In this document: piece by piece, positions 1-56,315 of the stretch
Numbering within the stretch: the first letter of the stretch is position 1
Layout of the letters: the number at the start of each line of letters is the position of its first letter
Origin: Candidatus Avelusimicrobium gallicola
Lineage (GTDB): Bacteria > Elusimicrobiota > Elusimicrobia > Elusimicrobiales > UBA9959
Direction: 5' to 3'
Length of the DNA: 56,315 nucleotides
Assembly: GCA_020722185.1 (NCBI GenBank)
Contig: DYLH01000001.1
Location: forward strand, 1-56,315
Notes under the pieces: model-generated
The model's database searches: none
Told to the model about the DNA's origin: nothing
What the model saw: the letters and a program-made list of their open reading frames with translations, nothing else
Made by a program: the position numbers and the translations under genes

Positions 1-47
1 ATGTTAAAAAAGGCGGGTTTTTTAAAAAAATAAACTTTAAAAAAGTG

Positions 48-53
48 TAGAAT
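48..53 (+). promoter_or_regulatory. -10-like box directly upstream of topA
   Basis: TAGAAT preceded by TG lies 8 bases before the topA ATG. No Shine-Dalgarno sequence is visible in the 20 bases upstream of the start. A transcript starting at the usual distance from this box would begin at or within two bases of the ATG, suggesting a leaderless mRNA. No good -35 hexamer was found. The same TGTAGAATAT string recurs upstream of the yacL-type gene. Confidence 0.35.
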
Positions 54-61
54 ATTATACT

Positions 62-2170
62 ATGGCAAAAAATCTTGTTATAGTTGAATCTCCAACAAAG
101 CAAAGAACCATATCTAAGTTTTTAGATTCTTCATTTATTATTCGCAGCTCCTTTGGCCACATAAGGGATCTCCCAGCAAATGACCTTGGAGTTGATATAA
201 AAAATGAATTTAAACCCACATATGTGCTGGTTGAAAAAGGGAAAAAAGTAATATCTGAAATTGAAAAACTGGCTAAATCAGCTGAAAAAATCTATTTGGC
301 AACCGACCCGGATAGGGAAGGGGAAGCGATAAGCTGGCATCTAATTGAGGCCTTGCCTAAAGTTGATAAAAGCAAATTTAGAAGAATCAGTTTTCATGAA
401 ATAACAAAATCAGCTATTCTGGAAGCTATTAAATCTCCTAGAGATATTGACTTGAACTTAATCAATGCCCAGCAGGCAAGAAGAATACTTGATAGACTTG
501 TGGGATATCAGATTTCTCCTATACTATGGTCTAAGATAAAAAAAGGTCTTTCAGCTGGAAGAGTTCAGTCTGTAGCTGTGCGTCTTATAAGCGAAAGGGC
601 TTTGGAAATATCGGCTTTTAAGGAAAGCGATTATTATACAATAGATGGGATATTTGAAAAAGATGGAGAGAGATTTTCTGCCAAAATGGTCAAGTGGAAG
701 GGGAGTAATGTTGAGGAAACTATTACTCTTAAACTTTTTGCCGAGGATTACAAGTATAAGACATCTTCATTTAAAAGCATAGAAGAAACGGCAGAACTGG
801 TTTCGACATTGAAGGATTTGCCTTTTCATGTTTCCTCAGTGGAGAAAAAAACAGTTTCAAAAAAGCCAAAACCTCCATTTATCACAAGCTCTCTTCAGCA
901 AGATTCATACACAAAACTTGGTTTTACCCCTGAAAGAACTATGAGAATTGCTCAGTCCCTGTATGAAGGCGTAAATTTGGCGGGAGAAATGACAGGTCTT
1001 ATAACTTATATGAGGACTGATTCTTTCAATGTCTCAGCTGATATGCAAAAAAAAGCTGCAGAGTTCATAAGAAAAAATTATGGACCTCAATATGCTCCCG
1101 CTCAGACGCCAGTCTATCTAAAAAAAGTTAAAGGCGCTCAGGAAGCGCATGAGTCAATACATCCAACAAATATAGCTATAATTCCTCAGAATATAAAAGA
1201 ACATTTAACAGCTGATCAGTATAAGCTCTATGACCTCATATGGAAGAGATTTATGGCAAGCCAGATGTCCCCCGCAACATTTGATTCTGTAAGCGTGGAA
1301 ATAAAAGATTCCAGAGATTTAAGCCTTTTTAAGACATCAGGTCGAACGCTTAAATTTGACGGCTATTTAAAAGTTTATCAGGATGCTGAGAAAGAAGAAG
1401 AGGATGAAGAGAATGAGATGTCTATTCCTCCATTAAATGAAAAAGACGGGCTTGTCCTTAAAGATATTCAGCCAAAACCACATAAAACCAGTCCTCCGCC
1501 ACATTACAATGAGGCGAGTCTTATAAAAATTCTTGAAAAACATGGCATAGGCAGGCCTTCAACATACGCTTCTATCATTTCCACAATAATTGAGAGAGGA
1601 TATGTTAATAGGGAGAAAGATAAGCGGCTTACCATAACTGAACTTGGCAAAATTGTCACGGGAAAACTTAAAATGTTTTTTAAGGACATAATGAGCCTTT
1701 CATATACAGCCGGCATAGAAGATAAACTGGATGATATAGCAGATGGCAATGTCTCATGGAAAGACACCATAAAGGATTTTTATCTTGAATTTTCCAGAAA
1801 TCTTGAAAATGCTTCAAAGAATATGAGCACTGAAAAAATGGCCATTAAAACAAATGAGAAATGCCCTTTATGTTTAAGCCCTATGCTTTTGAGGGAAAGT
1901 AGATTCGGCAAGTATCTCTCCTGTTCGCGATTTCCAAAATGTCCGGGAAAAATACGCCTAGATGCCAATGGGAACAAAATAGAAGGTTTTGTCCCAATAA
2001 AGACTGAAAAGAAATGCCAGAAATGTAAAAAAGGGAATATGTTGCTCAGGAAAGGGCCAAGAGGTTTTTTTCTGGGATGCTCAAGATTTCCTTTATGTCG
2101 TTCGATAGAGAGCATTACAGAAGAAGAGGCAAAGAGCATAATAGAACAAGCCAGAAGGAAAAGTTCTTAA
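62..2170 (+). CDS. topA: DNA topoisomerase I
   Basis: Type IA topoisomerase of 702 residues that relaxes negatively supercoiled DNA. The N-terminus is a TOPRIM domain (LVIVESPTK at residues 5-13 and the DPDREGEA acidic motif near residue 82). The central body has the SAGRVQSVA motif, and the catalytic tyrosine lies in GLITYMRTDS near residue 318. The C-terminus carries two four-cysteine zinc ribbons (CPLC...CSRFPKC and CQKC...CSRFPLC), normal for bacterial TopA. The start is the only ATG near the first conserved residues. It has no visible Shine-Dalgarno sequence and a -10-like box almost touching it. The stop codon is directly followed by the ATG of the Xer recombinase, so the two are probably co-transcribed. 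Length and domain order are canonical. Confidence 0.97.
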   Translation: MAKNLVIVESPTKQRTISKFLDSSFIIRSSFGHIRDLPANDLGVDIKNEFKPTYVLVEKGKKVISEIEKLAKSAEKIYLATDPDREGEAISWHLIEALPKVDKSKFRRISFHEITKSAILEAIKSPRDIDLNLINAQQARRILDRLVGYQISPILWSKIKKGLSAGRVQSVAVRLISERALEISAFKESDYYTIDGIFEKDGERFSAKMVKWKGSNVEETITLKLFAEDYKYKTSSFKSIEETAELVSTLKDLPFHVSSVEKKTVSKKPKPPFITSSLQQDSYTKLGFTPERTMRIAQSLYEGVNLAGEMTGLITYMRTDSFNVSADMQKKAAEFIRKNYGPQYAPAQTPVYLKKVKGAQEAHESIHPTNIAIIPQNIKEHLTADQYKLYDLIWKRFMASQMSPATFDSVSVEIKDSRDLSLFKTSGRTLKFDGYLKVYQDAEKEEEDEENEMSIPPLNEKDGLVLKDIQPKPHKTSPPPHYNEASLIKILEKHGIGRPSTYASIISTIIERGYVNREKDKRLTITELGKIVTGKLKMFFKDIMSLSYTAGIEDKLDDIADGNVSWKDTIKDFYLEFSRNLENASKNMSTEKMAIKTNEKCPLCLSPMLLRESRFGKYLSCSRFPKCPGKIRLDANGNKIEGFVPIKTEKKCQKCKKGNMLLRKGPRGFFLGCSRFPLCRSIESITEEEAKSIIEQARRKSS

Positions 2171-3076
2171 ATGTTAGATGAAAGGGAAAAGTTTCTTCTA
2201 TATCTAAAAACGCAAAAAAATGTTTCAAGACATACATTAAGGGCCTATTCTCAAGATTTAAAAGAATTTTTTTCTTTTTGCGCCCAACTAAAAAAAGATA
2301 ATGTAAAGGACATTGATAGGTTAGTAATAAGAACTTTCGCGTCAAGCCTCACAGAAAGAAATCTAAAGAAAAATTCCATCATAAGAAAACTTTCAGCAGT
2401 GCGCTCTTTTTTTAATTATCTTTATCAAAAAGGAGATATTGAAGATAATCCATTCTCATTGCTCAATTCACCCAGGAAAGACAAAAATCTTCCAAGATTC
2501 TTGACAGAGGATGAAATGGAAAAACTTTCATCTGAGAATATCCCCTCAAAAGTTCTCTCCTCTAATCTAGGGTACTCACTTGCTTTCAGGGACTACGCGC
2601 TAATAATGCTCATCTATTCATCTGGTTTGCGACGCAGTGAAGCGGCTAATTTGAAAGTGGGAGATTTGGACATATTTTCAGGATTTGTCAGAATAATGGG
2701 TAAGGGAATGAAGGAGAGAACTGTGCCTGTTGGCGATCACGCCCTTGAAGCGATAAAAAAATACTTAGAATTCAGAAAGAATCCAGGGCCTCAAGATCCT
2801 CTTTTTTTGAATAATTCAGGAAGGAAGTTAAGCGATGCAGGCGTGGCATTTATAATTAAAAAAATGGCTAAGAGGGCGCGTTTTGCAAGAAATATCAATC
2901 CGCACGCTTTAAGACATTCTTTTGCCACTCATATGCTAAATAATGGCTGCGATCTTCGCGCTTTGCAAGAAATGCTTGGACACGCCAATCTTGCCACAAC
3001 TCAAATCTATACACATATGTCTATAGAACATCTCAAAAAAGTTTATGAAAAATTTCATCCGAGGTCAAAAAAATGA
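2171..3076 (+). CDS. xerC: Tyrosine recombinase XerC/XerD family
   Basis: Site-specific tyrosine recombinase of 301 residues, probably for chromosome dimer resolution. An N-terminal SAM-like core-binding domain (residues 1-95) is followed by a catalytic domain with all expected residues: Arg in SSGLRRSE, Lys in GKGMKER, HALRHSFATHML, LGHANLATTQIYTH with the nucleophilic Tyr. The ATG follows the topA stop with no gap. In Bacillus topA-trmFO-xerC is a conserved order, which favours XerC over XerD or an integrase, though sequence alone does not separate these. No phage or integron context is present, arguing for the housekeeping role. The last bases overlap the next gene by ATGA. Confidence 0.88.
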   Translation: MLDEREKFLLYLKTQKNVSRHTLRAYSQDLKEFFSFCAQLKKDNVKDIDRLVIRTFASSLTERNLKKNSIIRKLSAVRSFFNYLYQKGDIEDNPFSLLNSPRKDKNLPRFLTEDEMEKLSSENIPSKVLSSNLGYSLAFRDYALIMLIYSSGLRRSEAANLKVGDLDIFSGFVRIMGKGMKERTVPVGDHALEAIKKYLEFRKNPGPQDPLFLNNSGRKLSDAGVAFIIKKMAKRARFARNINPHALRHSFATHMLNNGCDLRALQEMLGHANLATTQIYTHMSIEHLKKVYEKFHPRSKK

Positions 3077-4467
3077 GAAACATATTTTTATTTTTGTCTT
3101 TTTTCCCAACAATGCTTTGTGCGCTCGGATTTGAATCATTGGTCTCTGATTTTGAAAAACAAGGCCTGTCAAATTCATCATGGGCTATTGCCGTATATTC
3201 AATTTCCGGTAAAAAAATTTATTCCAAAAATGAGAACAAAAAATTAATTCCGGGAAGTTCAGTAAAACTTTTTTCCACTGCTTTCGCCTTTGATTGTTTG
3301 GGCCCTCAATACCAGATAAAGACAGAACTTTATGGCAATGGGGATATGGCTTCTAGTCAGCTTAATGGCGATTTAGTATTGAAAGGATATGGAGATATCA
3401 CTTTTGGCTCAGATAATTTTGGAGACTCTTACTACAAAAAAGCAAAGGAGATATATTCAATCTTAAATGAAAAAGGGATAAAAAAGATAAATGGGTCTAT
3501 TTTTGTGGACTCCTCTTTCTACTCATTTACGCCGCCCGGCTCATGGGCATGGGAGGACATAGGAAATTACTACGCCTCTTTTCCGTGGGCTTTTTCAGTA
3601 AATGACAATTCTTATAAATTATGCTTTAAAGAGGAAAGCAAGGAAGGCTCTCCTCTTGAAATTTCTTCAATAGAACCAGATCTTAGATTAGATATTGAGA
3701 ACCTTGCCATAACTTCGCCAAAAAAATCAGGTGATAATTCGTATATATATTCTATTCCATGGATAAGGCAGATAAGAATAACAGGATCTGCCCCGGCTGG
3801 CTATTGTATAAAAGGATCTATGCCTTACCCAGCTTCTTTCTTTTCATCGTATCTTAGAGAATATCTTATATCCTCTGGTATAGAGGTAAAGGGAGAGGCT
3901 TTGTCTGGGATTTATGCAAAACCTCTAGACGAGAATAAATTGATAAAGGTATTTTACTCTCCTTCTTTAAAAGAAATAACTGCCTTTACAAATAAGAAAA
4001 GTTTTAATCTCTATGCTGAGGGCATTTATAAATTGGCCTCGATGAAATGCTCAAAAGGAGATAATCCATTGAATGATTTTGCCCATTCTTTCAAGGCCAG
4101 TATACACTCTGCGGATGCTTGCGGACTTTCCAGATTGAATCTTTTTTCCGCTTTAGATTTCATAAGATTGCTCAATTTTGTGGCAGCAAATCCTTATTAC
4201 AAGGAATATAGAGATACTCTTTACTATCCTGGAGATCCACTGGGACGCGGGCACATTAGAAATTTAGATAAGGAAGGTGTAATGGGTCGAAATCTCGCAA
4301 TTAAATCTGGTTCATTAAAATATGTTCGTTCCTATGCAGGTTATCTTCGCACAAAAAAGGGCAATGAACTTTCTTTTGCATTCATAATAAACAATTACGA
4401 AGTTTCTCCAAGATTTATCGATAAAGTTCATTCTTCTTTGATTAAATGGTTGTATGACAATAAGTGA
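3073..4467 (+). CDS. dacB: D-alanyl-D-alanine carboxypeptidase/endopeptidase, PBP4 (DacB) family
   Basis: Exported penicillin-binding protein of 464 residues in the peptidase S13 family, which trims peptidoglycan stem peptides or cross-links in the periplasm. A signal peptide covers about residues 1-19. The three catalytic motifs are present: SxxK at residues 62-65 (SSVK), SxN as SFN in the KKSFNLYAEG segment, and KSG in LAIKSGSL, a common variant of KTG. The DACGLSRLN segment corresponds to the family's DGSGLSR region. The start overlaps the recombinase stop as ATGA, so translation is likely coupled. Length fits the family. Whether it acts mainly as carboxypeptidase or endopeptidase cannot be told. 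Confidence 0.93.
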   Translation: MRNIFLFLSFFPTMLCALGFESLVSDFEKQGLSNSSWAIAVYSISGKKIYSKNENKKLIPGSSVKLFSTAFAFDCLGPQYQIKTELYGNGDMASSQLNGDLVLKGYGDITFGSDNFGDSYYKKAKEIYSILNEKGIKKINGSIFVDSSFYSFTPPGSWAWEDIGNYYASFPWAFSVNDNSYKLCFKEESKEGSPLEISSIEPDLRLDIENLAITSPKKSGDNSYIYSIPWIRQIRITGSAPAGYCIKGSMPYPASFFSSYLREYLISSGIEVKGEALSGIYAKPLDENKLIKVFYSPSLKEITAFTNKKSFNLYAEGIYKLASMKCSKGDNPLNDFAHSFKASIHSADACGLSRLNLFSALDFIRLLNFVAANPYYKEYRDTLYYPGDPLGRGHIRNLDKEGVMGRNLAIKSGSLKYVRSYAGYLRTKKGNELSFAFIINNYEVSPRFIDKVHSSLIKWLYDNK

Positions 4468-4479
4468 GAATCATTTTAG

Positions 4480-4509
4480 TTGAAAAATAAATAGATTTTT
4501 TTATAGAAT
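4480..4509 (+). promoter_or_regulatory. Promoter for the response regulator operon
   Basis: TTGAAA at 4480-4485 and TAGAAT at 4504-4509 are separated by 18 bases, a good sigma-70 type match in the 75-base gap after dacB. A purine-rich Shine-Dalgarno AGAGG sits at 4533-4537, five bases before the ATG of the response regulator. Confidence 0.55.
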
Positions 4510-4542
4510 GTATTACTGTAATAGAGGGATTAAGAGGAAAAT

Positions 4543-4914
4543 ATGTCTAAGATAATGGTAATCGATGATGACCCGGAAATATCTTCTTTGGTGCAGTATA
4601 CTCTTGAAAGTATGGGACATACCATAAGAGTGTGCGACAATGGACGCGAAGTAATAGATGCTGTAAAAGAATTTCAGCCTGAGCTTATGGTCATGGATGT
4701 AATGCTGCCCGGGATAGATGGATATTCCCTTACTTTAAAGATTGCAGAAGACCCTCAATTAGCTTCTATACCGATAATAGTACTTTCCGCTCTTGAACCG
4801 TCTAAATCTATGTTTAGTAAATTCAATCAGGTAAGCGCTTTTTTGACAAAGCCTTTCAATACCGATGATCTGCTTGATGCAGTGAAAAACGCTCTCAAGA
4901 AAGGATCTAATTGA
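4543..4914 (+). CDS. Single-domain response regulator (CheY-like receiver)
   Basis: Stand-alone receiver domain of 123 residues without an output domain. The acidic pair at residues 8-10 (DDD), the phospho-acceptor Asp52 in MVMDVMLPG, the conserved Ser in IVLSAL and the Lys in FLTKPFN are all in place, so it should be phosphorylated. No histidine kinase is encoded nearby; the cognate kinase must lie elsewhere. It is the first gene after a good promoter. Its stop overlaps a possible small ORF as TTGA, which in turn overlaps the MlaF-type ATPase gene, placing this regulator in the same transcript as the lipid-transport genes. A link between signalling and outer-membrane lipid transport is an inference from position only. 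Confidence 0.93.
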   Translation: MSKIMVIDDDPEISSLVQYTLESMGHTIRVCDNGREVIDAVKEFQPELMVMDVMLPGIDGYSLTLKIAEDPQLASIPIIVLSALEPSKSMFSKFNQVSAFLTKPFNTDDLLDAVKNALKKGSN

Positions 4915-5021
4915 AACAAGTAAATCGGTTCACGCCTATGCCTTTCAAGCAGAATGATTCATTTTGTCGTTCCTATACGGAGGCTGAGAATTATTTTGTT
5001 TTAATAATGTGGGATATATGA
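4911..5021 (+). CDS. Possible 36-residue ORF coupled to both neighbours
   Basis: A short open frame fills the gap between the response regulator and the ABC ATPase. A TTG start at 4911 overlaps the upstream stop (TTGA) and has AAGGA about five bases before it. The frame runs to a TGA that overlaps the ATG of the ATPase gene at 5018 (ATGA). The predicted peptide begins (M)KQVNRFTPMPFKQ and ends YFVLIMWDI. An internal ATG at 4938 would give 27 residues. No family is recognised. It could be a real small protein, a coupling leader that carries ribosomes to the ATPase start, or chance; the double overlap is what makes it notable. Confidence 0.35.
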   Translation: MKQVNRFTPMPFKQNDSFCRSYTEAENYFVLIMWDI

Positions 5022-5752
5022 TAGAAATAAAAAATTTGGTAAAGAATTATCCAGGTAAAAAAGTTATAAATGGAATAAGTTTAAAAATAGAAAATGGAGA
5101 AATATTTTCTATCATGGGGCCTTCAGGCACAGGCAAAAGCACTTTTCTCAAATGTCTCATAGGATTAAATAAATCCGATAGTGGAGAAATATTGGTGGAT
5201 GGCCTGGATATAGCAAGGATTCAAGATGAGAGAAAATTGCAGCAGATAAGGCGTAAAATGGGATATCTTTTTCAAGAAGGCGCATTATTTGATTCTCTTT
5301 GTGTATGGGAGAATGTGGCTTTTGGACTTAAATATCTTACAAATATAGAGCCCGAAAAATATATGAGCAAGGCAATTGAGAAATTGAAGCTAGTGGGACT
5401 TGAAAACAGCGAGCATTTGAAAATAAGCGAATTATCTGGTGGTATGAAAAAAAGAGTAGCTCTTGCAAGAGCTATAGCTTCAGACCCATCTTATTTGCTC
5501 TATGATGAGCCGACTACAGGTCTTGATCCCATGACAGGTGAGATGGTGGCAAAACTCATAAAGGAAATGTCTGAAAAATTGAAGGTTACATCAATAGTTG
5601 TAACTCATGATGTTAAGCTTGCTATGGATATCTCGGACAGAATAGCCTTTTTTTCTTCAGGTAATATAGTAGAAATAGGCTCTAGCAAAGAAATAAAAGA
5701 GAGTAAAAATGAAATGGTGAGAGAGTTTTTGGATAACTGTTCCTGCGGTTGA
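5018..5752 (+). CDS. mlaF: ABC transporter ATP-binding protein, MlaF-like
   Basis: Cytoplasmic ATPase of an MCE/Mla-type phospholipid transporter, 244 residues from the chosen start. It has Walker A GPSGTGKST, a Q-loop (YLFQEGALFDSL), the signature LSGGMKKR with the MKKR form typical of the MlaF/TTG2A group, Walker B LLYDEPTTGLDP and the switch His in VVTHD. ATG 5018 gives the usual MIEIKNLVKNY beginning; a GTG three codons upstream is also possible. The MCE-domain protein follows 30 bases downstream, supporting the MlaF call. The expected permease MlaE is not between or beside these genes, so it must be encoded elsewhere. Confidence 0.9.
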   Translation: MIEIKNLVKNYPGKKVINGISLKIENGEIFSIMGPSGTGKSTFLKCLIGLNKSDSGEILVDGLDIARIQDERKLQQIRRKMGYLFQEGALFDSLCVWENVAFGLKYLTNIEPEKYMSKAIEKLKLVGLENSEHLKISELSGGMKKRVALARAIASDPSYLLYDEPTTGLDPMTGEMVAKLIKEMSEKLKVTSIVVTHDVKLAMDISDRIAFFSSGNIVEIGSSKEIKESKNEMVREFLDNCSCG

Positions 5753-5757
5753 TAAAT

Positions 5758-5765
5758 TGTATAAT
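5758..5765 (+). promoter_or_regulatory. -10-like box before the MCE gene
   Basis: TGTATAAT, a perfect TATAAT preceded by TG, lies in the 30-base gap between the mlaF-like and mlaD-like genes, 17 bases before the ATG. A convincing -35 hexamer is absent. It could give the MCE gene, and radA behind it, a promoter of their own. Confidence 0.35.
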
Positions 5766-5782
5766 GGTATTCTAGAGAGTCT

Positions 5783-7081
5783 ATGAGAGATGAAACAAAA
5801 GTGGGCATGTTTGTCTTAGCCGGTCTTCTTTTTGCCGCCACAGCTATATTTATGCTTGGCGATTTCTCATTTAAAAGCCATTATACCATCACTGTAAAGT
5901 TTAAAGATATATCTGGTCTTGCAGATAAGTCAAATATAAAACTTAGCGGGGTGGACATTGGAAAAGTAAAGGAAATATACATAGATTCAGATCAAGTGGC
6001 CGTTGTGCTCTCAATAAGGAAAGGAATAGAAATTTATAGAAATTCTAAATTTATGATTGGATCCACAAGCATAATAGGCTCTAAGTTCCTTCAAATAGAT
6101 CAAGGTGATCCTATGAGTGGCTTTATAAAAGAGGGAGATATAGTCTATGGTGAAAATATGATTCCTATGGATAGGGCCATAATAAATGCAGTATCTGATC
6201 TTCAAGAATTTATGAAAGGGTTAAACAATAATGGGGAATTCACAAAGAATCTCAATGATGCTGTCGTGAATCTCAGAAATATAAGCGCTGATTTAAGCGA
6301 GATTATTTCAGTTTCAAAGCCATCTATAGAAAAAACTGCTGAGGGGATGGATGATATAACAGTTAAAATAAATTCAATACTTGAAAAAACAGATAATCTA
6401 ATTTCAAAAATAGAGAAAGGTGAAGGCCCTTTGGGCGCGCTTATAGCAGACAATAAATCAAAAGATGACATAAAGCAAACAATAAGCAATATCAAAGATA
6501 CCAGTGAATCAATAAAAAAATTGATGGGCAAGGCATCAAGAATGAGGACATACTGGTATTGGGATACAAGATATGATCCTTTGTCAAAGTATAATATGAA
6601 CTCTGCAGGAGTGAGGTTATACACAAGCGATGAAAAATATTACTATGGCGGTATGTCAAATTTCTTTGACATAAAAAATGCTGACAGAGGCATAAGTTAT
6701 GAGGAGAAAAATAGAGTGGACGCCTATATGGGATGGCAAAAAAAACAAGCAGACTTTTACATAGGCGTGATAAGAAGCAATGCCGGGGCTGGACTGAGAT
6801 ATAGGCCTTTCTACTCGGATCCTTTGTGGGGGAGGCTTTCTCTTTTCATAGAAGGCAATGATTTTTCCAGAAATAGAGTGATAAAAAATAGAAAATTCAA
6901 TACGCCCAGATATGACACAGGCTTTGATGTGAAAATTAATAAGTATGCTGAAATGGGCTTGAGATTATCTGATATTACCGAGGTAAAAAGATTGAATTAC
7001 ACGGCAAAGATACTTTTTGAGGACAAGGATCTGGCCTATCTATTTGGGCTTGCTTCTGGTTCTTCATTAGCTTTAAAGTGA
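5783..7081 (+). CDS. mlaD: MlaD-like MCE-domain protein with barrel-like C-terminus
   Basis: Lipid-binding subunit of an Mla-type ABC transport system, 432 residues. One N-terminal transmembrane helix (about residues 8-25) is followed by a single MCE domain (about 35-115, with the family-typical GLADKSNIKLSGVDIGKV segment). A helical, coiled-coil-prone stretch follows (about 135-250). MlaD of Proteobacteria ends near 180 residues. Here the last 180 residues form short alternating strands rich in Tyr, Trp and Gly (for example TYWYWDTRYDP, YYYGGMSNFF, GLRYRPFYSDP) that look like an outer-membrane barrel or a barrel-docking domain. If so, one polypeptide could reach from the inner to the outer membrane. 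That part is inferred from composition. Confidence 0.85.
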   Translation: MRDETKVGMFVLAGLLFAATAIFMLGDFSFKSHYTITVKFKDISGLADKSNIKLSGVDIGKVKEIYIDSDQVAVVLSIRKGIEIYRNSKFMIGSTSIIGSKFLQIDQGDPMSGFIKEGDIVYGENMIPMDRAIINAVSDLQEFMKGLNNNGEFTKNLNDAVVNLRNISADLSEIISVSKPSIEKTAEGMDDITVKINSILEKTDNLISKIEKGEGPLGALIADNKSKDDIKQTISNIKDTSESIKKLMGKASRMRTYWYWDTRYDPLSKYNMNSAGVRLYTSDEKYYYGGMSNFFDIKNADRGISYEEKNRVDAYMGWQKKQADFYIGVIRSNAGAGLRYRPFYSDPLWGRLSLFIEGNDFSRNRVIKNRKFNTPRYDTGFDVKINKYAEMGLRLSDITEVKRLNYTAKILFEDKDLAYLFGLASGSSLALK

Positions 7082-7082
7082 T

Positions 7083-8444
7083 ATGAAATTCAAAAAAGTT
7101 TATATTTGCTCATCTTGCGCAGCGCAATATTCCAAATGGCAAGGCCAATGCCCTGCGTGTGGAAAATGGAATACTCTCATAGAAGATGTTATATCTGAAT
7201 CTTTACCCAAAGAAAGAAAAAACATTACTGAATTTAGTTCTCCCGCCATTAAATTGGACAAAGCCTGTCAGAGCAAGTTTGAGCGCAAGAAAACGGGAAT
7301 ATCTGAGCTGGACAGAGCTTTAGGCGGAGGACTTATAAAAGGTCAGATAGCTCTGCTTGCTGGCCCTCCTGGAATAGGGAAAAGCACCTTAATGCTTGAG
7401 GCCGCAAATGGTTGTTCGAAGAATGGCCTAATATCTCTCTATATTTCCGGCGAGGAGTCATGCGAACAGGTTTCCTCAAGAGCGGCAAGGCTTAAAGTTA
7501 AGAGCGAAAACATATATTTGATGTCTGAAACAAATCTTGTGAAAATAATTGAGGAGATAAAAAAAATAAAGCCTTCAGTCGCTATAATAGATTCAATTCA
7601 GACAATATATCATCCGGAAATAGGCTCAGCCTCTGGCGGCATTTCTCAGATAAGAGAATGCGCGGCTGAGTTATTGCGTATGGCCAAACAAAATTCAATA
7701 TCTCTTTTCATACTTGGGCATGTGACAAAAGAAGGGGATTTGGCCGGTCCCAAAATACTTGAGCATATGGTTGACACAGTTCTCTATTTTGAAAGTGAAA
7801 AAAGCGGAGCTTATAGGCTTCTCAGGGCTCAAAAGAATCGTTTTGGCCCTGTTGACGAATTAGGCATATTTGAAATGACGGATACTGGCCTTGTGTGCGC
7901 TCTGGATAGTTTTTCTTTTGTTTCTGAGGACAAGGAAAGTGTGTGTGGGAGAGCCCGCACGGTTTTTTTTGAGGGGACAAGACCTGTCACTGGTGAGATA
8001 GAGGCTCTTGTAAATAAAACTTTTTATCCATATCCGCGCAGAATATTCAATGGAATAGAAAATTCCAGAGCGCAGATGCTTGTGGCAGCGATAGAAAAAA
8101 ATGTTCAGCTTCGTTTCGACACTTATGACATCTTTGCTGGAGTAAAGGGCGGGCTCAAAACAAAAGATCCCGCTTGTGATTTAGCTTTCTGCGCCGCTGT
8201 TATTTCTTCTCTTAGAGATATTCCAATTCCAGGAGATTGGGCCTTTCTTGGCGAGGTTGGTATATTGGCGTCTGTTTCCTCTTGTTCATATCTGTCTCAG
8301 CGCGTGGCTGAGCTTGAAAGACGAAATTTTAAAAAGATATTCATCCCGGCTTCTTTCAAAGAAAAAAAAGAATCTAAAGTGGATTTATGTAGGGTTAAGG
8401 ATTTGAAAGAGCTTTATTCTCGAATTTCCGCAAAAGCGCAGTAA
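7083..8444 (+). CDS. radA: DNA repair protein RadA
   Basis: RecA-related branch-migration helicase acting in recombination repair, 453 residues. It has an N-terminal four-Cys zinc finger (C9, C12, C23, C26), Walker A GPPGIGKST near residue 94, the RadA-specific KNRFG motif near residue 252, and a C-terminal Lon-protease-like domain without protease function. Length and order are canonical. The ATG lies one base after the stop of the MCE gene. Downstream genes continue the radA-yacL-ispD-ispF-cysS order known from Firmicutes. Confidence 0.97.
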   Translation: MKFKKVYICSSCAAQYSKWQGQCPACGKWNTLIEDVISESLPKERKNITEFSSPAIKLDKACQSKFERKKTGISELDRALGGGLIKGQIALLAGPPGIGKSTLMLEAANGCSKNGLISLYISGEESCEQVSSRAARLKVKSENIYLMSETNLVKIIEEIKKIKPSVAIIDSIQTIYHPEIGSASGGISQIRECAAELLRMAKQNSISLFILGHVTKEGDLAGPKILEHMVDTVLYFESEKSGAYRLLRAQKNRFGPVDELGIFEMTDTGLVCALDSFSFVSEDKESVCGRARTVFFEGTRPVTGEIEALVNKTFYPYPRRIFNGIENSRAQMLVAAIEKNVQLRFDTYDIFAGVKGGLKTKDPACDLAFCAAVISSLRDIPIPGDWAFLGEVGILASVSSCSYLSQRVAELERRNFKKIFIPASFKEKKESKVDLCRVKDLKELYSRISAKAQ

Positions 8445-8451
8445 ATTATTG

Positions 8452-8457
8452 TAGAAT
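8452..8457 (+). promoter_or_regulatory. -10-like box upstream of the PIN/TRAM gene
   Basis: TTGTAGAATATAAT contains a TAGAAT -10-like box identical in context to the one before topA. Transcription from here would begin near 8464, just before a terminator-like hairpin. No clear -35 box was found. Confidence 0.3.
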
Positions 8458-8470
8458 ATAATATTATTCG

Positions 8471-8503
8471 GGCCTATTTAGGAAACTCTATTAGGCCTTT
8501 TTT
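8471..8503 (+). terminator. Terminator-like hairpin abutting the Shine-Dalgarno of the yacL-type gene
   Basis: GGCCTA at 8471-8476 pairs perfectly with TAGGCC at 8492-8497 around a 15-base loop, followed at once by six T (8498-8503). The Shine-Dalgarno AGAGG (8504-8508) and the ATG (8515) come right after. The loop contains CTCTA (8486-8490), complementary to TAGAG at 8503-8507 over the Shine-Dalgarno. It may be the radA terminator, an attenuator for the following operon, or both. Confidence 0.5.
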
Positions 8504-8514
8504 AGAGGTAAATT

Positions 8515-9504
8515 ATGATAACATGGATATTCAGGGGTCTTGCCTTGGTAGGAACTCCTATCGTTTGTTATTTTTCTATAGCTAAAAATCTTAACAGCGT
8601 TCTTGTTGGCTTTTTTTTAGGTTTGCTTATGATAGGCATTGAGTATGTGCTTGAAAATACAAAACTTTCAACTCTGATAATAGGCGTTTTAGGCGCTGCT
8701 GTTGGTATAATCCTTGCCAAATTATTTGACTATACAGTTTACCAGATAGGAAGTGAGTCTGTTAATGCTTTTTGGTCTAAAGTTAATTTTATACTCAAAT
8801 ATGTACTTGCGATTTTGGGTATGATGATAGGAGTGAAGAAAGTAAGTGAAATAGAAGATCTGGATACAGATATATCTCAATTAGGCAAAAAGGTTGGCAG
8901 AAGTATAAAAGTTTTGGAATTAAGTTGTGTAATAGATGGCAGAATACTCGACATATGTGAGACGGGATTTATTTCTGGTTCTATAGTTATACCTCGTTTT
9001 ATAATAGATCATCTTCATAAATTGACTGAATCTAAAGATCCTATGGATAAGGCCAAGGGCAGACGTGGACTTGATGTATTGGCCCGACTTCAGGAGACCA
9101 AAGCCTTGCCCTTTAAGGTGATAGAGAGAGATATGAAGGAAATAGAGGATATTTCGACAAAAACTGTAATGGTTGCCAAAGAGCTAAAGAGTTCAATAGT
9201 AACCGTTGATTTCAATATAAATAAAATTGGAGCTCTGGAAAATGTTCCAGTACTCAATATAAACGATCTTTCAATAGCCCTTAAACCTGTAGTCTTGCCG
9301 GGTGAGGATATGCATATCTTTGTAATGAAAGAGGGCAAAGAAAGATCTCAAGGCGTGGGGTACCTTGATGATGGCACTATGGTTGTTGTAGAGGATGGGC
9401 GAGACAGCATAGGCAAAAAAATAGAGGTTGTTGTTCAATCTATACTTCAGACATCTCAGGGAAGGATAATCTTTACAAAATTAAATAAGAACAATGGCAA
9501 ATAG
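8515..9504 (+). CDS. yacL: Membrane-anchored PIN/TRAM-domain protein (YacL family)
   Basis: Integral membrane protein of 329 residues with about four hydrophobic helices in residues 1-110, a PIN nuclease-fold domain (about 130-250) and a C-terminal TRAM RNA-binding domain (about 258-325). PIN acidic residues are visible in CVIDGRI, in the KGRRGLD region and in SIVTVDFNI; the first motif has Cys where many relatives have Ser/Thr before VIDGR. The substrate of this family is not established; an RNase role is assumed from the fold. It follows radA and overlaps ispD by 11 bases, exactly the neighbourhood of yacL in Bacillus, which supports the call. Confidence 0.9.
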   Translation: MITWIFRGLALVGTPIVCYFSIAKNLNSVLVGFFLGLLMIGIEYVLENTKLSTLIIGVLGAAVGIILAKLFDYTVYQIGSESVNAFWSKVNFILKYVLAILGMMIGVKKVSEIEDLDTDISQLGKKVGRSIKVLELSCVIDGRILDICETGFISGSIVIPRFIIDHLHKLTESKDPMDKAKGRRGLDVLARLQETKALPFKVIERDMKEIEDISTKTVMVAKELKSSIVTVDFNINKIGALENVPVLNINDLSIALKPVVLPGEDMHIFVMKEGKERSQGVGYLDDGTMVVVEDGRDSIGKKIEVVVQSILQTSQGRIIFTKLNKNNGK

Positions 9505-10207
9505 ACTCATAAGAGTTGCGGCTATTGTGCTGGCAGCCGGCGTCTCGAGACGTTTTGGCAGGGATAAGCAATTTGAAAAGATTGGGGGCAGGGAGATTAT
9601 AGCGATAGGCGTTGAGAATTTTTTGAAAGTTCCCGAAGTAAAGAAGATAGTTATAGCTTTTTCCAGGTCAAATATAGATAAGGGCAGATGTATTTTTAGT
9701 AGTCCCAGAATTGAAATAGTTGAAGGTGGAGAGACAAGAATGCAGTCTCTTTTTAAGGCTTTTTCTGCTTTGAGGTGTGAATACGATATAGTATGTGTGC
9801 ACGACGGCGCTAGACCTTTTGTTCAAAGAGATCTCATAAAGAATCTGATTAAGTATTCATTAAAACATAAGGTTGCAATACCTGTGGTCCCTCTTAAAGA
9901 CACAGTTAAAAAGATTCTAAAAAATAGAGTAATTGAGACAATAGACAGAAATGTTCATTTCGCTGTTCAGACTCCGCAATGCTATCAATACTCTATATTA
10001 AAGAAAGCCCTTTCTCATTTTGAAGAAAATATGGATCTTACAGATGATTCTCAATTGGCGGAAAAAATTGGAGTAAAACCTTTTGCCGTCAAAGGGGATT
10101 ATTTAAATTTCAAAATAACTACTCCAGAAGATATAAAATTGGCGGAGGTAATGTATGAAAAAGAAATCAAAAAAAATAATTTCAAAAAGAAAGCAGATGC
10201 CTTTTGA
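9494..10207 (+). CDS. ispD: 2-C-methyl-D-erythritol 4-phosphate cytidylyltransferase
   Basis: Third step of the MEP isoprenoid pathway: CTP plus MEP gives CDP-ME. The 237-residue protein has the nucleotide-binding N-terminus VLAAGVSRRFGRDKQF, the VHDGARPFV motif, IPVVPLKDTVK and the VQTPQCYQ and DDSQLAE regions that shape the active site. The C-terminus is a lysine-rich tail overlapping ispF. It starts inside the end of the PIN/TRAM gene (11-base overlap) and itself overlaps ispF by 11 bases, so the three are translationally linked. Confidence 0.95.
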   Translation: MANRLIRVAAIVLAAGVSRRFGRDKQFEKIGGREIIAIGVENFLKVPEVKKIVIAFSRSNIDKGRCIFSSPRIEIVEGGETRMQSLFKAFSALRCEYDIVCVHDGARPFVQRDLIKNLIKYSLKHKVAIPVVPLKDTVKKILKNRVIETIDRNVHFAVQTPQCYQYSILKKALSHFEENMDLTDDSQLAEKIGVKPFAVKGDYLNFKITTPEDIKLAEVMYEKEIKKNNFKKKADAF

Positions 10208-10682
10208 TTTTAGAGTGGGTTTTGGCTACGACATACACAGAATGACTGATGGCAGAGAACTTATACTTGGCGGATATAAGATTGATTATCCCAAGGGGAT
10301 GCTTGGACATTCCGATGGAGATTTGGTCATACATAGCGTATGCGATGCTATTTTAGGCGCTATTAATGAAGGAGAAATAGGTGTTTATTTTCCGCCAACA
10401 GATCTCACTCTTATGGGTATTTCAAGCTCTGTTATAGCAGAGAAGGTATTGGAAATGCTTAAAAAAAGAAAAGCCAGAATAAATCAAATAGATGTGACCT
10501 TAGTTGCGGAAGAGCCGAAAATAAAGCCCTACTATGAGCCTATAAAAAAGTCGCTTTCCAAAATATTTGATTTACCTGCGCAAAGAGTTAGTTTTAAGGC
10601 CAAAAGCATGGAAGGGCTTGGTGAGGTTGGGAGAGGGGAGGCTATGATATGTTATGCTGTTGCAAGCATAATATTGGGATAA
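10197..10682 (+). CDS. ispF: 2-C-methyl-D-erythritol 2,4-cyclodiphosphate synthase
   Basis: MEP-pathway enzyme converting CDP-ME 2-phosphate to the cyclodiphosphate, 161 residues from the chosen ATG. The zinc ligands are visible as DIH (in GFGYDIHRM) and the His in the HSDGDLVIHSVCDAILGA stretch; the C-terminal segment KAKSMEGLGEVGRGEA is typical. An upstream ATG at 10155 would add a lysine-rich 14-residue extension lying inside ispD, so 10197 is preferred because it gives the family's usual length and N-terminus. ispD and ispF are adjacent, consecutive-pathway genes. Confidence 0.95.
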   Translation: MPFDFRVGFGYDIHRMTDGRELILGGYKIDYPKGMLGHSDGDLVIHSVCDAILGAINEGEIGVYFPPTDLTLMGISSSVIAEKVLEMLKKRKARINQIDVTLVAEEPKIKPYYEPIKKSLSKIFDLPAQRVSFKAKSMEGLGEVGRGEAMICYAVASIILG

Positions 10683-11071
10683 TAATATTTTTTGCCTTTT
10701 CCATTTTTTTCGCTTCATGTATGCCTAAGGGTGAAAAGAGAGTTTTTGTTTATTCTGATTTGAAAGGTAAAAATCAAAAAAGCGCTGAGTTCCTAAAGAC
10801 ATATGAACTTTCAAAAAATCAGAATTATGAGCTTGAGAGCGCTTTTAATGATATTACCGAATCGGCTTCCTTAAAAACTCTTGGGAAAAGGGAAGAAGGA
10901 TATTTTTCTTATTCAATTTTCCCGGAAGGCGCTATTTATCCTTTTTCAAAGGTTTCTGTTAAATGCGTTTTTTCCTCAGATTCATCTTATGAAAAGGCCA
11001 GAGAGGTGTGTAAAGAATTCTTTAATGAGATTGATACTAGATATTCCAAATTACAGGAGAAGCTCAAATGA
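10649..11071 (+). CDS. Putative lipoprotein of unknown function
   Basis: Protein of 140 residues with a signal peptide ending in a lipobox (IFFASC, Cys at about residue 24), so it is probably a lipid-anchored periplasmic or surface protein. The mature part is short, charged and rich in Lys, Glu and Phe, with no recognised domain; the segment EGAIYPFSKVSVKCVFSSD looks like paired beta strands. It begins 34 bases inside ispF and ends in an ATGA overlap with cysS, so it is locked into this operon. Bacillus has gltX and cysE at this place. Function unknown. Confidence 0.72.
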   Translation: MLCCCKHNIGIIIFFAFSIFFASCMPKGEKRVFVYSDLKGKNQKSAEFLKTYELSKNQNYELESAFNDITESASLKTLGKREEGYFSYSIFPEGAIYPFSKVSVKCVFSSDSSYEKAREVCKEFFNEIDTRYSKLQEKLK

Positions 11072-12459
11072 GACTTTATAATACTTTGACAAAAAAAGAA
11101 GAAGAATTAAAACCCATAAAACAGGGAGAAATTGGAATTTATGCCTGTGGTCCGACAGTTTATCACTACGCTCATATAGGAAATTTGAGGACATATATTC
11201 TGGAAGATTTTTTGAGGCGTTCACTTGAATACATCGGATTTAAGGTAAAGCATGTAATGAATATAACCGATGTGGGGCATTTGACATCAGATGCAGATGA
11301 GGGCGAGGATAAAATGGAGCTTGGTTCAAAAAGGGAGGGGAAAAGCGCGTGGGAAATAGCAGATTTTTACACTAGGGCTTTTTTCAAGGATTTTGACTCT
11401 CTTAACTGCTTGCGCCCAACTATTTCTTGCAAGGCAACAGACCACATAGCTGATATGATAGAACTGGTAAAAAAGCTTGAAAAAAATGGTTATACATATA
11501 GAACTTCGGATGGGATTTACTACGATACTTCTAAATTCGCAAATTATGGAATTCTGGCTGGCAAGGCAAATTTGGAGGGGATTAAAGCCGGAGCTAGAAT
11601 AGAATTTAGCAAAGAGAAAAGAAATCCAACTGACTTTGCTTTGTGGAAATTCTCTAAAGAAGGGGAAAAAAGGCAAATGGAATGGGACTCGCCATGGGGG
11701 AAAGGTTTTCCGGGCTGGCACATAGAATGTTCAGCCATGAGCATGAAATATCTGGGAGAGACTTTTGATATGCATTTAGGCGGTATAGACCATGTGGCTA
11801 TACATCATACAAATGAAATAGCTCAAGCTGAAGGGGCCACAGGCAAAAAATTTGTAAATCATTGGGTTCACATGGAATTTCTCGTCATAGGCAGTTCAGA
11901 AAAAATGTCTAAATCAGCTGGAAATTTTCTAACATTAAATTCAATTGTGGAAAAAGGATACTCTCCTCTTGTGTATAGATATTTCTGCTCTCAGGCGCAT
12001 TACAGGAAACAGCTAGAATTTTCTTTTGAGGCCATTGCCGCCGCTGATAGGGCTCTTAAAAATTTAAGAAATCTCGTTCTAGATGTGTTTGAAAAAGCGC
12101 AGGGTAAGCCAGAGGAGGCTTTTGATTGCGATAAGTTATTGAAATTTAAAAAAGCAATAGAGGATGATCTGAATATCCCTATGGCTGTTTCTATTTTGTG
12201 GGAGACTTTGAGAGATAATTCACTTGCCAATTCAAAAAAAATGTGGCTGGCTATGGAGTTTGAAAAAGTGCTTGCTTTTGGAATCTTTGAGAAAGAAAAA
12301 GAAGATGTTCCCGCTGAAATTATTGCTCTTTCCAATGAGAGATGGGAAGCAAAGAAGAATAAGGATTTTGCAAGGGCTGATGCTTTAAGAGAAAAAATAA
12401 AAAGTCTCGGATGGCTTGTAGAAGACACCGCTCAGGGACCAAGGGTAAAAAAGGCATGA
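11068..12459 (+). CDS. cysS: Cysteinyl-tRNA synthetase
   Basis: Class I aminoacyl-tRNA synthetase of 463 residues charging tRNA-Cys. The HIGH-type motif is HIGN in YHYAHIGNLRTY. The zinc/cysteine site shows Cys in YACGPTVY, the GWHIECSAM segment and the following HHTNEIAQAE. The KMSKS motif is exact (SEKMSKSAGN). The C-terminal DALR-like and RADALREKIKSLGW region is normal. The start overlaps the lipoprotein stop (ATGA) and the end overlaps the next gene in the same way. Confidence 0.97.
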   Translation: MRLYNTLTKKEEELKPIKQGEIGIYACGPTVYHYAHIGNLRTYILEDFLRRSLEYIGFKVKHVMNITDVGHLTSDADEGEDKMELGSKREGKSAWEIADFYTRAFFKDFDSLNCLRPTISCKATDHIADMIELVKKLEKNGYTYRTSDGIYYDTSKFANYGILAGKANLEGIKAGARIEFSKEKRNPTDFALWKFSKEGEKRQMEWDSPWGKGFPGWHIECSAMSMKYLGETFDMHLGGIDHVAIHHTNEIAQAEGATGKKFVNHWVHMEFLVIGSSEKMSKSAGNFLTLNSIVEKGYSPLVYRYFCSQAHYRKQLEFSFEAIAAADRALKNLRNLVLDVFEKAQGKPEEAFDCDKLLKFKKAIEDDLNIPMAVSILWETLRDNSLANSKKMWLAMEFEKVLAFGIFEKEKEDVPAEIIALSNERWEAKKNKDFARADALREKIKSLGWLVEDTAQGPRVKKA

Positions 12460-13214
12460 AGATAGATAGAGATAAACTGGTTTCATTTATAAACAGAATT
12501 CTTAATTCAAATTCATTTAAGGATTCCTCAAAGAATGGACTTCAAGTTGAAGGGAAAAAGGATATTAGAAGCGTAATTTTTTCTCCCTCAATTTCTATTT
12601 CGCTAATAAATAGGGCAATTGAACTTAATGCTGATGCTATAATAACGCACCATGGGCTCTTTTGGGGAAAGGAACAGACTGTCATAGGGTCATATGCTGA
12701 AAAACTCAGGCTTTTGCTCTGTAACAATATAAATTTAATGTCCTGGCATCTACCTCTGGATGCTCATACAGAATATGGAAATAATGCCGCTTTAATACGC
12801 CTTTTCCCGGTAAAAAAAATTATTCCTTTCGGCGATTATAATGGCCAAAAAATAGGTTTTAAAGGTGTATTGAAAAGGTGTTTTAAGAGAAGTCAGGCTT
12901 TCTCAGTAATAAAAGAGAAAATAAATCCAAACGCTCTTTTTTTGCCTTTTGGGCCTGAGCGCATAAAAACAATCGGCATTGTAAGCGGAGGGGCGCAAAG
13001 CTTTATAAATCAGGCTATAGATGAAGGTTTAGATCTTTATATTACGGGGGAAGCCTCAGAATACTGCTTTGAATCTGCTAGAGAAGGGAATGTCAATTTT
13101 TCAGCAGCCGGGCATTATGCCACTGAAAAAGCGGGTGTTTTAGCTCTTAAAAAACTTTTAGAGAAAAAATTCAAAATAAGAACTTTTTTTTACGACTCGA
13201 AAAATCCAATCTGA
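12456..13214 (+). CDS. Nif3-like dinuclear metal centre protein (DUF34)
   Basis: Nif3/YbgI/YqfO family protein, 252 residues from ATG 12456, which overlaps the cysS stop as ATGA; a longer frame starting at 12411 lies inside cysS and is rejected. Metal-binding signatures are present: ITHHGLFW, SWHLPLDAH and the C-terminal AGHYATEKAG. The family binds two metal ions and has been linked to GTP cyclohydrolase I type 2 annotation without firm proof; the cellular role is unsettled. It has no central PII-like insertion, being of the short type. Confidence 0.9.
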   Translation: MKIDRDKLVSFINRILNSNSFKDSSKNGLQVEGKKDIRSVIFSPSISISLINRAIELNADAIITHHGLFWGKEQTVIGSYAEKLRLLLCNNINLMSWHLPLDAHTEYGNNAALIRLFPVKKIIPFGDYNGQKIGFKGVLKRCFKRSQAFSVIKEKINPNALFLPFGPERIKTIGIVSGGAQSFINQAIDEGLDLYITGEASEYCFESAREGNVNFSAAGHYATEKAGVLALKKLLEKKFKIRTFFYDSKNPI

Positions 13215-13238
13215 GAAATTAAAAAAGTATAGTAGTAA

Positions 13239-13316
13239 GAAAATAAAGAGTAGAAAATAGAGAATAAAGATTTAAGCGCTTATGCACTAATTTAACTGCG
13301 AATATGCTTTCGCAGT
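13239..13316 (+). other. Purine-rich gap with a perfect hairpin upstream of pyrF
   Basis: The 145-base gap before the pyrF ATG holds a purine tract (repeats of the type TAGAAAATAGAGAATA, 13251-13268). After it comes an 8-base perfect stem, ACTGCGAA at 13295-13302 and TTCGCAGT at 13309-13316, with loop TATGCT. There is no T-run after the hairpin, so it is not a standard terminator. Its role is unknown; regulation of the pyrimidine genes is only a possibility. Confidence 0.4.
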
Positions 13317-13346
13317 GAACTCCACTGAGCCTTTCAATAAATTTGG

Positions 13347-13352
13347 TAAAAT
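13347..13352 (+). promoter_or_regulatory. -10-like box adjoining the pyrF start
   Basis: TAAAAT in the context ATTTGGTAAAATTA ends seven bases before the ATG at 13360. No Shine-Dalgarno is visible. The spacing would place the transcript start at or next to the ATG, as for topA and the methyltransferase gene. Confidence 0.35.
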
Positions 13353-13359
13353 TAAAGTT

Positions 13360-14040
13360 ATGAGAAAAACAAAACTTATCACGGCCCTTGATCTAGATCT
13401 AAAACAGGCTGAAGAAATTGTCTATTCTTTAAAAAATTATGTCAAATACTACAAAATAGGGCCAGTTCTTTTTATGCAGTATGGGGTAAAATCAATAGAG
13501 ATGGTAAAGAAATATGGGGGAGAGGTTTTCTTAGACCTTAAACTTCACGATATCCCAAACACGGTTAAAGAAGCCATAGAGGAAGCGAATAAGCTTGGGA
13601 TTTATTCAATATCTGTTCATACACTTGGTGGCCCAACGATGATAAAATCTGCGGTAAATTCCGCCAAAAAACTTAAAATTTGGGGGGTTACTATACTGAC
13701 AAGCATAGATCTCATAGAGTTTCACAGAATAGGTTTTAGATATAGCTTAGAAAAGCAAGTTCAACACTTGGCGAAACTTGCAAATGATACATCTTTGGAT
13801 GGAGTGATAGCATCTCCGCGCGAACTTTATTATTTAAGGCAAACACTTGGAGAAAATATCAAAATAATAACTCCATCTATAAGACTTAAACCCACAAGCG
13901 CAGATGATGATCAAAAAAGATTTATGACTCCACGTCAGGCTAAAGAGAGCGGTTCTGATTTTATAGTGGTAGGCAGGCCAATAACCAAAGCTCAGAATCC
14001 GATAAAAGCGGCTCAAGAAATACTTAAAGAAATAGAATGA
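13360..14040 (+). CDS. pyrF: Orotidine 5'-phosphate decarboxylase
   Basis: Last step of de novo UMP synthesis, 226 residues. It shows the N-terminal ALDLDL strand, the catalytic LDLKLHDIPNTV (Lys and Asp of the DxKxxDI motif), the SVHTLGG region, PSIRL and the phosphate-binding VVGRPIT. ATG 13360 gives the family's usual RKTKLITALD beginning; a GTG frame-mate at 13315 would add 15 residues unlike the family and start inside a hairpin. The stop overlaps the pyrE start (ATGA). It is the short group I type. Confidence 0.94.
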   Translation: MRKTKLITALDLDLKQAEEIVYSLKNYVKYYKIGPVLFMQYGVKSIEMVKKYGGEVFLDLKLHDIPNTVKEAIEEANKLGIYSISVHTLGGPTMIKSAVNSAKKLKIWGVTILTSIDLIEFHRIGFRYSLEKQVQHLAKLANDTSLDGVIASPRELYYLRQTLGENIKIITPSIRLKPTSADDDQKRFMTPRQAKESGSDFIVVGRPITKAQNPIKAAQEILKEIE

Positions 14041-14612
14041 ATAAAGTTTTGAACATACTCAAAAGGAAAAAAGCAATACTAAGCGGCCATTTCTTGCTTT
14101 CAAGCGGATTGCACAGTCCAAATTATGTGCAATGCGCCCTTGCTCTTAGCGACACAAAATTGGCGGCCAAACTGGGCAAGGCTCTGGCCGCAAAGTGGAG
14201 AGGAGAAAAACCTCAAATGATAATTTCACCTGCCATGGGTGGAATAATAATAGGGCATGAAGTGGCATCGGCTATGAATTTGCCTTTCTTCTTTACAGAA
14301 AGGGAAAATGGGGAAATGACATTGCGCCGCGGTTTTAAACTCAAAAAAAGGATAAAGGTTGTCATAGTGGAAGATGTATTTACCACAGGTAAATCCACAA
14401 TTGAGACTGCAAAAGTAATTGAGCAAAGGGGCGGTAAAATTCTTGGAGCTCTTTCCATTATAAACAGAATGGGGGATAGAGATTTGCCATTCAAAAATTT
14501 TAGCCTTGTAAAGGTAGACATAAAAACATATGAGCCAAAGAAATGTCCTCTGTGCAAAAAAAAATTGCCACTGATAAAGCCCGGCAGTAGAGAAATAAAG
14601 AAAAAAAATTAG
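14037..14612 (+). CDS. pyrE: Orotate phosphoribosyltransferase
   Basis: Transfers phosphoribosyl from PRPP to orotate, 191 residues. The PRPP-binding motif is VVIVEDVFTTGKST; FFTERENGEMTLRRGF supplies the flexible-loop and substrate contacts. The C-terminus carries a CPLC pair followed by LPLIKPGSR, a tail also common in other bacterial PyrE proteins of this type. It is coupled to pyrF by a four-base overlap, so the two final UMP-synthesis enzymes are made together. pyrB is encoded about 5 kb away on the other strand. Confidence 0.95.
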   Translation: MNKVLNILKRKKAILSGHFLLSSGLHSPNYVQCALALSDTKLAAKLGKALAAKWRGEKPQMIISPAMGGIIIGHEVASAMNLPFFFTERENGEMTLRRGFKLKKRIKVVIVEDVFTTGKSTIETAKVIEQRGGKILGALSIINRMGDRDLPFKNFSLVKVDIKTYEPKKCPLCKKKLPLIKPGSREIKKKN

Positions 14613-14630
14613 GAAGAATACAAGAATCAT

Positions 14631-14637
14631 AAGGAGG
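14631..14637 (+). promoter_or_regulatory. Strong Shine-Dalgarno of fhs
   Basis: AAGGAGG, the best ribosome-binding match in the window, lies four bases before the fhs ATG and confirms that start. Confidence 0.7.
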
Positions 14638-14641
14638 TTTT

Positions 14642-16312
14642 ATGCCAAGCGATATAGAAATTGCAAAAAAAATAAAACTCAAACATATAAAGGAAATTGC
14701 CCAACAGATTTCAATTCCAGAGGAAGATTTAGTGTATTATGGCAAATACAAAGCTAAGCTCCCGCTTAAGTTTATCAATCCTGAAAAAATTAAAAAGGCC
14801 AAACTTATACTTGTTTCAGCCATAACCCCAACACCAGCAGGGGAAGGTAAAACTACAGTTTCAATAGGGCTTTCTCTCGGCTTAAATAGAATTGGCAAAA
14901 AAACAGTGGTAGCTCTGAGGGAACCTTCTCTGGGGCCTGTCTTTGGCATAAAAGGCGGAGCCACTGGGGGGGGATGGTCGCAGGTGCTTCCTATGGAGGA
15001 TATAAATTTACATTTTAACGGAGATTTTGGCGCCATAGAAAAAGCCCACAATTTGCTTGCGGCAATGATAGACAACAATATACAGAACAAAAAGAACAAT
15101 ATAGGTCTGGATCCTCGCACAGTCATGTGGAAAAGAGTGATGGACATGAATGACAGATCCTTGAGAAAAATAATTGTGGGGCTTGGCGGGACTATGAGTG
15201 GAGTGCCAAGAGAGACTGGTTTTGATATAACAGCGGCCAGCGAGGTAATGGCCATACTTTGTCTTTCAGAGAATTTGAAACATCTCAAAGAAAAACTCGG
15301 AAATATTTTCATAGGTTATACTTATGATAAAAAACCGATATATGCCAGAGATTTGAAAGCAAATGGCGCTATGGCAGCTTTGCTTAAAGATGCTATAATG
15401 CCAAATCTTGTTCAAACAAGCGAAGGAACTCCTGCTATAATACATGGGGGGCCATTTGCTAACATAGCCCATGGGTGTAATTCAATTATAGCTACAAAAA
15501 TGGCCATGAGCCTCGCAGATTATGTTGTGACTGAGGCGGGCTTTGCCTTTGAGCTTGGAGCTGAAAAATTTCTCGATATAAAGTGCCGATATGCAGGTAT
15601 ATCTCCTGCTGGCGCTGTACTTGTTGCTACTGTGAGGGCATTGAAATATCATGGAGGGGCTTCTCTCAAAGAATTGTCGAAACCAGATCCGCAGAAAGTG
15701 GCAAAAGGTTTAGAAAATTTGGAAAAACATGTTGAAAATATGAAGCAATTCAATATATGTCCAGTAGTGGCTATTAATAAATTCACATCAGACACGCCAG
15801 AAGAAATAGAGGAAATAAAGAAAAAATGTCAGGAGCTATCAGTGCCGGTATGTGAGGCAGATGTTTGGGGCAAAGGCGGAGAGGGAGCCATTGAACTTGC
15901 CCAAAAAGTTGCTGATATAGTCGATAAAAGCAAATGCGCCTATGCTCCTATTTACGAACTTGACTGGGCTGTGGAAAAGAAAATAGAGACAATAGCTAAA
16001 AAAATGTATGGAGCTCAACATATAGATTATACGGCAAAGGCTAAAAAAGATCTTGAAAAGGTGTATAAACTTTCTCTAGATAAATTGCCAATATGTATAG
16101 CTAAAACTCAAAAATCTCTTTCAGATAATCCGGATCTTATAGGCAGGCCAAAGGACTTTGTAGTGACGGTCAGAGAAATAGAAATAGCGTCAGGCGCTGG
16201 CTTTATAATCCCTATAACCGGAGAGATAATGAGAATGCCTGGACTCCCAGAGCATCCCGCCGCAGAAAATATAGATATAGACGAAAATGGAGAAATAAGC
16301 GGATTATTCTAG
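14642..16312 (+). CDS. fhs: Formate-tetrahydrofolate ligase
   Basis: ATP-dependent synthesis of 10-formyl-tetrahydrofolate from formate, feeding one-carbon metabolism or the methyl branch of the Wood-Ljungdahl pathway. The 556-residue length is canonical. Visible signatures are the P-loop TPAGEGKTT near residue 65, REPSLGPVFGIKGGATGGG, GFDITAASEVMA, the FANIAHGCNS segment, and the C-terminal GAGFIIPITGEIMRMPGLP. It is the last gene of the pyrF-pyrE-fhs group and is followed by a convergent intergenic region. Other genes of the acetyl-CoA pathway are not in the window, so its metabolic context is open. Confidence 0.97.
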   Translation: MPSDIEIAKKIKLKHIKEIAQQISIPEEDLVYYGKYKAKLPLKFINPEKIKKAKLILVSAITPTPAGEGKTTVSIGLSLGLNRIGKKTVVALREPSLGPVFGIKGGATGGGWSQVLPMEDINLHFNGDFGAIEKAHNLLAAMIDNNIQNKKNNIGLDPRTVMWKRVMDMNDRSLRKIIVGLGGTMSGVPRETGFDITAASEVMAILCLSENLKHLKEKLGNIFIGYTYDKKPIYARDLKANGAMAALLKDAIMPNLVQTSEGTPAIIHGGPFANIAHGCNSIIATKMAMSLADYVVTEAGFAFELGAEKFLDIKCRYAGISPAGAVLVATVRALKYHGGASLKELSKPDPQKVAKGLENLEKHVENMKQFNICPVVAINKFTSDTPEEIEEIKKKCQELSVPVCEADVWGKGGEGAIELAQKVADIVDKSKCAYAPIYELDWAVEKKIETIAKKMYGAQHIDYTAKAKKDLEKVYKLSLDKLPICIAKTQKSLSDNPDLIGRPKDFVVTVREIEIASGAGFIIPITGEIMRMPGLPEHPAAENIDIDENGEISGLF

Positions 16313-16325
16313 GGTTCCCTAAAAA

Positions 16326-16390
16326 AGCCTAGCGGAAAGTTGTAATTAAAGCGCATAAGTGCGAAAAAAAACAGGCTACTAAAACTTTCC
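16326..16390. other. Interleaved inverted repeats between convergent genes
   Basis: The 101-base gap between fhs (+) and the MFS gene (-) contains AGCCT 16326-16330 complementary to AGGCT 16373-16377, and GGAAAGTT 16334-16341 complementary to AACTTTCC 16383-16390. The arms interleave (1-2-1'-2'), so they cannot both form a simple nested hairpin. A small CGCA/TGCG stem (16352-16363) followed by eight A lies between them. It probably serves as the shared terminator region of the two convergent transcripts. A T-run after AGCCT/AGGCT exists on the minus strand. Confidence 0.4.
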
Positions 16391-16413
16391 ACTTTCTAAC
16401 TTACAAACTTTTG

Positions 16414-17628
16414 CTAATTTTGCTCTTGGGAATTTCCAATCTTGTGTATTAGAATAGGCGAAAGAGAAAGAATTATAACCATAAAAGAATTAAATAAAAT
16501 CACTTTTCCCACTGTTAATTTCTCTGCGAGAAAACCATTTAATGTGAAGGAAAGAGGCATTACTGCAAAAGAGACAGTTGTTATCAGTGAAAAGAATCTG
16601 CCCTTAAATTCATCCACTACTCTATCTTGAAAGTATGAAAGTATAATCACATTCCCAAAACTCATTGATGCGCCAAGCAGTGTTAGAGAAAATAAAGAAA
16701 GATACTTGCTTTTCAAGAATGATAGAGAAAGAAAGAATAATCCGGCTGAGAATATTGAAATCGAGAGGGATTTTATGGGATCTCTTTTGTTTTTGCTAAA
16801 CCCCATAAGAAGAGAAATAGTTGTAAGCCCTAGCGCAAAAAAAGTTTCAAATATTGCCAGCCATTTAATGTCGAGAGATAGCGAGTATTTTACTATCATT
16901 GGGATGAGAATAAAAATTGGAGAGACAAAAAAATTAAGAAATGAAAAGAAAATAACTAGAAGAAATATTTCTTTTTCTCTCTTGAGATAAAAAAAACCTT
17001 CTTTAATATCTTTAATCCAACCTTGATTTGAGGATTGGCTCATCTTGAGATTTGATTTTATGAAAAAAACAAGGACAAAAGATGTCAGGTATGTGAGACA
17101 ATTGAGAAAAAAAGCGCCTTTCGCTCCAAGGCTTGAAAGCATTATTGCGCCTGCCGCCGCCCCTATCACAGAGGAGATCTGAGCTGAAGATGAATCTATG
17201 GCTGTTGCCTGTGGAAGAGCGTCTTTGCTCGTAAGCCTTTCAAGGGACCCAGCCGATGAGCTTTCAAAAAGCGGAGCAAAGGTTGAAATTAAAAAAACAC
17301 ACACAAGAGCCATAGTAAAATTAAGTTTCTCAAAATAAAATAAGAGAAAAAGAGTAAATGCAAAAAAGGCTCTGGCAAGATCTGCCATAAGCATTGTTTT
17401 TCTTCTGTCGAAACGATCAGATATTGCCCCCATAAAAGGTCCAAAAAGAACTATGGGCAAAAAAGTGGCAGACATTAGTATGCCCACATTCATCTTGCCT
17501 GAAGATGTTTCATTCAATGCCCACCATATAAGCGCTATTTGAAAAAATTTATCGCCTATAGCCGAAATTACACGTCCAAAGAAAAGTCTTCTAAAATCTG
17601 GAAAATCAAATAATGGATGCCCTTTCAT
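16414..17628 (-). CDS. MFS transporter, enterobactin-exporter/macrolide-efflux like
   Basis: Major facilitator superfamily protein of 404 residues with about 12 hydrophobic helices. The N-terminus (FRRLFFGRVISAIGDKFFQI) and the loop motif MGAISDRFDRRKTMLMAD are typical of the MFS_3 group (EntS/MefA-like drug or siderophore efflux). Its substrate cannot be predicted. The ATG overlaps the stop of the upstream GT-C-like gene (ATGA), so it belongs to the pyrB operon. Its C-terminus is short and ends without extra domains. Confidence 0.88.
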   Translation of the reverse strand: MKGHPLFDFPDFRRLFFGRVISAIGDKFFQIALIWWALNETSSGKMNVGILMSATFLPIVLFGPFMGAISDRFDRRKTMLMADLARAFFAFTLFLLFYFEKLNFTMALVCVFLISTFAPLFESSSAGSLERLTSKDALPQATAIDSSSAQISSVIGAAAGAIMLSSLGAKGAFFLNCLTYLTSFVLVFFIKSNLKMSQSSNQGWIKDIKEGFFYLKREKEIFLLVIFFSFLNFFVSPIFILIPMIVKYSLSLDIKWLAIFETFFALGLTTISLLMGFSKNKRDPIKSLSISIFSAGLFFLSLSFLKSKYLSLFSLTLLGASMSFGNVIILSYFQDRVVDEFKGRFFSLITTVSFAVMPLSFTLNGFLAEKLTVGKVILFNSFMVIILSLSPILIHKIGNSQEQN

Positions 17629-19352
17629 CTTTCATCCTTAGCATATTTTTCAGCTTTTTTAAGCCATTCAAGCAATTCAATAGCTTGTGAATTTTCATCC
17701 AATGTGCCCATTTTTAAGGCATATCTCAAAATTTCTTCCTTAACTGGTTTTAATGAAATCTGACCTATATATATTGGATACTCTAGACCTTGTTGTTTAT
17801 GTGGACCTATGAATGAATACTCATTTCTTTTAAGCCATTCTTTAGATACACTATCTCTTCTTACTGCTATGAGATTTTTTTGGTCAAAGTAAACCAAAGC
17901 CCATTTAGAGTGTGGCAGCTGAAAAGAGTAAAATGTGGTTAAAACAGCATACTCATCTTTTGTATTGACCTTTTTTCTGACCGGAATTAACTTGCTTGAA
18001 TAGGGCATTATCACAAGCTGAAAATCATAGAGGGAAGAAAAATTTTTCCATATAGGAATGGATGTTCTGGCTGACATGAATTGAGGAAGTAGATCGCTAA
18101 ATATGTATCTGCCATCCATAAAGACTTTATAGGAAGGATAAAGCTCCCAGCCGAGATACCCGCCCCATGCCCATGAATTATACATCCTCAAATGGCTAAG
18201 CTCTTTTTCATTTTCTTTTAGAAAAGAAGAAAGAGAGGGGGAAGAAAAATAAAATTTGGAAATTTTAAAGTTGAAATAATCCCTAGATACTGTGATTAAG
18301 AAATGTAGGCACAGCGCAGATATGAATATTATTGGCAGAGCAATCGTAGATTTTTTACCTTTAAAATCTTTCAAAAAGGAGGCAGAGAGGCCAGTGAGAA
18401 TAATTCCGGCAAAGATTGTAACTCTGACATGGATGAGAGCGGATATCACAAAGAAAAAAGCCATAAATACTTCAATAAAATTTATTTCCCTTTTTCGAAT
18501 AAAATTTATCAGATAGAGAATTGGAAAAGATATAAGCAAAAATGAGAATGGTCTAGCATAGTCAAATGTTATGTCAAAGTCCTGCCATTCAGATATATAG
18601 CTTTGATAGGATGAGGAGTGAATAAAATGCTGTGATATAACAGAATAAATTTTGTATCCATATGGATTTAGAAAAGTTCCAATTGTAGCGGCAATTAAAA
18701 TAAAAAGAAGTTTTTGGGAAAGCTTGAATGAAATTTTTTCCTTGCCTGCCAGAAAGGCAATGTTTTCATTTAGCATTTCTCCACAAAGAAATAGAAAAAT
18801 CAAAATTTGTCCATAGACAAATCCGCCATGGAAATTAACCCATATAGAGAAAAGCAAGAAAAAATAAAATGGATATTTCCCCGTGTAAGAGTTTTTCTTA
18901 GCCTTTTCAAGCAAGTACCATGAAAGAACAAAAAAGAATACTGAGAAATTTTCTGGCCTTATGTCATTTGAACTAAGAACGGCGGCGGCAGACAGTGGAA
19001 GCAACCAAATGCTGTGAATTGGCTTTGCTCCATGGAGATTGATTATCAAAGAAAGTATGCAAAGATATTGCGAAACAAGCAGTATTTTGAGAAAATAAAG
19101 AGATTCGATGCCAAACGAATTGTTTAATATGTAGTAGACAACCTGAGTGAGCCATTCAAAGTCTAACCAAGGTTTGCCATCCATTGTCCACGAGAGGAAA
19201 TCGCTGTGTGGTATAGAGAAATTCGATACTATAAATTTGCCAGCTGATAAATGCCAGAATATATCTGGATTGTTCATTGGCATTAAATAAAAAGGCAAAG
19301 AAAATACGATCCCAATCAGGGTAAAAGCTATCAAATCTTTTTTATTTGTCAT
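17625..19352 (-). CDS. Polytopic membrane protein, GT-C glycosyltransferase-like
   Basis: Membrane protein of 575 residues with about 10-12 hydrophobic helices in the first 390 residues and a soluble C-terminal part. The first loop has NPDIFWHLSAGKFI followed by PHSDFLSW and PWLDFEWL, the acidic loop pattern seen in GT-C-fold lipid-linked sugar transferases and their uncharacterised relatives. Acceptor and donor are unknown. The start is ATG 19352, overlapping the pyrB stop as ATGA; a longer frame beginning at 19439 lies inside pyrB and is rejected. The C-terminal region (after about 390) has MYNSWAWGGYLGWEL and DGRY, common in this group. Confidence 0.72.
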   Translation of the reverse strand: MTNKKDLIAFTLIGIVFSLPFYLMPMNNPDIFWHLSAGKFIVSNFSIPHSDFLSWTMDGKPWLDFEWLTQVVYYILNNSFGIESLYFLKILLVSQYLCILSLIINLHGAKPIHSIWLLPLSAAAVLSSNDIRPENFSVFFFVLSWYLLEKAKKNSYTGKYPFYFFLLFSIWVNFHGGFVYGQILIFLFLCGEMLNENIAFLAGKEKISFKLSQKLLFILIAATIGTFLNPYGYKIYSVISQHFIHSSSYQSYISEWQDFDITFDYARPFSFLLISFPILYLINFIRKREINFIEVFMAFFFVISALIHVRVTIFAGIILTGLSASFLKDFKGKKSTIALPIIFISALCLHFLITVSRDYFNFKISKFYFSSPSLSSFLKENEKELSHLRMYNSWAWGGYLGWELYPSYKVFMDGRYIFSDLLPQFMSARTSIPIWKNFSSLYDFQLVIMPYSSKLIPVRKKVNTKDEYAVLTTFYSFQLPHSKWALVYFDQKNLIAVRRDSVSKEWLKRNEYSFIGPHKQQGLEYPIYIGQISLKPVKEEILRYALKMGTLDENSQAIELLEWLKKAEKYAKDER

Positions 19353-20419
19353 TTTAATGCGGCTACTTTGTGATCTACTCCAAAGATTATGGATATCAAG
19401 GCAGCCCTTGCCCACATTCCATTTCTCTCTTGTCTCCAATACATGGCCCTTGGGTCTTCATCCACTGAAATTTCTATTTCGCTCCTTCTTGGAAGTGGAT
19501 GCATTATTATGGCAGTCTTTTTTATTATGTCAAGGTGTTTTTGTTTAAATTCAAATGAGGATATGTCAACTTTTTTAGATTCTCCATTTTTATCATGTTC
19601 ATCCTGTATCCTCGTCATATATATAGCATCAGCTTGAGATATCCCTTCTTCAAAATTATCGGTTTCGTAATAGCTTATATTGTGCTTTTTGAGAAATTCA
19701 AGTATGTCTGATTCCATGGCGAATTCTTTAGGTGATATGAAAATGAGTTTGACATTCTTATAATTCTTCATTAGATAGCTAAGAGATCTTACAGTTCTGC
19801 CCCTTTTGAGATCTCCTACCATGGCTATTGTTTTATTCTCTATTTCCGAATTAAAACTGCGATATAGTGTGTAGACATCAAGTATTGCCTGAGTGGGATG
19901 CTGGTCTTTGCCAGATCCGCCATTTATCACGGGTACAGGCCTGTTCGTTTTATTCATAAGCCAGGCTGTTTTTTCAACAAAATTTGGAGTTGGGTGTCGC
20001 ATTATTATCATGTCCACATAGCTTGAAAAGGTCCTTACAGTATCTTCTGGGGTTTCTCCTTTCAGTTCAGAAGAAGTTGAGGTATCCCTTATCTCTCCAG
20101 TTTTTATTCCGAGTATATGACAGGCGTTTAGAAATGATAAAAAAGTTCTGGTTGATGGTTGAACAAAGTACAGCATGGCCTTTTTGTGGCTTAAAAGAGA
20201 ATTGACAAAATCCATTCCCTCTTTTTTCTTTGTCATAGTTCTCAATTTGTCTGCTATTTCAAATATGTGAGTCAGTGATTTTCTGTCCAATTGTTGGGCG
20301 AAAAGACAGTCATATATTCTGCCATCTCTCTCAAAATATGGAAGTTTTTCTGATATGGGGAGAGAAAGAAATTTATTCCAGTCCTTTTCTATGCCTGTCA
20401 TAAGGGAAGTTCTATCCAT
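19349..20419 (-). CDS. pyrB: Aspartate carbamoyltransferase catalytic subunit
   Basis: Condenses carbamoyl phosphate and aspartate in pyrimidine synthesis. Motifs are complete: carbamoyl-phosphate loop VQPSTRT, HPTQA in the KDQHPTQAILDVYTL segment, MVGDLKRGRTVRSL, and MHPLPRRSEI. At 356 residues it is about 45 longer than the usual 305-310, through an N-terminal extension of roughly 40 residues and a longer C-terminal end. GGAGG lies six bases upstream of the ATG. No pyrI regulatory subunit is present. It is the first gene of a three-gene operon with two membrane proteins, an unusual partnership. Confidence 0.93.
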   Translation of the reverse strand: MDRTSLMTGIEKDWNKFLSLPISEKLPYFERDGRIYDCLFAQQLDRKSLTHIFEIADKLRTMTKKKEGMDFVNSLLSHKKAMLYFVQPSTRTFLSFLNACHILGIKTGEIRDTSTSSELKGETPEDTVRTFSSYVDMIIMRHPTPNFVEKTAWLMNKTNRPVPVINGGSGKDQHPTQAILDVYTLYRSFNSEIENKTIAMVGDLKRGRTVRSLSYLMKNYKNVKLIFISPKEFAMESDILEFLKKHNISYYETDNFEEGISQADAIYMTRIQDEHDKNGESKKVDISSFEFKQKHLDIIKKTAIIMHPLPRRSEIEISVDEDPRAMYWRQERNGMWARAALISIIFGVDHKVAALK

Positions 20420-20468
20420 CTTTTCCTCCGAAAACTAATTTTTAGATGAGCTATTGGAGCACATACAA

Positions 20469-20474
20469 ATTATA
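20469..20474 (-). promoter_or_regulatory. -10-like box for pyrB
   Basis: On the minus strand the sequence reads AATATAATTTG, a perfect TATAAT about 50 bases upstream of the pyrB start. No good -35 box was found at normal spacing. The 99-base gap also holds the divergent -10-like box of the methyltransferase gene. Confidence 0.35.
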
Positions 20475-20506
20475 TTATTTTAACGAAAGATTAGGCTACA
20501 ATTTTG

Positions 20507-20512
20507 TAAAAT
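20507..20512 (+). promoter_or_regulatory. -10-like box touching the methyltransferase start
   Basis: TGTAAAAT ends six bases before the ATG at 20519, with no Shine-Dalgarno in between. A start of transcription at the ATG itself is expected, making the mRNA leaderless. Confidence 0.4.
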
Positions 20513-20518
20513 AGATGC

Positions 20519-21187
20519 ATGTCTAAAGTGGACTTTGATGAATATGTAAATGAGTATGAAAAGCTTTTAAATAAGAACCTTTCTTTCTTTTCTAGAGATG
20601 ATTCTTATTTTTGTAAATACAAGGCTGATTTAATGGCTGAATATTCCAAAAATAAACCTAAGAAAATACTTGAATTTGGAGCGGGGATAGGGAGGAATAT
20701 TCCATTTATAAAACAGATTTTTCCTGAGAGCGAAATATCCGCCTATGATGTGTCTCAAAAATCGCTTGATTATCTCTCATCTAAATATCCTTATGTGAAA
20801 GTTATAAGAGAATTTGGTCAACAGGAAAATGAATTTGATCTGATATTTTGTTCAGTTGTTTATCATCACATAGCTGTATCTCAGAGAAATTCTATCACAA
20901 AGAGCATATACAGAGCTATGAAAAGTGGTGGTGAATTTTTTGTTTTTGAGCATAATCCAGTAAATCCGGTGACAAGAAAACTTGTCGAAAGATGTCCATA
21001 TGATGAAGATGCTGTTCTCATATCTCCCAAAGAACTTAAAGAAATGGCAAAAGAGGCGGGATTTAACTCTTTTTTGACAAGATACTATCTCTACTTCCCT
21101 CCAGTGCTTAAAATATCTTTTATAGAAAGGTTTTTTCGCTATATTCCTCTTGGCGGTCAGTATATGTTGAAAGCCAAGAAAAGTTGA
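20519..21187 (+). CDS. SAM-dependent methyltransferase (class I)
   Basis: Soluble Rossmann-fold methyltransferase of 222 residues. Motif I is ILEFGAGIGRNIPF near residue 52, the acidic end of strand 2 is in ISAYDVSQKSLDYL, and the motif IV/V region is DLIFCSVVYHHI followed by GGEFFVFEHNPVNP. The last pattern is common in methyltransferases near sugar or lipid biosynthesis genes, but the substrate is unknown. It is divergent from the pyrB operon and separated from the Rrf2 gene by its own promoter region. The start is supported by the adjoining -10-like box; a second ATG at 20515 is out of frame. Confidence 0.85.
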   Translation: MSKVDFDEYVNEYEKLLNKNLSFFSRDDSYFCKYKADLMAEYSKNKPKKILEFGAGIGRNIPFIKQIFPESEISAYDVSQKSLDYLSSKYPYVKVIREFGQQENEFDLIFCSVVYHHIAVSQRNSITKSIYRAMKSGGEFFVFEHNPVNPVTRKLVERCPYDEDAVLISPKELKEMAKEAGFNSFLTRYYLYFPPVLKISFIERFFRYIPLGGQYMLKAKKS

Positions 21188-21213
21188 ATTTTTCAATGTT
21201 AACAAATTATATA

Positions 21214-21241
21214 TTGACAAATAGCTGATAAGTGATACACT
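21214..21241 (+). promoter_or_regulatory. Promoter of the Rrf2-family gene
   Basis: A perfect -35 TTGACA at 21214-21219 is followed after 16 bases by TACACT (21236-21241). It lies between the methyltransferase stop and the regulator start, and is probably also the promoter that feeds the giant gene, since no comparable promoter was seen between 21735 and 21832. Confidence 0.5.
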
Positions 21242-21280
21242 ATAAGGTGAGCGCGAAGGCGTTTTATTTTTTGTTTTGCC

Positions 21281-21301
21281 ATCGGATGAAAAATATCCGA
21301 T
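21281..21301. promoter_or_regulatory. Perfect 7-7-7 inverted repeat, possible operator
   Basis: ATCGGAT at 21281-21287 and ATCCGAT at 21295-21301 form a perfect dyad around a seven-base A-rich spacer. It lies about 35 bases downstream of the likely transcription start and just before the probable ATG of the Rrf2-type gene. It could be the repressor's own operator or an mRNA hairpin near the start. Binding is not demonstrated. Confidence 0.4.
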
Positions 21302-21314
21302 GATGAGAAATACT

Positions 21315-21734
21315 ATGAAACTAAACAGAACCCTTGCTTATGGGCTGGCGTGTTTGCATTATCTTGGAGAGAAAAGAAGTCGAGAATGGACAGAGATAAA
21401 GGATATATCCAAATTTCAAGGTTTGCCTTTGGCATATTGCAATAAGGTGATGCAGGCTCTTGTTCATTCTGGTTTTATCGAGTCCAGAAAAGGAAAAGGT
21501 TATAGATTGATGAAAGATCTTGACGATATAAGTGTGTGGCAGCTGATGGAGGCTTTTACATTTAACGGCGCGCCAGAAAGCGGGAAGAAAGAGCTTTCTA
21601 TAAGGCTTTACTCAACTCTGGAAAAACAGGTTAATAAGTGGTTAATAGGCCTTACTGTCAGGGATATAATAGAGACAATGAAAGAAGATGAGAAAAGAAA
21701 AAGAGAAGAGGGGAAATTAGAAAGTAGAGAATAG
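21315..21734 (+). CDS. Rrf2-family transcriptional regulator
   Basis: Winged helix-turn-helix regulator of 139 residues from ATG 21315. The N-terminus MKLNRTLAYGLACLHYLGE, the LPLAYCNKVMQALVHSGFIESRKGKGYRL recognition/wing region and the following DDISVWQLMEAF match the Rrf2 layout (IscR, NsrR, CymR). Earlier in-frame starts exist (TTG 21276, ATG 21300 and 21303); 21315 matches the family N-terminus. The only cysteines are in the N-terminal half, and the loop after the wing lacks the three Cys that hold the Fe-S cluster in IscR/NsrR, so it is probably a cluster-less type. The C-terminus is a charged helix. It lies about 100 bases upstream of the giant gene in the same direction and may control it. 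Confidence 0.85.
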   Translation: MKLNRTLAYGLACLHYLGEKRSREWTEIKDISKFQGLPLAYCNKVMQALVHSGFIESRKGKGYRLMKDLDDISVWQLMEAFTFNGAPESGKKELSIRLYSTLEKQVNKWLIGLTVRDIIETMKEDEKRKREEGKLESRE

Positions 21735-21776
21735 ATATTGAGAGATTGAAGTTGTAGCGGCTGGTGAAAGGTGCAT

Positions 21777-21800
21777 TGTAGCGTTTGCCCTTGGCAAGCT
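21777..21800 (+). repeat. Partial inverted copy of the REP-like element
   Basis: TTGTAGCGTTTGCCCTTGGCAAGC includes TTGCCCTTGGC (21785-21795), the exact reverse complement of GCCAAGGGCAA at 21894-21904. It starts with the same GTAGC end. Another GTAGTTGC follows at 21813-21820. The gap 21735-21832 is otherwise purine-rich and gene-free. Confidence 0.5.
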
Positions 21801-21832
21801 AAAATGGAAATTGTAGTTGCAAATCGGAATTT

Positions 21833-24800
21833 ATGAAAGAAACTGAATTTAGAAAAAATGTAGTTGCGGGCTTTTGGTCCGCTTTTAAAGTGCGCCAAGG
21901 GCAAGCGCGCCAAGGGCGTGCAGCTACTACATTTTTATTTTTTATTTTTTATCTCTTAGTTTCCAATGCTTTTGCTGAACCTAGGATTAAAACAGTTGAA
22001 TATAACTTTGGTGGATATTATTCTGCAACTGATCTGGCTTCAAACTCGCAGTATAATTTTCCAACCAGAACTATAAAACTTCCTGAGAAGAAAAAAGAGA
22101 TAATAAGCGCCTGGCTTGAGTATGAAGGACTTGCTCGTTCAAACATTAATGTAAATCCAATCAGAATTTACTTTAATGCCGGGACCTCTGCTTCTACTAT
22201 CAGATTTCAGAGCTCTCAATACACCTCTCAAACGGGTGAGTCAATAAGACTTTTTGCCAGAGCTGATGTCACATCTGTTATATCAGCAGAGCTCGCTTCG
22301 CTTGAAACAGGAAGACAATTTACTGCTGGCGTAAGGATAACTGGTCCTACTTCAAATATGCATACAATGAAGCTCTATATAACTTATGAATACGATGATG
22401 CTTCATCTATACAGGTTAAAACTGTGCGTTTCCCGCTTTATTCAGATTATACAGAGAAAATAGCAGCTTTCACTGGACAGCATCCAGCAGGGACGGCCCT
22501 GATGCAGTATCAGGCAGATTTGCCAGATATGCGGTCAATACAGCAGCAATGGTTTGAAATTAAAGGTTTCAGGCAAAATACCACTGGAGACGGTTCTGTT
22601 TATGTAAACATAAATGGCGGGGCAAATGAACCGATACAAAATCATGATGATTCTTTAAACGATTCTTATTACTGGAAATATCTTTCTTCTTCAGGAATAG
22701 TTCAGGGGTTTTCAACAGGGACTTTACAGACAGCAAATATTGTAACGACAGTTGAGCCGAATAATCTTTTAAGCGGAGAGGTTGTGATAACTTATGAGGC
22801 TGATGCCTCCGCCTCAAGTAAAATACAAACAGTTAGATATTTTTTAGGTCAGGGGGAACTGGCAAATTCAACAACTTATTTTCAGATGCCTTTGTTTTTA
22901 AGAGAAGAAGGAATAAGTTTGAAAGAAGTTTATTTGAGAATAACTGGAAGTTTTGATTCATCCAGAGCTGACAGCTTGCCTATTGATTCAAAGATAGGTT
23001 CTACATTACTTTCGCAAAGGCTTTATTCTATACAGTCAGTTGCGGCGCAGATCTCAGGATATGAATTTTTTCATTCCTTGACTGGCGCAATTAGTGGTTG
23101 GATTGGAAACGGTACAGTTATTGGTTCAACAATAGCCGCTGTTTCAAATGCCGGTGGGGCTACTGGCGCTCACGGCGCAGAAATGATAGTTACGTATCAA
23201 TATAGCAATGATGCGGCTCATACCACAAATTATGGTGTTTTTAGTGGGAATTCAGCATCTGGAACCACAAAGCCATATTCTTATACATCCAATGTCTATT
23301 GGGTTGAGAGTGGGAGTTCAAAGACATTGACAGGATCATATGTCTATTCAAACACTATAAATAATGTCAACAGTCAGGATTTTAGCACTACAATTAGTTT
23401 TAATGGAAATAATGCCAGAACAGTCTCAAATAGGACAATTGCCGAAGCAACTACGGTCTCAAGATTTTACCAGAATCTTTCTCAGGTTTTTATCGGAAAT
23501 ACTTCCTTCACATCCAATTACACAATAAGCACGACACGTGGGGCCTTCGGCGGCCAAAGCTATATAAGCTACTTGTATGTTCCTCCGCCAAAAGAAACAC
23601 TGAGTTTAAATCAGAAAAAAACAGATGATACAATAATTTCACCAAACACTTACACAAATCAAGATACAGTAAAATTTGAAGCAATCGTTTCAAGTTCAAT
23701 GACTGCTGATAATTTGGCTCTTGTTGTAGAAGTAAAACCAAATGCTTCCGCTTTTAATGGACTGAATTTAACTACTGGAACTATTTCTGCCTACAATAAT
23801 AGTCCAATCACAGTAAGTGTAAGCTCATCCGGGCTTATTTCAGGGACTCTTTACAAATGGCGGGCAAGGGTTTTGGGAGATGGTGGCACAAGTGCGTGGA
23901 TAAATTTCACCGCTCCTTCTTTTGGCGTAGACTTATCAACTCCGCCAGCTCCAGCTATGGCAAATATTACTCCACAGGATGACGAAAACCTAAATTATGG
24001 CAGTGTTTCATTTGATTTTGAGGATGTAACTGATTCTGGCGGTTCAGGGCTTAAAAATTACGAAGTTCAAGTTGCAACTTCTTCTGATTTTACAGCAATA
24101 ACTTTTAGTTCTCAACCTGTTGCTTCTTTAGCTTCTTCAACTTTTTCTGAAAATTACTATTACTGGAGGGTGCGTTCTTATGATAATGCAGGTAATATAA
24201 GTGTTTGGTCATCTACGAGAAGTTTCAGGATAGATTTGAGCTCGCCGATAATTACAGACAATCAGTTGGGGGATAATGTCTGGAGAAAAGAAAACAATGC
24301 CGTTTATGACATTGATTTTGCAGATACTGGTGGTTCTCTATTAAAACAAGTTGAAGTTAAGATAACTTCTGGACCAAATCAGAGCGGGACAGTATTCGCA
24401 GATTGGACACCTGTTTTGACAAATATAAATTCCGGTACCTACACAAATAATTGGCCACTTCCTGCTGGCGTTTGGGATTTAATTCAAAGTTGGACAACCA
24501 ATTATGTCTCCATCAAAGTTATAGACTATTCCACAAATACCAAAGTATTAAATGATGCATTTTATATTCTAAAAGATACGCAGTCGCCAACATTCACAAA
24601 TGCGGAATTTGGTGGGGATTTGATTTGGAGAAAGACAGGCAGGGATTATAATGTGGATTTTATGGATATTTTTTCAAAGTTAGGAGGGGCTAAATATGAA
24701 GCATGGACTGGAATTGGTAAAACAGGAACTCAGAAAATCCCCTTAACTTCAATTGCAGGTGTTTCGGGGTCATCTTTTGTAACTGACTGGCCTGTGGATT

Positions 24801-27800
24801 TTGCTTCTCTGGCAGGGGATACAACAAATTATATTTCAATTGAGATTTACGACATAGCTGGAAATACAACTACAATAGTGGATGCTTTTAGGGTATTGAA
24901 AGATACTACTTCTCCTTCCTATGTAAATTGGGAGACAGGAGGGGATTTAGTCTGGAGAAATACTGGGAGAAATTACAATGTAGATTTTGAAGATTTTGCT
25001 TCAAATTTAGCAGGGGCCGAATATGAGGCATGGACAGGTGCCAATAAAACGGGCGAACAGAAAATCGCTTTAACAGCAATACCCGGGGTTAGTGGGAATT
25101 CTTTCACTTCTGATTGGCCTGTGGATTTTGCTTCTCTGTCAGGGGATGCAACAAATTATATTTCAATTGAGTTCTATGATGTGTCTGGAAATACCACTAC
25201 TATAAGCGATGCTTTTTTTATACTTAAAGACACCACTTCGCCAAGTATTGTTTCTCTCTTGAGCCCTTTAGATGGAGTTAAAACAAATAGTCAGTTCTGG
25301 TTTTTTGATTGGACTAATTCAAGCGATACTGGTGGCGGTATTTCAAATTACGAGATGGAAATAGCTACTTCAACGGATTTTACAACTATAGCTTATTCAA
25401 GTTCGCCAGAAGTTTCCCATGCGTCTTTTGGCCTTTTAGCTGAAAATACTTATTATTGGCGTGTTAGAGCTAAAGATATAGCAGGTAATTTTAGCTATTA
25501 CTCTTCGACAAGAACCTTTACAATAGACCTTACCTCTCCTAGCATCATTGACAATCAGACAGGTGACAATATCTGGCGGAATACAAATAGCGGTATATAC
25601 AATGTGGATTTTGAAGACTTAGGTGGAGGGCTTTTAAGTAAATTTCAAGTTAAAGCCACAACAGGGCCAAATCAAAGCGGAGAAATTGTAGTAGATTGGT
25701 ACGATGTGGCTACAAATATAAATTTGCAACTTTATGACAGCAATTGGGGTATACCAGCTTTTGTTTTTGATTCTATACAGTCTGGAGTTACTGCCTATGT
25801 TTCAGTAAGAGCTTATGACAATGTGGGAAATATAGGTGAGCAAAATGATGTTTTTTATATTTTGAAAGATACAGTTTCTATCTTTATAGTCGACAATCAA
25901 GCTGGGGATGATGTCTGGCATAAAATAAATCCAGGTTCGGTTTATAATGTTTCTTTCAATGATATTGGCGGCTCATTGATAGACACTATTGAATATTCTG
26001 CCTGGACAGGGACAAATCAAACAGGCTTGAATACAATCCCTTGGACTACTATTTCCTCTGGGCCGGCGAATATTCAAAATTTCTCAAGTTTATGGGGCGT
26101 TTCTGATTCTTCCTGGACGGCTTTGTCGCAAGGCTTCAACTACATATCTGTCAGGGCATGGAATATAGCTGGCACAACTTCTACTCTGAATGATGTTTTC
26201 TACATTAAAAAAGATACCACAACTCCAAATGTGGCGGACAATCAATCTGGCGATGATGTATGGAGAAAATCAGCTGGAACCTTGTACAATGTAGATTTCA
26301 ATGATACTGGCGGTTCATTGATAAATGGGATTGAGTATGCAATATACTCAAATCCCGGGATGAGTGGAACTTTAAGAAAGGATTGGACGCCTATAATTCA
26401 GCCGCCTTTGGGAGCTTCGTCTTATACTCAGGATTGGTCTGTGGATTTTACGGCTTTGTCAGAAGGTGAGACGACAAATTATATCTCAGTAAGAGTTTGG
26501 GATATAGCGGGGAGCACGACTACCATTTTCGATGTTTTCTACATAAATAAAGATATTACTCTTCCTTCGATTTCTGATAATCAGCCAGGGGATGATGTTT
26601 GGAGATCTTCATCTGGTACGGTTTATGATGTGGATTTCAATGATTTCGGCGGCTCTTTGCTGGATTATGCTGAAGTTAAAATTACGACAGGGACAGGTCA
26701 AAGCGGAACTCTTATTTCTGATTGGACTACTTTTCTTTCAAACATAAGTTCTACTTCTTATTCCCAGGATTGGGCATTGAGTTCTTCTCTATGGGATGCT
26801 CTGGCTGGTGGGATAAACTACATCTCTGTACGCGTTTATGATAAAGCTGGTAATACGCAGACCTATGGCGATATTTTCTATATTAAGAAAGATACAGTTG
26901 CTCCGACTATAGAGGACAATCAAACAGGAGATGCAATTTGGCGCGCTTCATCCGGGCTATACAATGTAGACTTCAATGATATTGGCGGCTCTTTGCTCAA
27001 TAAGGTTCAGGTTAAAATAACAACAGGTCTCAATCAAACTGGTACTTTGATTGTTGATTGGAGCGATGTGTTAACCGGGATAAATTCCTATTCTTATTCA
27101 AGCGATTGGGCTATCCCATCTTCAATTTGGGACTTGCTTCCTAATGGAACCTCGTATATTTCTGTAAGAGTTTATGACAATAGTGGACTAAGCGCTGATA
27201 AGGTTGATGCTTTCTATGTCTTGAAGGATACCTCTGTCCCTGTCATAATCGACAATCAGATCGGGGATGATACATGGCGAAGATTTGGCGGCACACTGTA
27301 TGATATTGACTTTGTAGATAATGGAGCGGGTCTCTCAGGCGCTAGATATGAGGCATGGACAGGGTCTGGAAAAACAGGGATTCAAAAAATACCGCCAACA
27401 GAAATAAGCGGAGTTTCAGGGACAAGTTTTACGACTAATTGGAGCATAGATTTTACTTTGTTAGAACAGGGCACAAATTATATTTCAGTTGAAGTTTATG
27501 ATAAACTTGGCTCTACAGCTACACTAATAGACGCTTTTTATGTGAAGAAAGACAATGTATCCCCCACCATTTCTGACAATCAAATTGGCGATTATACATG
27601 GAGGAATTCAAGTGGAACTCTTTACGATGTGGATTTTCAGGATTTGACTTCTCTGCTTGCCACAGCCCAGTATACTATTTATTCTGCGCCGTCTTTTGGT
27701 GGGAATCTTATTGTGGCTTGGAGCGATATTTCCTCTAACTTGAATGTATCTTCTTATGTAGATCCCTGGTCTCTGGCTTCTAATCACTGGGATTTGCTTC

Positions 27801-30800
27801 CCGCTGGAACTTCTTATGTCTCTGTTAGGGTCTATGACAATTCAGGAAATTTGTCTCAAATAAATGATGTGTTTTTTATTCAAAAGGATACTCAAAATCC
27901 AAGCGTGGATTTAACTTTAATCAATTCAACTAGCGACATAAATGGGGCTTATTATGGTCCATATGCTCTGGATCCGGGAAGTGTTTTTGATGTGGACTTT
28001 TATGATCAAGGATATTCAAAAATAAAAAATCCGCAGTATGCTATTTATTCAGGAGCTTCTTTAGGTGGAACTCAAGTCAAAGACTGGACCAATATAACAC
28101 TTAATGCCGGCTCCACTTACTATACATCAAATTGGCGTGTTGATTTTTCATCCCTGCTTAAAGAGCCGTCCACAAATTATATTTCAGTCAGGGTTTTTGA
28201 CAATGCTGGCAATTATTCAACAATTGTCGACGCATTCAGGATATTCAGGTCCAGTTCCAATGCTCCTGAGGTTTTTGACAATCAAGAGGGAGATGATGTA
28301 TGGCGCAATGCCAATTCAGGGTTTTATGATGTGGACTTTTCTTCAAATTCAGATTATCAGCTGGATTGGTTTGAAGCTCAGGCTTGGTCGGAGACTGGAC
28401 AATTGGGGGACCTGATAGCCAATTGGACTACGGTTCAGATTGAACTGAACACTAATAACTATACAACTAACTGGCAGCTCCCAACTTCATTTTTTGACAG
28501 TTTAAGAGAGGGGAGAAACTATATTTCTGTCAGAGTCTATGACAAAGCCACACCTCACAATGTCAGCTCGAGAGAAGAGGTTTTTTATGTAAATAAGGAC
28601 ACCACTGCCCCATCTATTCCCATACTATCAATGCCTCAAGGTGTCAATCTAAATTATCCAGATATAATTTTCGATTGGGCGGATTCGAATGCTTTGGCGT
28701 CCGGGACTTCAAACTATGAACTCTTAGTCGCTACTTCAAATGATTTCACAACAATAAATTATTCTTCCAATCCCGCAGATTCTCAATCCTTAAATACTTT
28801 TGCTGAAAATATTTACTACTGGAAAGTCAGGGCAAAAGACAATGCTGAAAATTTCTCTCAATGGACTTCCACAGCTTGGTTTAGGGTGGATTTGACTACT
28901 CCAATAATTACTGATTCACAGGGCGATGCCACTTACTATCAGACATTAAATACCGGACTCTACAATGTGGATTTTTCAGACCTAGGCGGCTCTCTTTTAA
29001 GTAAATTTCAAATCAAAGCTATGACTGGAGCAAATCAAACAGGCGATCTTATATTTGATTGGTCTGACAATACCACGAATATTAATTCAGTTTCCTTTTC
29101 TGCCAATTGGCCTATAGACTCTAATCTCTGGAATTTGCTCCCCAATGGAACATCTTACATATCCATCAAAATTTTAGACTATGCCACAAATTATGCTTCT
29201 TTGATCGATGCTTTCACCGTATTAAAAGATACTGTGCCGCCTTTAATAATAGACAATCAATCTGGGGATGAACTGTGGCGAGACTCTGATCCCGGCGCAA
29301 TCTACAATGTGGATTTTGCAGATGATACCTCGCTTTTGACCACGGCGCAGTATAAGATTCACTCCTTTTCTCAAGAGGGTGGGGCTTTGATAAAAGACTG
29401 GACCAATATATTCACCGACATAAGTTCTTTCACCTATACTGACCCATTAGCTCTATCAAGTGGAGACTGGGCGATTTTGCCTGAAGGCCAATCTTATGTT
29501 TCAGTAAGAGCTTTTGATATGGCTGATTTGAGCAGTTCTTTAATTGACGCTTTTTACATAAGAAAGGATGTCTCAGCCCCATTCATTTCTGACAATCAAG
29601 CGGGCGATACTTTATGGCAGAGTTCTCCTGGGAAAAATTATGATATCGATTTTTATGATACTTTTTCCGGACTTAGCGCCATACAATATCAGGTAAGCAC
29701 TCAACCGGCGGGAGCTTCTCCAATAACTGATTGGATTGATATTAGTGTGCTGACGAATTATCCAACTTATTACACAGATAATTGGTCAGTTGATTTTTCT
29801 ACTCTAGCTATAAATGCCACGAACTATATTTCAGTGAGAGTTTTTGACAGACTTAGTCACTCCGCAACTTTTTACGATGTCTTTTACATACTAAAAGATG
29901 TTACACCGCCTTCAATAGCTGACAATCAGCCGGGAGATGATAGCTGGCGAAATGACAACTCAGCACTTTATGACATAGATTTCAACGATATTGGTGGCTC
30001 TTTGCTCAATAGGGTTCAGGTTAAGATAACAAGCGGAGTCGCTCAGAGTGGGACGCTTATTGCAGATTGGACTGATGTTTTGACAGGTATAAGTACTTCT
30101 CCTTATACTGATGACTGGTCTTTGACTTTCGACCTGTGGAATTTACTCCCCGGCGGAACTTCATATGTCTCAGTTAGAGTTTATGACAATGCTGGCAATT
30201 ATGGAGAAATATCTGATGCTTTCTACATCAAAAAAGACACTATTGCCCCGTCTATATTGGACAATCAAAATGGAGATAATATATGGAGAAATTCAAATAA
30301 TGCTTTCTATGATGTGGATTTCAATGACAATGGCGGAAGTTTACTGGACAAAGTTCAAGTTAAAATAACAACAGGTCCAAATCAAACTGGAACAGTCGTT
30401 TCAGATTGGACTGATGTTTTGACAGGGATAAATTCCTATTCCTATTCAGGTGACTGGTCTCTGAGTTCTGGCCTCTGGGATTTGCTTCCTTCTGGGACAT
30501 CTTATATTAGTATTAAAGTATATGACAGAGCAGGTTCTTTTGCCTCGCTCACAGATGCTTTTTATATTCAGAAAGATACAATACCTCCGACATATTTAGC
30601 TAATCAGACTGGAGATAGCCTATGGAGAAATTCAAATTCAGGTCTCTATGATATTGATTTTAATGATAGCGGTGGAGCATTGCTTTCAAAAATACAGATA
30701 AAGGCTTCGACTAATACTTCAGAGCTCTTGCCAGCTTTGTTTGATTGGACAGACAATATCACTGCCATAAACTCTTTTTCTTATTTGAGCAATTGGCCTC

Positions 30801-33800
30801 TTGATTCTAATCTCTGGAATCTCTTGTCGTCTGGAACCAATTATATATCAGTCAGAATCTATGACTGGGCTGAGAATTACAGTCAGATAAACAATGCCTT
30901 TTACATCTTAAAAGATACTCAAAATCCAACAGCATTGGCTATTTCTCCAACGGATGCTGGAGCGCTCAATTTCAATGTGTTTTACTCTTCTTCAGATTTT
31001 GGTTACTCAGGTGTTGATTATGTAAAATTGTATTATACCTACAATACAGCTTCGCCTCATACTTGGACCCAATATGGAGTTAATTTTACTTCAAGCCCCA
31101 TAGCCTTTTCAGCCCCTCAAAGTGGAACGATAGGTTTCAAAGTGGTGGCCTATGACAGAGCTGGAAATAGCGATGAAACAGATCCTCCGCTTACTACAAG
31201 CGCGCCAGAGCTTACAACCATTATAGACCTTTCATCGCCGCAGATAATTGACAATCAAGCAGGTGATGATGTATGGAGAAAATCAGCTGGAACACTTTAC
31301 AATATTGATTTTTCAGCCTCTGGCTCCTCTCTTTTGGATACTGCTCAATATAGGGTTATGTCTGGCTCAGGGCAAACTGGAACAATTATCAAAGATTGGA
31401 CCACTATATTCTCAAGCATAAATGCTTCAACATATTCCAATGATTGGACTATTGACTTTGACGCTCTTAAATCCAGTTTCAATTATGTCTCTGTACGTAT
31501 TTGGAATAATGCTGGTTCAACAAGCACATTGACTGACGCTTTTTATGTAAAAAAAGATACACAAGCGCCTTTGACAATTGACAATCAGTCTGACGATATT
31601 TACAGAAACTCAGATCTAGGGGCAATCTATGATGTGGATTTTGAAGATGGTTTATCATTGCTTTCAAAGGTTCAATACTCAATCTCTTCTGCTTCACAGT
31701 CAGCTTCCGGCAATATAATCAGCTGGATAGATATAGCCTCAGCTATATCTTCAAATGTTTATACAAATAATTGGGCTATTGATTTTTCAACTCCAGCGCT
31801 TGCAAGTGGAACCACAGGATATGTTTCTGTAAGAGTTTATGATTTAGCTGGAAATATTTCAATAAGTACAGATGTTTTTTCAATTTTCAAAGATACTGTG
31901 CCCCCTTCAATAGCAGACAATCAGTCGGGTGACGATAATTGGCGAAATGTGAATACCGCTATTTACAATGTGGATTTCAATGACAATGGTGGAAGTTTGA
32001 TTGAAAAAGTTCAGGTAAAAATAACAACGGGAATTGCTCAAAGCGGATCTGTTATTGCAGATTGGGCTGATGTTTTGACCGGAATAAATTCTCCATCTTA
32101 TTCTGACAATTGGTCTTTGCCCTCTGGTTTGTGGAATTTGCTTAGTGGTGGAACAAATTATGTTTCTGTCAGAGTTTATGATAAAGCTGGCAATAGCGCC
32201 AATTTGACAGACGCTTTCTATATTTTGAAAGATGTAAATGCCCCTTATATTCTAGACAATCAATCTGGAGATACTGTTTGGCGTTCATCAAATAATGGGA
32301 TTTATGACATAGATTTTCAAGATCTGCTTTCAGGTGTTTCTTCTTTTGATATAAAAGTTACAACAGGACCCGGAGCTGTAGAAATAGTCAGGGATTGGAC
32401 CAACAACCTTTCAAATATAAATTCCACTTCATATAACAATAATTGGTCATTCTCTGAAGATATCTGGAATTCGCTCATTCCTGGATACAACTACATAAGT
32501 ATAAGGTCCTCTGATATTGCTGGGAATATAAGTATTTTAAATGACGCTTTTTATGTAAAAAAAGATACAACAGCTCCTGTGATAATAGACAATCAAACAG
32601 GGGATTTCGTGTGGCGATCCAGTTTTAGCGGAGTTTATTATGATGTGGATTTTACTGATGATTTGTCTTTACTTTTCAAATTTCAGTTAAGGGCTTCAAC
32701 TGGACCAAATGGAACCGGGATATTGGCCTTTGACTGGACAGATAATATCAGCAATATCAATTCTGCTTCCTATAATGACAACTGGTCACTGTCTTCTGAA
32801 CTCTGGAACTTATTGCCTTCTGGCACTTCGTATATCAGTATCCGGGCTTTTGACAATGCTCTGGCTTCTGCCACTATTTTTGACGCTTTTTATGTACTAA
32901 AAGACACAATTTCTCCCTCAACCATAAATGATTTATCAGCCACAAATGGGTCCGAAGGTGAGATAAATATTTCATTTACCGCCCCATATGATTCCCTGAG
33001 TGGAAATTTGTCTTATATTGTCAAGATTTCCTCTTCTGTGGCAATAGATTCAGGCAATTTTGACTTAGCTGAAACCTATACTCAAAACTGGATCCCAGCT
33101 TCAGGCGGTTCGGCTGAAAACTTTGTTTTGACAGGACTTCAGCCCAATACCTTGTACTATGTCGCTATTAAAACTCAGGATAAAGCTGAGAATATTTCAT
33201 CCATATCAAATACTGCGTCCGCCACATCTGGAGCAGACACGACGCCTCCAGCTGATATAACTGATTTGACGGCATTTTCTGGAGCTTTTGAAGGGCAGAT
33301 TGATTTACATTGGACTGCCCCCGGCGACAATATAAATGTAGGGACAGCCACAGTTTATCAGGTAAGATATAGAACAGATGTTCCCATAACTGATACAACA
33401 ATTTGGGACTATGCGAATGTCTACTCTCAAAATTGGACTCCTCTATATGCCGGAGAAACTGAAAATAAAACAATATCAGGTCTTACCCCGGGAACAACTT
33501 ATTATTGGGCAATAAAAACATTGGATGATGTGGGCAATATCTCAGGCCTTTCAAATAGTCCATCAGCTGTGGCTCAGAAAGCTGGGGCTGTTGGCGGAGT
33601 TCTCCTTTATGGAGTAAATGGAGGAGCGGGGGATGTTCCGCATTTTAGGAGATGGAGTCCGCCCAATTGGGGATCGGAACAGACAGGAATTGCAACTGAT
33701 GCATCTGATACGGCTTTAATAAGGCATGTCATTGTCCGCGCCTCAAAACATAGAAATGAAAAGATTGCAGGTATGCTTTCATCAGATGGCGTTCTTCAGA

Positions 33801-36800
33801 TTCAAAGATACAATGGTGTGACGAATACCTGGACCAATGAATGGAGCACCGCCACGATAGGCGCTGCTAATTCAGCATACAGGGGTTTTGACATTGCCTA
33901 TGAACAAAATTCTGGAAGAGCGATGGTTCTATACAGTGGAACTCCAGCGGGGACGCTTTACTACAATATATGGAATGGGACTTCATGGACTGGAGCGATT
34001 TCTTTGACAACTGGAACTGCTTATGCCGCTTTATGGGTAGCGCTTGCCCCAAAACCAAATTCAGATGAATTGATGGCCGCTTTTTCAAAAGCGACTTCTC
34101 GTGAATTGTATGTAATTAGATGGACTTCAACCACATGGAGAGATGGACATCAAGTTATTTCTTCCGTGGGTTCTACAGTAAAACAAAATTTTGATATTGC
34201 ATGGGAGACAAATGGCGGGGAATGCCTCATTATTTACACCGATAATTCAACTAAGGGCCGAGCATTTACAAAAAAATGGAACGGCTCAAGCTGGGCGGCT
34301 TATACAGCCAACAATTTTGCATTTGGCGGGGGAAATGGCGTTCCTCAGTGGTTGAGACTTGTCCCAAATCCAAATCCAGAGTCCCCATATGCTGATTATA
34401 TCTCTGCCTGCTCTGTTGACAATCAATCGGACTGGAACTGTTCAATTTGGAATGGTTCGCAGTGGGCATATCAACAGACTGAAGATCCAACTGTAAGGAA
34501 TGTGGCAAATCAGGCAAGAACTATTGACGCGGCATGGGAGTCAAATGGAAACAAATTGGTAGTTGTAACAGCGGAGACAGTCAATAACATAAGATACGCC
34601 GTATGGAATGCTGGGGCATGGCAAACAACCCTTGCCGCTGGTCCGAGTTTGTCTGGCTGGTCAAATGATCCAAATTATATACAGATGGAATCAGATCCAA
34701 ATACTAATTCCATAGTTCTAAATGCAAGTTCTGCTTCAACTGATTTAAGAGCGGCTAACTGGAATGGAAGTTCATTTGCGCTCGGCGCCACACATACAAC
34801 GGCTATTTCAGCAAATGCTTATCAGCCATTTGGCTTTGCGCTTCATAGACATGATACAAGCCCGCCGACTTTAACTGACAATCAGTCTGGCGATGATACA
34901 TGGAGAAATTTAAATACAGGAGTTTATGATGTGGATGCCAATGATACTGGTGGCTCTCATCTTAAAGAAATACAGGTTAAAATTTATACAGGAGCCAGTC
35001 AAACTGGAGATTTGATAGCTGATTGGGCAACGGCTGTCTCAACTGCTGGAGTTGATTCATATACAGATAACTGGTTTGTGAGCTATGCTCTATGGAATTT
35101 ATTACCTGAAGGGACAAATTATGTATCTCTAAGGGCCAAGGACGGAGCTGAAAATATAAGTGTAAATCCCATAATAGACGCTTTTTATATCAAAAAAGAT
35201 ACTACAAGCCCTGCAATGGTCTCACTCTACCTGCCAACAAATAATTCATATGCCGATACACTTACTCCTTATTTTGATTGGTCTGATTCTTATGATTTGA
35301 CAAGCGGTGTTTCGCTTTATGAACTTCAAGTTTCAAGTGATGAAAGTTTTGCGACATTGGACTATTCCTATTCGGGAGCTTTATCTCAATCTACTGCTAC
35401 AGCTCTTTCAAGCGGAATATACTTTTGGCGCGTGAGAACAAAAGATAATGCAGGCAATTACTCAGCTTATACTTCTACTTACTCATTCGTAATAGACACT
35501 GCCGCTCCAACTTTTGTAGATAATCAGATTGGCGATGATGTGTGGAGAAATACAAATAATGCCCTCTACGATGTAGATTTCAATGAAAGTGAAAGTTTAC
35601 TGGACAAAGTTCAAGTGAAAATAAACACTGGCCCAAATCAAACCGGAACTTTGCTTGCAGATTGGACAGATATTTTGACTAATATAAATTCTGCTTCTTA
35701 TGCAAATAATTGGTCCCTGCCCTCTGTCCTCTGGGATTTACTACAAGATGGAACAAATTATATTTCTATAAAAGCCTTTGACAAAGCTGGAAATTCTAAT
35801 GTGTTAGTGGATGCTTTCTACATAAAGAAAGACATAACTTTACCTCAAATTACAGATAATCAATTGGGCGATGATAATTGGCGCTCTTCAAATGACGCTT
35901 TTTATGATGTGGATTTTATAGATAGTGGTGGAAGTTTATTGAATAAATTTCAGGTTAAAATAACTACAGGACCAAATCAAAGTGGGACCCTTATTGCTGA
36001 TTGGACAGATAATGTAATAAATATTAATTCTTCCGCTTATACTGATTCTTGGTCTTTTCCCTCCAGTCTCTGGGATTTGCTTCCTGCTGGAACATCTTAT
36101 TCATCAGTCAGAGTTTATGACAATGCTGGAAATTCAAAAGATTTAAATGATGTGTTTTACATAAAAAAAGATACTGAGAACCCAACTATTGCGACAAATC
36201 TTTATCCTCCCGATGGATATTACTCCAATACTTCAAATCAAATTTTTGACTGGGATGATTCTTTTGATGGAGCTTCTGGAGTTTATGGATATGAAATTTA
36301 TATCTCAACTTTAACAGATTTTTCAGTAATAACTTCAAGCTCTTTGCTGACAATCTCTCAATATCAGTCAAACAATTTATATAGTGGGACATACTATTGG
36401 CATATTAGATCTATAGATAAAGCTGGAAATTATTCATTTTTCACTTCCACTTATACTCTTTATGTGGACACTGCTTCGCCTTCAATAGTTGACAATCAAA
36501 CAGGTGATGATGTCTGGAGAAATTCCAATCCTGGGGCCATTTATGATGTAGATTTTAATGACACAGGGATATCTTTGCTTGACAGTATTGAGTATAGTGT
36601 CTGGACAGATCTAAATTTTACTGGAACAAATCTTATTTCATGGACTTTGATAACTTCAAGCCCAGCGGCGCTGTCTTCATTCACAGACAATTGGACTGTT
36701 AATTTCTCACTGCTTTCCAATGGCACAAATTATGTTTCTGTTAGGGTTTCAGACAGGGCCCAAAATATTACAACCTTATCCGATGCATTTTACATAAGAA

Positions 36801-39800
36801 AGGACATAAGTTCGCCAACAATAATTGACAATCAACCTGGGGATGATGTCTGGCGAAATTCCGCAGGCACGCTTTATAACATTGATTTTTCAGATATTGG
36901 CGGGTCTAAAATTTCAAAATTTCAATTGAAAATAACAGGTGGCGCTGGTCAGACAGGAACTGTTTATTCAGATTGGTTTGACAGAATTATAAATATAAAC
37001 GCAGATACTTATATAGGCGATTTTGATTTAGGCATCTCAACGTGGACACTTCTGCCAGAAGGCACAAGTTATATTTCTCTAAAAGTTTTTGACAATGCCG
37101 GGAATTTTTCAGAATTAACTGATGCCTTTTATCTCAAAAAGGATACCACCACTCCAACAATAATTGACAATCAATCTGGCGATGATATATGGCGAGTTTC
37201 TTCCGGGACATTTTACAATATAGATTTCTTAGACACAGGCGGAGCGAAGCTTGATCATTTTGACATAAAAATAACAACTGGTCTAAATCAGACAGGAACT
37301 CTTATAGCCGATTGGACAACCATTGTTTCTGGAATAAATTCTGACTCCTATACCTCAGATTGGTCATTAAGCGAAAGTATGTGGAATTATTTGCAAACCG
37401 GCTACAATTATGTTTCAGTTAGAGTTTTTGACAAAGCCGGAAATACTCAGAGTTTAATTGATGCTTTTTATATCAAAAAATCTACAATAGCGCCAATTAT
37501 AATTGACAATCAGCTTGGGGATGATGTCTGGCGAAATGCGGCTGGAACAGTCTACAATGTGGATTTTCAAGATCAGGGAACAAGCGGACTAGATACCGCG
37601 CAGTATAAGATAACTACATTGCCGAATCAAGGTGGAACCGTTCTGAAAGAATGGAGCACAATTGCTTCCGCCATAAATGCTTCAGCCTACAGCTCAGATT
37701 GGCAGGTTGATTTTGCTTCATTATTAGAAGGAGTTACAAATTATGTTTCTGTAAGAGTTTGGGATATAGCTGGCGCAACTACCACTTTAAACGATGTGTT
37801 CTACATTTTGAAAGATGTGACATTGCCTTCAATTAGCGACAATCAAACCGGAGACGATATATGGCGCAATTCTTCTGGAACACTTTACAATATTGATTTC
37901 AGTGATTTAGGTGGAAGTTTATTGAATAAAGTTCAGGTTAAAATAACAACTGGTCCTAATCAAACCGGGACACTTGTAGCCGACTGGACAGACAATATAA
38001 CAGGCATGAATTCCTCATCCTATTCTGATAACTGGCCTCTTTCCACTGCCCTCTGGCCACTCTTGCCTGAGGGACAATCTTATGTATCGGTCAAAATTTA
38101 TGACAATGCCGATAATAGTCAGAGTTTGATAGATGCTTTCTATATTAGAAAAGATACTACAAGTCCATCATTTGTTTCACTCATTTCACCTTCAAATAGT
38201 CAAATAAAGAATGTTTCAAATCCACTATTTGATTGGTCTGATTCTTTAGACCTTATGAGCAGTATTTCAGGCTATGAAATTGAAATTTCCACTAAAGAAG
38301 ATTTTTCTACTGTTGAAATTTCAAGTTTCGTTTTAACTTCTCAAATACAGCCCAATCTTGCCCTTTCAACCACTTACTACTGGCATGTCAGAGCAAAAGA
38401 CAATGCTGGAAATTATTCAGCTTTCAGCTCAACATATTCTGTAATTATTGACACAATCTCGCCGTCAATAATTGACAATCAGCTTGGGGAATATGTCTGG
38501 AGAAATGTAAATCCCGGAGCTATTTATGATATCGATTTTAATGACAATTTGACGGGATTGAGCCAGATTGAATATTCTGCCTGGACAGGCGCTGGTCAAA
38601 CAGGAAACAATGTCATTGACTGGACATTAATTTCATCTGGAACATTGGGTCTTTCATATACTCAAAATTTTGCCATAAATTTTGACTTGCTTGCTGCTGG
38701 AACTAATTATATTTCAGTGAGATCCTGGGATATAGCGCAAACGACAAATACACTAATTGACGCTTTTACAGTTTTGAAAGATACTTTCGCCCCAACTGTG
38801 TCTGACAATCAATTGGGCGACAATATCTGGCGCAATTCAAATAGCGGTCTATATGATGTAGATTTTCAAGATAATCTTTCAATGCTTGCCACTGCGCAGT
38901 ACTATATATCCACACAGCCAAATCAAGGCGGGACTTTGATAGTTGATTGGACAGATATTTTTAGCGCCATAAATTCACCATCCTATGCCAGCAACTGGGC
39001 TATAAGTTACTTTGATTTAATGCCGGAAGGCACATCATATGTTTCAGTTAAAGTATGGGACAATCTTGGACAGACAAATGTTTTGCAGGATGTTTTTTAT
39101 GTATTGAAGGATACTACACCGCCAAATGTAATAGATAATCAGTCGGATATACTGCTTGCAGGAGAGCAGGCCGATGTTTCAAATATAGATGTTGATTTCA
39201 ATGACAATGGCGGTTCTCTTCTTGGTAATATTCAATACACAGCTTGGACTGAACCGGGCAGAATTGGAGGTGAAATTATTCCATGGACCAATATCGCTTC
39301 CGGCATAAATTCAAATTCCTACACAATGAATTGGTCTATTAACTTTGCTGCGCTTCCCAATCTTGCCACATCGTATATATCGGTTAGAGCTTATGACAAT
39401 GCCGGGAATTCGTATTTTTACAATGATGTATTCTGGGTTTACAAGAGAGCCTCCGCACCAGCCATAATAGATAATCAGAGCGGAGATGATGTTTGGAGAA
39501 GGATAAATACGGGTATTTATAATGTAGATTTCCAGTCACAATCTGGAGCAAATCTGGACAAATTTGACATAAGGGCAGCTACAGATATAAATGGAGGTTT
39601 TTACAGCCCGGATTGGACTAATGTCGTTTCAAATATAAATTCAACTCTATATACTGCTGATTGGTCACTTCCTTCTTCATTTTTTGACTTACTTGCGCCC
39701 GGAACCAATTATATATCGGTCAGAGCATATGACCTTGTGCCCAGCTCCGCAACTTTAGAAAATGCTTTCTATGTTTTGAAAGACACTATTGCTCCCACTA

Positions 39801-42800
39801 CAATTGACAATCAGACAGGTGACGATGTGTGGAGAAATACAGCTGGAACTTCCTACGATGTAGACTTCTTTGATGATTTATCTAAGCTTGCTACTGCTCA
39901 ATATAAAGTGACATCTGCTATAAATCAGGGTGGCAATTTGATAATTGATTGGACAGATATTTTTGCTGGAGTAAATACTTCTTCCCAGACTGCCGACTGG
40001 GCTCTGTCATCTGCGCTTTGGTCATCATTGCCTGAAGGCCAGTCTTATGTCTCTGTAAGAGTTTACGATGTGGCTGGATCTTCAACTACTGCGGATGATG
40101 TTTTCTATATAAAGAAAGACACTACATCTCCAGACGGTATAAGTCTTGTTTCTCCCGCTAATGAAGAGAAACTTTCCACATCCTTGATTTTATTTGATTG
40201 GACTGATTCTTCTGATTTAACTTCTGGGATTTCAAACTATGAACTGGAAATTTCAACAGAAATAGATTTCTCGATTGTAAATTATTCTTCTAATCCCACA
40301 AATAGTCAGTCAAGTTTAAGCATTTTAGATGGCAAGTATTACTGGCGAGTTAGAGCTAAAGACAATGCGGGCAATTATTCAGCCTTTACTTCGACAAGGT
40401 CTTTTTACATTGATACATCAAGTCCAATCATAGTAAACAATCAAATTTCTCCAACTGACTGGTATTCATCAGATCCCGGTTCTGTTTTTAATATAGACTT
40501 TCAAGATTTAGACACTGGTGTGACCACTGCGCAATATAAAATTCATTCAGCATCTGGGGAGAGTGGAATTCTAATAAAAGACTGGACAGATATTTTTACT
40601 AATATAAGTTCTTCTTCCTACACAGATAACTGGGCATTAATATCTGGCGATTGGGCGCTTTTGAGCGAAGGCCAAAATTATGTCTCAGTCAGAGTTTTCA
40701 ATACTGTAGGACTTTCCTCAACTTCTATCGACGCCTTTATTTTGAGAAAGGATACAAGCGCGCCTTCCGTTATAGACAATCAGTCTGGTGATGATGTATG
40801 GCGAAATGCGGCCGGAACACTTTACAATGTTGACTTTGAGGATTTAGGTTCAGGTTTTGCCACTGCGCAATACAGAATAACAGATGCAATTGGCGGAGTG
40901 GGAACAGTATTAAAAGACTGGACTGATATAGTTAGCGCCACACAAACAGCTCTATATTCGGCAGATTGGCAAATTGACTTCTTCGCTTTACAAGAATCGG
41001 CAACAAACTATATTTCAGTAAGGGCTTACGATTCTTTGGGTATCTCAACAATGGTTTATGATGTTTTTTATGTTCTAAAAGATATAACAAATCCCACAAT
41101 AGCTGACAATCAGTCAGACGACACAGTTTGGCGAAATTCAGATCCCGGAGCTATTTATGATATTGACTTTGGCGATCTTGGCGGAAGCAAGCTTAATAAA
41201 TTCCAGATCAAGATAACTACTGGTCAAAATGAGACAGGGGCAATTGTTTCTGATTGGACTGATAAGGTATTGGCAATAAATGCCACTTATTACAATCAAA
41301 ATTTTGGCCTTGATTTTAATACACTTAATGAAGGCTTAAATTATGTTTCAGTAAGGGTATTTGATTATGCCCAAAACACTGCACAGATCATTGACGCTTT
41401 TTCAGTAAGAAAAGATACAATGCCGCCGACAATAGTGGACAATCAGTCGGGCGATGATACTTGGCGCGGCACAAATAATGGTTTATATGATGTGGATTTT
41501 GCTGACAGCGGCAATTCATTGCTTTCAAAGTTTCAATTGAAAGCCACAACCGGTCCAAATCAGAGCGGAGTTCTTGTTTTTGACTGGACAGATAATATCA
41601 CAAACATAAGTTCAAGTTCATATAATGATAACTGGTCTCTATCTTCTGCTCTGTGGAATTTGCTCCCAAGTGGAACTTCTTACATATCTGTCAAAGCCTT
41701 TGATGTGGCAGGTTCCTCTAGCGCATTGATTGATGCCTTCTATATTTTGAAAGACACTCAAACTGTGAGTATAACCGACAATCAGTCTGGCGACTATATG
41801 TGGAGAAGCGCAAATACAGGGTTTTATGATATAGATTTCTCTGCCAATGGAAATTCATTGATAGATAGAGTTGAAGTCAGGGCTTCAACTATGCCTCTGG
41901 CCATAGGTCCATTCTTGACAGATTGGACTATAGCCCTTGCAGGCATAAGCTCTACTGCATATACCAATAACTGGCAGTTGCCTCAAAGTGTTTTTGATTC
42001 TTTATTATCTGGAGTAAGCAATTATATCTCAGTTAAAGGTGTAAATCAGGCGGGAGGTTATGCCATACTAAATGACGCTTTCATAGTTTTGAAAGATACA
42101 GTGGTTCCATCTGTGATGAATAATATCTCCGGCGGAGATTTAATGTGGAGAAATTCATCAGGGACTGTTTACAATGTGGATTTCAATGATGCCGGCGGGT
42201 CTATGCTTTCAGGCTTTGAAGTCAGAGCTTCAACTGTGGCTGGCGGATATGGAACTTTATTGTTTGATTGGACGCTTGTAATTTCAACTCCTATCTCAGT
42301 TTCCTCTTATTCCAATGACTGGGCTTTGCCTCAAGGAAAATTTGAGATTTTAATGGAAAATGTGACAAATTACATTTCAATTAAAGTCTATGATGTGGCT
42401 GGAAATACCACAACAATTGCTGACGCTTTCTTTGTCTTGAAAGATACCACTGCCCCAAGCATAGTGGATAATCAAGCCGGAGACGATATCTGGAGAAATC
42501 TCAATACTGGCATGTACAATATAGACTTTCAGGACATTGGTGGATCCTTAATTTCCAGATTCCAGATTAGAGCCTCAACAAATTCTGGAACAGTTGGTCC
42601 CTTTATCCCAGACTGGACGGATAATATTGTAAATATAAATTCATCTTCTTATTCTGATCTCTGGCCTATCACATCCAGCATTTGGTCTCTGCTTCTCAAT
42701 GGAACCAATTATATATCTGTAAGGGTGTTTGACAATGCCGGAAATTTCACAACACTAGGCTACCAGCCATTTTATATCTTGAAAGATACAGCTCTCTCAA

Positions 42801-45800
42801 CCTTTGTAAACAATGAATCTGGTGGAGATTTGATATGGAGAAAAGAGGGGCGAAATTATGAAGTTTATTTCAATGATGAACACAGTGGACTTGAAAAAGT
42901 TCAATATAGCGCAAGCACTAATTCAGCTTCAGGAGATGCCTCTCTCATTGATTGGACCGATATAGCTTTGCCTCAGGGCTCTACATACTATTACACACCA
43001 TGGTCTATTAATTTTGATGCTTTGAAAGAGGAAGTTACAAATTATATCTCAGTAAGAGCCATAGATGTGGCGGGTTCAACTACAACACTGATTGACGCTT
43101 TCTTTGTTTTGAAGGACACCACTCCACCAGTGATATTGGACAATCAAGTTGGGGAATTTGTTTGGAGAAATTCCTCTGGCACTTTCTACGATGTAGATTT
43201 TACAGATATTGGCGGAAGCAAACTTTCAAAATTTCAAATAAGAGCTTCCACTTCTTCTGGTGGAATTGCCCCTTATAGTCCAGATTGGACCGACAATATT
43301 TTGAACATTATTTCTCCATCCTATTCTGAGAACTGGGCTTTGTCATCTGATATTTGGCTATCACTCTCTGAAAGTGTTACAAATTACATATCCATTATGG
43401 TATATGATGTGGCCGGGAATACCACAACAATTATAGACGCATTTAATATACTTAAAGATACAACATTGCCGCATATAATTGACAATCAAATCGGCGATGA
43501 TATGTGGAGAAGTACAGGTGGAACTTTATACAATGTGGATTTTGAAGATTTTGGATCTAGGATTTCAAGCGCGGCATATCTTGCGTGGACAGGTCCCAAT
43601 AAAACAGGCGCGCAGGTAATAGTTTCATCTCAGATATTTACTTCAACTGGCGCCATCGCTTATACAGATGCATGGCCAATTGATTTTGACAATTTGGAAC
43701 AAGGATATAACTATATCTCGGTTATGGCATGGGATATAGCCGGGAATAACTCAGAATATACAGATGCCTTTTATGTCAAAAAAGATACTGCCGCGCCTAT
43801 AATAACCGATTTACAGCAGGGTGATACAACATGGTATAAATCAAATCCCGGGAATGCATTCAATGTGGATTTTGAAGATAATGGTATAGGAGTCTCAACT
43901 GCCACTTTTGAAGCCTGGACTGGGCCCAATAAAACAGGAATAAATGTGCTTATTTCAACATATATTTTCACAAATTCTCCAATTTATTCTTACACCAATG
44001 AATGGGGCCCGACTTTGGCTCAATGGGATTTACTTGTACAGGGGACAAATTATATATCAGTGACTGCCTATGATGATTTAGGGCACTCTTCAAGTGTTGA
44101 GGATGTATTTTATATATTGAAAGACACAATGCCGCCAGCTCAAATTTCGGATTTAACTGCTCAAACCCCAAATCTAGATATAGATGAAGGCAAGATTTAT
44201 ATTAAATGGACAGCTGTTGGAGATGATGGCTTATTGGGCAATGCAAGTTATTATATGATCCGCTATAGAACTGATGGAGATGTAATGGAAGCGAACTTTG
44301 ACGCCTCTTCTGTCTATATTTCAACTCTTGTTCCAAAATCTCCGGGCCTTTTAGAGGGTCTGATGATGAGTGGTTTCACAGCCGGAGCAACCTATTATAT
44401 TGCGATTAAAACGGTTGACAGAGCTGGGAATACGGCTATTTCAAATTCAACCTCAACTTATGCGGGTGTTGATAAAACCAATCCTTCCGCAATTTCAGAT
44501 TTATCAGCTCAGCAAGGTTCATTCGCAGGACAAATAGACCTTTCATGGACCGCTCCAGGTGAAGGCGTGGCAGGCATCGCTTCAAGTGGAACTGCTACAA
44601 GCTACATTGTAAAATATGCTCCATATCTCATAAATTCCGCAAATTTTGATTCCGCTTCAACTTATTCACAGACATGGGTTCCTAGCCAATATGGAACAAT
44701 TGAAAATCGTACCTTAGGAGGGCTCACTCCGGGAACGACTTACTCCATAGCGATAAAAGCTGTCGACGAAGCTGGCAATATCGGCCCTATCTCGAATATT
44801 GTAATTGGAACAGCTACCCCACTTGGGGCGGCAGATGGCTTGATCGCTTATGGTGTAATGTCTCCAGCAAATACTCTGCAATACAGGTTCTGGACCCCGC
44901 CAAATTGGAGCTCTGCAAGCAACTATTCTATTGGAACATCTACTGCCAGATGGGTGGTATTGAAATCTGCAGCCGTTGTGGCGAATCAAAAATTGGCAAC
45001 TATCTTGAACTCTGACAATACTATGAAAATATTGCTTTCTAAGGATGGGGGAAATTGGCATGATATTACTCCATCTCCCGCACCCGCCCCCGGTTCTTCT
45101 CTGTATAGAAAGTTTGATATGGCGGTAGAAAATTTAAGCGGCAGAATAATGGTTGCTTACTACAATGGTACTCCGGGCGCTATAAACTATGCTGTGTGGT
45201 CATCTACGGCTGTGGCATGGGTGGAAGGTCCTAAATCTTTAGCTATGGCTTCTCTGTCTGGAACAGTAAATTGGGTTAAGATGAAGTCTATGCCGGGCAC
45301 AAATAGAATTGCTCTGGTTGTTTTGGATTCAAATTCAGACATATCCGCAGTTATATGGGATGGTGCCTCATGGACTTCAAATTCAAATATGACTACAGCT
45401 GCGGCTATAGCCACCGAGGAATGCTTTGATGTGGCATGGGAAAGTTTAAGTGGCGATGCTATGGTTTTGTGGGGGCAGGGAACTGCCACAAATTACAAGA
45501 TATGGAATTCACTCAGTCAGTGGAGCGCAGCAATAGCTGGTCCAAACATAGGAGGAACGGCAAACTGGATTAGAATGGCGTCGGATCCGAATTCTGACAG
45601 AATAGGTTTTACTTCTATTGATAGTGGTTCAGATTGGAATGTCTCTGTATGGAATGGAAGCTCTTGGAGCGCTTTGCCGACAGAAGATGCTGCAATGCTT
45701 GGCAATGCTTCAAGACTTACTGATATAGCTTGGGAGTCAAGATCAGGGCAATTGCTTATTGTTGCTGTTGACAATACCACAACCGATAACTATTTTGATT

Positions 45801-48800
45801 GGATAATATGGGATCCTTCCGCCGGCTGGTCGCCTGCAAGCCCATCTGTCGCTGTCGGAAATACAAATACCACATGGGGCGGAGCATTGAGATGGCTCAA
45901 ACTTGTGCCCGATCCAAATACAGACAATATAACCGCTCTTGGTATAAGCGCGTCAAATGATTTGAGAAGCACAAACTGGAATGGCTCTAGCTGGGCTGCT
46001 TCTGGAGACAGTGTAAATTTCAATCACACTCTATATGGGACAGGTTATCTCTACGAATTTGCTGACATTGATTTTGACAGACATGACAATGAAGCGCCAA
46101 CTTTAAGCGATAATCAGACGGGAGATGATAACTGGATATCTGATCCAGTAGCGCTTTATAATATCGACGCGCAGGATAGCGGCGGATCAAAATTGGCATC
46201 TATTGAAACTAAGATATATACACTTTCCGGCGGAGGCGGAACTCTTGTTCAGGATTGGACTGCTCAGGTTATAGGGATAAACTCTGATATTTATACAAAT
46301 GACTGGCCAATAAAACAGGCAACTTTTGATATTATGCCTCAGGGGCAGAGCTATGTGTGGGTCAGGGCTAAGGATGGAGTGGGGAATGTCTCTGCCGTAA
46401 TAGCTGACGCTTTCTACATAAAGAAAGACACAAATGTCCCAACTATAATAAACAATCATCCTACCAATTTTGATCAATTGTGGAGAAATACTGACCCGGG
46501 CGCCATATACGATATTGATTTTATTAACAATGGTCTTTCACAGATTTCATCGATTACTTATAGCGCATGGACTGAGCCAAATCAAACAGGGACAAATACG
46601 ATAAATAATGCCATAATCTCTTCGGGAACTACTATTGGAAATTCATATACTGATAATTGGTCTGTTGATTTTGATCTACTTGGACATGGCACAAATTATA
46701 TCACTGTCAGTGTTTGGAATATGGCTGGTTTAAGTTCTACAACTGTTGATGCGTTCAGGATTTTAAAAGATACTCAGGTTCCTTCAATTATAGGGGATTT
46801 GACAGCTTCTTCAGGCCCCACTAGAGGGAGCATAAAATTAGAGTGGACGGCTGCTGGAGATGATGGAATACTGAACAACAATACTCAAGGCGGTTATATT
46901 GTGAAATACGCAACTTACAATATAACGGAGGCATTGTTCAACTCTGCCAGCGCATATCCGCAGACATGGATACCTCAAAATGCAGGAGCGCTTGAATCAA
47001 AGGTGCTATATGGATTTGAAGTTGGAACTACTTATTATTTTGCTATAAAGACTTATGATAAGGCAAATAGCACATCCTCAATTTCTAATATAGCTTATAG
47101 CTTGCCACAAAGAGACAATGTCTACATAAATGAAATTTATGCTGGCGGGGGGGCTGGTTTGGACTGGGTCGAATTTTATAACAATACATCCAATAATTTC
47201 AGTTTAAGCGGCTGGAAAATTATTTATAAACAGGGAGCATTGGGTAGTGCGGCTGTCGAGGCGGAAATTTGGAGTGGAAATAGTGAAATTGTTGAGTCAA
47301 GTTCTGTGCTGAAAATTAACTTATCAAGCGATATAAATCCTGCGCTAAGCTATTCTCTTATCCTGAAAGATAATGCCGGCAATATTGTAGATAGCGTGCA
47401 ATGGCCTTCTATGACAAACTCTCAAAGTTTTGCCAGAATTTACGATGGTTCTCAGATTTTTGAAATAGACCCTACACCAACTGGCGGACTATTGAATTCA
47501 ATTTCCACCCACAGTGTTAAGTTGAGCGAGATTTCCTATAATGACTGGGAATTTGTCGAGCTTTATAATACTGGCGCTGATACAATTACTTTATCTGATT
47601 TCATTTTGAGAAATTCCTATGGCGAAAGCTTCAGATTCACAAGAAAAATATATCCAAGCAGTTATATTCTTATAGATAACTCGTCTATAAGCAATGATGC
47701 TTATAGTTGGTATAGCGCTTTTGGTATCAATGGCCTTAAATCCGAAGGTGATTATTTGGTATTGGAAGATTCTTCAGGACAGAGCATAGATAGAGTTATG
47801 TGGCAGAGTGGCTTGAATTATTCTGTTTATGACTATAGGGCAAATCTTGTTTCAGCCGCAAATTATGCTCCGTCCGTAGCTACGAGTATTATAAGAGGAT
47901 CTGGCGAAGGAGTGGACACAGATAATGACTCCGCGGATTTTGCCGCTTCTTCAATTATTACTCCTCTTAGCCGAAACACAAATTATGGTTTAGGCACAGC
48001 CAATACTCTGGTATATCCTTCAAGCAATTCTGTTTTGCCGGGCAATTTCTATATAAAAGTTCAGCCTGGTCAAGACTATTCAAGTGGAAACAATGATCTC
48101 ATCGCTTTCGTGAAGATTGGCGGAAATGAGGATACAAAATCTCCGCACATTTACAGATTGTCAGATATTGGATTTGACCTATCCTCGCTATCTATGCAAA
48201 CAACAGTTCATAGCCTGAATACTTTTACAGACATAGATGGCAATAAACTGATAGATGGGTCAATTTATAAAGTCATTTTAACCGCTGATACTGATTCCAC
48301 CTGCTCAGGTCAAATAATTGTAAGTTCAGTCACAGCTGATTTTTCAATTCACAGCGCAAATGTTTATGATTCTTCCAATACTTGGCTTAATGAAAACTCA
48401 AGTGTGGATGCAGTAAAGCTTGAAATTCAAAACAATAGTCACAAATACAATATCGTCCTGTCTTCATTGACGGTGACAATACTCAAAGATAATGGGACTC
48501 CTATGAGCAATGCTGAGGCTAAAAGTATTTTTGAAAGTTTAATGGTTGTTAAAAATTCTGTTCTGGGTTCAACGCAGACATATGAGCCGGCTATAGACAC
48601 AGAGATAGTAGCTGAGCTGTCAAACCAGAATTTCAATATTGATTCCAGCGGGGCGCAAATCATTCCAATAGATATAAATAATCCTTCAGCTTCAGTTATC
48701 GCTCAAACTACTGGCTATTATTTTATGGTCTTTAAATCTTCTTACAATGCTTCTTTGCAAACTCCTCATACTTTTATGGCCAAAATAGACTTGCAAACTA

Positions 48801-49987
48801 TGAAGTTATCAGACGCTAATATTTATCTTGCCCAAGATTTTTCAGCTTCAGCTTTAGTTCAAACTTCCACTATCACGATTATTAAACCGGTTCAACCTCC
48901 AGCTGGCACCGCCTGGCCATATTCTACAGGAAACTTGTTCAATATACAGACTATGGCTGATATATATGTGGATTCTCTGCTTTCCCCAAGAGTTTATATA
49001 AGCGGCAATGACGGAAAATTGAGAGTGATAAACTATAATGGCACAGAAAGGTGGACTTTTGCCACATCTCCTATTTCTGCCATAAAAACAGCGCCATTAA
49101 TTGAGGAAACTGCTTCTGGCGTGTACATTTATTTCGCTACAGAAAATGGAGAAGTTTATAAACTTAAGGATGACGACATCAGCTATACTCAAGTGTGGAA
49201 GGTGTCTCTCAGTTCAGCGATTAAGGGGAATATAATAGACAATGAAACTGGTTTATATATGGGAACTGTGGACAATAAGATTCATTGCCTCAATAAGTCA
49301 GATGGGCTTAACTGTTCTGCTTGGACATATGATAGCGGCTTTGATGCTCCTATGAGCGGCACATTTTCAATAGATTGGAGAGTGGATGTAAACAGAGGCT
49401 GGATCGGCCTTGAAAATGGCAAAGTTATTTCTTTTAGATTAAGCGATGGCATTATACAAAACCAATTCATTACCGGTAGCCCGATATATGGTTCTCCTTA
49501 TGTAGATAGCGCTTATTCAAGCGCTAATAATAACCTTTACATAACTTCTTCAGATAGAAAATTGTATTCAAGAAATGCGGCAGAACTTACAACCTATCCA
49601 CCTTATTGGCAGGATTACACAGCGGTTTCAGAAATAAAAACCTCGCCATGGGTTACCCTTGACGCTGAACCCAATAAATATGTTTTCTTTGGTGATGAGA
49701 GCGGAAGATTATATAAGGTGAGCGCCACAAGTGGAACTTTGGCGGATCAGGGGTGGATCTATAATGCCAATGCCCCAATAAGCGTCTCGCCAATCGTATG
49801 GGATAAGGTGTACTTTGGCGCTGGAAACTGCATATATGCTTTAAATACTTTAACAGGCGCTATAGCCCCGGGTTATCCCGTGTGCGCTGGCGCCAGGATT
49901 AAAAATGATCTTGTTCTAGATGTTGATAATAATGTATTGGTCTTTTCAGCAGATGATGGGAAAACCTATATGGTGAGCGCACCATAG
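21833..49987 (+). CDS. Giant multi-domain surface protein (9384 residues)
   Basis: One uninterrupted frame of 28,155 bases, predicted mass near 1 MDa. A signal peptide ends at AFA/E (residues 48/49). Order thereafter: four related domains (about 49-586); an Ig-like link; array 1 of about 23 type-A modules with three type-B modules (about 700-3700); two FN3; propeller 1 (about 3918-4343); array 2 of about 24 A and four B modules (about 4343-7433); two FN3; propeller 2 (about 7663-8086); two A modules; one FN3; two lamin-tail-like domains (about 8429-8720); an unassigned region; a C-terminal PQQ-like propeller (about 9029-9384). Arrays appear cysteine-free and rich in Ser, Thr, Asn and Asp, as in extracellular adhesins. 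No membrane anchor, LPXTG or type-IX sorting domain is seen. ATG 21833 or GTG 21890 could be the start. Most likely an exported adhesin or surface fibre; ligand unknown. Confidence 0.93.
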   Translation: MKETEFRKNVVAGFWSAFKVRQGQARQGRAATTFLFFIFYLLVSNAFAEPRIKTVEYNFGGYYSATDLASNSQYNFPTRTIKLPEKKKEIISAWLEYEGLARSNINVNPIRIYFNAGTSASTIRFQSSQYTSQTGESIRLFARADVTSVISAELASLETGRQFTAGVRITGPTSNMHTMKLYITYEYDDASSIQVKTVRFPLYSDYTEKIAAFTGQHPAGTALMQYQADLPDMRSIQQQWFEIKGFRQNTTGDGSVYVNINGGANEPIQNHDDSLNDSYYWKYLSSSGIVQGFSTGTLQTANIVTTVEPNNLLSGEVVITYEADASASSKIQTVRYFLGQGELANSTTYFQMPLFLREEGISLKEVYLRITGSFDSSRADSLPIDSKIGSTLLSQRLYSIQSVAAQISGYEFFHSLTGAISGWIGNGTVIGSTIAAVSNAGGATGAHGAEMIVTYQYSNDAAHTTNYGVFSGNSASGTTKPYSYTSNVYWVESGSSKTLTGSYVYSNTINNVNSQDFSTTISFNGNNARTVSNRTIAEATTVSRFYQNLSQVFIGNTSFTSNYTISTTRGAFGGQSYISYLYVPPPKETLSLNQKKTDDTIISPNTYTNQDTVKFEAIVSSSMTADNLALVVEVKPNASAFNGLNLTTGTISAYNNSPITVSVSSSGLISGTLYKWRARVLGDGGTSAWINFTAPSFGVDLSTPPAPAMANITPQDDENLNYGSVSFDFEDVTDSGGSGLKNYEVQVATSSDFTAITFSSQPVASLASSTFSENYYYWRVRSYDNAGNISVWSSTRSFRIDLSSPIITDNQLGDNVWRKENNAVYDIDFADTGGSLLKQVEVKITSGPNQSGTVFADWTPVLTNINSGTYTNNWPLPAGVWDLIQSWTTNYVSIKVIDYSTNTKVLNDAFYILKDTQSPTFTNAEFGGDLIWRKTGRDYNVDFMDIFSKLGGAKYEAWTGIGKTGTQKIPLTSIAGVSGSSFVTDWPVDFASLAGDTTNYISIEIYDIAGNTTTIVDAFRVLKDTTSPSYVNWETGGDLVWRNTGRNYNVDFEDFASNLAGAEYEAWTGANKTGEQKIALTAIPGVSGNSFTSDWPVDFASLSGDATNYISIEFYDVSGNTTTISDAFFILKDTTSPSIVSLLSPLDGVKTNSQFWFFDWTNSSDTGGGISNYEMEIATSTDFTTIAYSSSPEVSHASFGLLAENTYYWRVRAKDIAGNFSYYSSTRTFTIDLTSPSIIDNQTGDNIWRNTNSGIYNVDFEDLGGGLLSKFQVKATTGPNQSGEIVVDWYDVATNINLQLYDSNWGIPAFVFDSIQSGVTAYVSVRAYDNVGNIGEQNDVFYILKDTVSIFIVDNQAGDDVWHKINPGSVYNVSFNDIGGSLIDTIEYSAWTGTNQTGLNTIPWTTISSGPANIQNFSSLWGVSDSSWTALSQGFNYISVRAWNIAGTTSTLNDVFYIKKDTTTPNVADNQSGDDVWRKSAGTLYNVDFNDTGGSLINGIEYAIYSNPGMSGTLRKDWTPIIQPPLGASSYTQDWSVDFTALSEGETTNYISVRVWDIAGSTTTIFDVFYINKDITLPSISDNQPGDDVWRSSSGTVYDVDFNDFGGSLLDYAEVKITTGTGQSGTLISDWTTFLSNISSTSYSQDWALSSSLWDALAGGINYISVRVYDKAGNTQTYGDIFYIKKDTVAPTIEDNQTGDAIWRASSGLYNVDFNDIGGSLLNKVQVKITTGLNQTGTLIVDWSDVLTGINSYSYSSDWAIPSSIWDLLPNGTSYISVRVYDNSGLSADKVDAFYVLKDTSVPVIIDNQIGDDTWRRFGGTLYDIDFVDNGAGLSGARYEAWTGSGKTGIQKIPPTEISGVSGTSFTTNWSIDFTLLEQGTNYISVEVYDKLGSTATLIDAFYVKKDNVSPTISDNQIGDYTWRNSSGTLYDVDFQDLTSLLATAQYTIYSAPSFGGNLIVAWSDISSNLNVSSYVDPWSLASNHWDLLPAGTSYVSVRVYDNSGNLSQINDVFFIQKDTQNPSVDLTLINSTSDINGAYYGPYALDPGSVFDVDFYDQGYSKIKNPQYAIYSGASLGGTQVKDWTNITLNAGSTYYTSNWRVDFSSLLKEPSTNYISVRVFDNAGNYSTIVDAFRIFRSSSNAPEVFDNQEGDDVWRNANSGFYDVDFSSNSDYQLDWFEAQAWSETGQLGDLIANWTTVQIELNTNNYTTNWQLPTSFFDSLREGRNYISVRVYDKATPHNVSSREEVFYVNKDTTAPSIPILSMPQGVNLNYPDIIFDWADSNALASGTSNYELLVATSNDFTTINYSSNPADSQSLNTFAENIYYWKVRAKDNAENFSQWTSTAWFRVDLTTPIITDSQGDATYYQTLNTGLYNVDFSDLGGSLLSKFQIKAMTGANQTGDLIFDWSDNTTNINSVSFSANWPIDSNLWNLLPNGTSYISIKILDYATNYASLIDAFTVLKDTVPPLIIDNQSGDELWRDSDPGAIYNVDFADDTSLLTTAQYKIHSFSQEGGALIKDWTNIFTDISSFTYTDPLALSSGDWAILPEGQSYVSVRAFDMADLSSSLIDAFYIRKDVSAPFISDNQAGDTLWQSSPGKNYDIDFYDTFSGLSAIQYQVSTQPAGASPITDWIDISVLTNYPTYYTDNWSVDFSTLAINATNYISVRVFDRLSHSATFYDVFYILKDVTPPSIADNQPGDDSWRNDNSALYDIDFNDIGGSLLNRVQVKITSGVAQSGTLIADWTDVLTGISTSPYTDDWSLTFDLWNLLPGGTSYVSVRVYDNAGNYGEISDAFYIKKDTIAPSILDNQNGDNIWRNSNNAFYDVDFNDNGGSLLDKVQVKITTGPNQTGTVVSDWTDVLTGINSYSYSGDWSLSSGLWDLLPSGTSYISIKVYDRAGSFASLTDAFYIQKDTIPPTYLANQTGDSLWRNSNSGLYDIDFNDSGGALLSKIQIKASTNTSELLPALFDWTDNITAINSFSYLSNWPLDSNLWNLLSSGTNYISVRIYDWAENYSQINNAFYILKDTQNPTALAISPTDAGALNFNVFYSSSDFGYSGVDYVKLYYTYNTASPHTWTQYGVNFTSSPIAFSAPQSGTIGFKVVAYDRAGNSDETDPPLTTSAPELTTIIDLSSPQIIDNQAGDDVWRKSAGTLYNIDFSASGSSLLDTAQYRVMSGSGQTGTIIKDWTTIFSSINASTYSNDWTIDFDALKSSFNYVSVRIWNNAGSTSTLTDAFYVKKDTQAPLTIDNQSDDIYRNSDLGAIYDVDFEDGLSLLSKVQYSISSASQSASGNIISWIDIASAISSNVYTNNWAIDFSTPALASGTTGYVSVRVYDLAGNISISTDVFSIFKDTVPPSIADNQSGDDNWRNVNTAIYNVDFNDNGGSLIEKVQVKITTGIAQSGSVIADWADVLTGINSPSYSDNWSLPSGLWNLLSGGTNYVSVRVYDKAGNSANLTDAFYILKDVNAPYILDNQSGDTVWRSSNNGIYDIDFQDLLSGVSSFDIKVTTGPGAVEIVRDWTNNLSNINSTSYNNNWSFSEDIWNSLIPGYNYISIRSSDIAGNISILNDAFYVKKDTTAPVIIDNQTGDFVWRSSFSGVYYDVDFTDDLSLLFKFQLRASTGPNGTGILAFDWTDNISNINSASYNDNWSLSSELWNLLPSGTSYISIRAFDNALASATIFDAFYVLKDTISPSTINDLSATNGSEGEINISFTAPYDSLSGNLSYIVKISSSVAIDSGNFDLAETYTQNWIPASGGSAENFVLTGLQPNTLYYVAIKTQDKAENISSISNTASATSGADTTPPADITDLTAFSGAFEGQIDLHWTAPGDNINVGTATVYQVRYRTDVPITDTTIWDYANVYSQNWTPLYAGETENKTISGLTPGTTYYWAIKTLDDVGNISGLSNSPSAVAQKAGAVGGVLLYGVNGGAGDVPHFRRWSPPNWGSEQTGIATDASDTALIRHVIVRASKHRNEKIAGMLSSDGVLQIQRYNGVTNTWTNEWSTATIGAANSAYRGFDIAYEQNSGRAMVLYSGTPAGTLYYNIWNGTSWTGAISLTTGTAYAALWVALAPKPNSDELMAAFSKATSRELYVIRWTSTTWRDGHQVISSVGSTVKQNFDIAWETNGGECLIIYTDNSTKGRAFTKKWNGSSWAAYTANNFAFGGGNGVPQWLRLVPNPNPESPYADYISACSVDNQSDWNCSIWNGSQWAYQQTEDPTVRNVANQARTIDAAWESNGNKLVVVTAETVNNIRYAVWNAGAWQTTLAAGPSLSGWSNDPNYIQMESDPNTNSIVLNASSASTDLRAANWNGSSFALGATHTTAISANAYQPFGFALHRHDTSPPTLTDNQSGDDTWRNLNTGVYDVDANDTGGSHLKEIQVKIYTGASQTGDLIADWATAVSTAGVDSYTDNWFVSYALWNLLPEGTNYVSLRAKDGAENISVNPIIDAFYIKKDTTSPAMVSLYLPTNNSYADTLTPYFDWSDSYDLTSGVSLYELQVSSDESFATLDYSYSGALSQSTATALSSGIYFWRVRTKDNAGNYSAYTSTYSFVIDTAAPTFVDNQIGDDVWRNTNNALYDVDFNESESLLDKVQVKINTGPNQTGTLLADWTDILTNINSASYANNWSLPSVLWDLLQDGTNYISIKAFDKAGNSNVLVDAFYIKKDITLPQITDNQLGDDNWRSSNDAFYDVDFIDSGGSLLNKFQVKITTGPNQSGTLIADWTDNVININSSAYTDSWSFPSSLWDLLPAGTSYSSVRVYDNAGNSKDLNDVFYIKKDTENPTIATNLYPPDGYYSNTSNQIFDWDDSFDGASGVYGYEIYISTLTDFSVITSSSLLTISQYQSNNLYSGTYYWHIRSIDKAGNYSFFTSTYTLYVDTASPSIVDNQTGDDVWRNSNPGAIYDVDFNDTGISLLDSIEYSVWTDLNFTGTNLISWTLITSSPAALSSFTDNWTVNFSLLSNGTNYVSVRVSDRAQNITTLSDAFYIRKDISSPTIIDNQPGDDVWRNSAGTLYNIDFSDIGGSKISKFQLKITGGAGQTGTVYSDWFDRIININADTYIGDFDLGISTWTLLPEGTSYISLKVFDNAGNFSELTDAFYLKKDTTTPTIIDNQSGDDIWRVSSGTFYNIDFLDTGGAKLDHFDIKITTGLNQTGTLIADWTTIVSGINSDSYTSDWSLSESMWNYLQTGYNYVSVRVFDKAGNTQSLIDAFYIKKSTIAPIIIDNQLGDDVWRNAAGTVYNVDFQDQGTSGLDTAQYKITTLPNQGGTVLKEWSTIASAINASAYSSDWQVDFASLLEGVTNYVSVRVWDIAGATTTLNDVFYILKDVTLPSISDNQTGDDIWRNSSGTLYNIDFSDLGGSLLNKVQVKITTGPNQTGTLVADWTDNITGMNSSSYSDNWPLSTALWPLLPEGQSYVSVKIYDNADNSQSLIDAFYIRKDTTSPSFVSLISPSNSQIKNVSNPLFDWSDSLDLMSSISGYEIEISTKEDFSTVEISSFVLTSQIQPNLALSTTYYWHVRAKDNAGNYSAFSSTYSVIIDTISPSIIDNQLGEYVWRNVNPGAIYDIDFNDNLTGLSQIEYSAWTGAGQTGNNVIDWTLISSGTLGLSYTQNFAINFDLLAAGTNYISVRSWDIAQTTNTLIDAFTVLKDTFAPTVSDNQLGDNIWRNSNSGLYDVDFQDNLSMLATAQYYISTQPNQGGTLIVDWTDIFSAINSPSYASNWAISYFDLMPEGTSYVSVKVWDNLGQTNVLQDVFYVLKDTTPPNVIDNQSDILLAGEQADVSNIDVDFNDNGGSLLGNIQYTAWTEPGRIGGEIIPWTNIASGINSNSYTMNWSINFAALPNLATSYISVRAYDNAGNSYFYNDVFWVYKRASAPAIIDNQSGDDVWRRINTGIYNVDFQSQSGANLDKFDIRAATDINGGFYSPDWTNVVSNINSTLYTADWSLPSSFFDLLAPGTNYISVRAYDLVPSSATLENAFYVLKDTIAPTTIDNQTGDDVWRNTAGTSYDVDFFDDLSKLATAQYKVTSAINQGGNLIIDWTDIFAGVNTSSQTADWALSSALWSSLPEGQSYVSVRVYDVAGSSTTADDVFYIKKDTTSPDGISLVSPANEEKLSTSLILFDWTDSSDLTSGISNYELEISTEIDFSIVNYSSNPTNSQSSLSILDGKYYWRVRAKDNAGNYSAFTSTRSFYIDTSSPIIVNNQISPTDWYSSDPGSVFNIDFQDLDTGVTTAQYKIHSASGESGILIKDWTDIFTNISSSSYTDNWALISGDWALLSEGQNYVSVRVFNTVGLSSTSIDAFILRKDTSAPSVIDNQSGDDVWRNAAGTLYNVDFEDLGSGFATAQYRITDAIGGVGTVLKDWTDIVSATQTALYSADWQIDFFALQESATNYISVRAYDSLGISTMVYDVFYVLKDITNPTIADNQSDDTVWRNSDPGAIYDIDFGDLGGSKLNKFQIKITTGQNETGAIVSDWTDKVLAINATYYNQNFGLDFNTLNEGLNYVSVRVFDYAQNTAQIIDAFSVRKDTMPPTIVDNQSGDDTWRGTNNGLYDVDFADSGNSLLSKFQLKATTGPNQSGVLVFDWTDNITNISSSSYNDNWSLSSALWNLLPSGTSYISVKAFDVAGSSSALIDAFYILKDTQTVSITDNQSGDYMWRSANTGFYDIDFSANGNSLIDRVEVRASTMPLAIGPFLTDWTIALAGISSTAYTNNWQLPQSVFDSLLSGVSNYISVKGVNQAGGYAILNDAFIVLKDTVVPSVMNNISGGDLMWRNSSGTVYNVDFNDAGGSMLSGFEVRASTVAGGYGTLLFDWTLVISTPISVSSYSNDWALPQGKFEILMENVTNYISIKVYDVAGNTTTIADAFFVLKDTTAPSIVDNQAGDDIWRNLNTGMYNIDFQDIGGSLISRFQIRASTNSGTVGPFIPDWTDNIVNINSSSYSDLWPITSSIWSLLLNGTNYISVRVFDNAGNFTTLGYQPFYILKDTALSTFVNNESGGDLIWRKEGRNYEVYFNDEHSGLEKVQYSASTNSASGDASLIDWTDIALPQGSTYYYTPWSINFDALKEEVTNYISVRAIDVAGSTTTLIDAFFVLKDTTPPVILDNQVGEFVWRNSSGTFYDVDFTDIGGSKLSKFQIRASTSSGGIAPYSPDWTDNILNIISPSYSENWALSSDIWLSLSESVTNYISIMVYDVAGNTTTIIDAFNILKDTTLPHIIDNQIGDDMWRSTGGTLYNVDFEDFGSRISSAAYLAWTGPNKTGAQVIVSSQIFTSTGAIAYTDAWPIDFDNLEQGYNYISVMAWDIAGNNSEYTDAFYVKKDTAAPIITDLQQGDTTWYKSNPGNAFNVDFEDNGIGVSTATFEAWTGPNKTGINVLISTYIFTNSPIYSYTNEWGPTLAQWDLLVQGTNYISVTAYDDLGHSSSVEDVFYILKDTMPPAQISDLTAQTPNLDIDEGKIYIKWTAVGDDGLLGNASYYMIRYRTDGDVMEANFDASSVYISTLVPKSPGLLEGLMMSGFTAGATYYIAIKTVDRAGNTAISNSTSTYAGVDKTNPSAISDLSAQQGSFAGQIDLSWTAPGEGVAGIASSGTATSYIVKYAPYLINSANFDSASTYSQTWVPSQYGTIENRTLGGLTPGTTYSIAIKAVDEAGNIGPISNIVIGTATPLGAADGLIAYGVMSPANTLQYRFWTPPNWSSASNYSIGTSTARWVVLKSAAVVANQKLATILNSDNTMKILLSKDGGNWHDITPSPAPAPGSSLYRKFDMAVENLSGRIMVAYYNGTPGAINYAVWSSTAVAWVEGPKSLAMASLSGTVNWVKMKSMPGTNRIALVVLDSNSDISAVIWDGASWTSNSNMTTAAAIATEECFDVAWESLSGDAMVLWGQGTATNYKIWNSLSQWSAAIAGPNIGGTANWIRMASDPNSDRIGFTSIDSGSDWNVSVWNGSSWSALPTEDAAMLGNASRLTDIAWESRSGQLLIVAVDNTTTDNYFDWIIWDPSAGWSPASPSVAVGNTNTTWGGALRWLKLVPDPNTDNITALGISASNDLRSTNWNGSSWAASGDSVNFNHTLYGTGYLYEFADIDFDRHDNEAPTLSDNQTGDDNWISDPVALYNIDAQDSGGSKLASIETKIYTLSGGGGTLVQDWTAQVIGINSDIYTNDWPIKQATFDIMPQGQSYVWVRAKDGVGNVSAVIADAFYIKKDTNVPTIINNHPTNFDQLWRNTDPGAIYDIDFINNGLSQISSITYSAWTEPNQTGTNTINNAIISSGTTIGNSYTDNWSVDFDLLGHGTNYITVSVWNMAGLSSTTVDAFRILKDTQVPSIIGDLTASSGPTRGSIKLEWTAAGDDGILNNNTQGGYIVKYATYNITEALFNSASAYPQTWIPQNAGALESKVLYGFEVGTTYYFAIKTYDKANSTSSISNIAYSLPQRDNVYINEIYAGGGAGLDWVEFYNNTSNNFSLSGWKIIYKQGALGSAAVEAEIWSGNSEIVESSSVLKINLSSDINPALSYSLILKDNAGNIVDSVQWPSMTNSQSFARIYDGSQIFEIDPTPTGGLLNSISTHSVKLSEISYNDWEFVELYNTGADTITLSDFILRNSYGESFRFTRKIYPSSYILIDNSSISNDAYSWYSAFGINGLKSEGDYLVLEDSSGQSIDRVMWQSGLNYSVYDYRANLVSAANYAPSVATSIIRGSGEGVDTDNDSADFAASSIITPLSRNTNYGLGTANTLVYPSSNSVLPGNFYIKVQPGQDYSSGNNDLIAFVKIGGNEDTKSPHIYRLSDIGFDLSSLSMQTTVHSLNTFTDIDGNKLIDGSIYKVILTADTDSTCSGQIIVSSVTADFSIHSANVYDSSNTWLNENSSVDAVKLEIQNNSHKYNIVLSSLTVTILKDNGTPMSNAEAKSIFESLMVVKNSVLGSTQTYEPAIDTEIVAELSNQNFNIDSSGAQIIPIDINNPSASVIAQTTGYYFMVFKSSYNASLQTPHTFMAKIDLQTMKLSDANIYLAQDFSASALVQTSTITIIKPVQPPAGTAWPYSTGNLFNIQTMADIYVDSLLSPRVYISGNDGKLRVINYNGTERWTFATSPISAIKTAPLIEETASGVYIYFATENGEVYKLKDDDISYTQVWKVSLSSAIKGNIIDNETGLYMGTVDNKIHCLNKSDGLNCSAWTYDSGFDAPMSGTFSIDWRVDVNRGWIGLENGKVISFRLSDGIIQNQFITGSPIYGSPYVDSAYSSANNNLYITSSDRKLYSRNAAELTTYPPYWQDYTAVSEIKTSPWVTLDAEPNKYVFFGDESGRLYKVSATSGTLADQGWIYNANAPISVSPIVWDKVYFGAGNCIYALNTLTGAIAPGYPVCAGARIKNDLVLDVDNNVLVFSADDGKTYMVSAP
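21860..21930 (+). repeat. REP-like palindromic element overlapping the giant gene's 5' end
   Basis: The element begins GTAGTTGC (21860-21867) and ends GCAGCTAC (21920-21927), imperfect terminal inverted repeats. Inside are a hairpin GCGGGC-TTTTG-GTCCGC (21866-21882) and a 15-base tandem pair GCGCCAAGGGCAAGC (21892-21906) / GCGCCAAGGGCGTGC (21907-21921). The tandem pair is translated as RQGQA-RQGRA just before the hydrophobic core of the signal peptide. Confidence 0.55.
21976..23590 (+). repeat. Four tandem N-terminal domains of the giant protein
   Basis: Four diverged copies of a domain of roughly 130-150 residues begin near 21976, 22405, 22816 and 23220. Copies 1-3 open with I-K/Q-T-V followed by an aromatic-rich strand, and each of the four ends in a related strand: YITYEYDDASS, VITYEADASASS, IVTYQYSNDAA, YISYLYVPPP. 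Shared end motifs and equal spacing suggest an old tandem duplication. The fold is unknown and probably all-beta. Confidence 0.6.
24247..32930 (+). repeat. Type-A module array 1 (about 23 copies, 3 type-B inserts)
   Basis: Each module is 108-115 residues (about 324-345 bases). The consensus by eye is D-N-Q-x-G-D-D-x-W-R at the start, Y-D/N-V-D-F and G-G-S-L-L in the first third, then T-G-x-N-Q-T/S-G, a D-W-T/S, a W, G-T-x-Y-V/I-S-V-R-V-Y-D, D-A/V-F-Y and finally K-D-T-T-x-P leading into the next DNQ. Type-B Ig/FN3-like modules with YYWRVRAKDNAGN signatures sit at about 23938, 25240 and 28605. Conserved acidic loops could bind calcium, an inference from pattern only. Confidence 0.9.
32910..33585 (+). 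other. Two FN3 domains in the giant protein
   Basis: Two fibronectin type III domains begin near 32910 (INDLSATNG...INISFTAP) and 33241 (ITDLTAFSG...IDLHWTAPGDN), each ending in a T-x-Y-Y-x-A-I-K-T segment. They separate array 1 from propeller 1. Confidence 0.8.
33585..34860 (+). other. Seven-bladed propeller-like domain 1
   Basis: About 425 residues with seven repeats ending in WNG-T/S-S-W or a variant. Blades alternate between a W-V/L-x-L-x-P-x-P-N type and an F-D-I-A-W/Y-E-x-x-S/N-G type. It is flanked by FN3 domains before and a type-A module after. It contains three cysteines in otherwise cysteine-poor surroundings. A carbohydrate- or protein-binding propeller is likely from the pattern; no catalytic motif is seen. 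Confidence 0.6.
34861..44130 (+). repeat. Type-A module array 2 (about 24 copies, 4 type-B inserts)
   Basis: Same modules as in array 1, from the copy following propeller 1 to the FN3 pair at 44131. Type-B modules lie near 35205, 36180, 38160 and 40130. Copies with an A-W-T-G-x-x-K/Q-T-G second half alternate with copies having V-K-I-T-T-G-P-N-Q-T-G, two recognisable subfamilies. No cysteine was seen in the array. Confidence 0.9.
44131..44820 (+). other. Second FN3 pair in the giant protein
   Basis: Two FN3 domains, beginning near 44131 (ISDLTAQTP...IKWTAVGDDG) and 44475 (ISDLSAQQG...IDLSWTAPGEG). The second ends GLTPGTTYSIAIK, paralleling GLTPGTTYYWAIK at the end of the first pair. They precede propeller 2. 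Confidence 0.8.
44820..46090 (+). other. Seven-bladed propeller-like domain 2
   Basis: Paralogue of propeller 1 with the same entry (LIAYGV, then FWTPPNW) and the same seven alternating blades ending WNGSSW-type. It has one cysteine (EECFDV). It ends with DRHDNEAPTLSDNQ, matching HRHDTSPPTLTDNQ after propeller 1. Confidence 0.6.
46090..47115 (+). repeat. Two further type-A modules and one FN3 domain
   Basis: Modules starting at DNQTGDDNW (46110 region) and NNHPTNFDQLWR (46448 region) are followed by an FN3 domain opening IGDLTASSGPTRGSIKLEWTA. The first module has DAQD where most have VDFxD, as does the module after propeller 1. Confidence 0.75.
47120..47990 (+). other. Two lamin-tail-like domains
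   Basis: Copy 1 shows VYINEIYAGGGAGLDWVEFYNNTSN with LSGWKI. Copy 2 shows VKLSEISYNDWEFVELYNTGAD with LSDFILRN. I-N-E-I, D-W-V-E-F/L-Y-N and L-S-x-W/F are the usual signatures of bacterial lamin tail (LTD) domains on exported proteins. Copy 2 is followed by a DTDNDSADF acidic stretch. An unassigned region (about 47990-48900) follows, with a possible calcium-loop-like DIDGNKLID. Confidence 0.65.
48900..49987 (+). other. C-terminal PQQ-like propeller of the giant protein
   Basis: About 355 residues of blade repeats such as RVYISGNDGKLRVINYNG, YIYFATENGEVYKL, GLYMGTVDNKIHCLN and KVYFGAGNCIYALNTLTG match PQQ-enzyme-like/outer-membrane-assembly-type propellers. The protein ends directly after the last blade. 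Confidence 0.75.
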
Positions 49988-50008
49988 GTGTTTTTACGGA
50001 GTTAGTTT

Positions 50009-53000
50009 ATGAAAATAGAAGAAAATAAGGTATATCATATTTTCCATTTAGTGGTAATATTGTTTTTTATTTTTTTTAGATTTTCATTTGCCGCTAATTG
50101 GCCTGTTTTTATGGGAAATAATGAAAGAACTGGATTTGCCAACCAAACAGCTTTGCCACCATTTACAGAGTTATGGTCTTTTGATGTTCAAGGTGATGTT
50201 ATTTCAGGCGCTGTAGTTTATGACGGAATTGTTTATTTTGGGGCAAGAAGTGGATATATCTATGCTCTCAATGCTCAAACTGGCGAGCTTATATGGGATT
50301 ATTCCAGTGAGGGCTTTGTAGACGCTGTTTTAGCCGTATCTTCCAATGTATTGATAGCCCCCTCAATGGATTCAAATCTTTATTGTTTTGACAGATTAAA
50401 TGGCAATATTTTATGGTCTGCGCAATTGGGCGGTCCATCTGTTTCCTCACCTCTCATTTTAGAGAATACTGTATATGTTGGGGTTGGAGTCCCTGAAAAT
50501 TCTCTTAAGGCCTTTGATCTCAAGACGGGGAAACTTCTTTTTAAATTTCAAGTAGATCAGCCCGTCAATTCAGCTCCTTCCTCGGATGGGAAAAATATTT
50601 ATTTTGGAGCAAACAATGGAAAAATTTACGCTATAGAGAAAAAAACGGGATCTTTTGTGTCTGGTTTCCCCTATCAATTTAGTGGTGGCTCTTTTGACTC
50701 AAATTCGATAGCTTATTCATCTCACACTTTGTATGCTCTCCCGGGTCATGACAATAGAAAACTTTTCAAAATGAGCGACTCTGGTCTATTGCTTGATCAA
50801 AGCTCTGATTTGACAGAAAATGAGGGAGCGGGTGTTTTTGGTTGGGATTGGCAAAGAACTTCAGCTCCTCTAATATCTACTTCTGTAGTTTACGCTCTAG
50901 CTGGTTCGGTCAATTATTACTTGATAGGTTTAGATAAGCAGGATTTAAGCAAGGTTGTAGTTTCATCTGTGAATCTGGGAAATATTTCAGATAGTGGAAT
51001 GATAGGCTCTGCTATTATGGCAAATGATGTAATTTTCTTAAATACTCCAGATGCCAGATTTCTGGCGATCAGTTCAACGGGAGCTATCTTGCAGACAATA
51101 AATTTTTCTACAAGCGCCTATTCCACTCCTGCTGTGTCAGATGGAAAAGTTTTTACAGCCGTAAATGGCGGGAAAATGATAGCTTACAAGGCTTCTAAAT
51201 ACATTTCTTTCGCTTCGCCAGTTGAAAATGAGATTATCAACGGCACATACCCTGTAAAAATTGATTTATTGGACCCAGATGCCACAGGGTACTTGATTGA
51301 ATATTCAGCAGACGATGAGAATTATATTTTGCTAAGTTCTGGCCCCTATGACGGAAGTGAAAAAATAAATTATAAAATTTTTGATTGGGATACCAGCAGC
51401 CTTTCAAATGGAGTATATAAAATCAAATTTACTCTTCTAGGCGATTTAACACCATTTGAAAAATCAGCTATTGTAAATTTCAGAATAAACCAAAGACCTT
51501 TACCCCCATCCAATTTGACAGCACAGGATAATCCAAATGACAATGGCAATAAGATAATCTTAACTTGGTCATCTTCTCCTTCCCCGGATATAACTGAATA
51601 TAGAATTTACAGAAGCTCAGGTTATGGATATAATTTTCTTGACTCAACTATTAGTCTATCATACATAGATTCTTCTGCCATAACTGGTTCTACTTTTAGT
51701 TACAAGATTGCCGCTTTTGATGGATATCTGGAATCTGATTTCTCCAATGAATCAAGCGCATTTTCAAAGAACGACAATCCCTTGAATGACTTTGTCGCTC
51801 CATCTTCAGTCAATAATTTGTCCGGAGTATCTGGCAGTAGAGGCGGGGAAGTTAGTTTAACATGGACAGCGCCGGGAGATGATGGAGATATAGGTCAGGC
51901 ATACTATTACACTATAAAATATTCTACTCATCCCAATTTTGATTGGACAAATGCTTATATCTGGAAATCTTCTAGAGCAGTAAGCGGTCTATACGGCGCA
52001 CGGGAACAAGAGATTGTAAATGGACTTTTGGGTGGAGTCACTTATTATTTTGCTCTAAAAACATACGATGTGGCATTAAATGAAAGTCCATTGTCTAATA
52101 TATCAACTGCTTGCGCGCAAGTGGATTTAGATCCTCCCGCCCCGCCTTCTAATTTAACAGTTTTTGACACACCTGGCGATAAAGGTGGCAGACTAACTCT
52201 TACCTGGGATTTATCTCCCGATGATGGCTCTGGCGACAATGATGTTTATGGATACAAAATTTTTAGAACAAATAGAAGCGGAGTTTATGATTACAATGTA
52301 TTTTACTCATCTGTCTCGGCTGGGGTGAGAGGATATATAGATACACAGGCTACAGTGAATGTGAGATATTTTTATCAGGTAGCTGCTTTTGACAGCACAA
52401 ACCTTTCATTAAGCACAGCTGAATTATCTGGCATATCCGCTGACAATTGGAGATATATGGATTCCAGAAATGGAGGGCTGCTTTCTTCTGATGATGGGGC
52501 AGAGATATATATCCCACCCGGCTCTTTAAATCAAAATGATTATTTGCTAATGGTCAGATTAAATCCAAACACACTTACACCTCTGTCTATGAGAGTAAAT
52601 ACTCAAGCCACTCCCACTAATATAACCTATGAAGTTAAATTTGAAAATTCGGGAACAAAACTTTTAAAAGAAGCTGTTATAAAAATTCCTTATACACAGC
52701 CTGAAATCGCTGGAATAGAAGAAGAAAATCTGAGAATTTATCAGCTTGTTCAAAACACATGGAGAATTGTCAACACTTCTGAGGTTTTATTTTCAGAAAA
52801 AAAAGTTTCAGCAAGGATAAATTCTCTTGGAACCTATTCAATTATGGGTTATAAGCCTTCAGGCGCTTTAATTTCTTCAGAGAGTGTTTACACTTACCCA
52901 AATCCGGCAAAAGGAGATACTGTCACATTTAAATTCTTGGTTTCAGATAAATCCCATGTGACTATAAATGTTTATAACATTGCTGGAGAAAAAGTAGCAA

Positions 53001-53152
53001 AATTTGAAAAGAAGGACTGTCAGGCTGGGATAGCGTCTGAAATTGTGTGGAATATAAAAAATATTGCATCAGGCGTGTATATTTACAGGATTGATGCTAT
53101 AAGTTCAGGAGGAAAAAAATCGCTTACTAAGAAGATGGCTATAGCCCATTAA
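50009..53152 (+). CDS. Exported PQQ-propeller/FN3 protein with FlgD/T9SS-like C-terminal domain
   Basis: 1047 residues, secreted. Signal peptide about 1-31 (ending FAA/NW). A PQQ-like propeller (about 32-400; VVYDGIVYFGARSGYIYALNA, TGELIWDY) is followed by an Ig-like domain (about 410-495), three FN3 domains (about 500-810; IILTWSSSP, VSLTWTAPGDDG, LTLTWDLSPDDG), a ZU5-like region (LSSDDGAEIYIPPGSL, about 830-945) and a C-terminal FlgD/type-IX-like Ig domain (VYTYPNPAKGDT ... IASGVYIYRI, about 960-1047). It starts 21 bases after the giant gene, preceded by ACGGAG, so it is probably co-transcribed. It shares propeller type with the giant's C-terminus and FN3 type with its interior. It may be exported by a type-IX-like route with the PorV-like protein behind it. 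Confidence 0.85.
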   Translation: MKIEENKVYHIFHLVVILFFIFFRFSFAANWPVFMGNNERTGFANQTALPPFTELWSFDVQGDVISGAVVYDGIVYFGARSGYIYALNAQTGELIWDYSSEGFVDAVLAVSSNVLIAPSMDSNLYCFDRLNGNILWSAQLGGPSVSSPLILENTVYVGVGVPENSLKAFDLKTGKLLFKFQVDQPVNSAPSSDGKNIYFGANNGKIYAIEKKTGSFVSGFPYQFSGGSFDSNSIAYSSHTLYALPGHDNRKLFKMSDSGLLLDQSSDLTENEGAGVFGWDWQRTSAPLISTSVVYALAGSVNYYLIGLDKQDLSKVVVSSVNLGNISDSGMIGSAIMANDVIFLNTPDARFLAISSTGAILQTINFSTSAYSTPAVSDGKVFTAVNGGKMIAYKASKYISFASPVENEIINGTYPVKIDLLDPDATGYLIEYSADDENYILLSSGPYDGSEKINYKIFDWDTSSLSNGVYKIKFTLLGDLTPFEKSAIVNFRINQRPLPPSNLTAQDNPNDNGNKIILTWSSSPSPDITEYRIYRSSGYGYNFLDSTISLSYIDSSAITGSTFSYKIAAFDGYLESDFSNESSAFSKNDNPLNDFVAPSSVNNLSGVSGSRGGEVSLTWTAPGDDGDIGQAYYYTIKYSTHPNFDWTNAYIWKSSRAVSGLYGAREQEIVNGLLGGVTYYFALKTYDVALNESPLSNISTACAQVDLDPPAPPSNLTVFDTPGDKGGRLTLTWDLSPDDGSGDNDVYGYKIFRTNRSGVYDYNVFYSSVSAGVRGYIDTQATVNVRYFYQVAAFDSTNLSLSTAELSGISADNWRYMDSRNGGLLSSDDGAEIYIPPGSLNQNDYLLMVRLNPNTLTPLSMRVNTQATPTNITYEVKFENSGTKLLKEAVIKIPYTQPEIAGIEEENLRIYQLVQNTWRIVNTSEVLFSEKKVSARINSLGTYSIMGYKPSGALISSESVYTYPNPAKGDTVTFKFLVSDKSHVTINVYNIAGEKVAKFEKKDCQAGIASEIVWNIKNIASGVYIYRIDAISSGGKKSLTKKMAIAH

Positions 53153-53237
53153 GTTAAAAGTGAAAAAAATTAAGAGAATAGAAGATATGGATTAAGAGAT
53201 TAAAAACAGAGAAGATTCTCAGGTTAAAGGAGTTACA
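53153..53237 (+). other. Purine-rich 85-base gap
   Basis: Contains TTAAGAGAATAGAAGATATGG and similar purine runs resembling those before pyrF (13251-13268) and before the giant gene (21722-21757). AAAGGAG lies just upstream of the next ATG. No terminator hairpin with a T-run is visible. Confidence 0.4.
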
Positions 53238-54746
53238 ATGAAAAGTTTGAAATTTGTTTTATTGTTTGTTGCTTTAATTCTTTTAGCGGATTTTTCTTAT
53301 TCCGCTAAAATTTATCCTTCAGCGGGATCCACATCTGCCGCATTTTTAAAAATTCCTGTTGGAGCAAGAGCATCTGGTATGGGTGGGGCTTTTGTTTCTG
53401 TTTCAGACGATATTTACTCTTCCTTTTATAATCCTGCGGGGCTTTCTTATTTGACAGAGAGAACAATTTCACTTATGCACAATAACTATTTTCAGAGTAT
53501 GAACCAGATTTATATGGCATATGGACTAAAAGGAGAACAAATAGGCTTTCTCAAAAAATACCCTCACTTAAGAAAAGGGAATTGGGCTTTTTCTATGAAT
53601 TATTTTTTTACGCCAAAAGATCTTGAAAAAAGATCGGGATTTTATGAGTCAGATCCACTCTATCCAATAAGTCCAGTAGAGGGGAAATTTAGAGCATGGG
53701 ATTTAGCTCTGGGAATACATTATGGCTTTAATTACGATGCTTACACAAATTTGGGCGCTTCATTAAAGTTAATAAGTCAGAATATAGACACTGAGAGCGG
53801 TAATTCTTTTGCCATTGATTTGGGATTAATGAAAAAAGTTGAGATGCTGGACAGAGTTTTTTCTTTGGGCGCTGTCGTTGGCAATATTGGCCCCGGGATT
53901 AAATTTAATTCAAGGCGTTATGATATGCCTATGTTTATAAAAACGGGAATAAGTTACAGAACTATGGAAAATACACTTCTAAGTTTTGATGTATGGAAGT
54001 ATATAGACAATTATCCATACTTTATTTTAGGCATTGAGCATTATTTAAGTGAAAAATTGTTTCTGAGAACAGGATATAAATACAGACTCAATGGCAATGA
54101 GCTTGGCGCGTGGTCAGGGTTCAATGCTGGCATAGGTTTTGTTTACAATAAATTTAGTTTTGACTACTCTTTTTCTCCTTATGGCGAGCTTGGCTATTCT
54201 CATAAAATAGGAATTAATTTCAAGTTTCTGCCACCTAAGCAAGTCGAGGTGGTTTCAGCCAGGGAACTTGTTAAAGCAGAAGAAAAGATAGAGGATATAA
54301 AAAGATACAGTTACCACACTATTTCAAAAGAGACCAAATTGACTCCTTATTTCATAGAGTATAGAGTCTTTGGCGAAAGCAGTGAGAGTTTTATAAATAA
54401 AATTTCATTTAAAACAAGACTTCGAGGCAAAAGTCTTGATGAAATCTATTTACTTACCGGCAAATTATCTCAACATCTTTCAAAAAAAATTAAGATGAAA
54501 AACATATACTCCGTTTTTCAGATTTCATATCCTGGCATGATTCTAAGCGAAGTCAATATGGAATTTAGAATAGAAAAGGAATGGTTTGAATTAGCAAATT
54601 CTAAAAAAGAAGATATCAAAATCTTATACCTTTCAGGCGATGGATTCAAGAAATTGTCTCCCAAATTTTTATCAGAAGATGAAAAGTTTTTCTACTGCTC
54701 TGTCTCTATACCTCAAAGCACTCATTATGTAATAGGGGTTCCCTGA
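53238..54746 (+). CDS. PorV/UPF0164-family outer-membrane barrel with PGF-pre-PGF-like C-terminal domain
   Basis: 502 residues. Signal peptide about 1-22. Residues 25-335 form a FadL/PorV-like beta-barrel: the start PVGARASGMGGAFVSVSDDIYSSFYNPAGLSYL is diagnostic of the PorV/PorQ (UPF0164) group, and alternating strands continue to GINFKFLPPK. In Bacteroidetes PorV is the outer-membrane shuttle of type IX secretion. The last 140 residues are a second domain with MEFRIEKEWFELANSKKEDIKILYL and FFYCSVSIPQSTHYVIG, closely following the pattern of the PGF-pre-PGF domain known from archaeal surface proteins. The fusion is unusual. The gene lies directly behind a protein with a sorting-domain-like C-terminus, supporting an export or anchoring role. 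Confidence 0.82.
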   Translation: MKSLKFVLLFVALILLADFSYSAKIYPSAGSTSAAFLKIPVGARASGMGGAFVSVSDDIYSSFYNPAGLSYLTERTISLMHNNYFQSMNQIYMAYGLKGEQIGFLKKYPHLRKGNWAFSMNYFFTPKDLEKRSGFYESDPLYPISPVEGKFRAWDLALGIHYGFNYDAYTNLGASLKLISQNIDTESGNSFAIDLGLMKKVEMLDRVFSLGAVVGNIGPGIKFNSRRYDMPMFIKTGISYRTMENTLLSFDVWKYIDNYPYFILGIEHYLSEKLFLRTGYKYRLNGNELGAWSGFNAGIGFVYNKFSFDYSFSPYGELGYSHKIGINFKFLPPKQVEVVSARELVKAEEKIEDIKRYSYHTISKETKLTPYFIEYRVFGESSESFINKISFKTRLRGKSLDEIYLLTGKLSQHLSKKIKMKNIYSVFQISYPGMILSEVNMEFRIEKEWFELANSKKEDIKILYLSGDGFKKLSPKFLSEDEKFFYCSVSIPQSTHYVIGVP

Positions 54747-54768
54747 AAAAGGATGTAATTTTCAGTAT

Positions 54769-55380
54769 CTATCTTATCTGTTTTATAGTGAAAATAAGGG
54801 GATCCCAGAGCATATGTGAGAAAAGAACTAAAACTATGGAATCAGTAAAAGCATATAGCATTCCCCAATAAAATCCGCATACAGCGGCTGCGAGTATGAG
54901 TATAGGATTCATTGTGGGAATATGTAGAGCGGTATAAAGAAAGGTGGAGAAAAATACAGCGCCAAAAGAAGTGTATATGGATGAGAGTTTTTTTTGTATA
55001 AATCCTCGCCAGAAAAGCTCCTCTGCAAAACCTATTGGAAAGAAGAGCAAAGCCCCTATAAGCCATTTTGGAGTCTCACTGTCATTGTCATAAACCAGAG
55101 AGAGCATTTCCTCATCGCCAGGCATAAAAGATATCAGCTTTCTTCCAATGAAAAATATCACATACAAAATGATGGCTGAGATTATGCCTATGAATATGTT
55201 TTTTAACTGAAAGTCATTCTTTTTGATTATTTTCTCTTCTGATAAATATGCAAAGAATATGAGGACAATGGCGTTGAAAGTCATCATTGCCCAAAAATTG
55301 AAAGGCTTTATCACAAATGAAATAAACCACAGAATAAAAGCGGAGAATAGAGAGAGTAAAAATAAAGGCTTTTCTCTCAT
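54769..55380 (-). CDS. CPBP-family intramembrane metalloprotease (CAAX/Abi type)
   Basis: Membrane protein of 203 residues with about six helices. The active-site motifs are EELFWRGFIQ (EExxxR), the His in FLYTALHIPTMNP and FSHMLWDPLIF. Family members cleave or process membrane-associated or prenylated peptides; the bacterial substrate is unknown. It overlaps the upstream prenyltransferase stop by ATGA, so the two are coupled. Prenyl-chemistry neighbours are suggestive, though no prenylated target is evident. Confidence 0.88.
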   Translation of the reverse strand: MREKPLFLLSLFSAFILWFISFVIKPFNFWAMMTFNAIVLIFFAYLSEEKIIKKNDFQLKNIFIGIISAIILYVIFFIGRKLISFMPGDEEMLSLVYDNDSETPKWLIGALLFFPIGFAEELFWRGFIQKKLSSIYTSFGAVFFSTFLYTALHIPTMNPILILAAAVCGFYWGMLYAFTDSIVLVLFSHMLWDPLIFTIKQIR

Positions 55381-56273
55381 TTAAAAAATCCGCTTATGCC
55401 AAGCCCTGATATAAACAATAAGCTGAAAATAGAGTGCAACTTAGCTGTTATGGCATCTCCATCAATTGGAGTATCCTTGTATGACATCTTCTTTATATTG
55501 TCTATTGCGATAGGTAAAGACAAAAATATGAGAAGAGTAAATGGTGTCAATACTTTAAACACTGCCATAATAAGAACTGACAAATAGGCGCCATAAACTA
55601 AAATCTTATACATGTATATAGACTTTTCTTGCCCAAGAGTGGCCGCAACAGTTTTTACTTTGCAATTTAAATCATTTTCTATATCTCTTGTATTATTGGC
55701 GTGAAGTATGGCATCCACAAGCATGGCAATTGGTATTGCATATACAAAGGGCTTGTATGAATAATATCCGGTTTGAACGAAATATCCACCCAAAGACATA
55801 AGTGGCCCAAAGGCCAGAAAAACTGATATATCTCCAAGGGCTCTGTATTTAAGAATAAAAGGCGGCGTTGTATAAAAGAAGCCCAAAAAGGCTCCAGATA
55901 GTATTAGCCATAAAAGAGAAAAACCATTTGGCATTGAAATCATTATAGCTAGAGCCACAACTGCTGATATGGCAAAAAGAAAAAGACCAAGAATTAAAGT
56001 CTCGCTCGGGGACATCTCCCCTGAAATTAAAACTCCGCTCGAACCATAAGTTCCAGGACGGTCTATGCCTTTTTTATAATCAAAGTAGTCTGATAAAATA
56101 TTTGAGGCGGCATGAGCTAAAAAACCGCCTATGAAAGTGAGAAAAAAAAGACCCCATTTAGGAGAAAAATCAGGTATTTCGCTATATGCCAGAGCTAAGG
56201 CCATCAGCGGGGGGACAAAACTTACTGTAAAAGAAAATGGTCTTGCAGCTTTTATATAAAGTTTTATGTTCAT
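55377..56273 (-). CDS. menA: UbiA-family prenyltransferase, MenA-like
   Basis: Polytopic membrane enzyme of 298 residues, probably 1,4-dihydroxy-2-naphthoate prenyltransferase of menaquinone synthesis. First Asp-rich motif is NILSDYFDYKKGID followed by GSSGVLISGEMS, typical of MenA; the second is NNTRDIENDLNCKVKTVAATLG, the NxRDxxxD form. The start codon is near the window edge with 42 bases upstream. Other men genes are not present in the window, so another prenylated product is possible. Confidence 0.85.
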   Translation of the reverse strand: MNIKLYIKAARPFSFTVSFVPPLMALALAYSEIPDFSPKWGLFFLTFIGGFLAHAASNILSDYFDYKKGIDRPGTYGSSGVLISGEMSPSETLILGLFLFAISAVVALAIMISMPNGFSLLWLILSGAFLGFFYTTPPFILKYRALGDISVFLAFGPLMSLGGYFVQTGYYSYKPFVYAIPIAMLVDAILHANNTRDIENDLNCKVKTVAATLGQEKSIYMYKILVYGAYLSVLIMAVFKVLTPFTLLIFLSLPIAIDNIKKMSYKDTPIDGDAITAKLHSIFSLLFISGLGISGFFK

Positions 56274-56315
56274 AAGGATATTTTATAAATTTTAGCATAT
56301 CGTTCAAAGACGCTT

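Follow-up and report, generated by a model that had tools for sequence, protein, structure and literature searches.

What does a terminator-like hairpin do when it stands between a promoter and the first gene of an operon? The question is raised by the 70-nt gap between radA and a yacL-like gene in Candidatus Avelusimicrobium gallicola, within the stretch of 56,315 nucleotides analysed here (the window; assembly GCA_020722185.1, contig DYLH01000001.1). In the preliminary description, made from the letters of the window, the hairpin was read as an attenuator or translation switch. The reading that we favour, with a probability of roughly one half, is that a conserved promoter is combined with a species-specific, weak and leaky terminator or 5' hairpin, which acts without switching.

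The genome behind the window comprises 1,595,269 bases in 60 contigs and is 91.84% complete. All genes of the locus lie on the forward strand. The gene upstream of the gap, radA (sms; 7083..8444), was recognized by the NCBIfam profile TIGR00416 at 487.9 bits, above the cut-off of 403.05. It is followed by the yacL-like gene (8515..9504), whose product matches over residues 129–259 the structure PDB 3ix7 of the uncharacterized protein TTHA0540 (E 8.8e-22), which we take to be a PIN fold; a TRAM domain is only weakly indicated (19.2 bits, under the cut-off of 21), membrane segments at the N-terminus were noted by eye, and the protein shares 48% identity with a sequence from the Elusimicrobia MAG contig NVTF01000029.1. 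Downstream of yacL, the genes ispD, ispF, an unnamed small protein and cysS occupy 9494..12459, with Pfam matches to IspD (1.9e-55), YgbB for ispF (5.8e-54) and tRNA-synt_1e for cysS (2e-98). The gene order from mlaF to nif3, including yacL-ispD-ispF-(unnamed)-cysS, is identical in the other two genomes of the genus, referred to here as G001 and G002 (the genome of the window being G000). The unnamed small protein (10649–11071) is kept in both at 38–42% identity; it shows by eye a signal-like N-terminus with a lipobox-like cysteine, and searches returned no Pfam match above cut-off and no NCBIfam match for it. The start codon of yacL, ATG at 8515, is considered firm because ATGATAAYATGG is common to the three genus genomes and because most family homologues in the tblastn search align from residue 1 of this start. 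Its Shine-Dalgarno sequence, GAGG at 8505..8508, lies within GAGGT in all three genomes. The literature searches found no paper combining four of radA, yacL, ispD, ispF and cysS, nor one combining disA, yacL and ispD with the operon, and Elusimicrobiota are not mentioned in the accessible part of PMC13323073.

The best-supported part of the locus is the putative promoter upstream of the hairpin. A promoter-like block, AAATTATTGTAGAATATAATATTAT (8443..8467), has 21 of its 25 positions unchanged across G000, G001 and G002, and contains the -10-like box TAGAAT at 8452–8457. In the alignment of the three genus genomes, which covers the whole 70-nt gap of the window and, of the longer gaps of G001 (160 nt) and G002 (113 nt), the 73 nt nearest yacL, the conserved block AAATTATNGTARAATRTAWTATTAT is followed by a short variable leader and then by the GAGGT Shine-Dalgarno sequence, and both flanks of the block align poorly. 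Motif frequencies were counted in a sample of 765,907 bases of the window's own genome, where genes were taken from a simple ORF picker (at least 90 aa) that misses short genes, as well as ispF in the window, so that some of the 'gaps' contain unlisted genes. The 215 upstream regions of this sample contain TTGTANAAT 23 times in sense orientation against 8 in antisense, and TTGTANAATA 13 against 5 times (24 when both strands of the entire sample are counted); the longer forms TTATNGTANAAT (2 versus 2) and TATTGTANAAT (3 versus 3) show no enrichment upstream of genes. A -10-like element is thus conserved in the genus and, in the sampled genome, its short motif is enriched upstream of genes, as would be expected of a housekeeping promoter. 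Inspection of the letters upstream of TAGAAT revealed no good -35 hexamer, and a scan with generic sigma-70 and terminator consensus patterns, whose totals did not rise above those of shuffled sequences, listed neither the TAGAAT box nor the hairpin. By the usual spacing to the -10 box, transcription would be expected to start at about 8464–8466. Outside the genus, the radA-yacL gaps of G007 (L053) and G008 (L051), both from one other genus, also show TAAAATAT by eye.

The preliminary description had proposed, as one of two possibilities beside read-through from radA, that a transcript beginning at this box carries the hairpin, which agrees with the conservation of the block in all three genomes and with the sense excess of TTGTANAAT. 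It had also held that transcription of the whole downstream operon must pass the hairpin; this part stands for yacL and does not for ispD, ispF and cysS, as promoters inside the preceding genes are possible.

A letter check returned the box, the stem and the T-run at the positions originally given. The hairpin (8470..8498) consists of a 7-bp stem, 8470–8476 paired with 8492–8498, and an inner 4-bp helix, 8479–8482 paired with 8487–8490, and the run TTTTTT at 8498..8503 leaves 11 nt (8504–8514) before the ATG, as had been counted before. With a transcript assumed to begin at 8464, the predicted pair probabilities in the stem are 0.86–0.97; the hairpin alone has a free energy of -11.8 kcal/mol and is the best fold at each transcript length tried from 8498 to 8515. 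When the 70-nt gap was shuffled with dinucleotide composition preserved, only 20 of 2000 sequences reached a T-tailed hairpin of -11.8 kcal/mol or better, so the hairpin is modestly better than chance for its own sequence; given the number of gaps in a genome, this figure of 1% is itself modest. Nothing stands out in the fold of the gap taken as a whole (z -1.56) or in that of the region 8430–8540 (z -0.37), and 22 of the 129 tandem gaps of 40–200 nt in the sample have a z of -1.5 or lower.

These figures bear on the possibility that the hairpin is neutral: an inverted repeat that arose by chance beside a T-run, the leader being AT-rich, and that influences neither transcription nor translation. 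The ordinary fold of the whole gap speaks for it, as do the occurrence of the hairpin in the window's species alone among those compared and the lack of strand bias in intergenic T-runs. It has to contend with the rarity of such a T-tailed hairpin among the shuffled sequences, and with the distribution of comparable hairpins in the genome, the sense reading of tandem gaps being richer in those of equal score than the antisense reading or the interior of genes. We regard neutrality as possible, though not as the probable state of affairs.

That distribution was obtained from the same genome sample. Of 184 tandem gaps, 13 carry a hairpin of -11.5 or better followed by at least five T when read in sense and 8 when read in antisense; the counts are 5 of 50 for convergent readings and none of 78 for divergent ones. 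Taken together with the shuffles, the tandem counts indicate that the window hairpin is moderately unlikely to have arisen by chance and that it is one of a small class. On a score of the d'Aubenton-Carafa type, the window hairpin reaches +6.0 and ranks 60th of 1082 hairpins, which is weak; the tandem gaps, 31.5 kb in all, contain 8 hairpins scoring at least 5 in sense and 2 in antisense, and 1.41 Mb of coding DNA contains 49 with both strands counted. Runs of five T and of five A are equally frequent, both in tandem gaps (97 versus 101 of 184) and within 60 nt downstream of stop codons (57 versus 54 of 141). In the sample, then, intrinsic termination looks rare, with little general sign of it, and the equal T5 and A5 frequencies, together with the 5 of 50 convergent readings, imply that the window hairpin may do nothing. 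The antisense tandem gaps, little poorer in hairpins than the sense ones, likewise weigh against a leaky terminator. Rho was detected above its curated cut-off in all three genus genomes and may do most of the termination work in the genus. A few real intrinsic terminators probably exist in this genome, among which the window hairpin would be a weak one.

A T-tailed hairpin of -18.5 kcal/mol was observed between two genes at L095:460–485(-490), 17 nt before the start chosen by us for the second gene, whose product appears lipoprotein-like by eye; the longest reading frame of that gene would start at 473, inside the hairpin. With this distance to the start codon, the placement of a hairpin directly before a gene is not unique to the window.

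The relatives place the hairpin at the level of the species. A T-tailed leader hairpin is present in one of the three genus genomes, that of the window, and no T-run occupies the equivalent place in the other two. In G001, the promoter block runs straight to the Shine-Dalgarno sequence with no stem; that this species manages with no leader hairpin at all weighs against the leaky-terminator reading. The leader of G002 carries an unrelated 5-bp stem, GCCCG/CGGGC, with a 7-nt loop and no T-run, at 13 nt from the -10 box as against 12 nt in the window genome. The stem at 8470–8498 finds no alignable counterpart in relatives, so covariation is not countable for it. Upstream of the promoter block, a CCGCAT/ATGCGG hairpin was noted in the gap of G001 (L002), and GC-rich inverted repeats just 3' of radA in that of G002. 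A tRNA relic had been considered in the G001 gap on account of the string GTTCGAGCC; ARAGORN found no tRNA in L002, L003, L101 and L102. Directly after radA and ahead of the promoter block, G002 (L003) has a hairpin of -9.8 with a T-rich tail, which would fit a loose pressure to separate the radA and yacL units.

At the family level, a gap length was obtained for 49 of the 59 genomes; six gave no yacL match and four no match to its N-terminus (L051–L054), and L031 is likewise outside the gap counts. Five of the 49 radA-yacL gaps (L001, L003, L004, L005 and L042) have a T-tailed hairpin that reaches -6 kcal/mol, and only that of the window has it within 20 nt of the yacL start. Gaps shorter than 40 nt, including seven 4-nt overlaps, were found in 34 of the 49, indicating that yacL usually follows close behind radA. 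By its own account, the preliminary description would be refuted if the stem were unconserved and no shortened transcripts appeared at 8503; the first of these two is borne out by the counts of one genome in three and one gap in 49. Among the genomes compared, three of them in the genus, the hairpin shows as a species-level feature.

Some gaps of the family contain inverted repeats of other kinds. In several relatives, a dispersed palindromic element was observed, with a core AAGGAACTCCTTA set within long inverted arms made of short degenerate tandem units (L012:1385–1500 in G010, L004 in G011, L042 in G022, and L108–L119). The arm units differ by genus, being GGGTAKA-like in G010 and GCCATANGC-like in G022, and in the 12 stretches inspected the arms vary between copies yet pair within each copy. 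The exact core was counted on both strands 36 times in G010, 25 in G011, 21 in G020, 19 in G021, 13 in G022, 9 in G007 and 3 in G003, with the reversed control at zero in these seven genomes; eight other genomes have one copy each, and the remaining 44 of the 59, those of the window's genus included, have none. No literature on this element was found among the matches listed. By eye, a different inverted element, GGATTAAA ... TTAATCC, was seen in the radA-yacL gap of three genomes (L005, L010 and L050, genus g8); no further copy of the L010 stretch turned up in G012.

Could the window hairpin be a degenerate copy of the AAGGAACTCCTTA element? To the eye, TTAGGAAACTC in its loop is similar to the core, and both G010 and G011 have copies of the element between radA and yacL. 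The zero count of exact cores in G000, G001 and G002 speaks against this candidate. With up to one mismatch, the core is rarer in the three genus genomes than its reversed control (14 versus 22), and a search of its own genome with the 83-base stretch gave no second copy and, besides the stretch itself, five weak partial matches, the best at E 0.115. We give this origin next to no credence.

The proposed switch rested on CTCTA in the loop (8486–8490) being complementary to TAGAG (8503–8507) over the Shine-Dalgarno sequence, so that the two could pair as a hairpin exclusive of the stem; we add the variant of a pseudoknot formed with it. The five complementary bases exist, and a pseudoknot with the stem is feasible on paper, with one partner in the loop and the other downstream, according to our own geometry. 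In ViennaRNA computations, which leave pseudoknots unscored, the alternative pairing has a probability of 0.001 and, when forced, folds at -9.7 against -13.8 kcal/mol, 4.1 kcal/mol worse than the structure with the stem; the five pairs alone amount to -3.3. The GAGG is 66–82% unpaired in the ensemble and is, therefore, mostly open. Neither sister leader contains the hairpin, and the claim of two exclusive structures is not borne out by these energies; control of translation by such pairing seems very improbable.

Regulated attenuation was weighed separately: a factor such as a protein, a small molecule or NusA/NusG-dependent pausing would control termination at 8498–8503 and hence the isoprenoid and cysteinyl-tRNA synthetase genes. 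The position behind a promoter and before an operon is suitable, and there is precedent in E. coli, where many 3' ends are located within 5' UTRs and read as premature termination (PMC7815308). No mutually exclusive structures of comparable stability were found in the leader (pseudoknots unscored), no ATG, GTG or TTG that could open a leader peptide occurs between about 8464 and 8514, and the three genus genomes yielded no conserved sensor or stem with covariation, both sisters having kept the promoter block and gene order while the hairpin is absent or unrelated. Rfam gave no match in the window at the gathering score; the five weak matches below it reach at best 19.5 bits, where 48 are needed, and a best E of 0.44. 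We consider regulated attenuation unlikely, and the combined attenuator or translation switch of the preliminary description is not supported by the unconserved stem and the negligible alternative fold. A variant would be a fast-turnover, lineage-specific attenuator linking the ispD/ispF and cysS operon to a signal, through the T-tailed hairpin about 35 nt from the start or through a Shine-Dalgarno pseudoknot, with sister species bearing a different hairpin or none; this we hold to be quite unlikely. Were a regulated attenuator real, ispD/ispF and cysS would come under one leader control. As it stands, the locus matters little beyond documenting, for an uncultured genus of Elusimicrobiota, a promoter motif (TTGTANAAT) and a sparse set of terminator-like hairpins.

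Under the preferred reading of a conserved promoter with a leaky hairpin, a housekeeping promoter common to the genus would start, at about 8464–8466, a presumably single transcript for yacL-ispD-ispF-(unnamed)-cysS. Its leader of about 50 nt would have gained, in the species of the window, the GC-rich hairpin and the six T. If active at all, the hairpin would most likely act as a weak, constitutive and leaky intrinsic terminator, trimming read-through from radA and thus insulating the two units; by partial termination, it would also cut short a constant fraction of the transcripts that start at the operon's promoter. In full transcripts, it would stay at the 5' end and leave the Shine-Dalgarno sequence open, and control by a ligand or by ribosomes would presumably play no part.

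Three kinds of known system invite comparison. The transcription attenuators of 5' leaders, such as those of pyrBI, trp and the T-box leaders, share with the window a terminator-like hairpin placed between promoter and first gene, whereas the window has no antiterminator of competing stability, no leader peptide and no Rfam match at the gathering score, and its sisters no such hairpin. The stem-loops that stabilize bacterial mRNAs at their 5' ends, for example in ompA, resemble the window hairpin in its position about 5 nt from the expected 5' end of the transcript; they differ in that a T-run directly after the stem would be superfluous for stabilization, an effect that is here predicted only. 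From intrinsic, Rho-independent terminators the window hairpin departs in its weak score, in standing between a promoter and a gene and not where an operon ends, and in being unconserved; termination here is a prediction from sequence. It resembles them in the GC-rich stem with six T directly behind it, and in being the predicted best fold as soon as position 8498 is transcribed.

What the first reader, a model, noticed from the sequence alone, without database searches (positions are those of the whole stretch)
21833..49987. 28-kb single gene with about 49 copies of one 110-residue module
Half of the window is one intact frame of 9384 codons. I counted about 49 type-A modules opening with a DNQ-GDD-WR signature and closing with K-D-T, and seven type-B modules. 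I do not recognise the type-A module as a named family. Conserved acidic, Trp and Tyr positions and the lack of Cys suggest a rigid, possibly calcium-stabilised extracellular rod. Predicted length would make it one of the larger bacterial proteins, and at 108-115 residues per Ig-sized unit the arrays alone could extend well over 100 nm. Giant genes are known in uncultured phyla, but this module and architecture may be undescribed.
Basis: partly seen in the sequence, partly recalled or inferred. Interest (0 to 1): 0.85.

Follow-up and report, generated by a model that had tools for sequence, protein, structure and literature searches.

The report
Giant, fixed-length bacterial surface fibre gene
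An uncultured Elusimicrobiota bacterium carries an intact gene for a one-megadalton protein, a chain of 57 immunoglobulin-like beads, and distant relatives keep almost the same number and order of beads next to two genes of an outer-membrane export system, which suggests a cell-surface fibre whose length is under selection.

Summary
Window 21833-49987 is one intact 9,384-codon frame with exactly 49 type-A modules (mean identity 43%). No single module reaches a Pfam cut-off; AlphaFold2 gives a confident Ig-like sandwich.

It is an orthologous family, not a one-off: 21 of 295 sampled Elusimicrobiota genomes (10 families, at least two classes) have it. In four of these families the chain is counted or nearly so: signal peptide, new ~650-residue cap, 27 Ig units, block, 28 units, block, 2 units, FN3/lamin-tail/PQQ-propeller end. 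Within families modules match one-to-one in order; dN/dS is about 0.2 along the whole length.

Directly downstream lie a protein with a type IX secretion (T9SS) C-terminal domain (CTD) and a PorV-family shuttle. A SprA-like T9SS pore is nearly universal in the phylum.

Best explanation: a ~250-nm surface fibre held at the outer membrane by the CTD-protein/PorV pair. It works like the gliding adhesin SprB or Salmonella SiiE but is a member of neither family: the giant has no CTD and no RTX repeats. Export route, ligand and calcium binding are untested.

The parts
21276..21734 (+). Rrf2-family regulator (152 aa), without the Fe-S cysteines; conserved directly upstream of the giant in all 11 class-Elusimicrobia cassettes read
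   Evidence: Pfam Rrf2 65 bits over cut-off 30; alignment of 11 orthologues
21833..49987 (+). giant gene, 9,384 aa
21833..21976 (+). signal peptide (ends AFA/EP); the only hydrophobic segment of the protein
   Evidence: sequence and Kyte-Doolittle scan; cleavage site inferred
21977..23944 (+). N-cap, residues 49-704: all-beta, no known family; the defining part of the orthologue family
   Evidence: 14-row alignment, AlphaFold2 pLDDT 88.6, pTM 0.87; no Pfam match, no global PDB match
23945..32914 (+). array 1, residues 705-3694: 27 Ig-type units (23 A, 3 B, 1 odd)
32915..34864 (+). block 1, residues 3695-4344: two FN3 domains and a ~430-residue W-rich repeat region, probably a beta-propeller (inferred)
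   Evidence: FN3 over cut-off; two-copy and orthologue alignment; no PDB sequence match for the W-rich part
34865..44134 (+). array 2, residues 4345-7434: 28 Ig-type units (24 A, 4 B)
44135..46096 (+). block 2, residues 7435-8088: second FN3-FN3 plus W-rich block
46097..46780 (+). array 3, residues 8089-8316: two A units
46781..49984 (+). C-terminal region, residues 8317-9384: FN3, two lamin-tail domains, PQQ/BamB-like propeller at 9051-9330; no T9SS C-terminal domain
   Evidence: LTD 77 bits over 34.3, PQQ_2 32.3 bits over 27.6; no TIGR04183 or TIGR04131 match
50009..53152 (+). partner protein, 1,047 aa: signal peptide, PQQ propeller, FN3 domains, ZU5-like, T9SS type-A C-terminal domain at 52895-53137
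   Evidence: orthologues in 16 cassettes, CTD in partners of other families
53238..54746 (+). PorV/PorQ-family outer-membrane barrel, 502 aa: putative dedicated shuttle/anchor
   Evidence: NF033709 142 bits over cut-off 90; PDB 6h3i_F PorV E 3.9e-8

Best explanation
The giant is a megadalton, unit-counted surface fibre. Shown: the gene is real, conserved, under purifying selection, and fixed in a cassette with a T9SS-signal protein and a PorV-family barrel. Inferred: Sec exports the giant to the periplasm; the partner protein crosses the SprA pore on its type-A CTD and is taken up by its own PorV-family shuttle, which stays bound and anchors it; the giant, which has no CTD, leaves with or through this partner, its C-terminal propeller end being the likely attachment point. 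The 57 Ig units then hold the N-cap roughly 250 nm from the cell (about 4 nm per unit, a rule of thumb from general knowledge), with the two W-rich blocks as beads at fixed distances. The likely role is adhesion to cells, surfaces or polymers outside animal guts.
For: Conserved gene order giant - CTD protein - PorV, same strand, gaps mostly under 150 bp, in 16 cassettes, 15 with all three genes, from two classes. CTD over cut-off in the window's partner and 5 of 6 tested distant partners, the sixth 22.0 against 23. SprA-like pore in the same genome (TIGR04189 E 4.9e-33; profile to F. johnsoniae SprA 6h3i_A E 7e-30) and in 257 of 295 phylum genomes. Shorter A-module proteins in sister genomes carry their own T9SS CTD over the cut-off, 5 of 5 tested, so the module itself occurs on T9SS cargo. 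Signal peptide, no other hydrophobic segment, pI 4.2. Unit counts 27/28/2 conserved across classes at 35-40% identity. Colinear one-to-one modules within families: 30 of 32, 28 of 32, 31 of 31 and 56 of 56 reciprocal hits in order, shuffles at most 13-17. dN/dS 0.18-0.24 in all ten blocks.
Against: The giant has no T9SS CTD of either type, so its own crossing of the outer membrane is not explained by any tested feature, and I know of no T9SS cargo of this size exported in trans. The SprA-like protein scores below the equivalog cut-off (113 against 200), no PorU catalytic part was found, and the PorM test was uninformative. No ligand-binding domain is named in the N-cap. A 4,161-aa form with a single block exists, so the long form is not essential everywhere.
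Confidence: 0.6

Rival explanations
1. The giant stays in the periplasm as a long scaffold or tether, and only the CTD protein is exported; the shared PQQ/BamB-like propellers mark an outer-membrane role.
For: No CTD on the giant; signal peptide only; PQQ/BamB-like propellers in both proteins.
Against: A modules sit in proteins with a T9SS CTD in sister genomes; Ig/FN3/lamin-tail arrays of this kind are typical of extracellular proteins; a ~250-nm chain would have to coil in the periplasm.
Confidence: 0.2
2. It is a gliding adhesin like SprB, moved along the cell by the T9SS motor through its barrel partner.
For: Same overall logic: very large repetitive T9SS-linked adhesin encoded beside an outer-membrane shuttle barrel (SprB with SprF; PMC12635249, PMC9143113).
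Against: SprB carries a type-B CTD and uses a PorP/SprF barrel; here the giant has no CTD and the barrel is PorV family. No GldM match, though that search had no positive control.
Confidence: 0.08
3. It is a predatory, cell-wall-degrading giant of the kind proposed for Omnitrophota and relatives.
For: Published suggestion for giant genes of PVC-related phyla (as cited in PMC12057145).
Against: No hydrolase, peptidase or toxin domain found in any scanned part; all assigned domains are structural or binding.
Confidence: 0.07
4. Assembly artefact or decaying gene.
For: Some relatives are broken: one in-frame TAG splits the G303 copy, a frame break in G012.
Against: No long DNA repeats, purifying selection and colinear independent assemblies.
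Confidence: 0.02

Closest known systems
SprB with SprF (Flavobacterium gliding adhesin and its shuttle; PMC12635249, PMC9143113)
   Same: Very large repetitive surface protein linked to T9SS and encoded beside a FadL-family barrel; SprB is 669 kDa and about 200 nm long
   Different: SprB has its own type-B CTD and a PorP-like shuttle; here a separate type-A CTD protein lies between a CTD-less giant and a PorV-like barrel
SiiE of Salmonella and RTX adhesins (PMC5466336, PMC7493085)
   Same: About 50 tandem bacterial Ig domains forming a long rod (SiiE has 53)
   Different: Those are type-I secretion substrates; this protein has one GGxGxD motif, no T1SS gene next to it and another module family; calcium untested
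Pfam Ig families Big_13, Glucodextran_B, Big_3_2, Ig_Rha78A_N
   Same: The A module resembles them weakly, mainly in its second half; B units score as Ig_Rha78A_N as a set
   Different: No single A module reaches a cut-off (best E 0.014 for Big_13)
Giant genes of Elusimicrobiota and Omnitrophota (PMC11573180, PMC12057145)
   Same: Phylum already noted as rich in proteins over 5,000 aa
   Different: No description of this module, cassette or conserved unit count was found in the held library

Membership tests
T9SS substrate (type A or B CTD) | Sec signal peptide | tested here: met
   N-terminus and hydropathy
T9SS substrate (type A or B CTD) | C-terminal CTD (TIGR04183 or TIGR04131) on the giant itself | tested here: not met
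   NCBIfam scan of the last 1,068 residues; the CTD is on the next gene
T9SS in this organism | SprA/Sov outer-membrane pore | tested here: met
   Homologue with E 4.9e-33 to TIGR04189, but below its equivalog cut-off; profile hit to SprA structure E 7e-30
T9SS in this organism | PorV-family shuttle and type-A CTD proteins | tested here: met
   5 PorV_fam matches and 7 CTDs over cut-off
T9SS in this organism | PorU sortase | tested here: not met
   Only CTD-region matches to the PorU model; genome 92% complete
T9SS in this organism | PorL/PorM motor | tested here: inconclusive
   GldM model rang nowhere, controls included
SprB-type gliding adhesin | Type-B CTD and adjacent PorP/SprF barrel | tested here: not met
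   No TIGR04131; barrel is PorV family
RTX/T1SS Ig adhesin | RTX nonapeptides and T1SS genes | tested here: not met
   One GGxGxD; no T1SS gene among the neighbours scanned
RTX/T1SS Ig adhesin | Inter-domain calcium sites | not testable with these tools
   Model coordinates not available; conserved Asp positions listed
Big_13 / Glucodextran_B Ig families | Single-module score over gathering cut-off | tested here: not met
   49 modules scanned one by one
Ig-like beta-sandwich fold | Predicted fold | tested here: met
   pLDDT 95.4, all-strand core; best Foldseek match only E 3.6e-3, TM up to 0.60

The most novel reading that the evidence does not exclude
A CTD-less megadalton fibre is exported or displayed by T9SS in trans, through a CTD-bearing partner and a dedicated PorV-family shuttle, and its length is selected as a count of Ig units (27 + 28 + 2), a molecular ruler kept since before the split of the Elusimicrobiota classes.
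Probability: 0.35. Interest if true: 0.87.

Novelty: new variant of a known kind. Interest (0 to 1): 0.72.

Why it matters
Repeat arrays normally gain and lose copies quickly. Here the number and order of about 57 units are kept between classes at 35-40% identity, which makes 'is length the selected trait?' directly testable. It also points to a widespread T9SS in Elusimicrobiota, a phylum that the T9SS review read here (PMC11205867) does not mention, and to a design in which type-A CTD proteins have their own PorV-family shuttles, whereas in F. johnsoniae all type-A CTDs share one PorV (PMC12618676).

Tried and rejected
A search of named genomes with the full 49-row profile failed for lack of a conserved stretch; a 10-row subset worked. 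Pfam, NCBIfam and PDB gave no family for the A module or the N-cap. Pfam SprA_N found only a weak match; SprA was established by TIGR04189 and by a profile against the PDB. The GldM search was uninformative. One-to-one module orthology between classes is at chance level in most pairs, so the deep claim rests on unit counts, landmarks and lengths, not on module identity. An internal duplication (array 1 to array 2) was considered but not established. Assembly artefact rejected.

Full report
Observation. Window 21833-49987 is a single intact frame of 9,384 codons. The copies average 43% identity; the array has no tandem DNA repeat and the ORF has no exact DNA repeat of 30 bp or longer, so short reads can assemble it.

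Anatomy. After a signal peptide (the only hydrophobic segment) comes a cap of about 650 residues, then array 1 (27 Ig-type units), a 650-residue block of two FN3 domains and a W-rich repeat region, array 2 (28 units), a second such block, array 3 (2 units), and a C-terminal 1,068 residues with FN3, two lamin-tail domains and a PQQ/BamB-like propeller. B units score as Ig_Rha78A_N; A modules reach no Pfam cut-off one by one. AlphaFold2 on the 49-row alignment gives an Ig-like sandwich at pLDDT 95, with only weak PDB neighbours, among them the Deinococcus HPI S-layer protein (TM 0.60). The cap is predicted at pLDDT 88.6, pTM 0.87 and has no global match in the PDB. The W-rich region has no sequence match in the PDB; calling it a propeller is inference.

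Who has it. The A module is spread through Elusimicrobiota (68 of 295 sampled genomes; named records mostly 'Elusimicrobia' and 'Endomicrobia' MAGs). The cap, which marks true orthologues, is found with E below 1e-100 in 21 of 295 genomes and ten families. It is absent from family f2, which includes a one-contig genome of 1,643,562 bases that from general knowledge is Elusimicrobium minutum; SprA is still present there.

Fixed architecture. Orthologues that lie whole on one contig are 9,178 (G022), 9,418 (G023), 9,564 as called but about 9,410 if it starts where the others do (G302), 9,479 (G147), 9,460 (G087), 8,832 (G086), 10,458 and 10,481 aa (G110, G146). Array 2 is 3,071-3,146 residues in seven genomes of at least four families and two classes; array 1 is 2,974-3,005 in five; array 3 is 220-241 in all nine. 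Unit strings give 27 and 28 units in the window, G023, G302, G147 and G087; the one odd unit is at position 22 of array 1 in all five, and B units recur at positions 2 and 17 of array 2. G086 has 22 and 28 units, family f26 has 31 and 34. G085 has a short 4,161-aa form with a single block, so the rule is not universal. Within families modules match one-to-one in order (30 of 32, 28 of 32, 31 of 31 and 56 of 56 reciprocal best hits; shuffles never above 17). Between classes that identity signal is mostly lost. For G023 against G302, dN/dS is 0.21 overall and 0.18-0.24 in each 1,000-codon block.

Cassette. Directly downstream on the same strand are a protein with a PQQ propeller, FN3 domains and a T9SS type-A CTD, and a PorV/PorQ-family barrel (142 bits against a cut-off of 90; PDB match to PorV). 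This order recurs in 16 loci (15 with all three genes; in G087 no PorV of 120 aa or more was found) with gaps mostly below 150 bp, and the CTD is found in distant partners. In class Elusimicrobia an Rrf2 regulator without Fe-S cysteines lies upstream in all 11 cassettes read. In the window's genome, six of nine CTD loci have a PorV-family match about 90-200 bp downstream. In F. johnsoniae all type-A CTDs share one PorV, and dedicated shuttles belong to type-B cargo (PMC12618676).

Function. A-module proteins with their own CTD in sister genomes (5 of 5 tested) place the module on T9SS cargo. The model is therefore a surface fibre: partner protein exported by SprA, held by its PorV-like shuttle, and carrying or anchoring the CTD-less giant. 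Export of the giant itself is the weakest step. The ~250 nm length is an estimate from the unit count. Adhesion is the likeliest role; no catalytic domain was found.

Compared with the known. It works like SprB (669 kDa, ~200 nm; PMC9143113, PMC12635249) and SiiE (53 Ig domains; PMC5466336) but fails the defining tests of both. That Elusimicrobiota are rich in huge proteins is known (PMC11573180). I found no description of this module, cassette or conserved count in the held library, which excludes preprints and most subscription journals; the preprint on giant genes cited in PMC12057145 could not be read.

Noticed in passing
G000 contigs C11, C13, C15, C17, C34, C48: At least six T9SS type-A CTD genes in this genome each have their own PorV-family gene immediately downstream, unlike the single shared PorV of Flavobacterium.
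   Followed up: partly
L110:8-5326 and 257 of 295 phylum genomes: A 1,773-aa SprA-like T9SS pore is nearly universal in Elusimicrobiota, the small-genome family f2 included; the T9SS review read here does not mention the phylum.
   Followed up: partly
L034, L036, L037, L038, L136: Other large proteins (1,325-3,681 aa) in sister genomes carry a few A modules and a T9SS CTD.
   Followed up: partly
L149-L150 (G085): A 4,161-aa short form with one block instead of two; it may be ancestral or a deletion product.
   Followed up: no
L032, L033 (G011) against L039, L040 (G001): The window's giant is closer to that of another genus (63-71%) than to that of its own genus (51-52%), although neighbouring genes are 52-86% identical to the same-genus genome; possible transfer or uneven rates.
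   Followed up: no
L146-L147 (G303), near 26073 of the joined stretch: One in-frame TAG splits an otherwise full-length orthologue into 6,956 and 2,457 aa.
   Followed up: partly
window 21888-21917: Two 15-bp repeats lie in the region before the hydrophobic core of the signal peptide; the true start codon of the giant may be further downstream.
   Followed up: partly
L058, L062, L068, L071, L099: A modules also occur in MAGs labelled Omnitrophota and Caldiserica; mislabelling or spread outside the phylum was not resolved.
   Followed up: no
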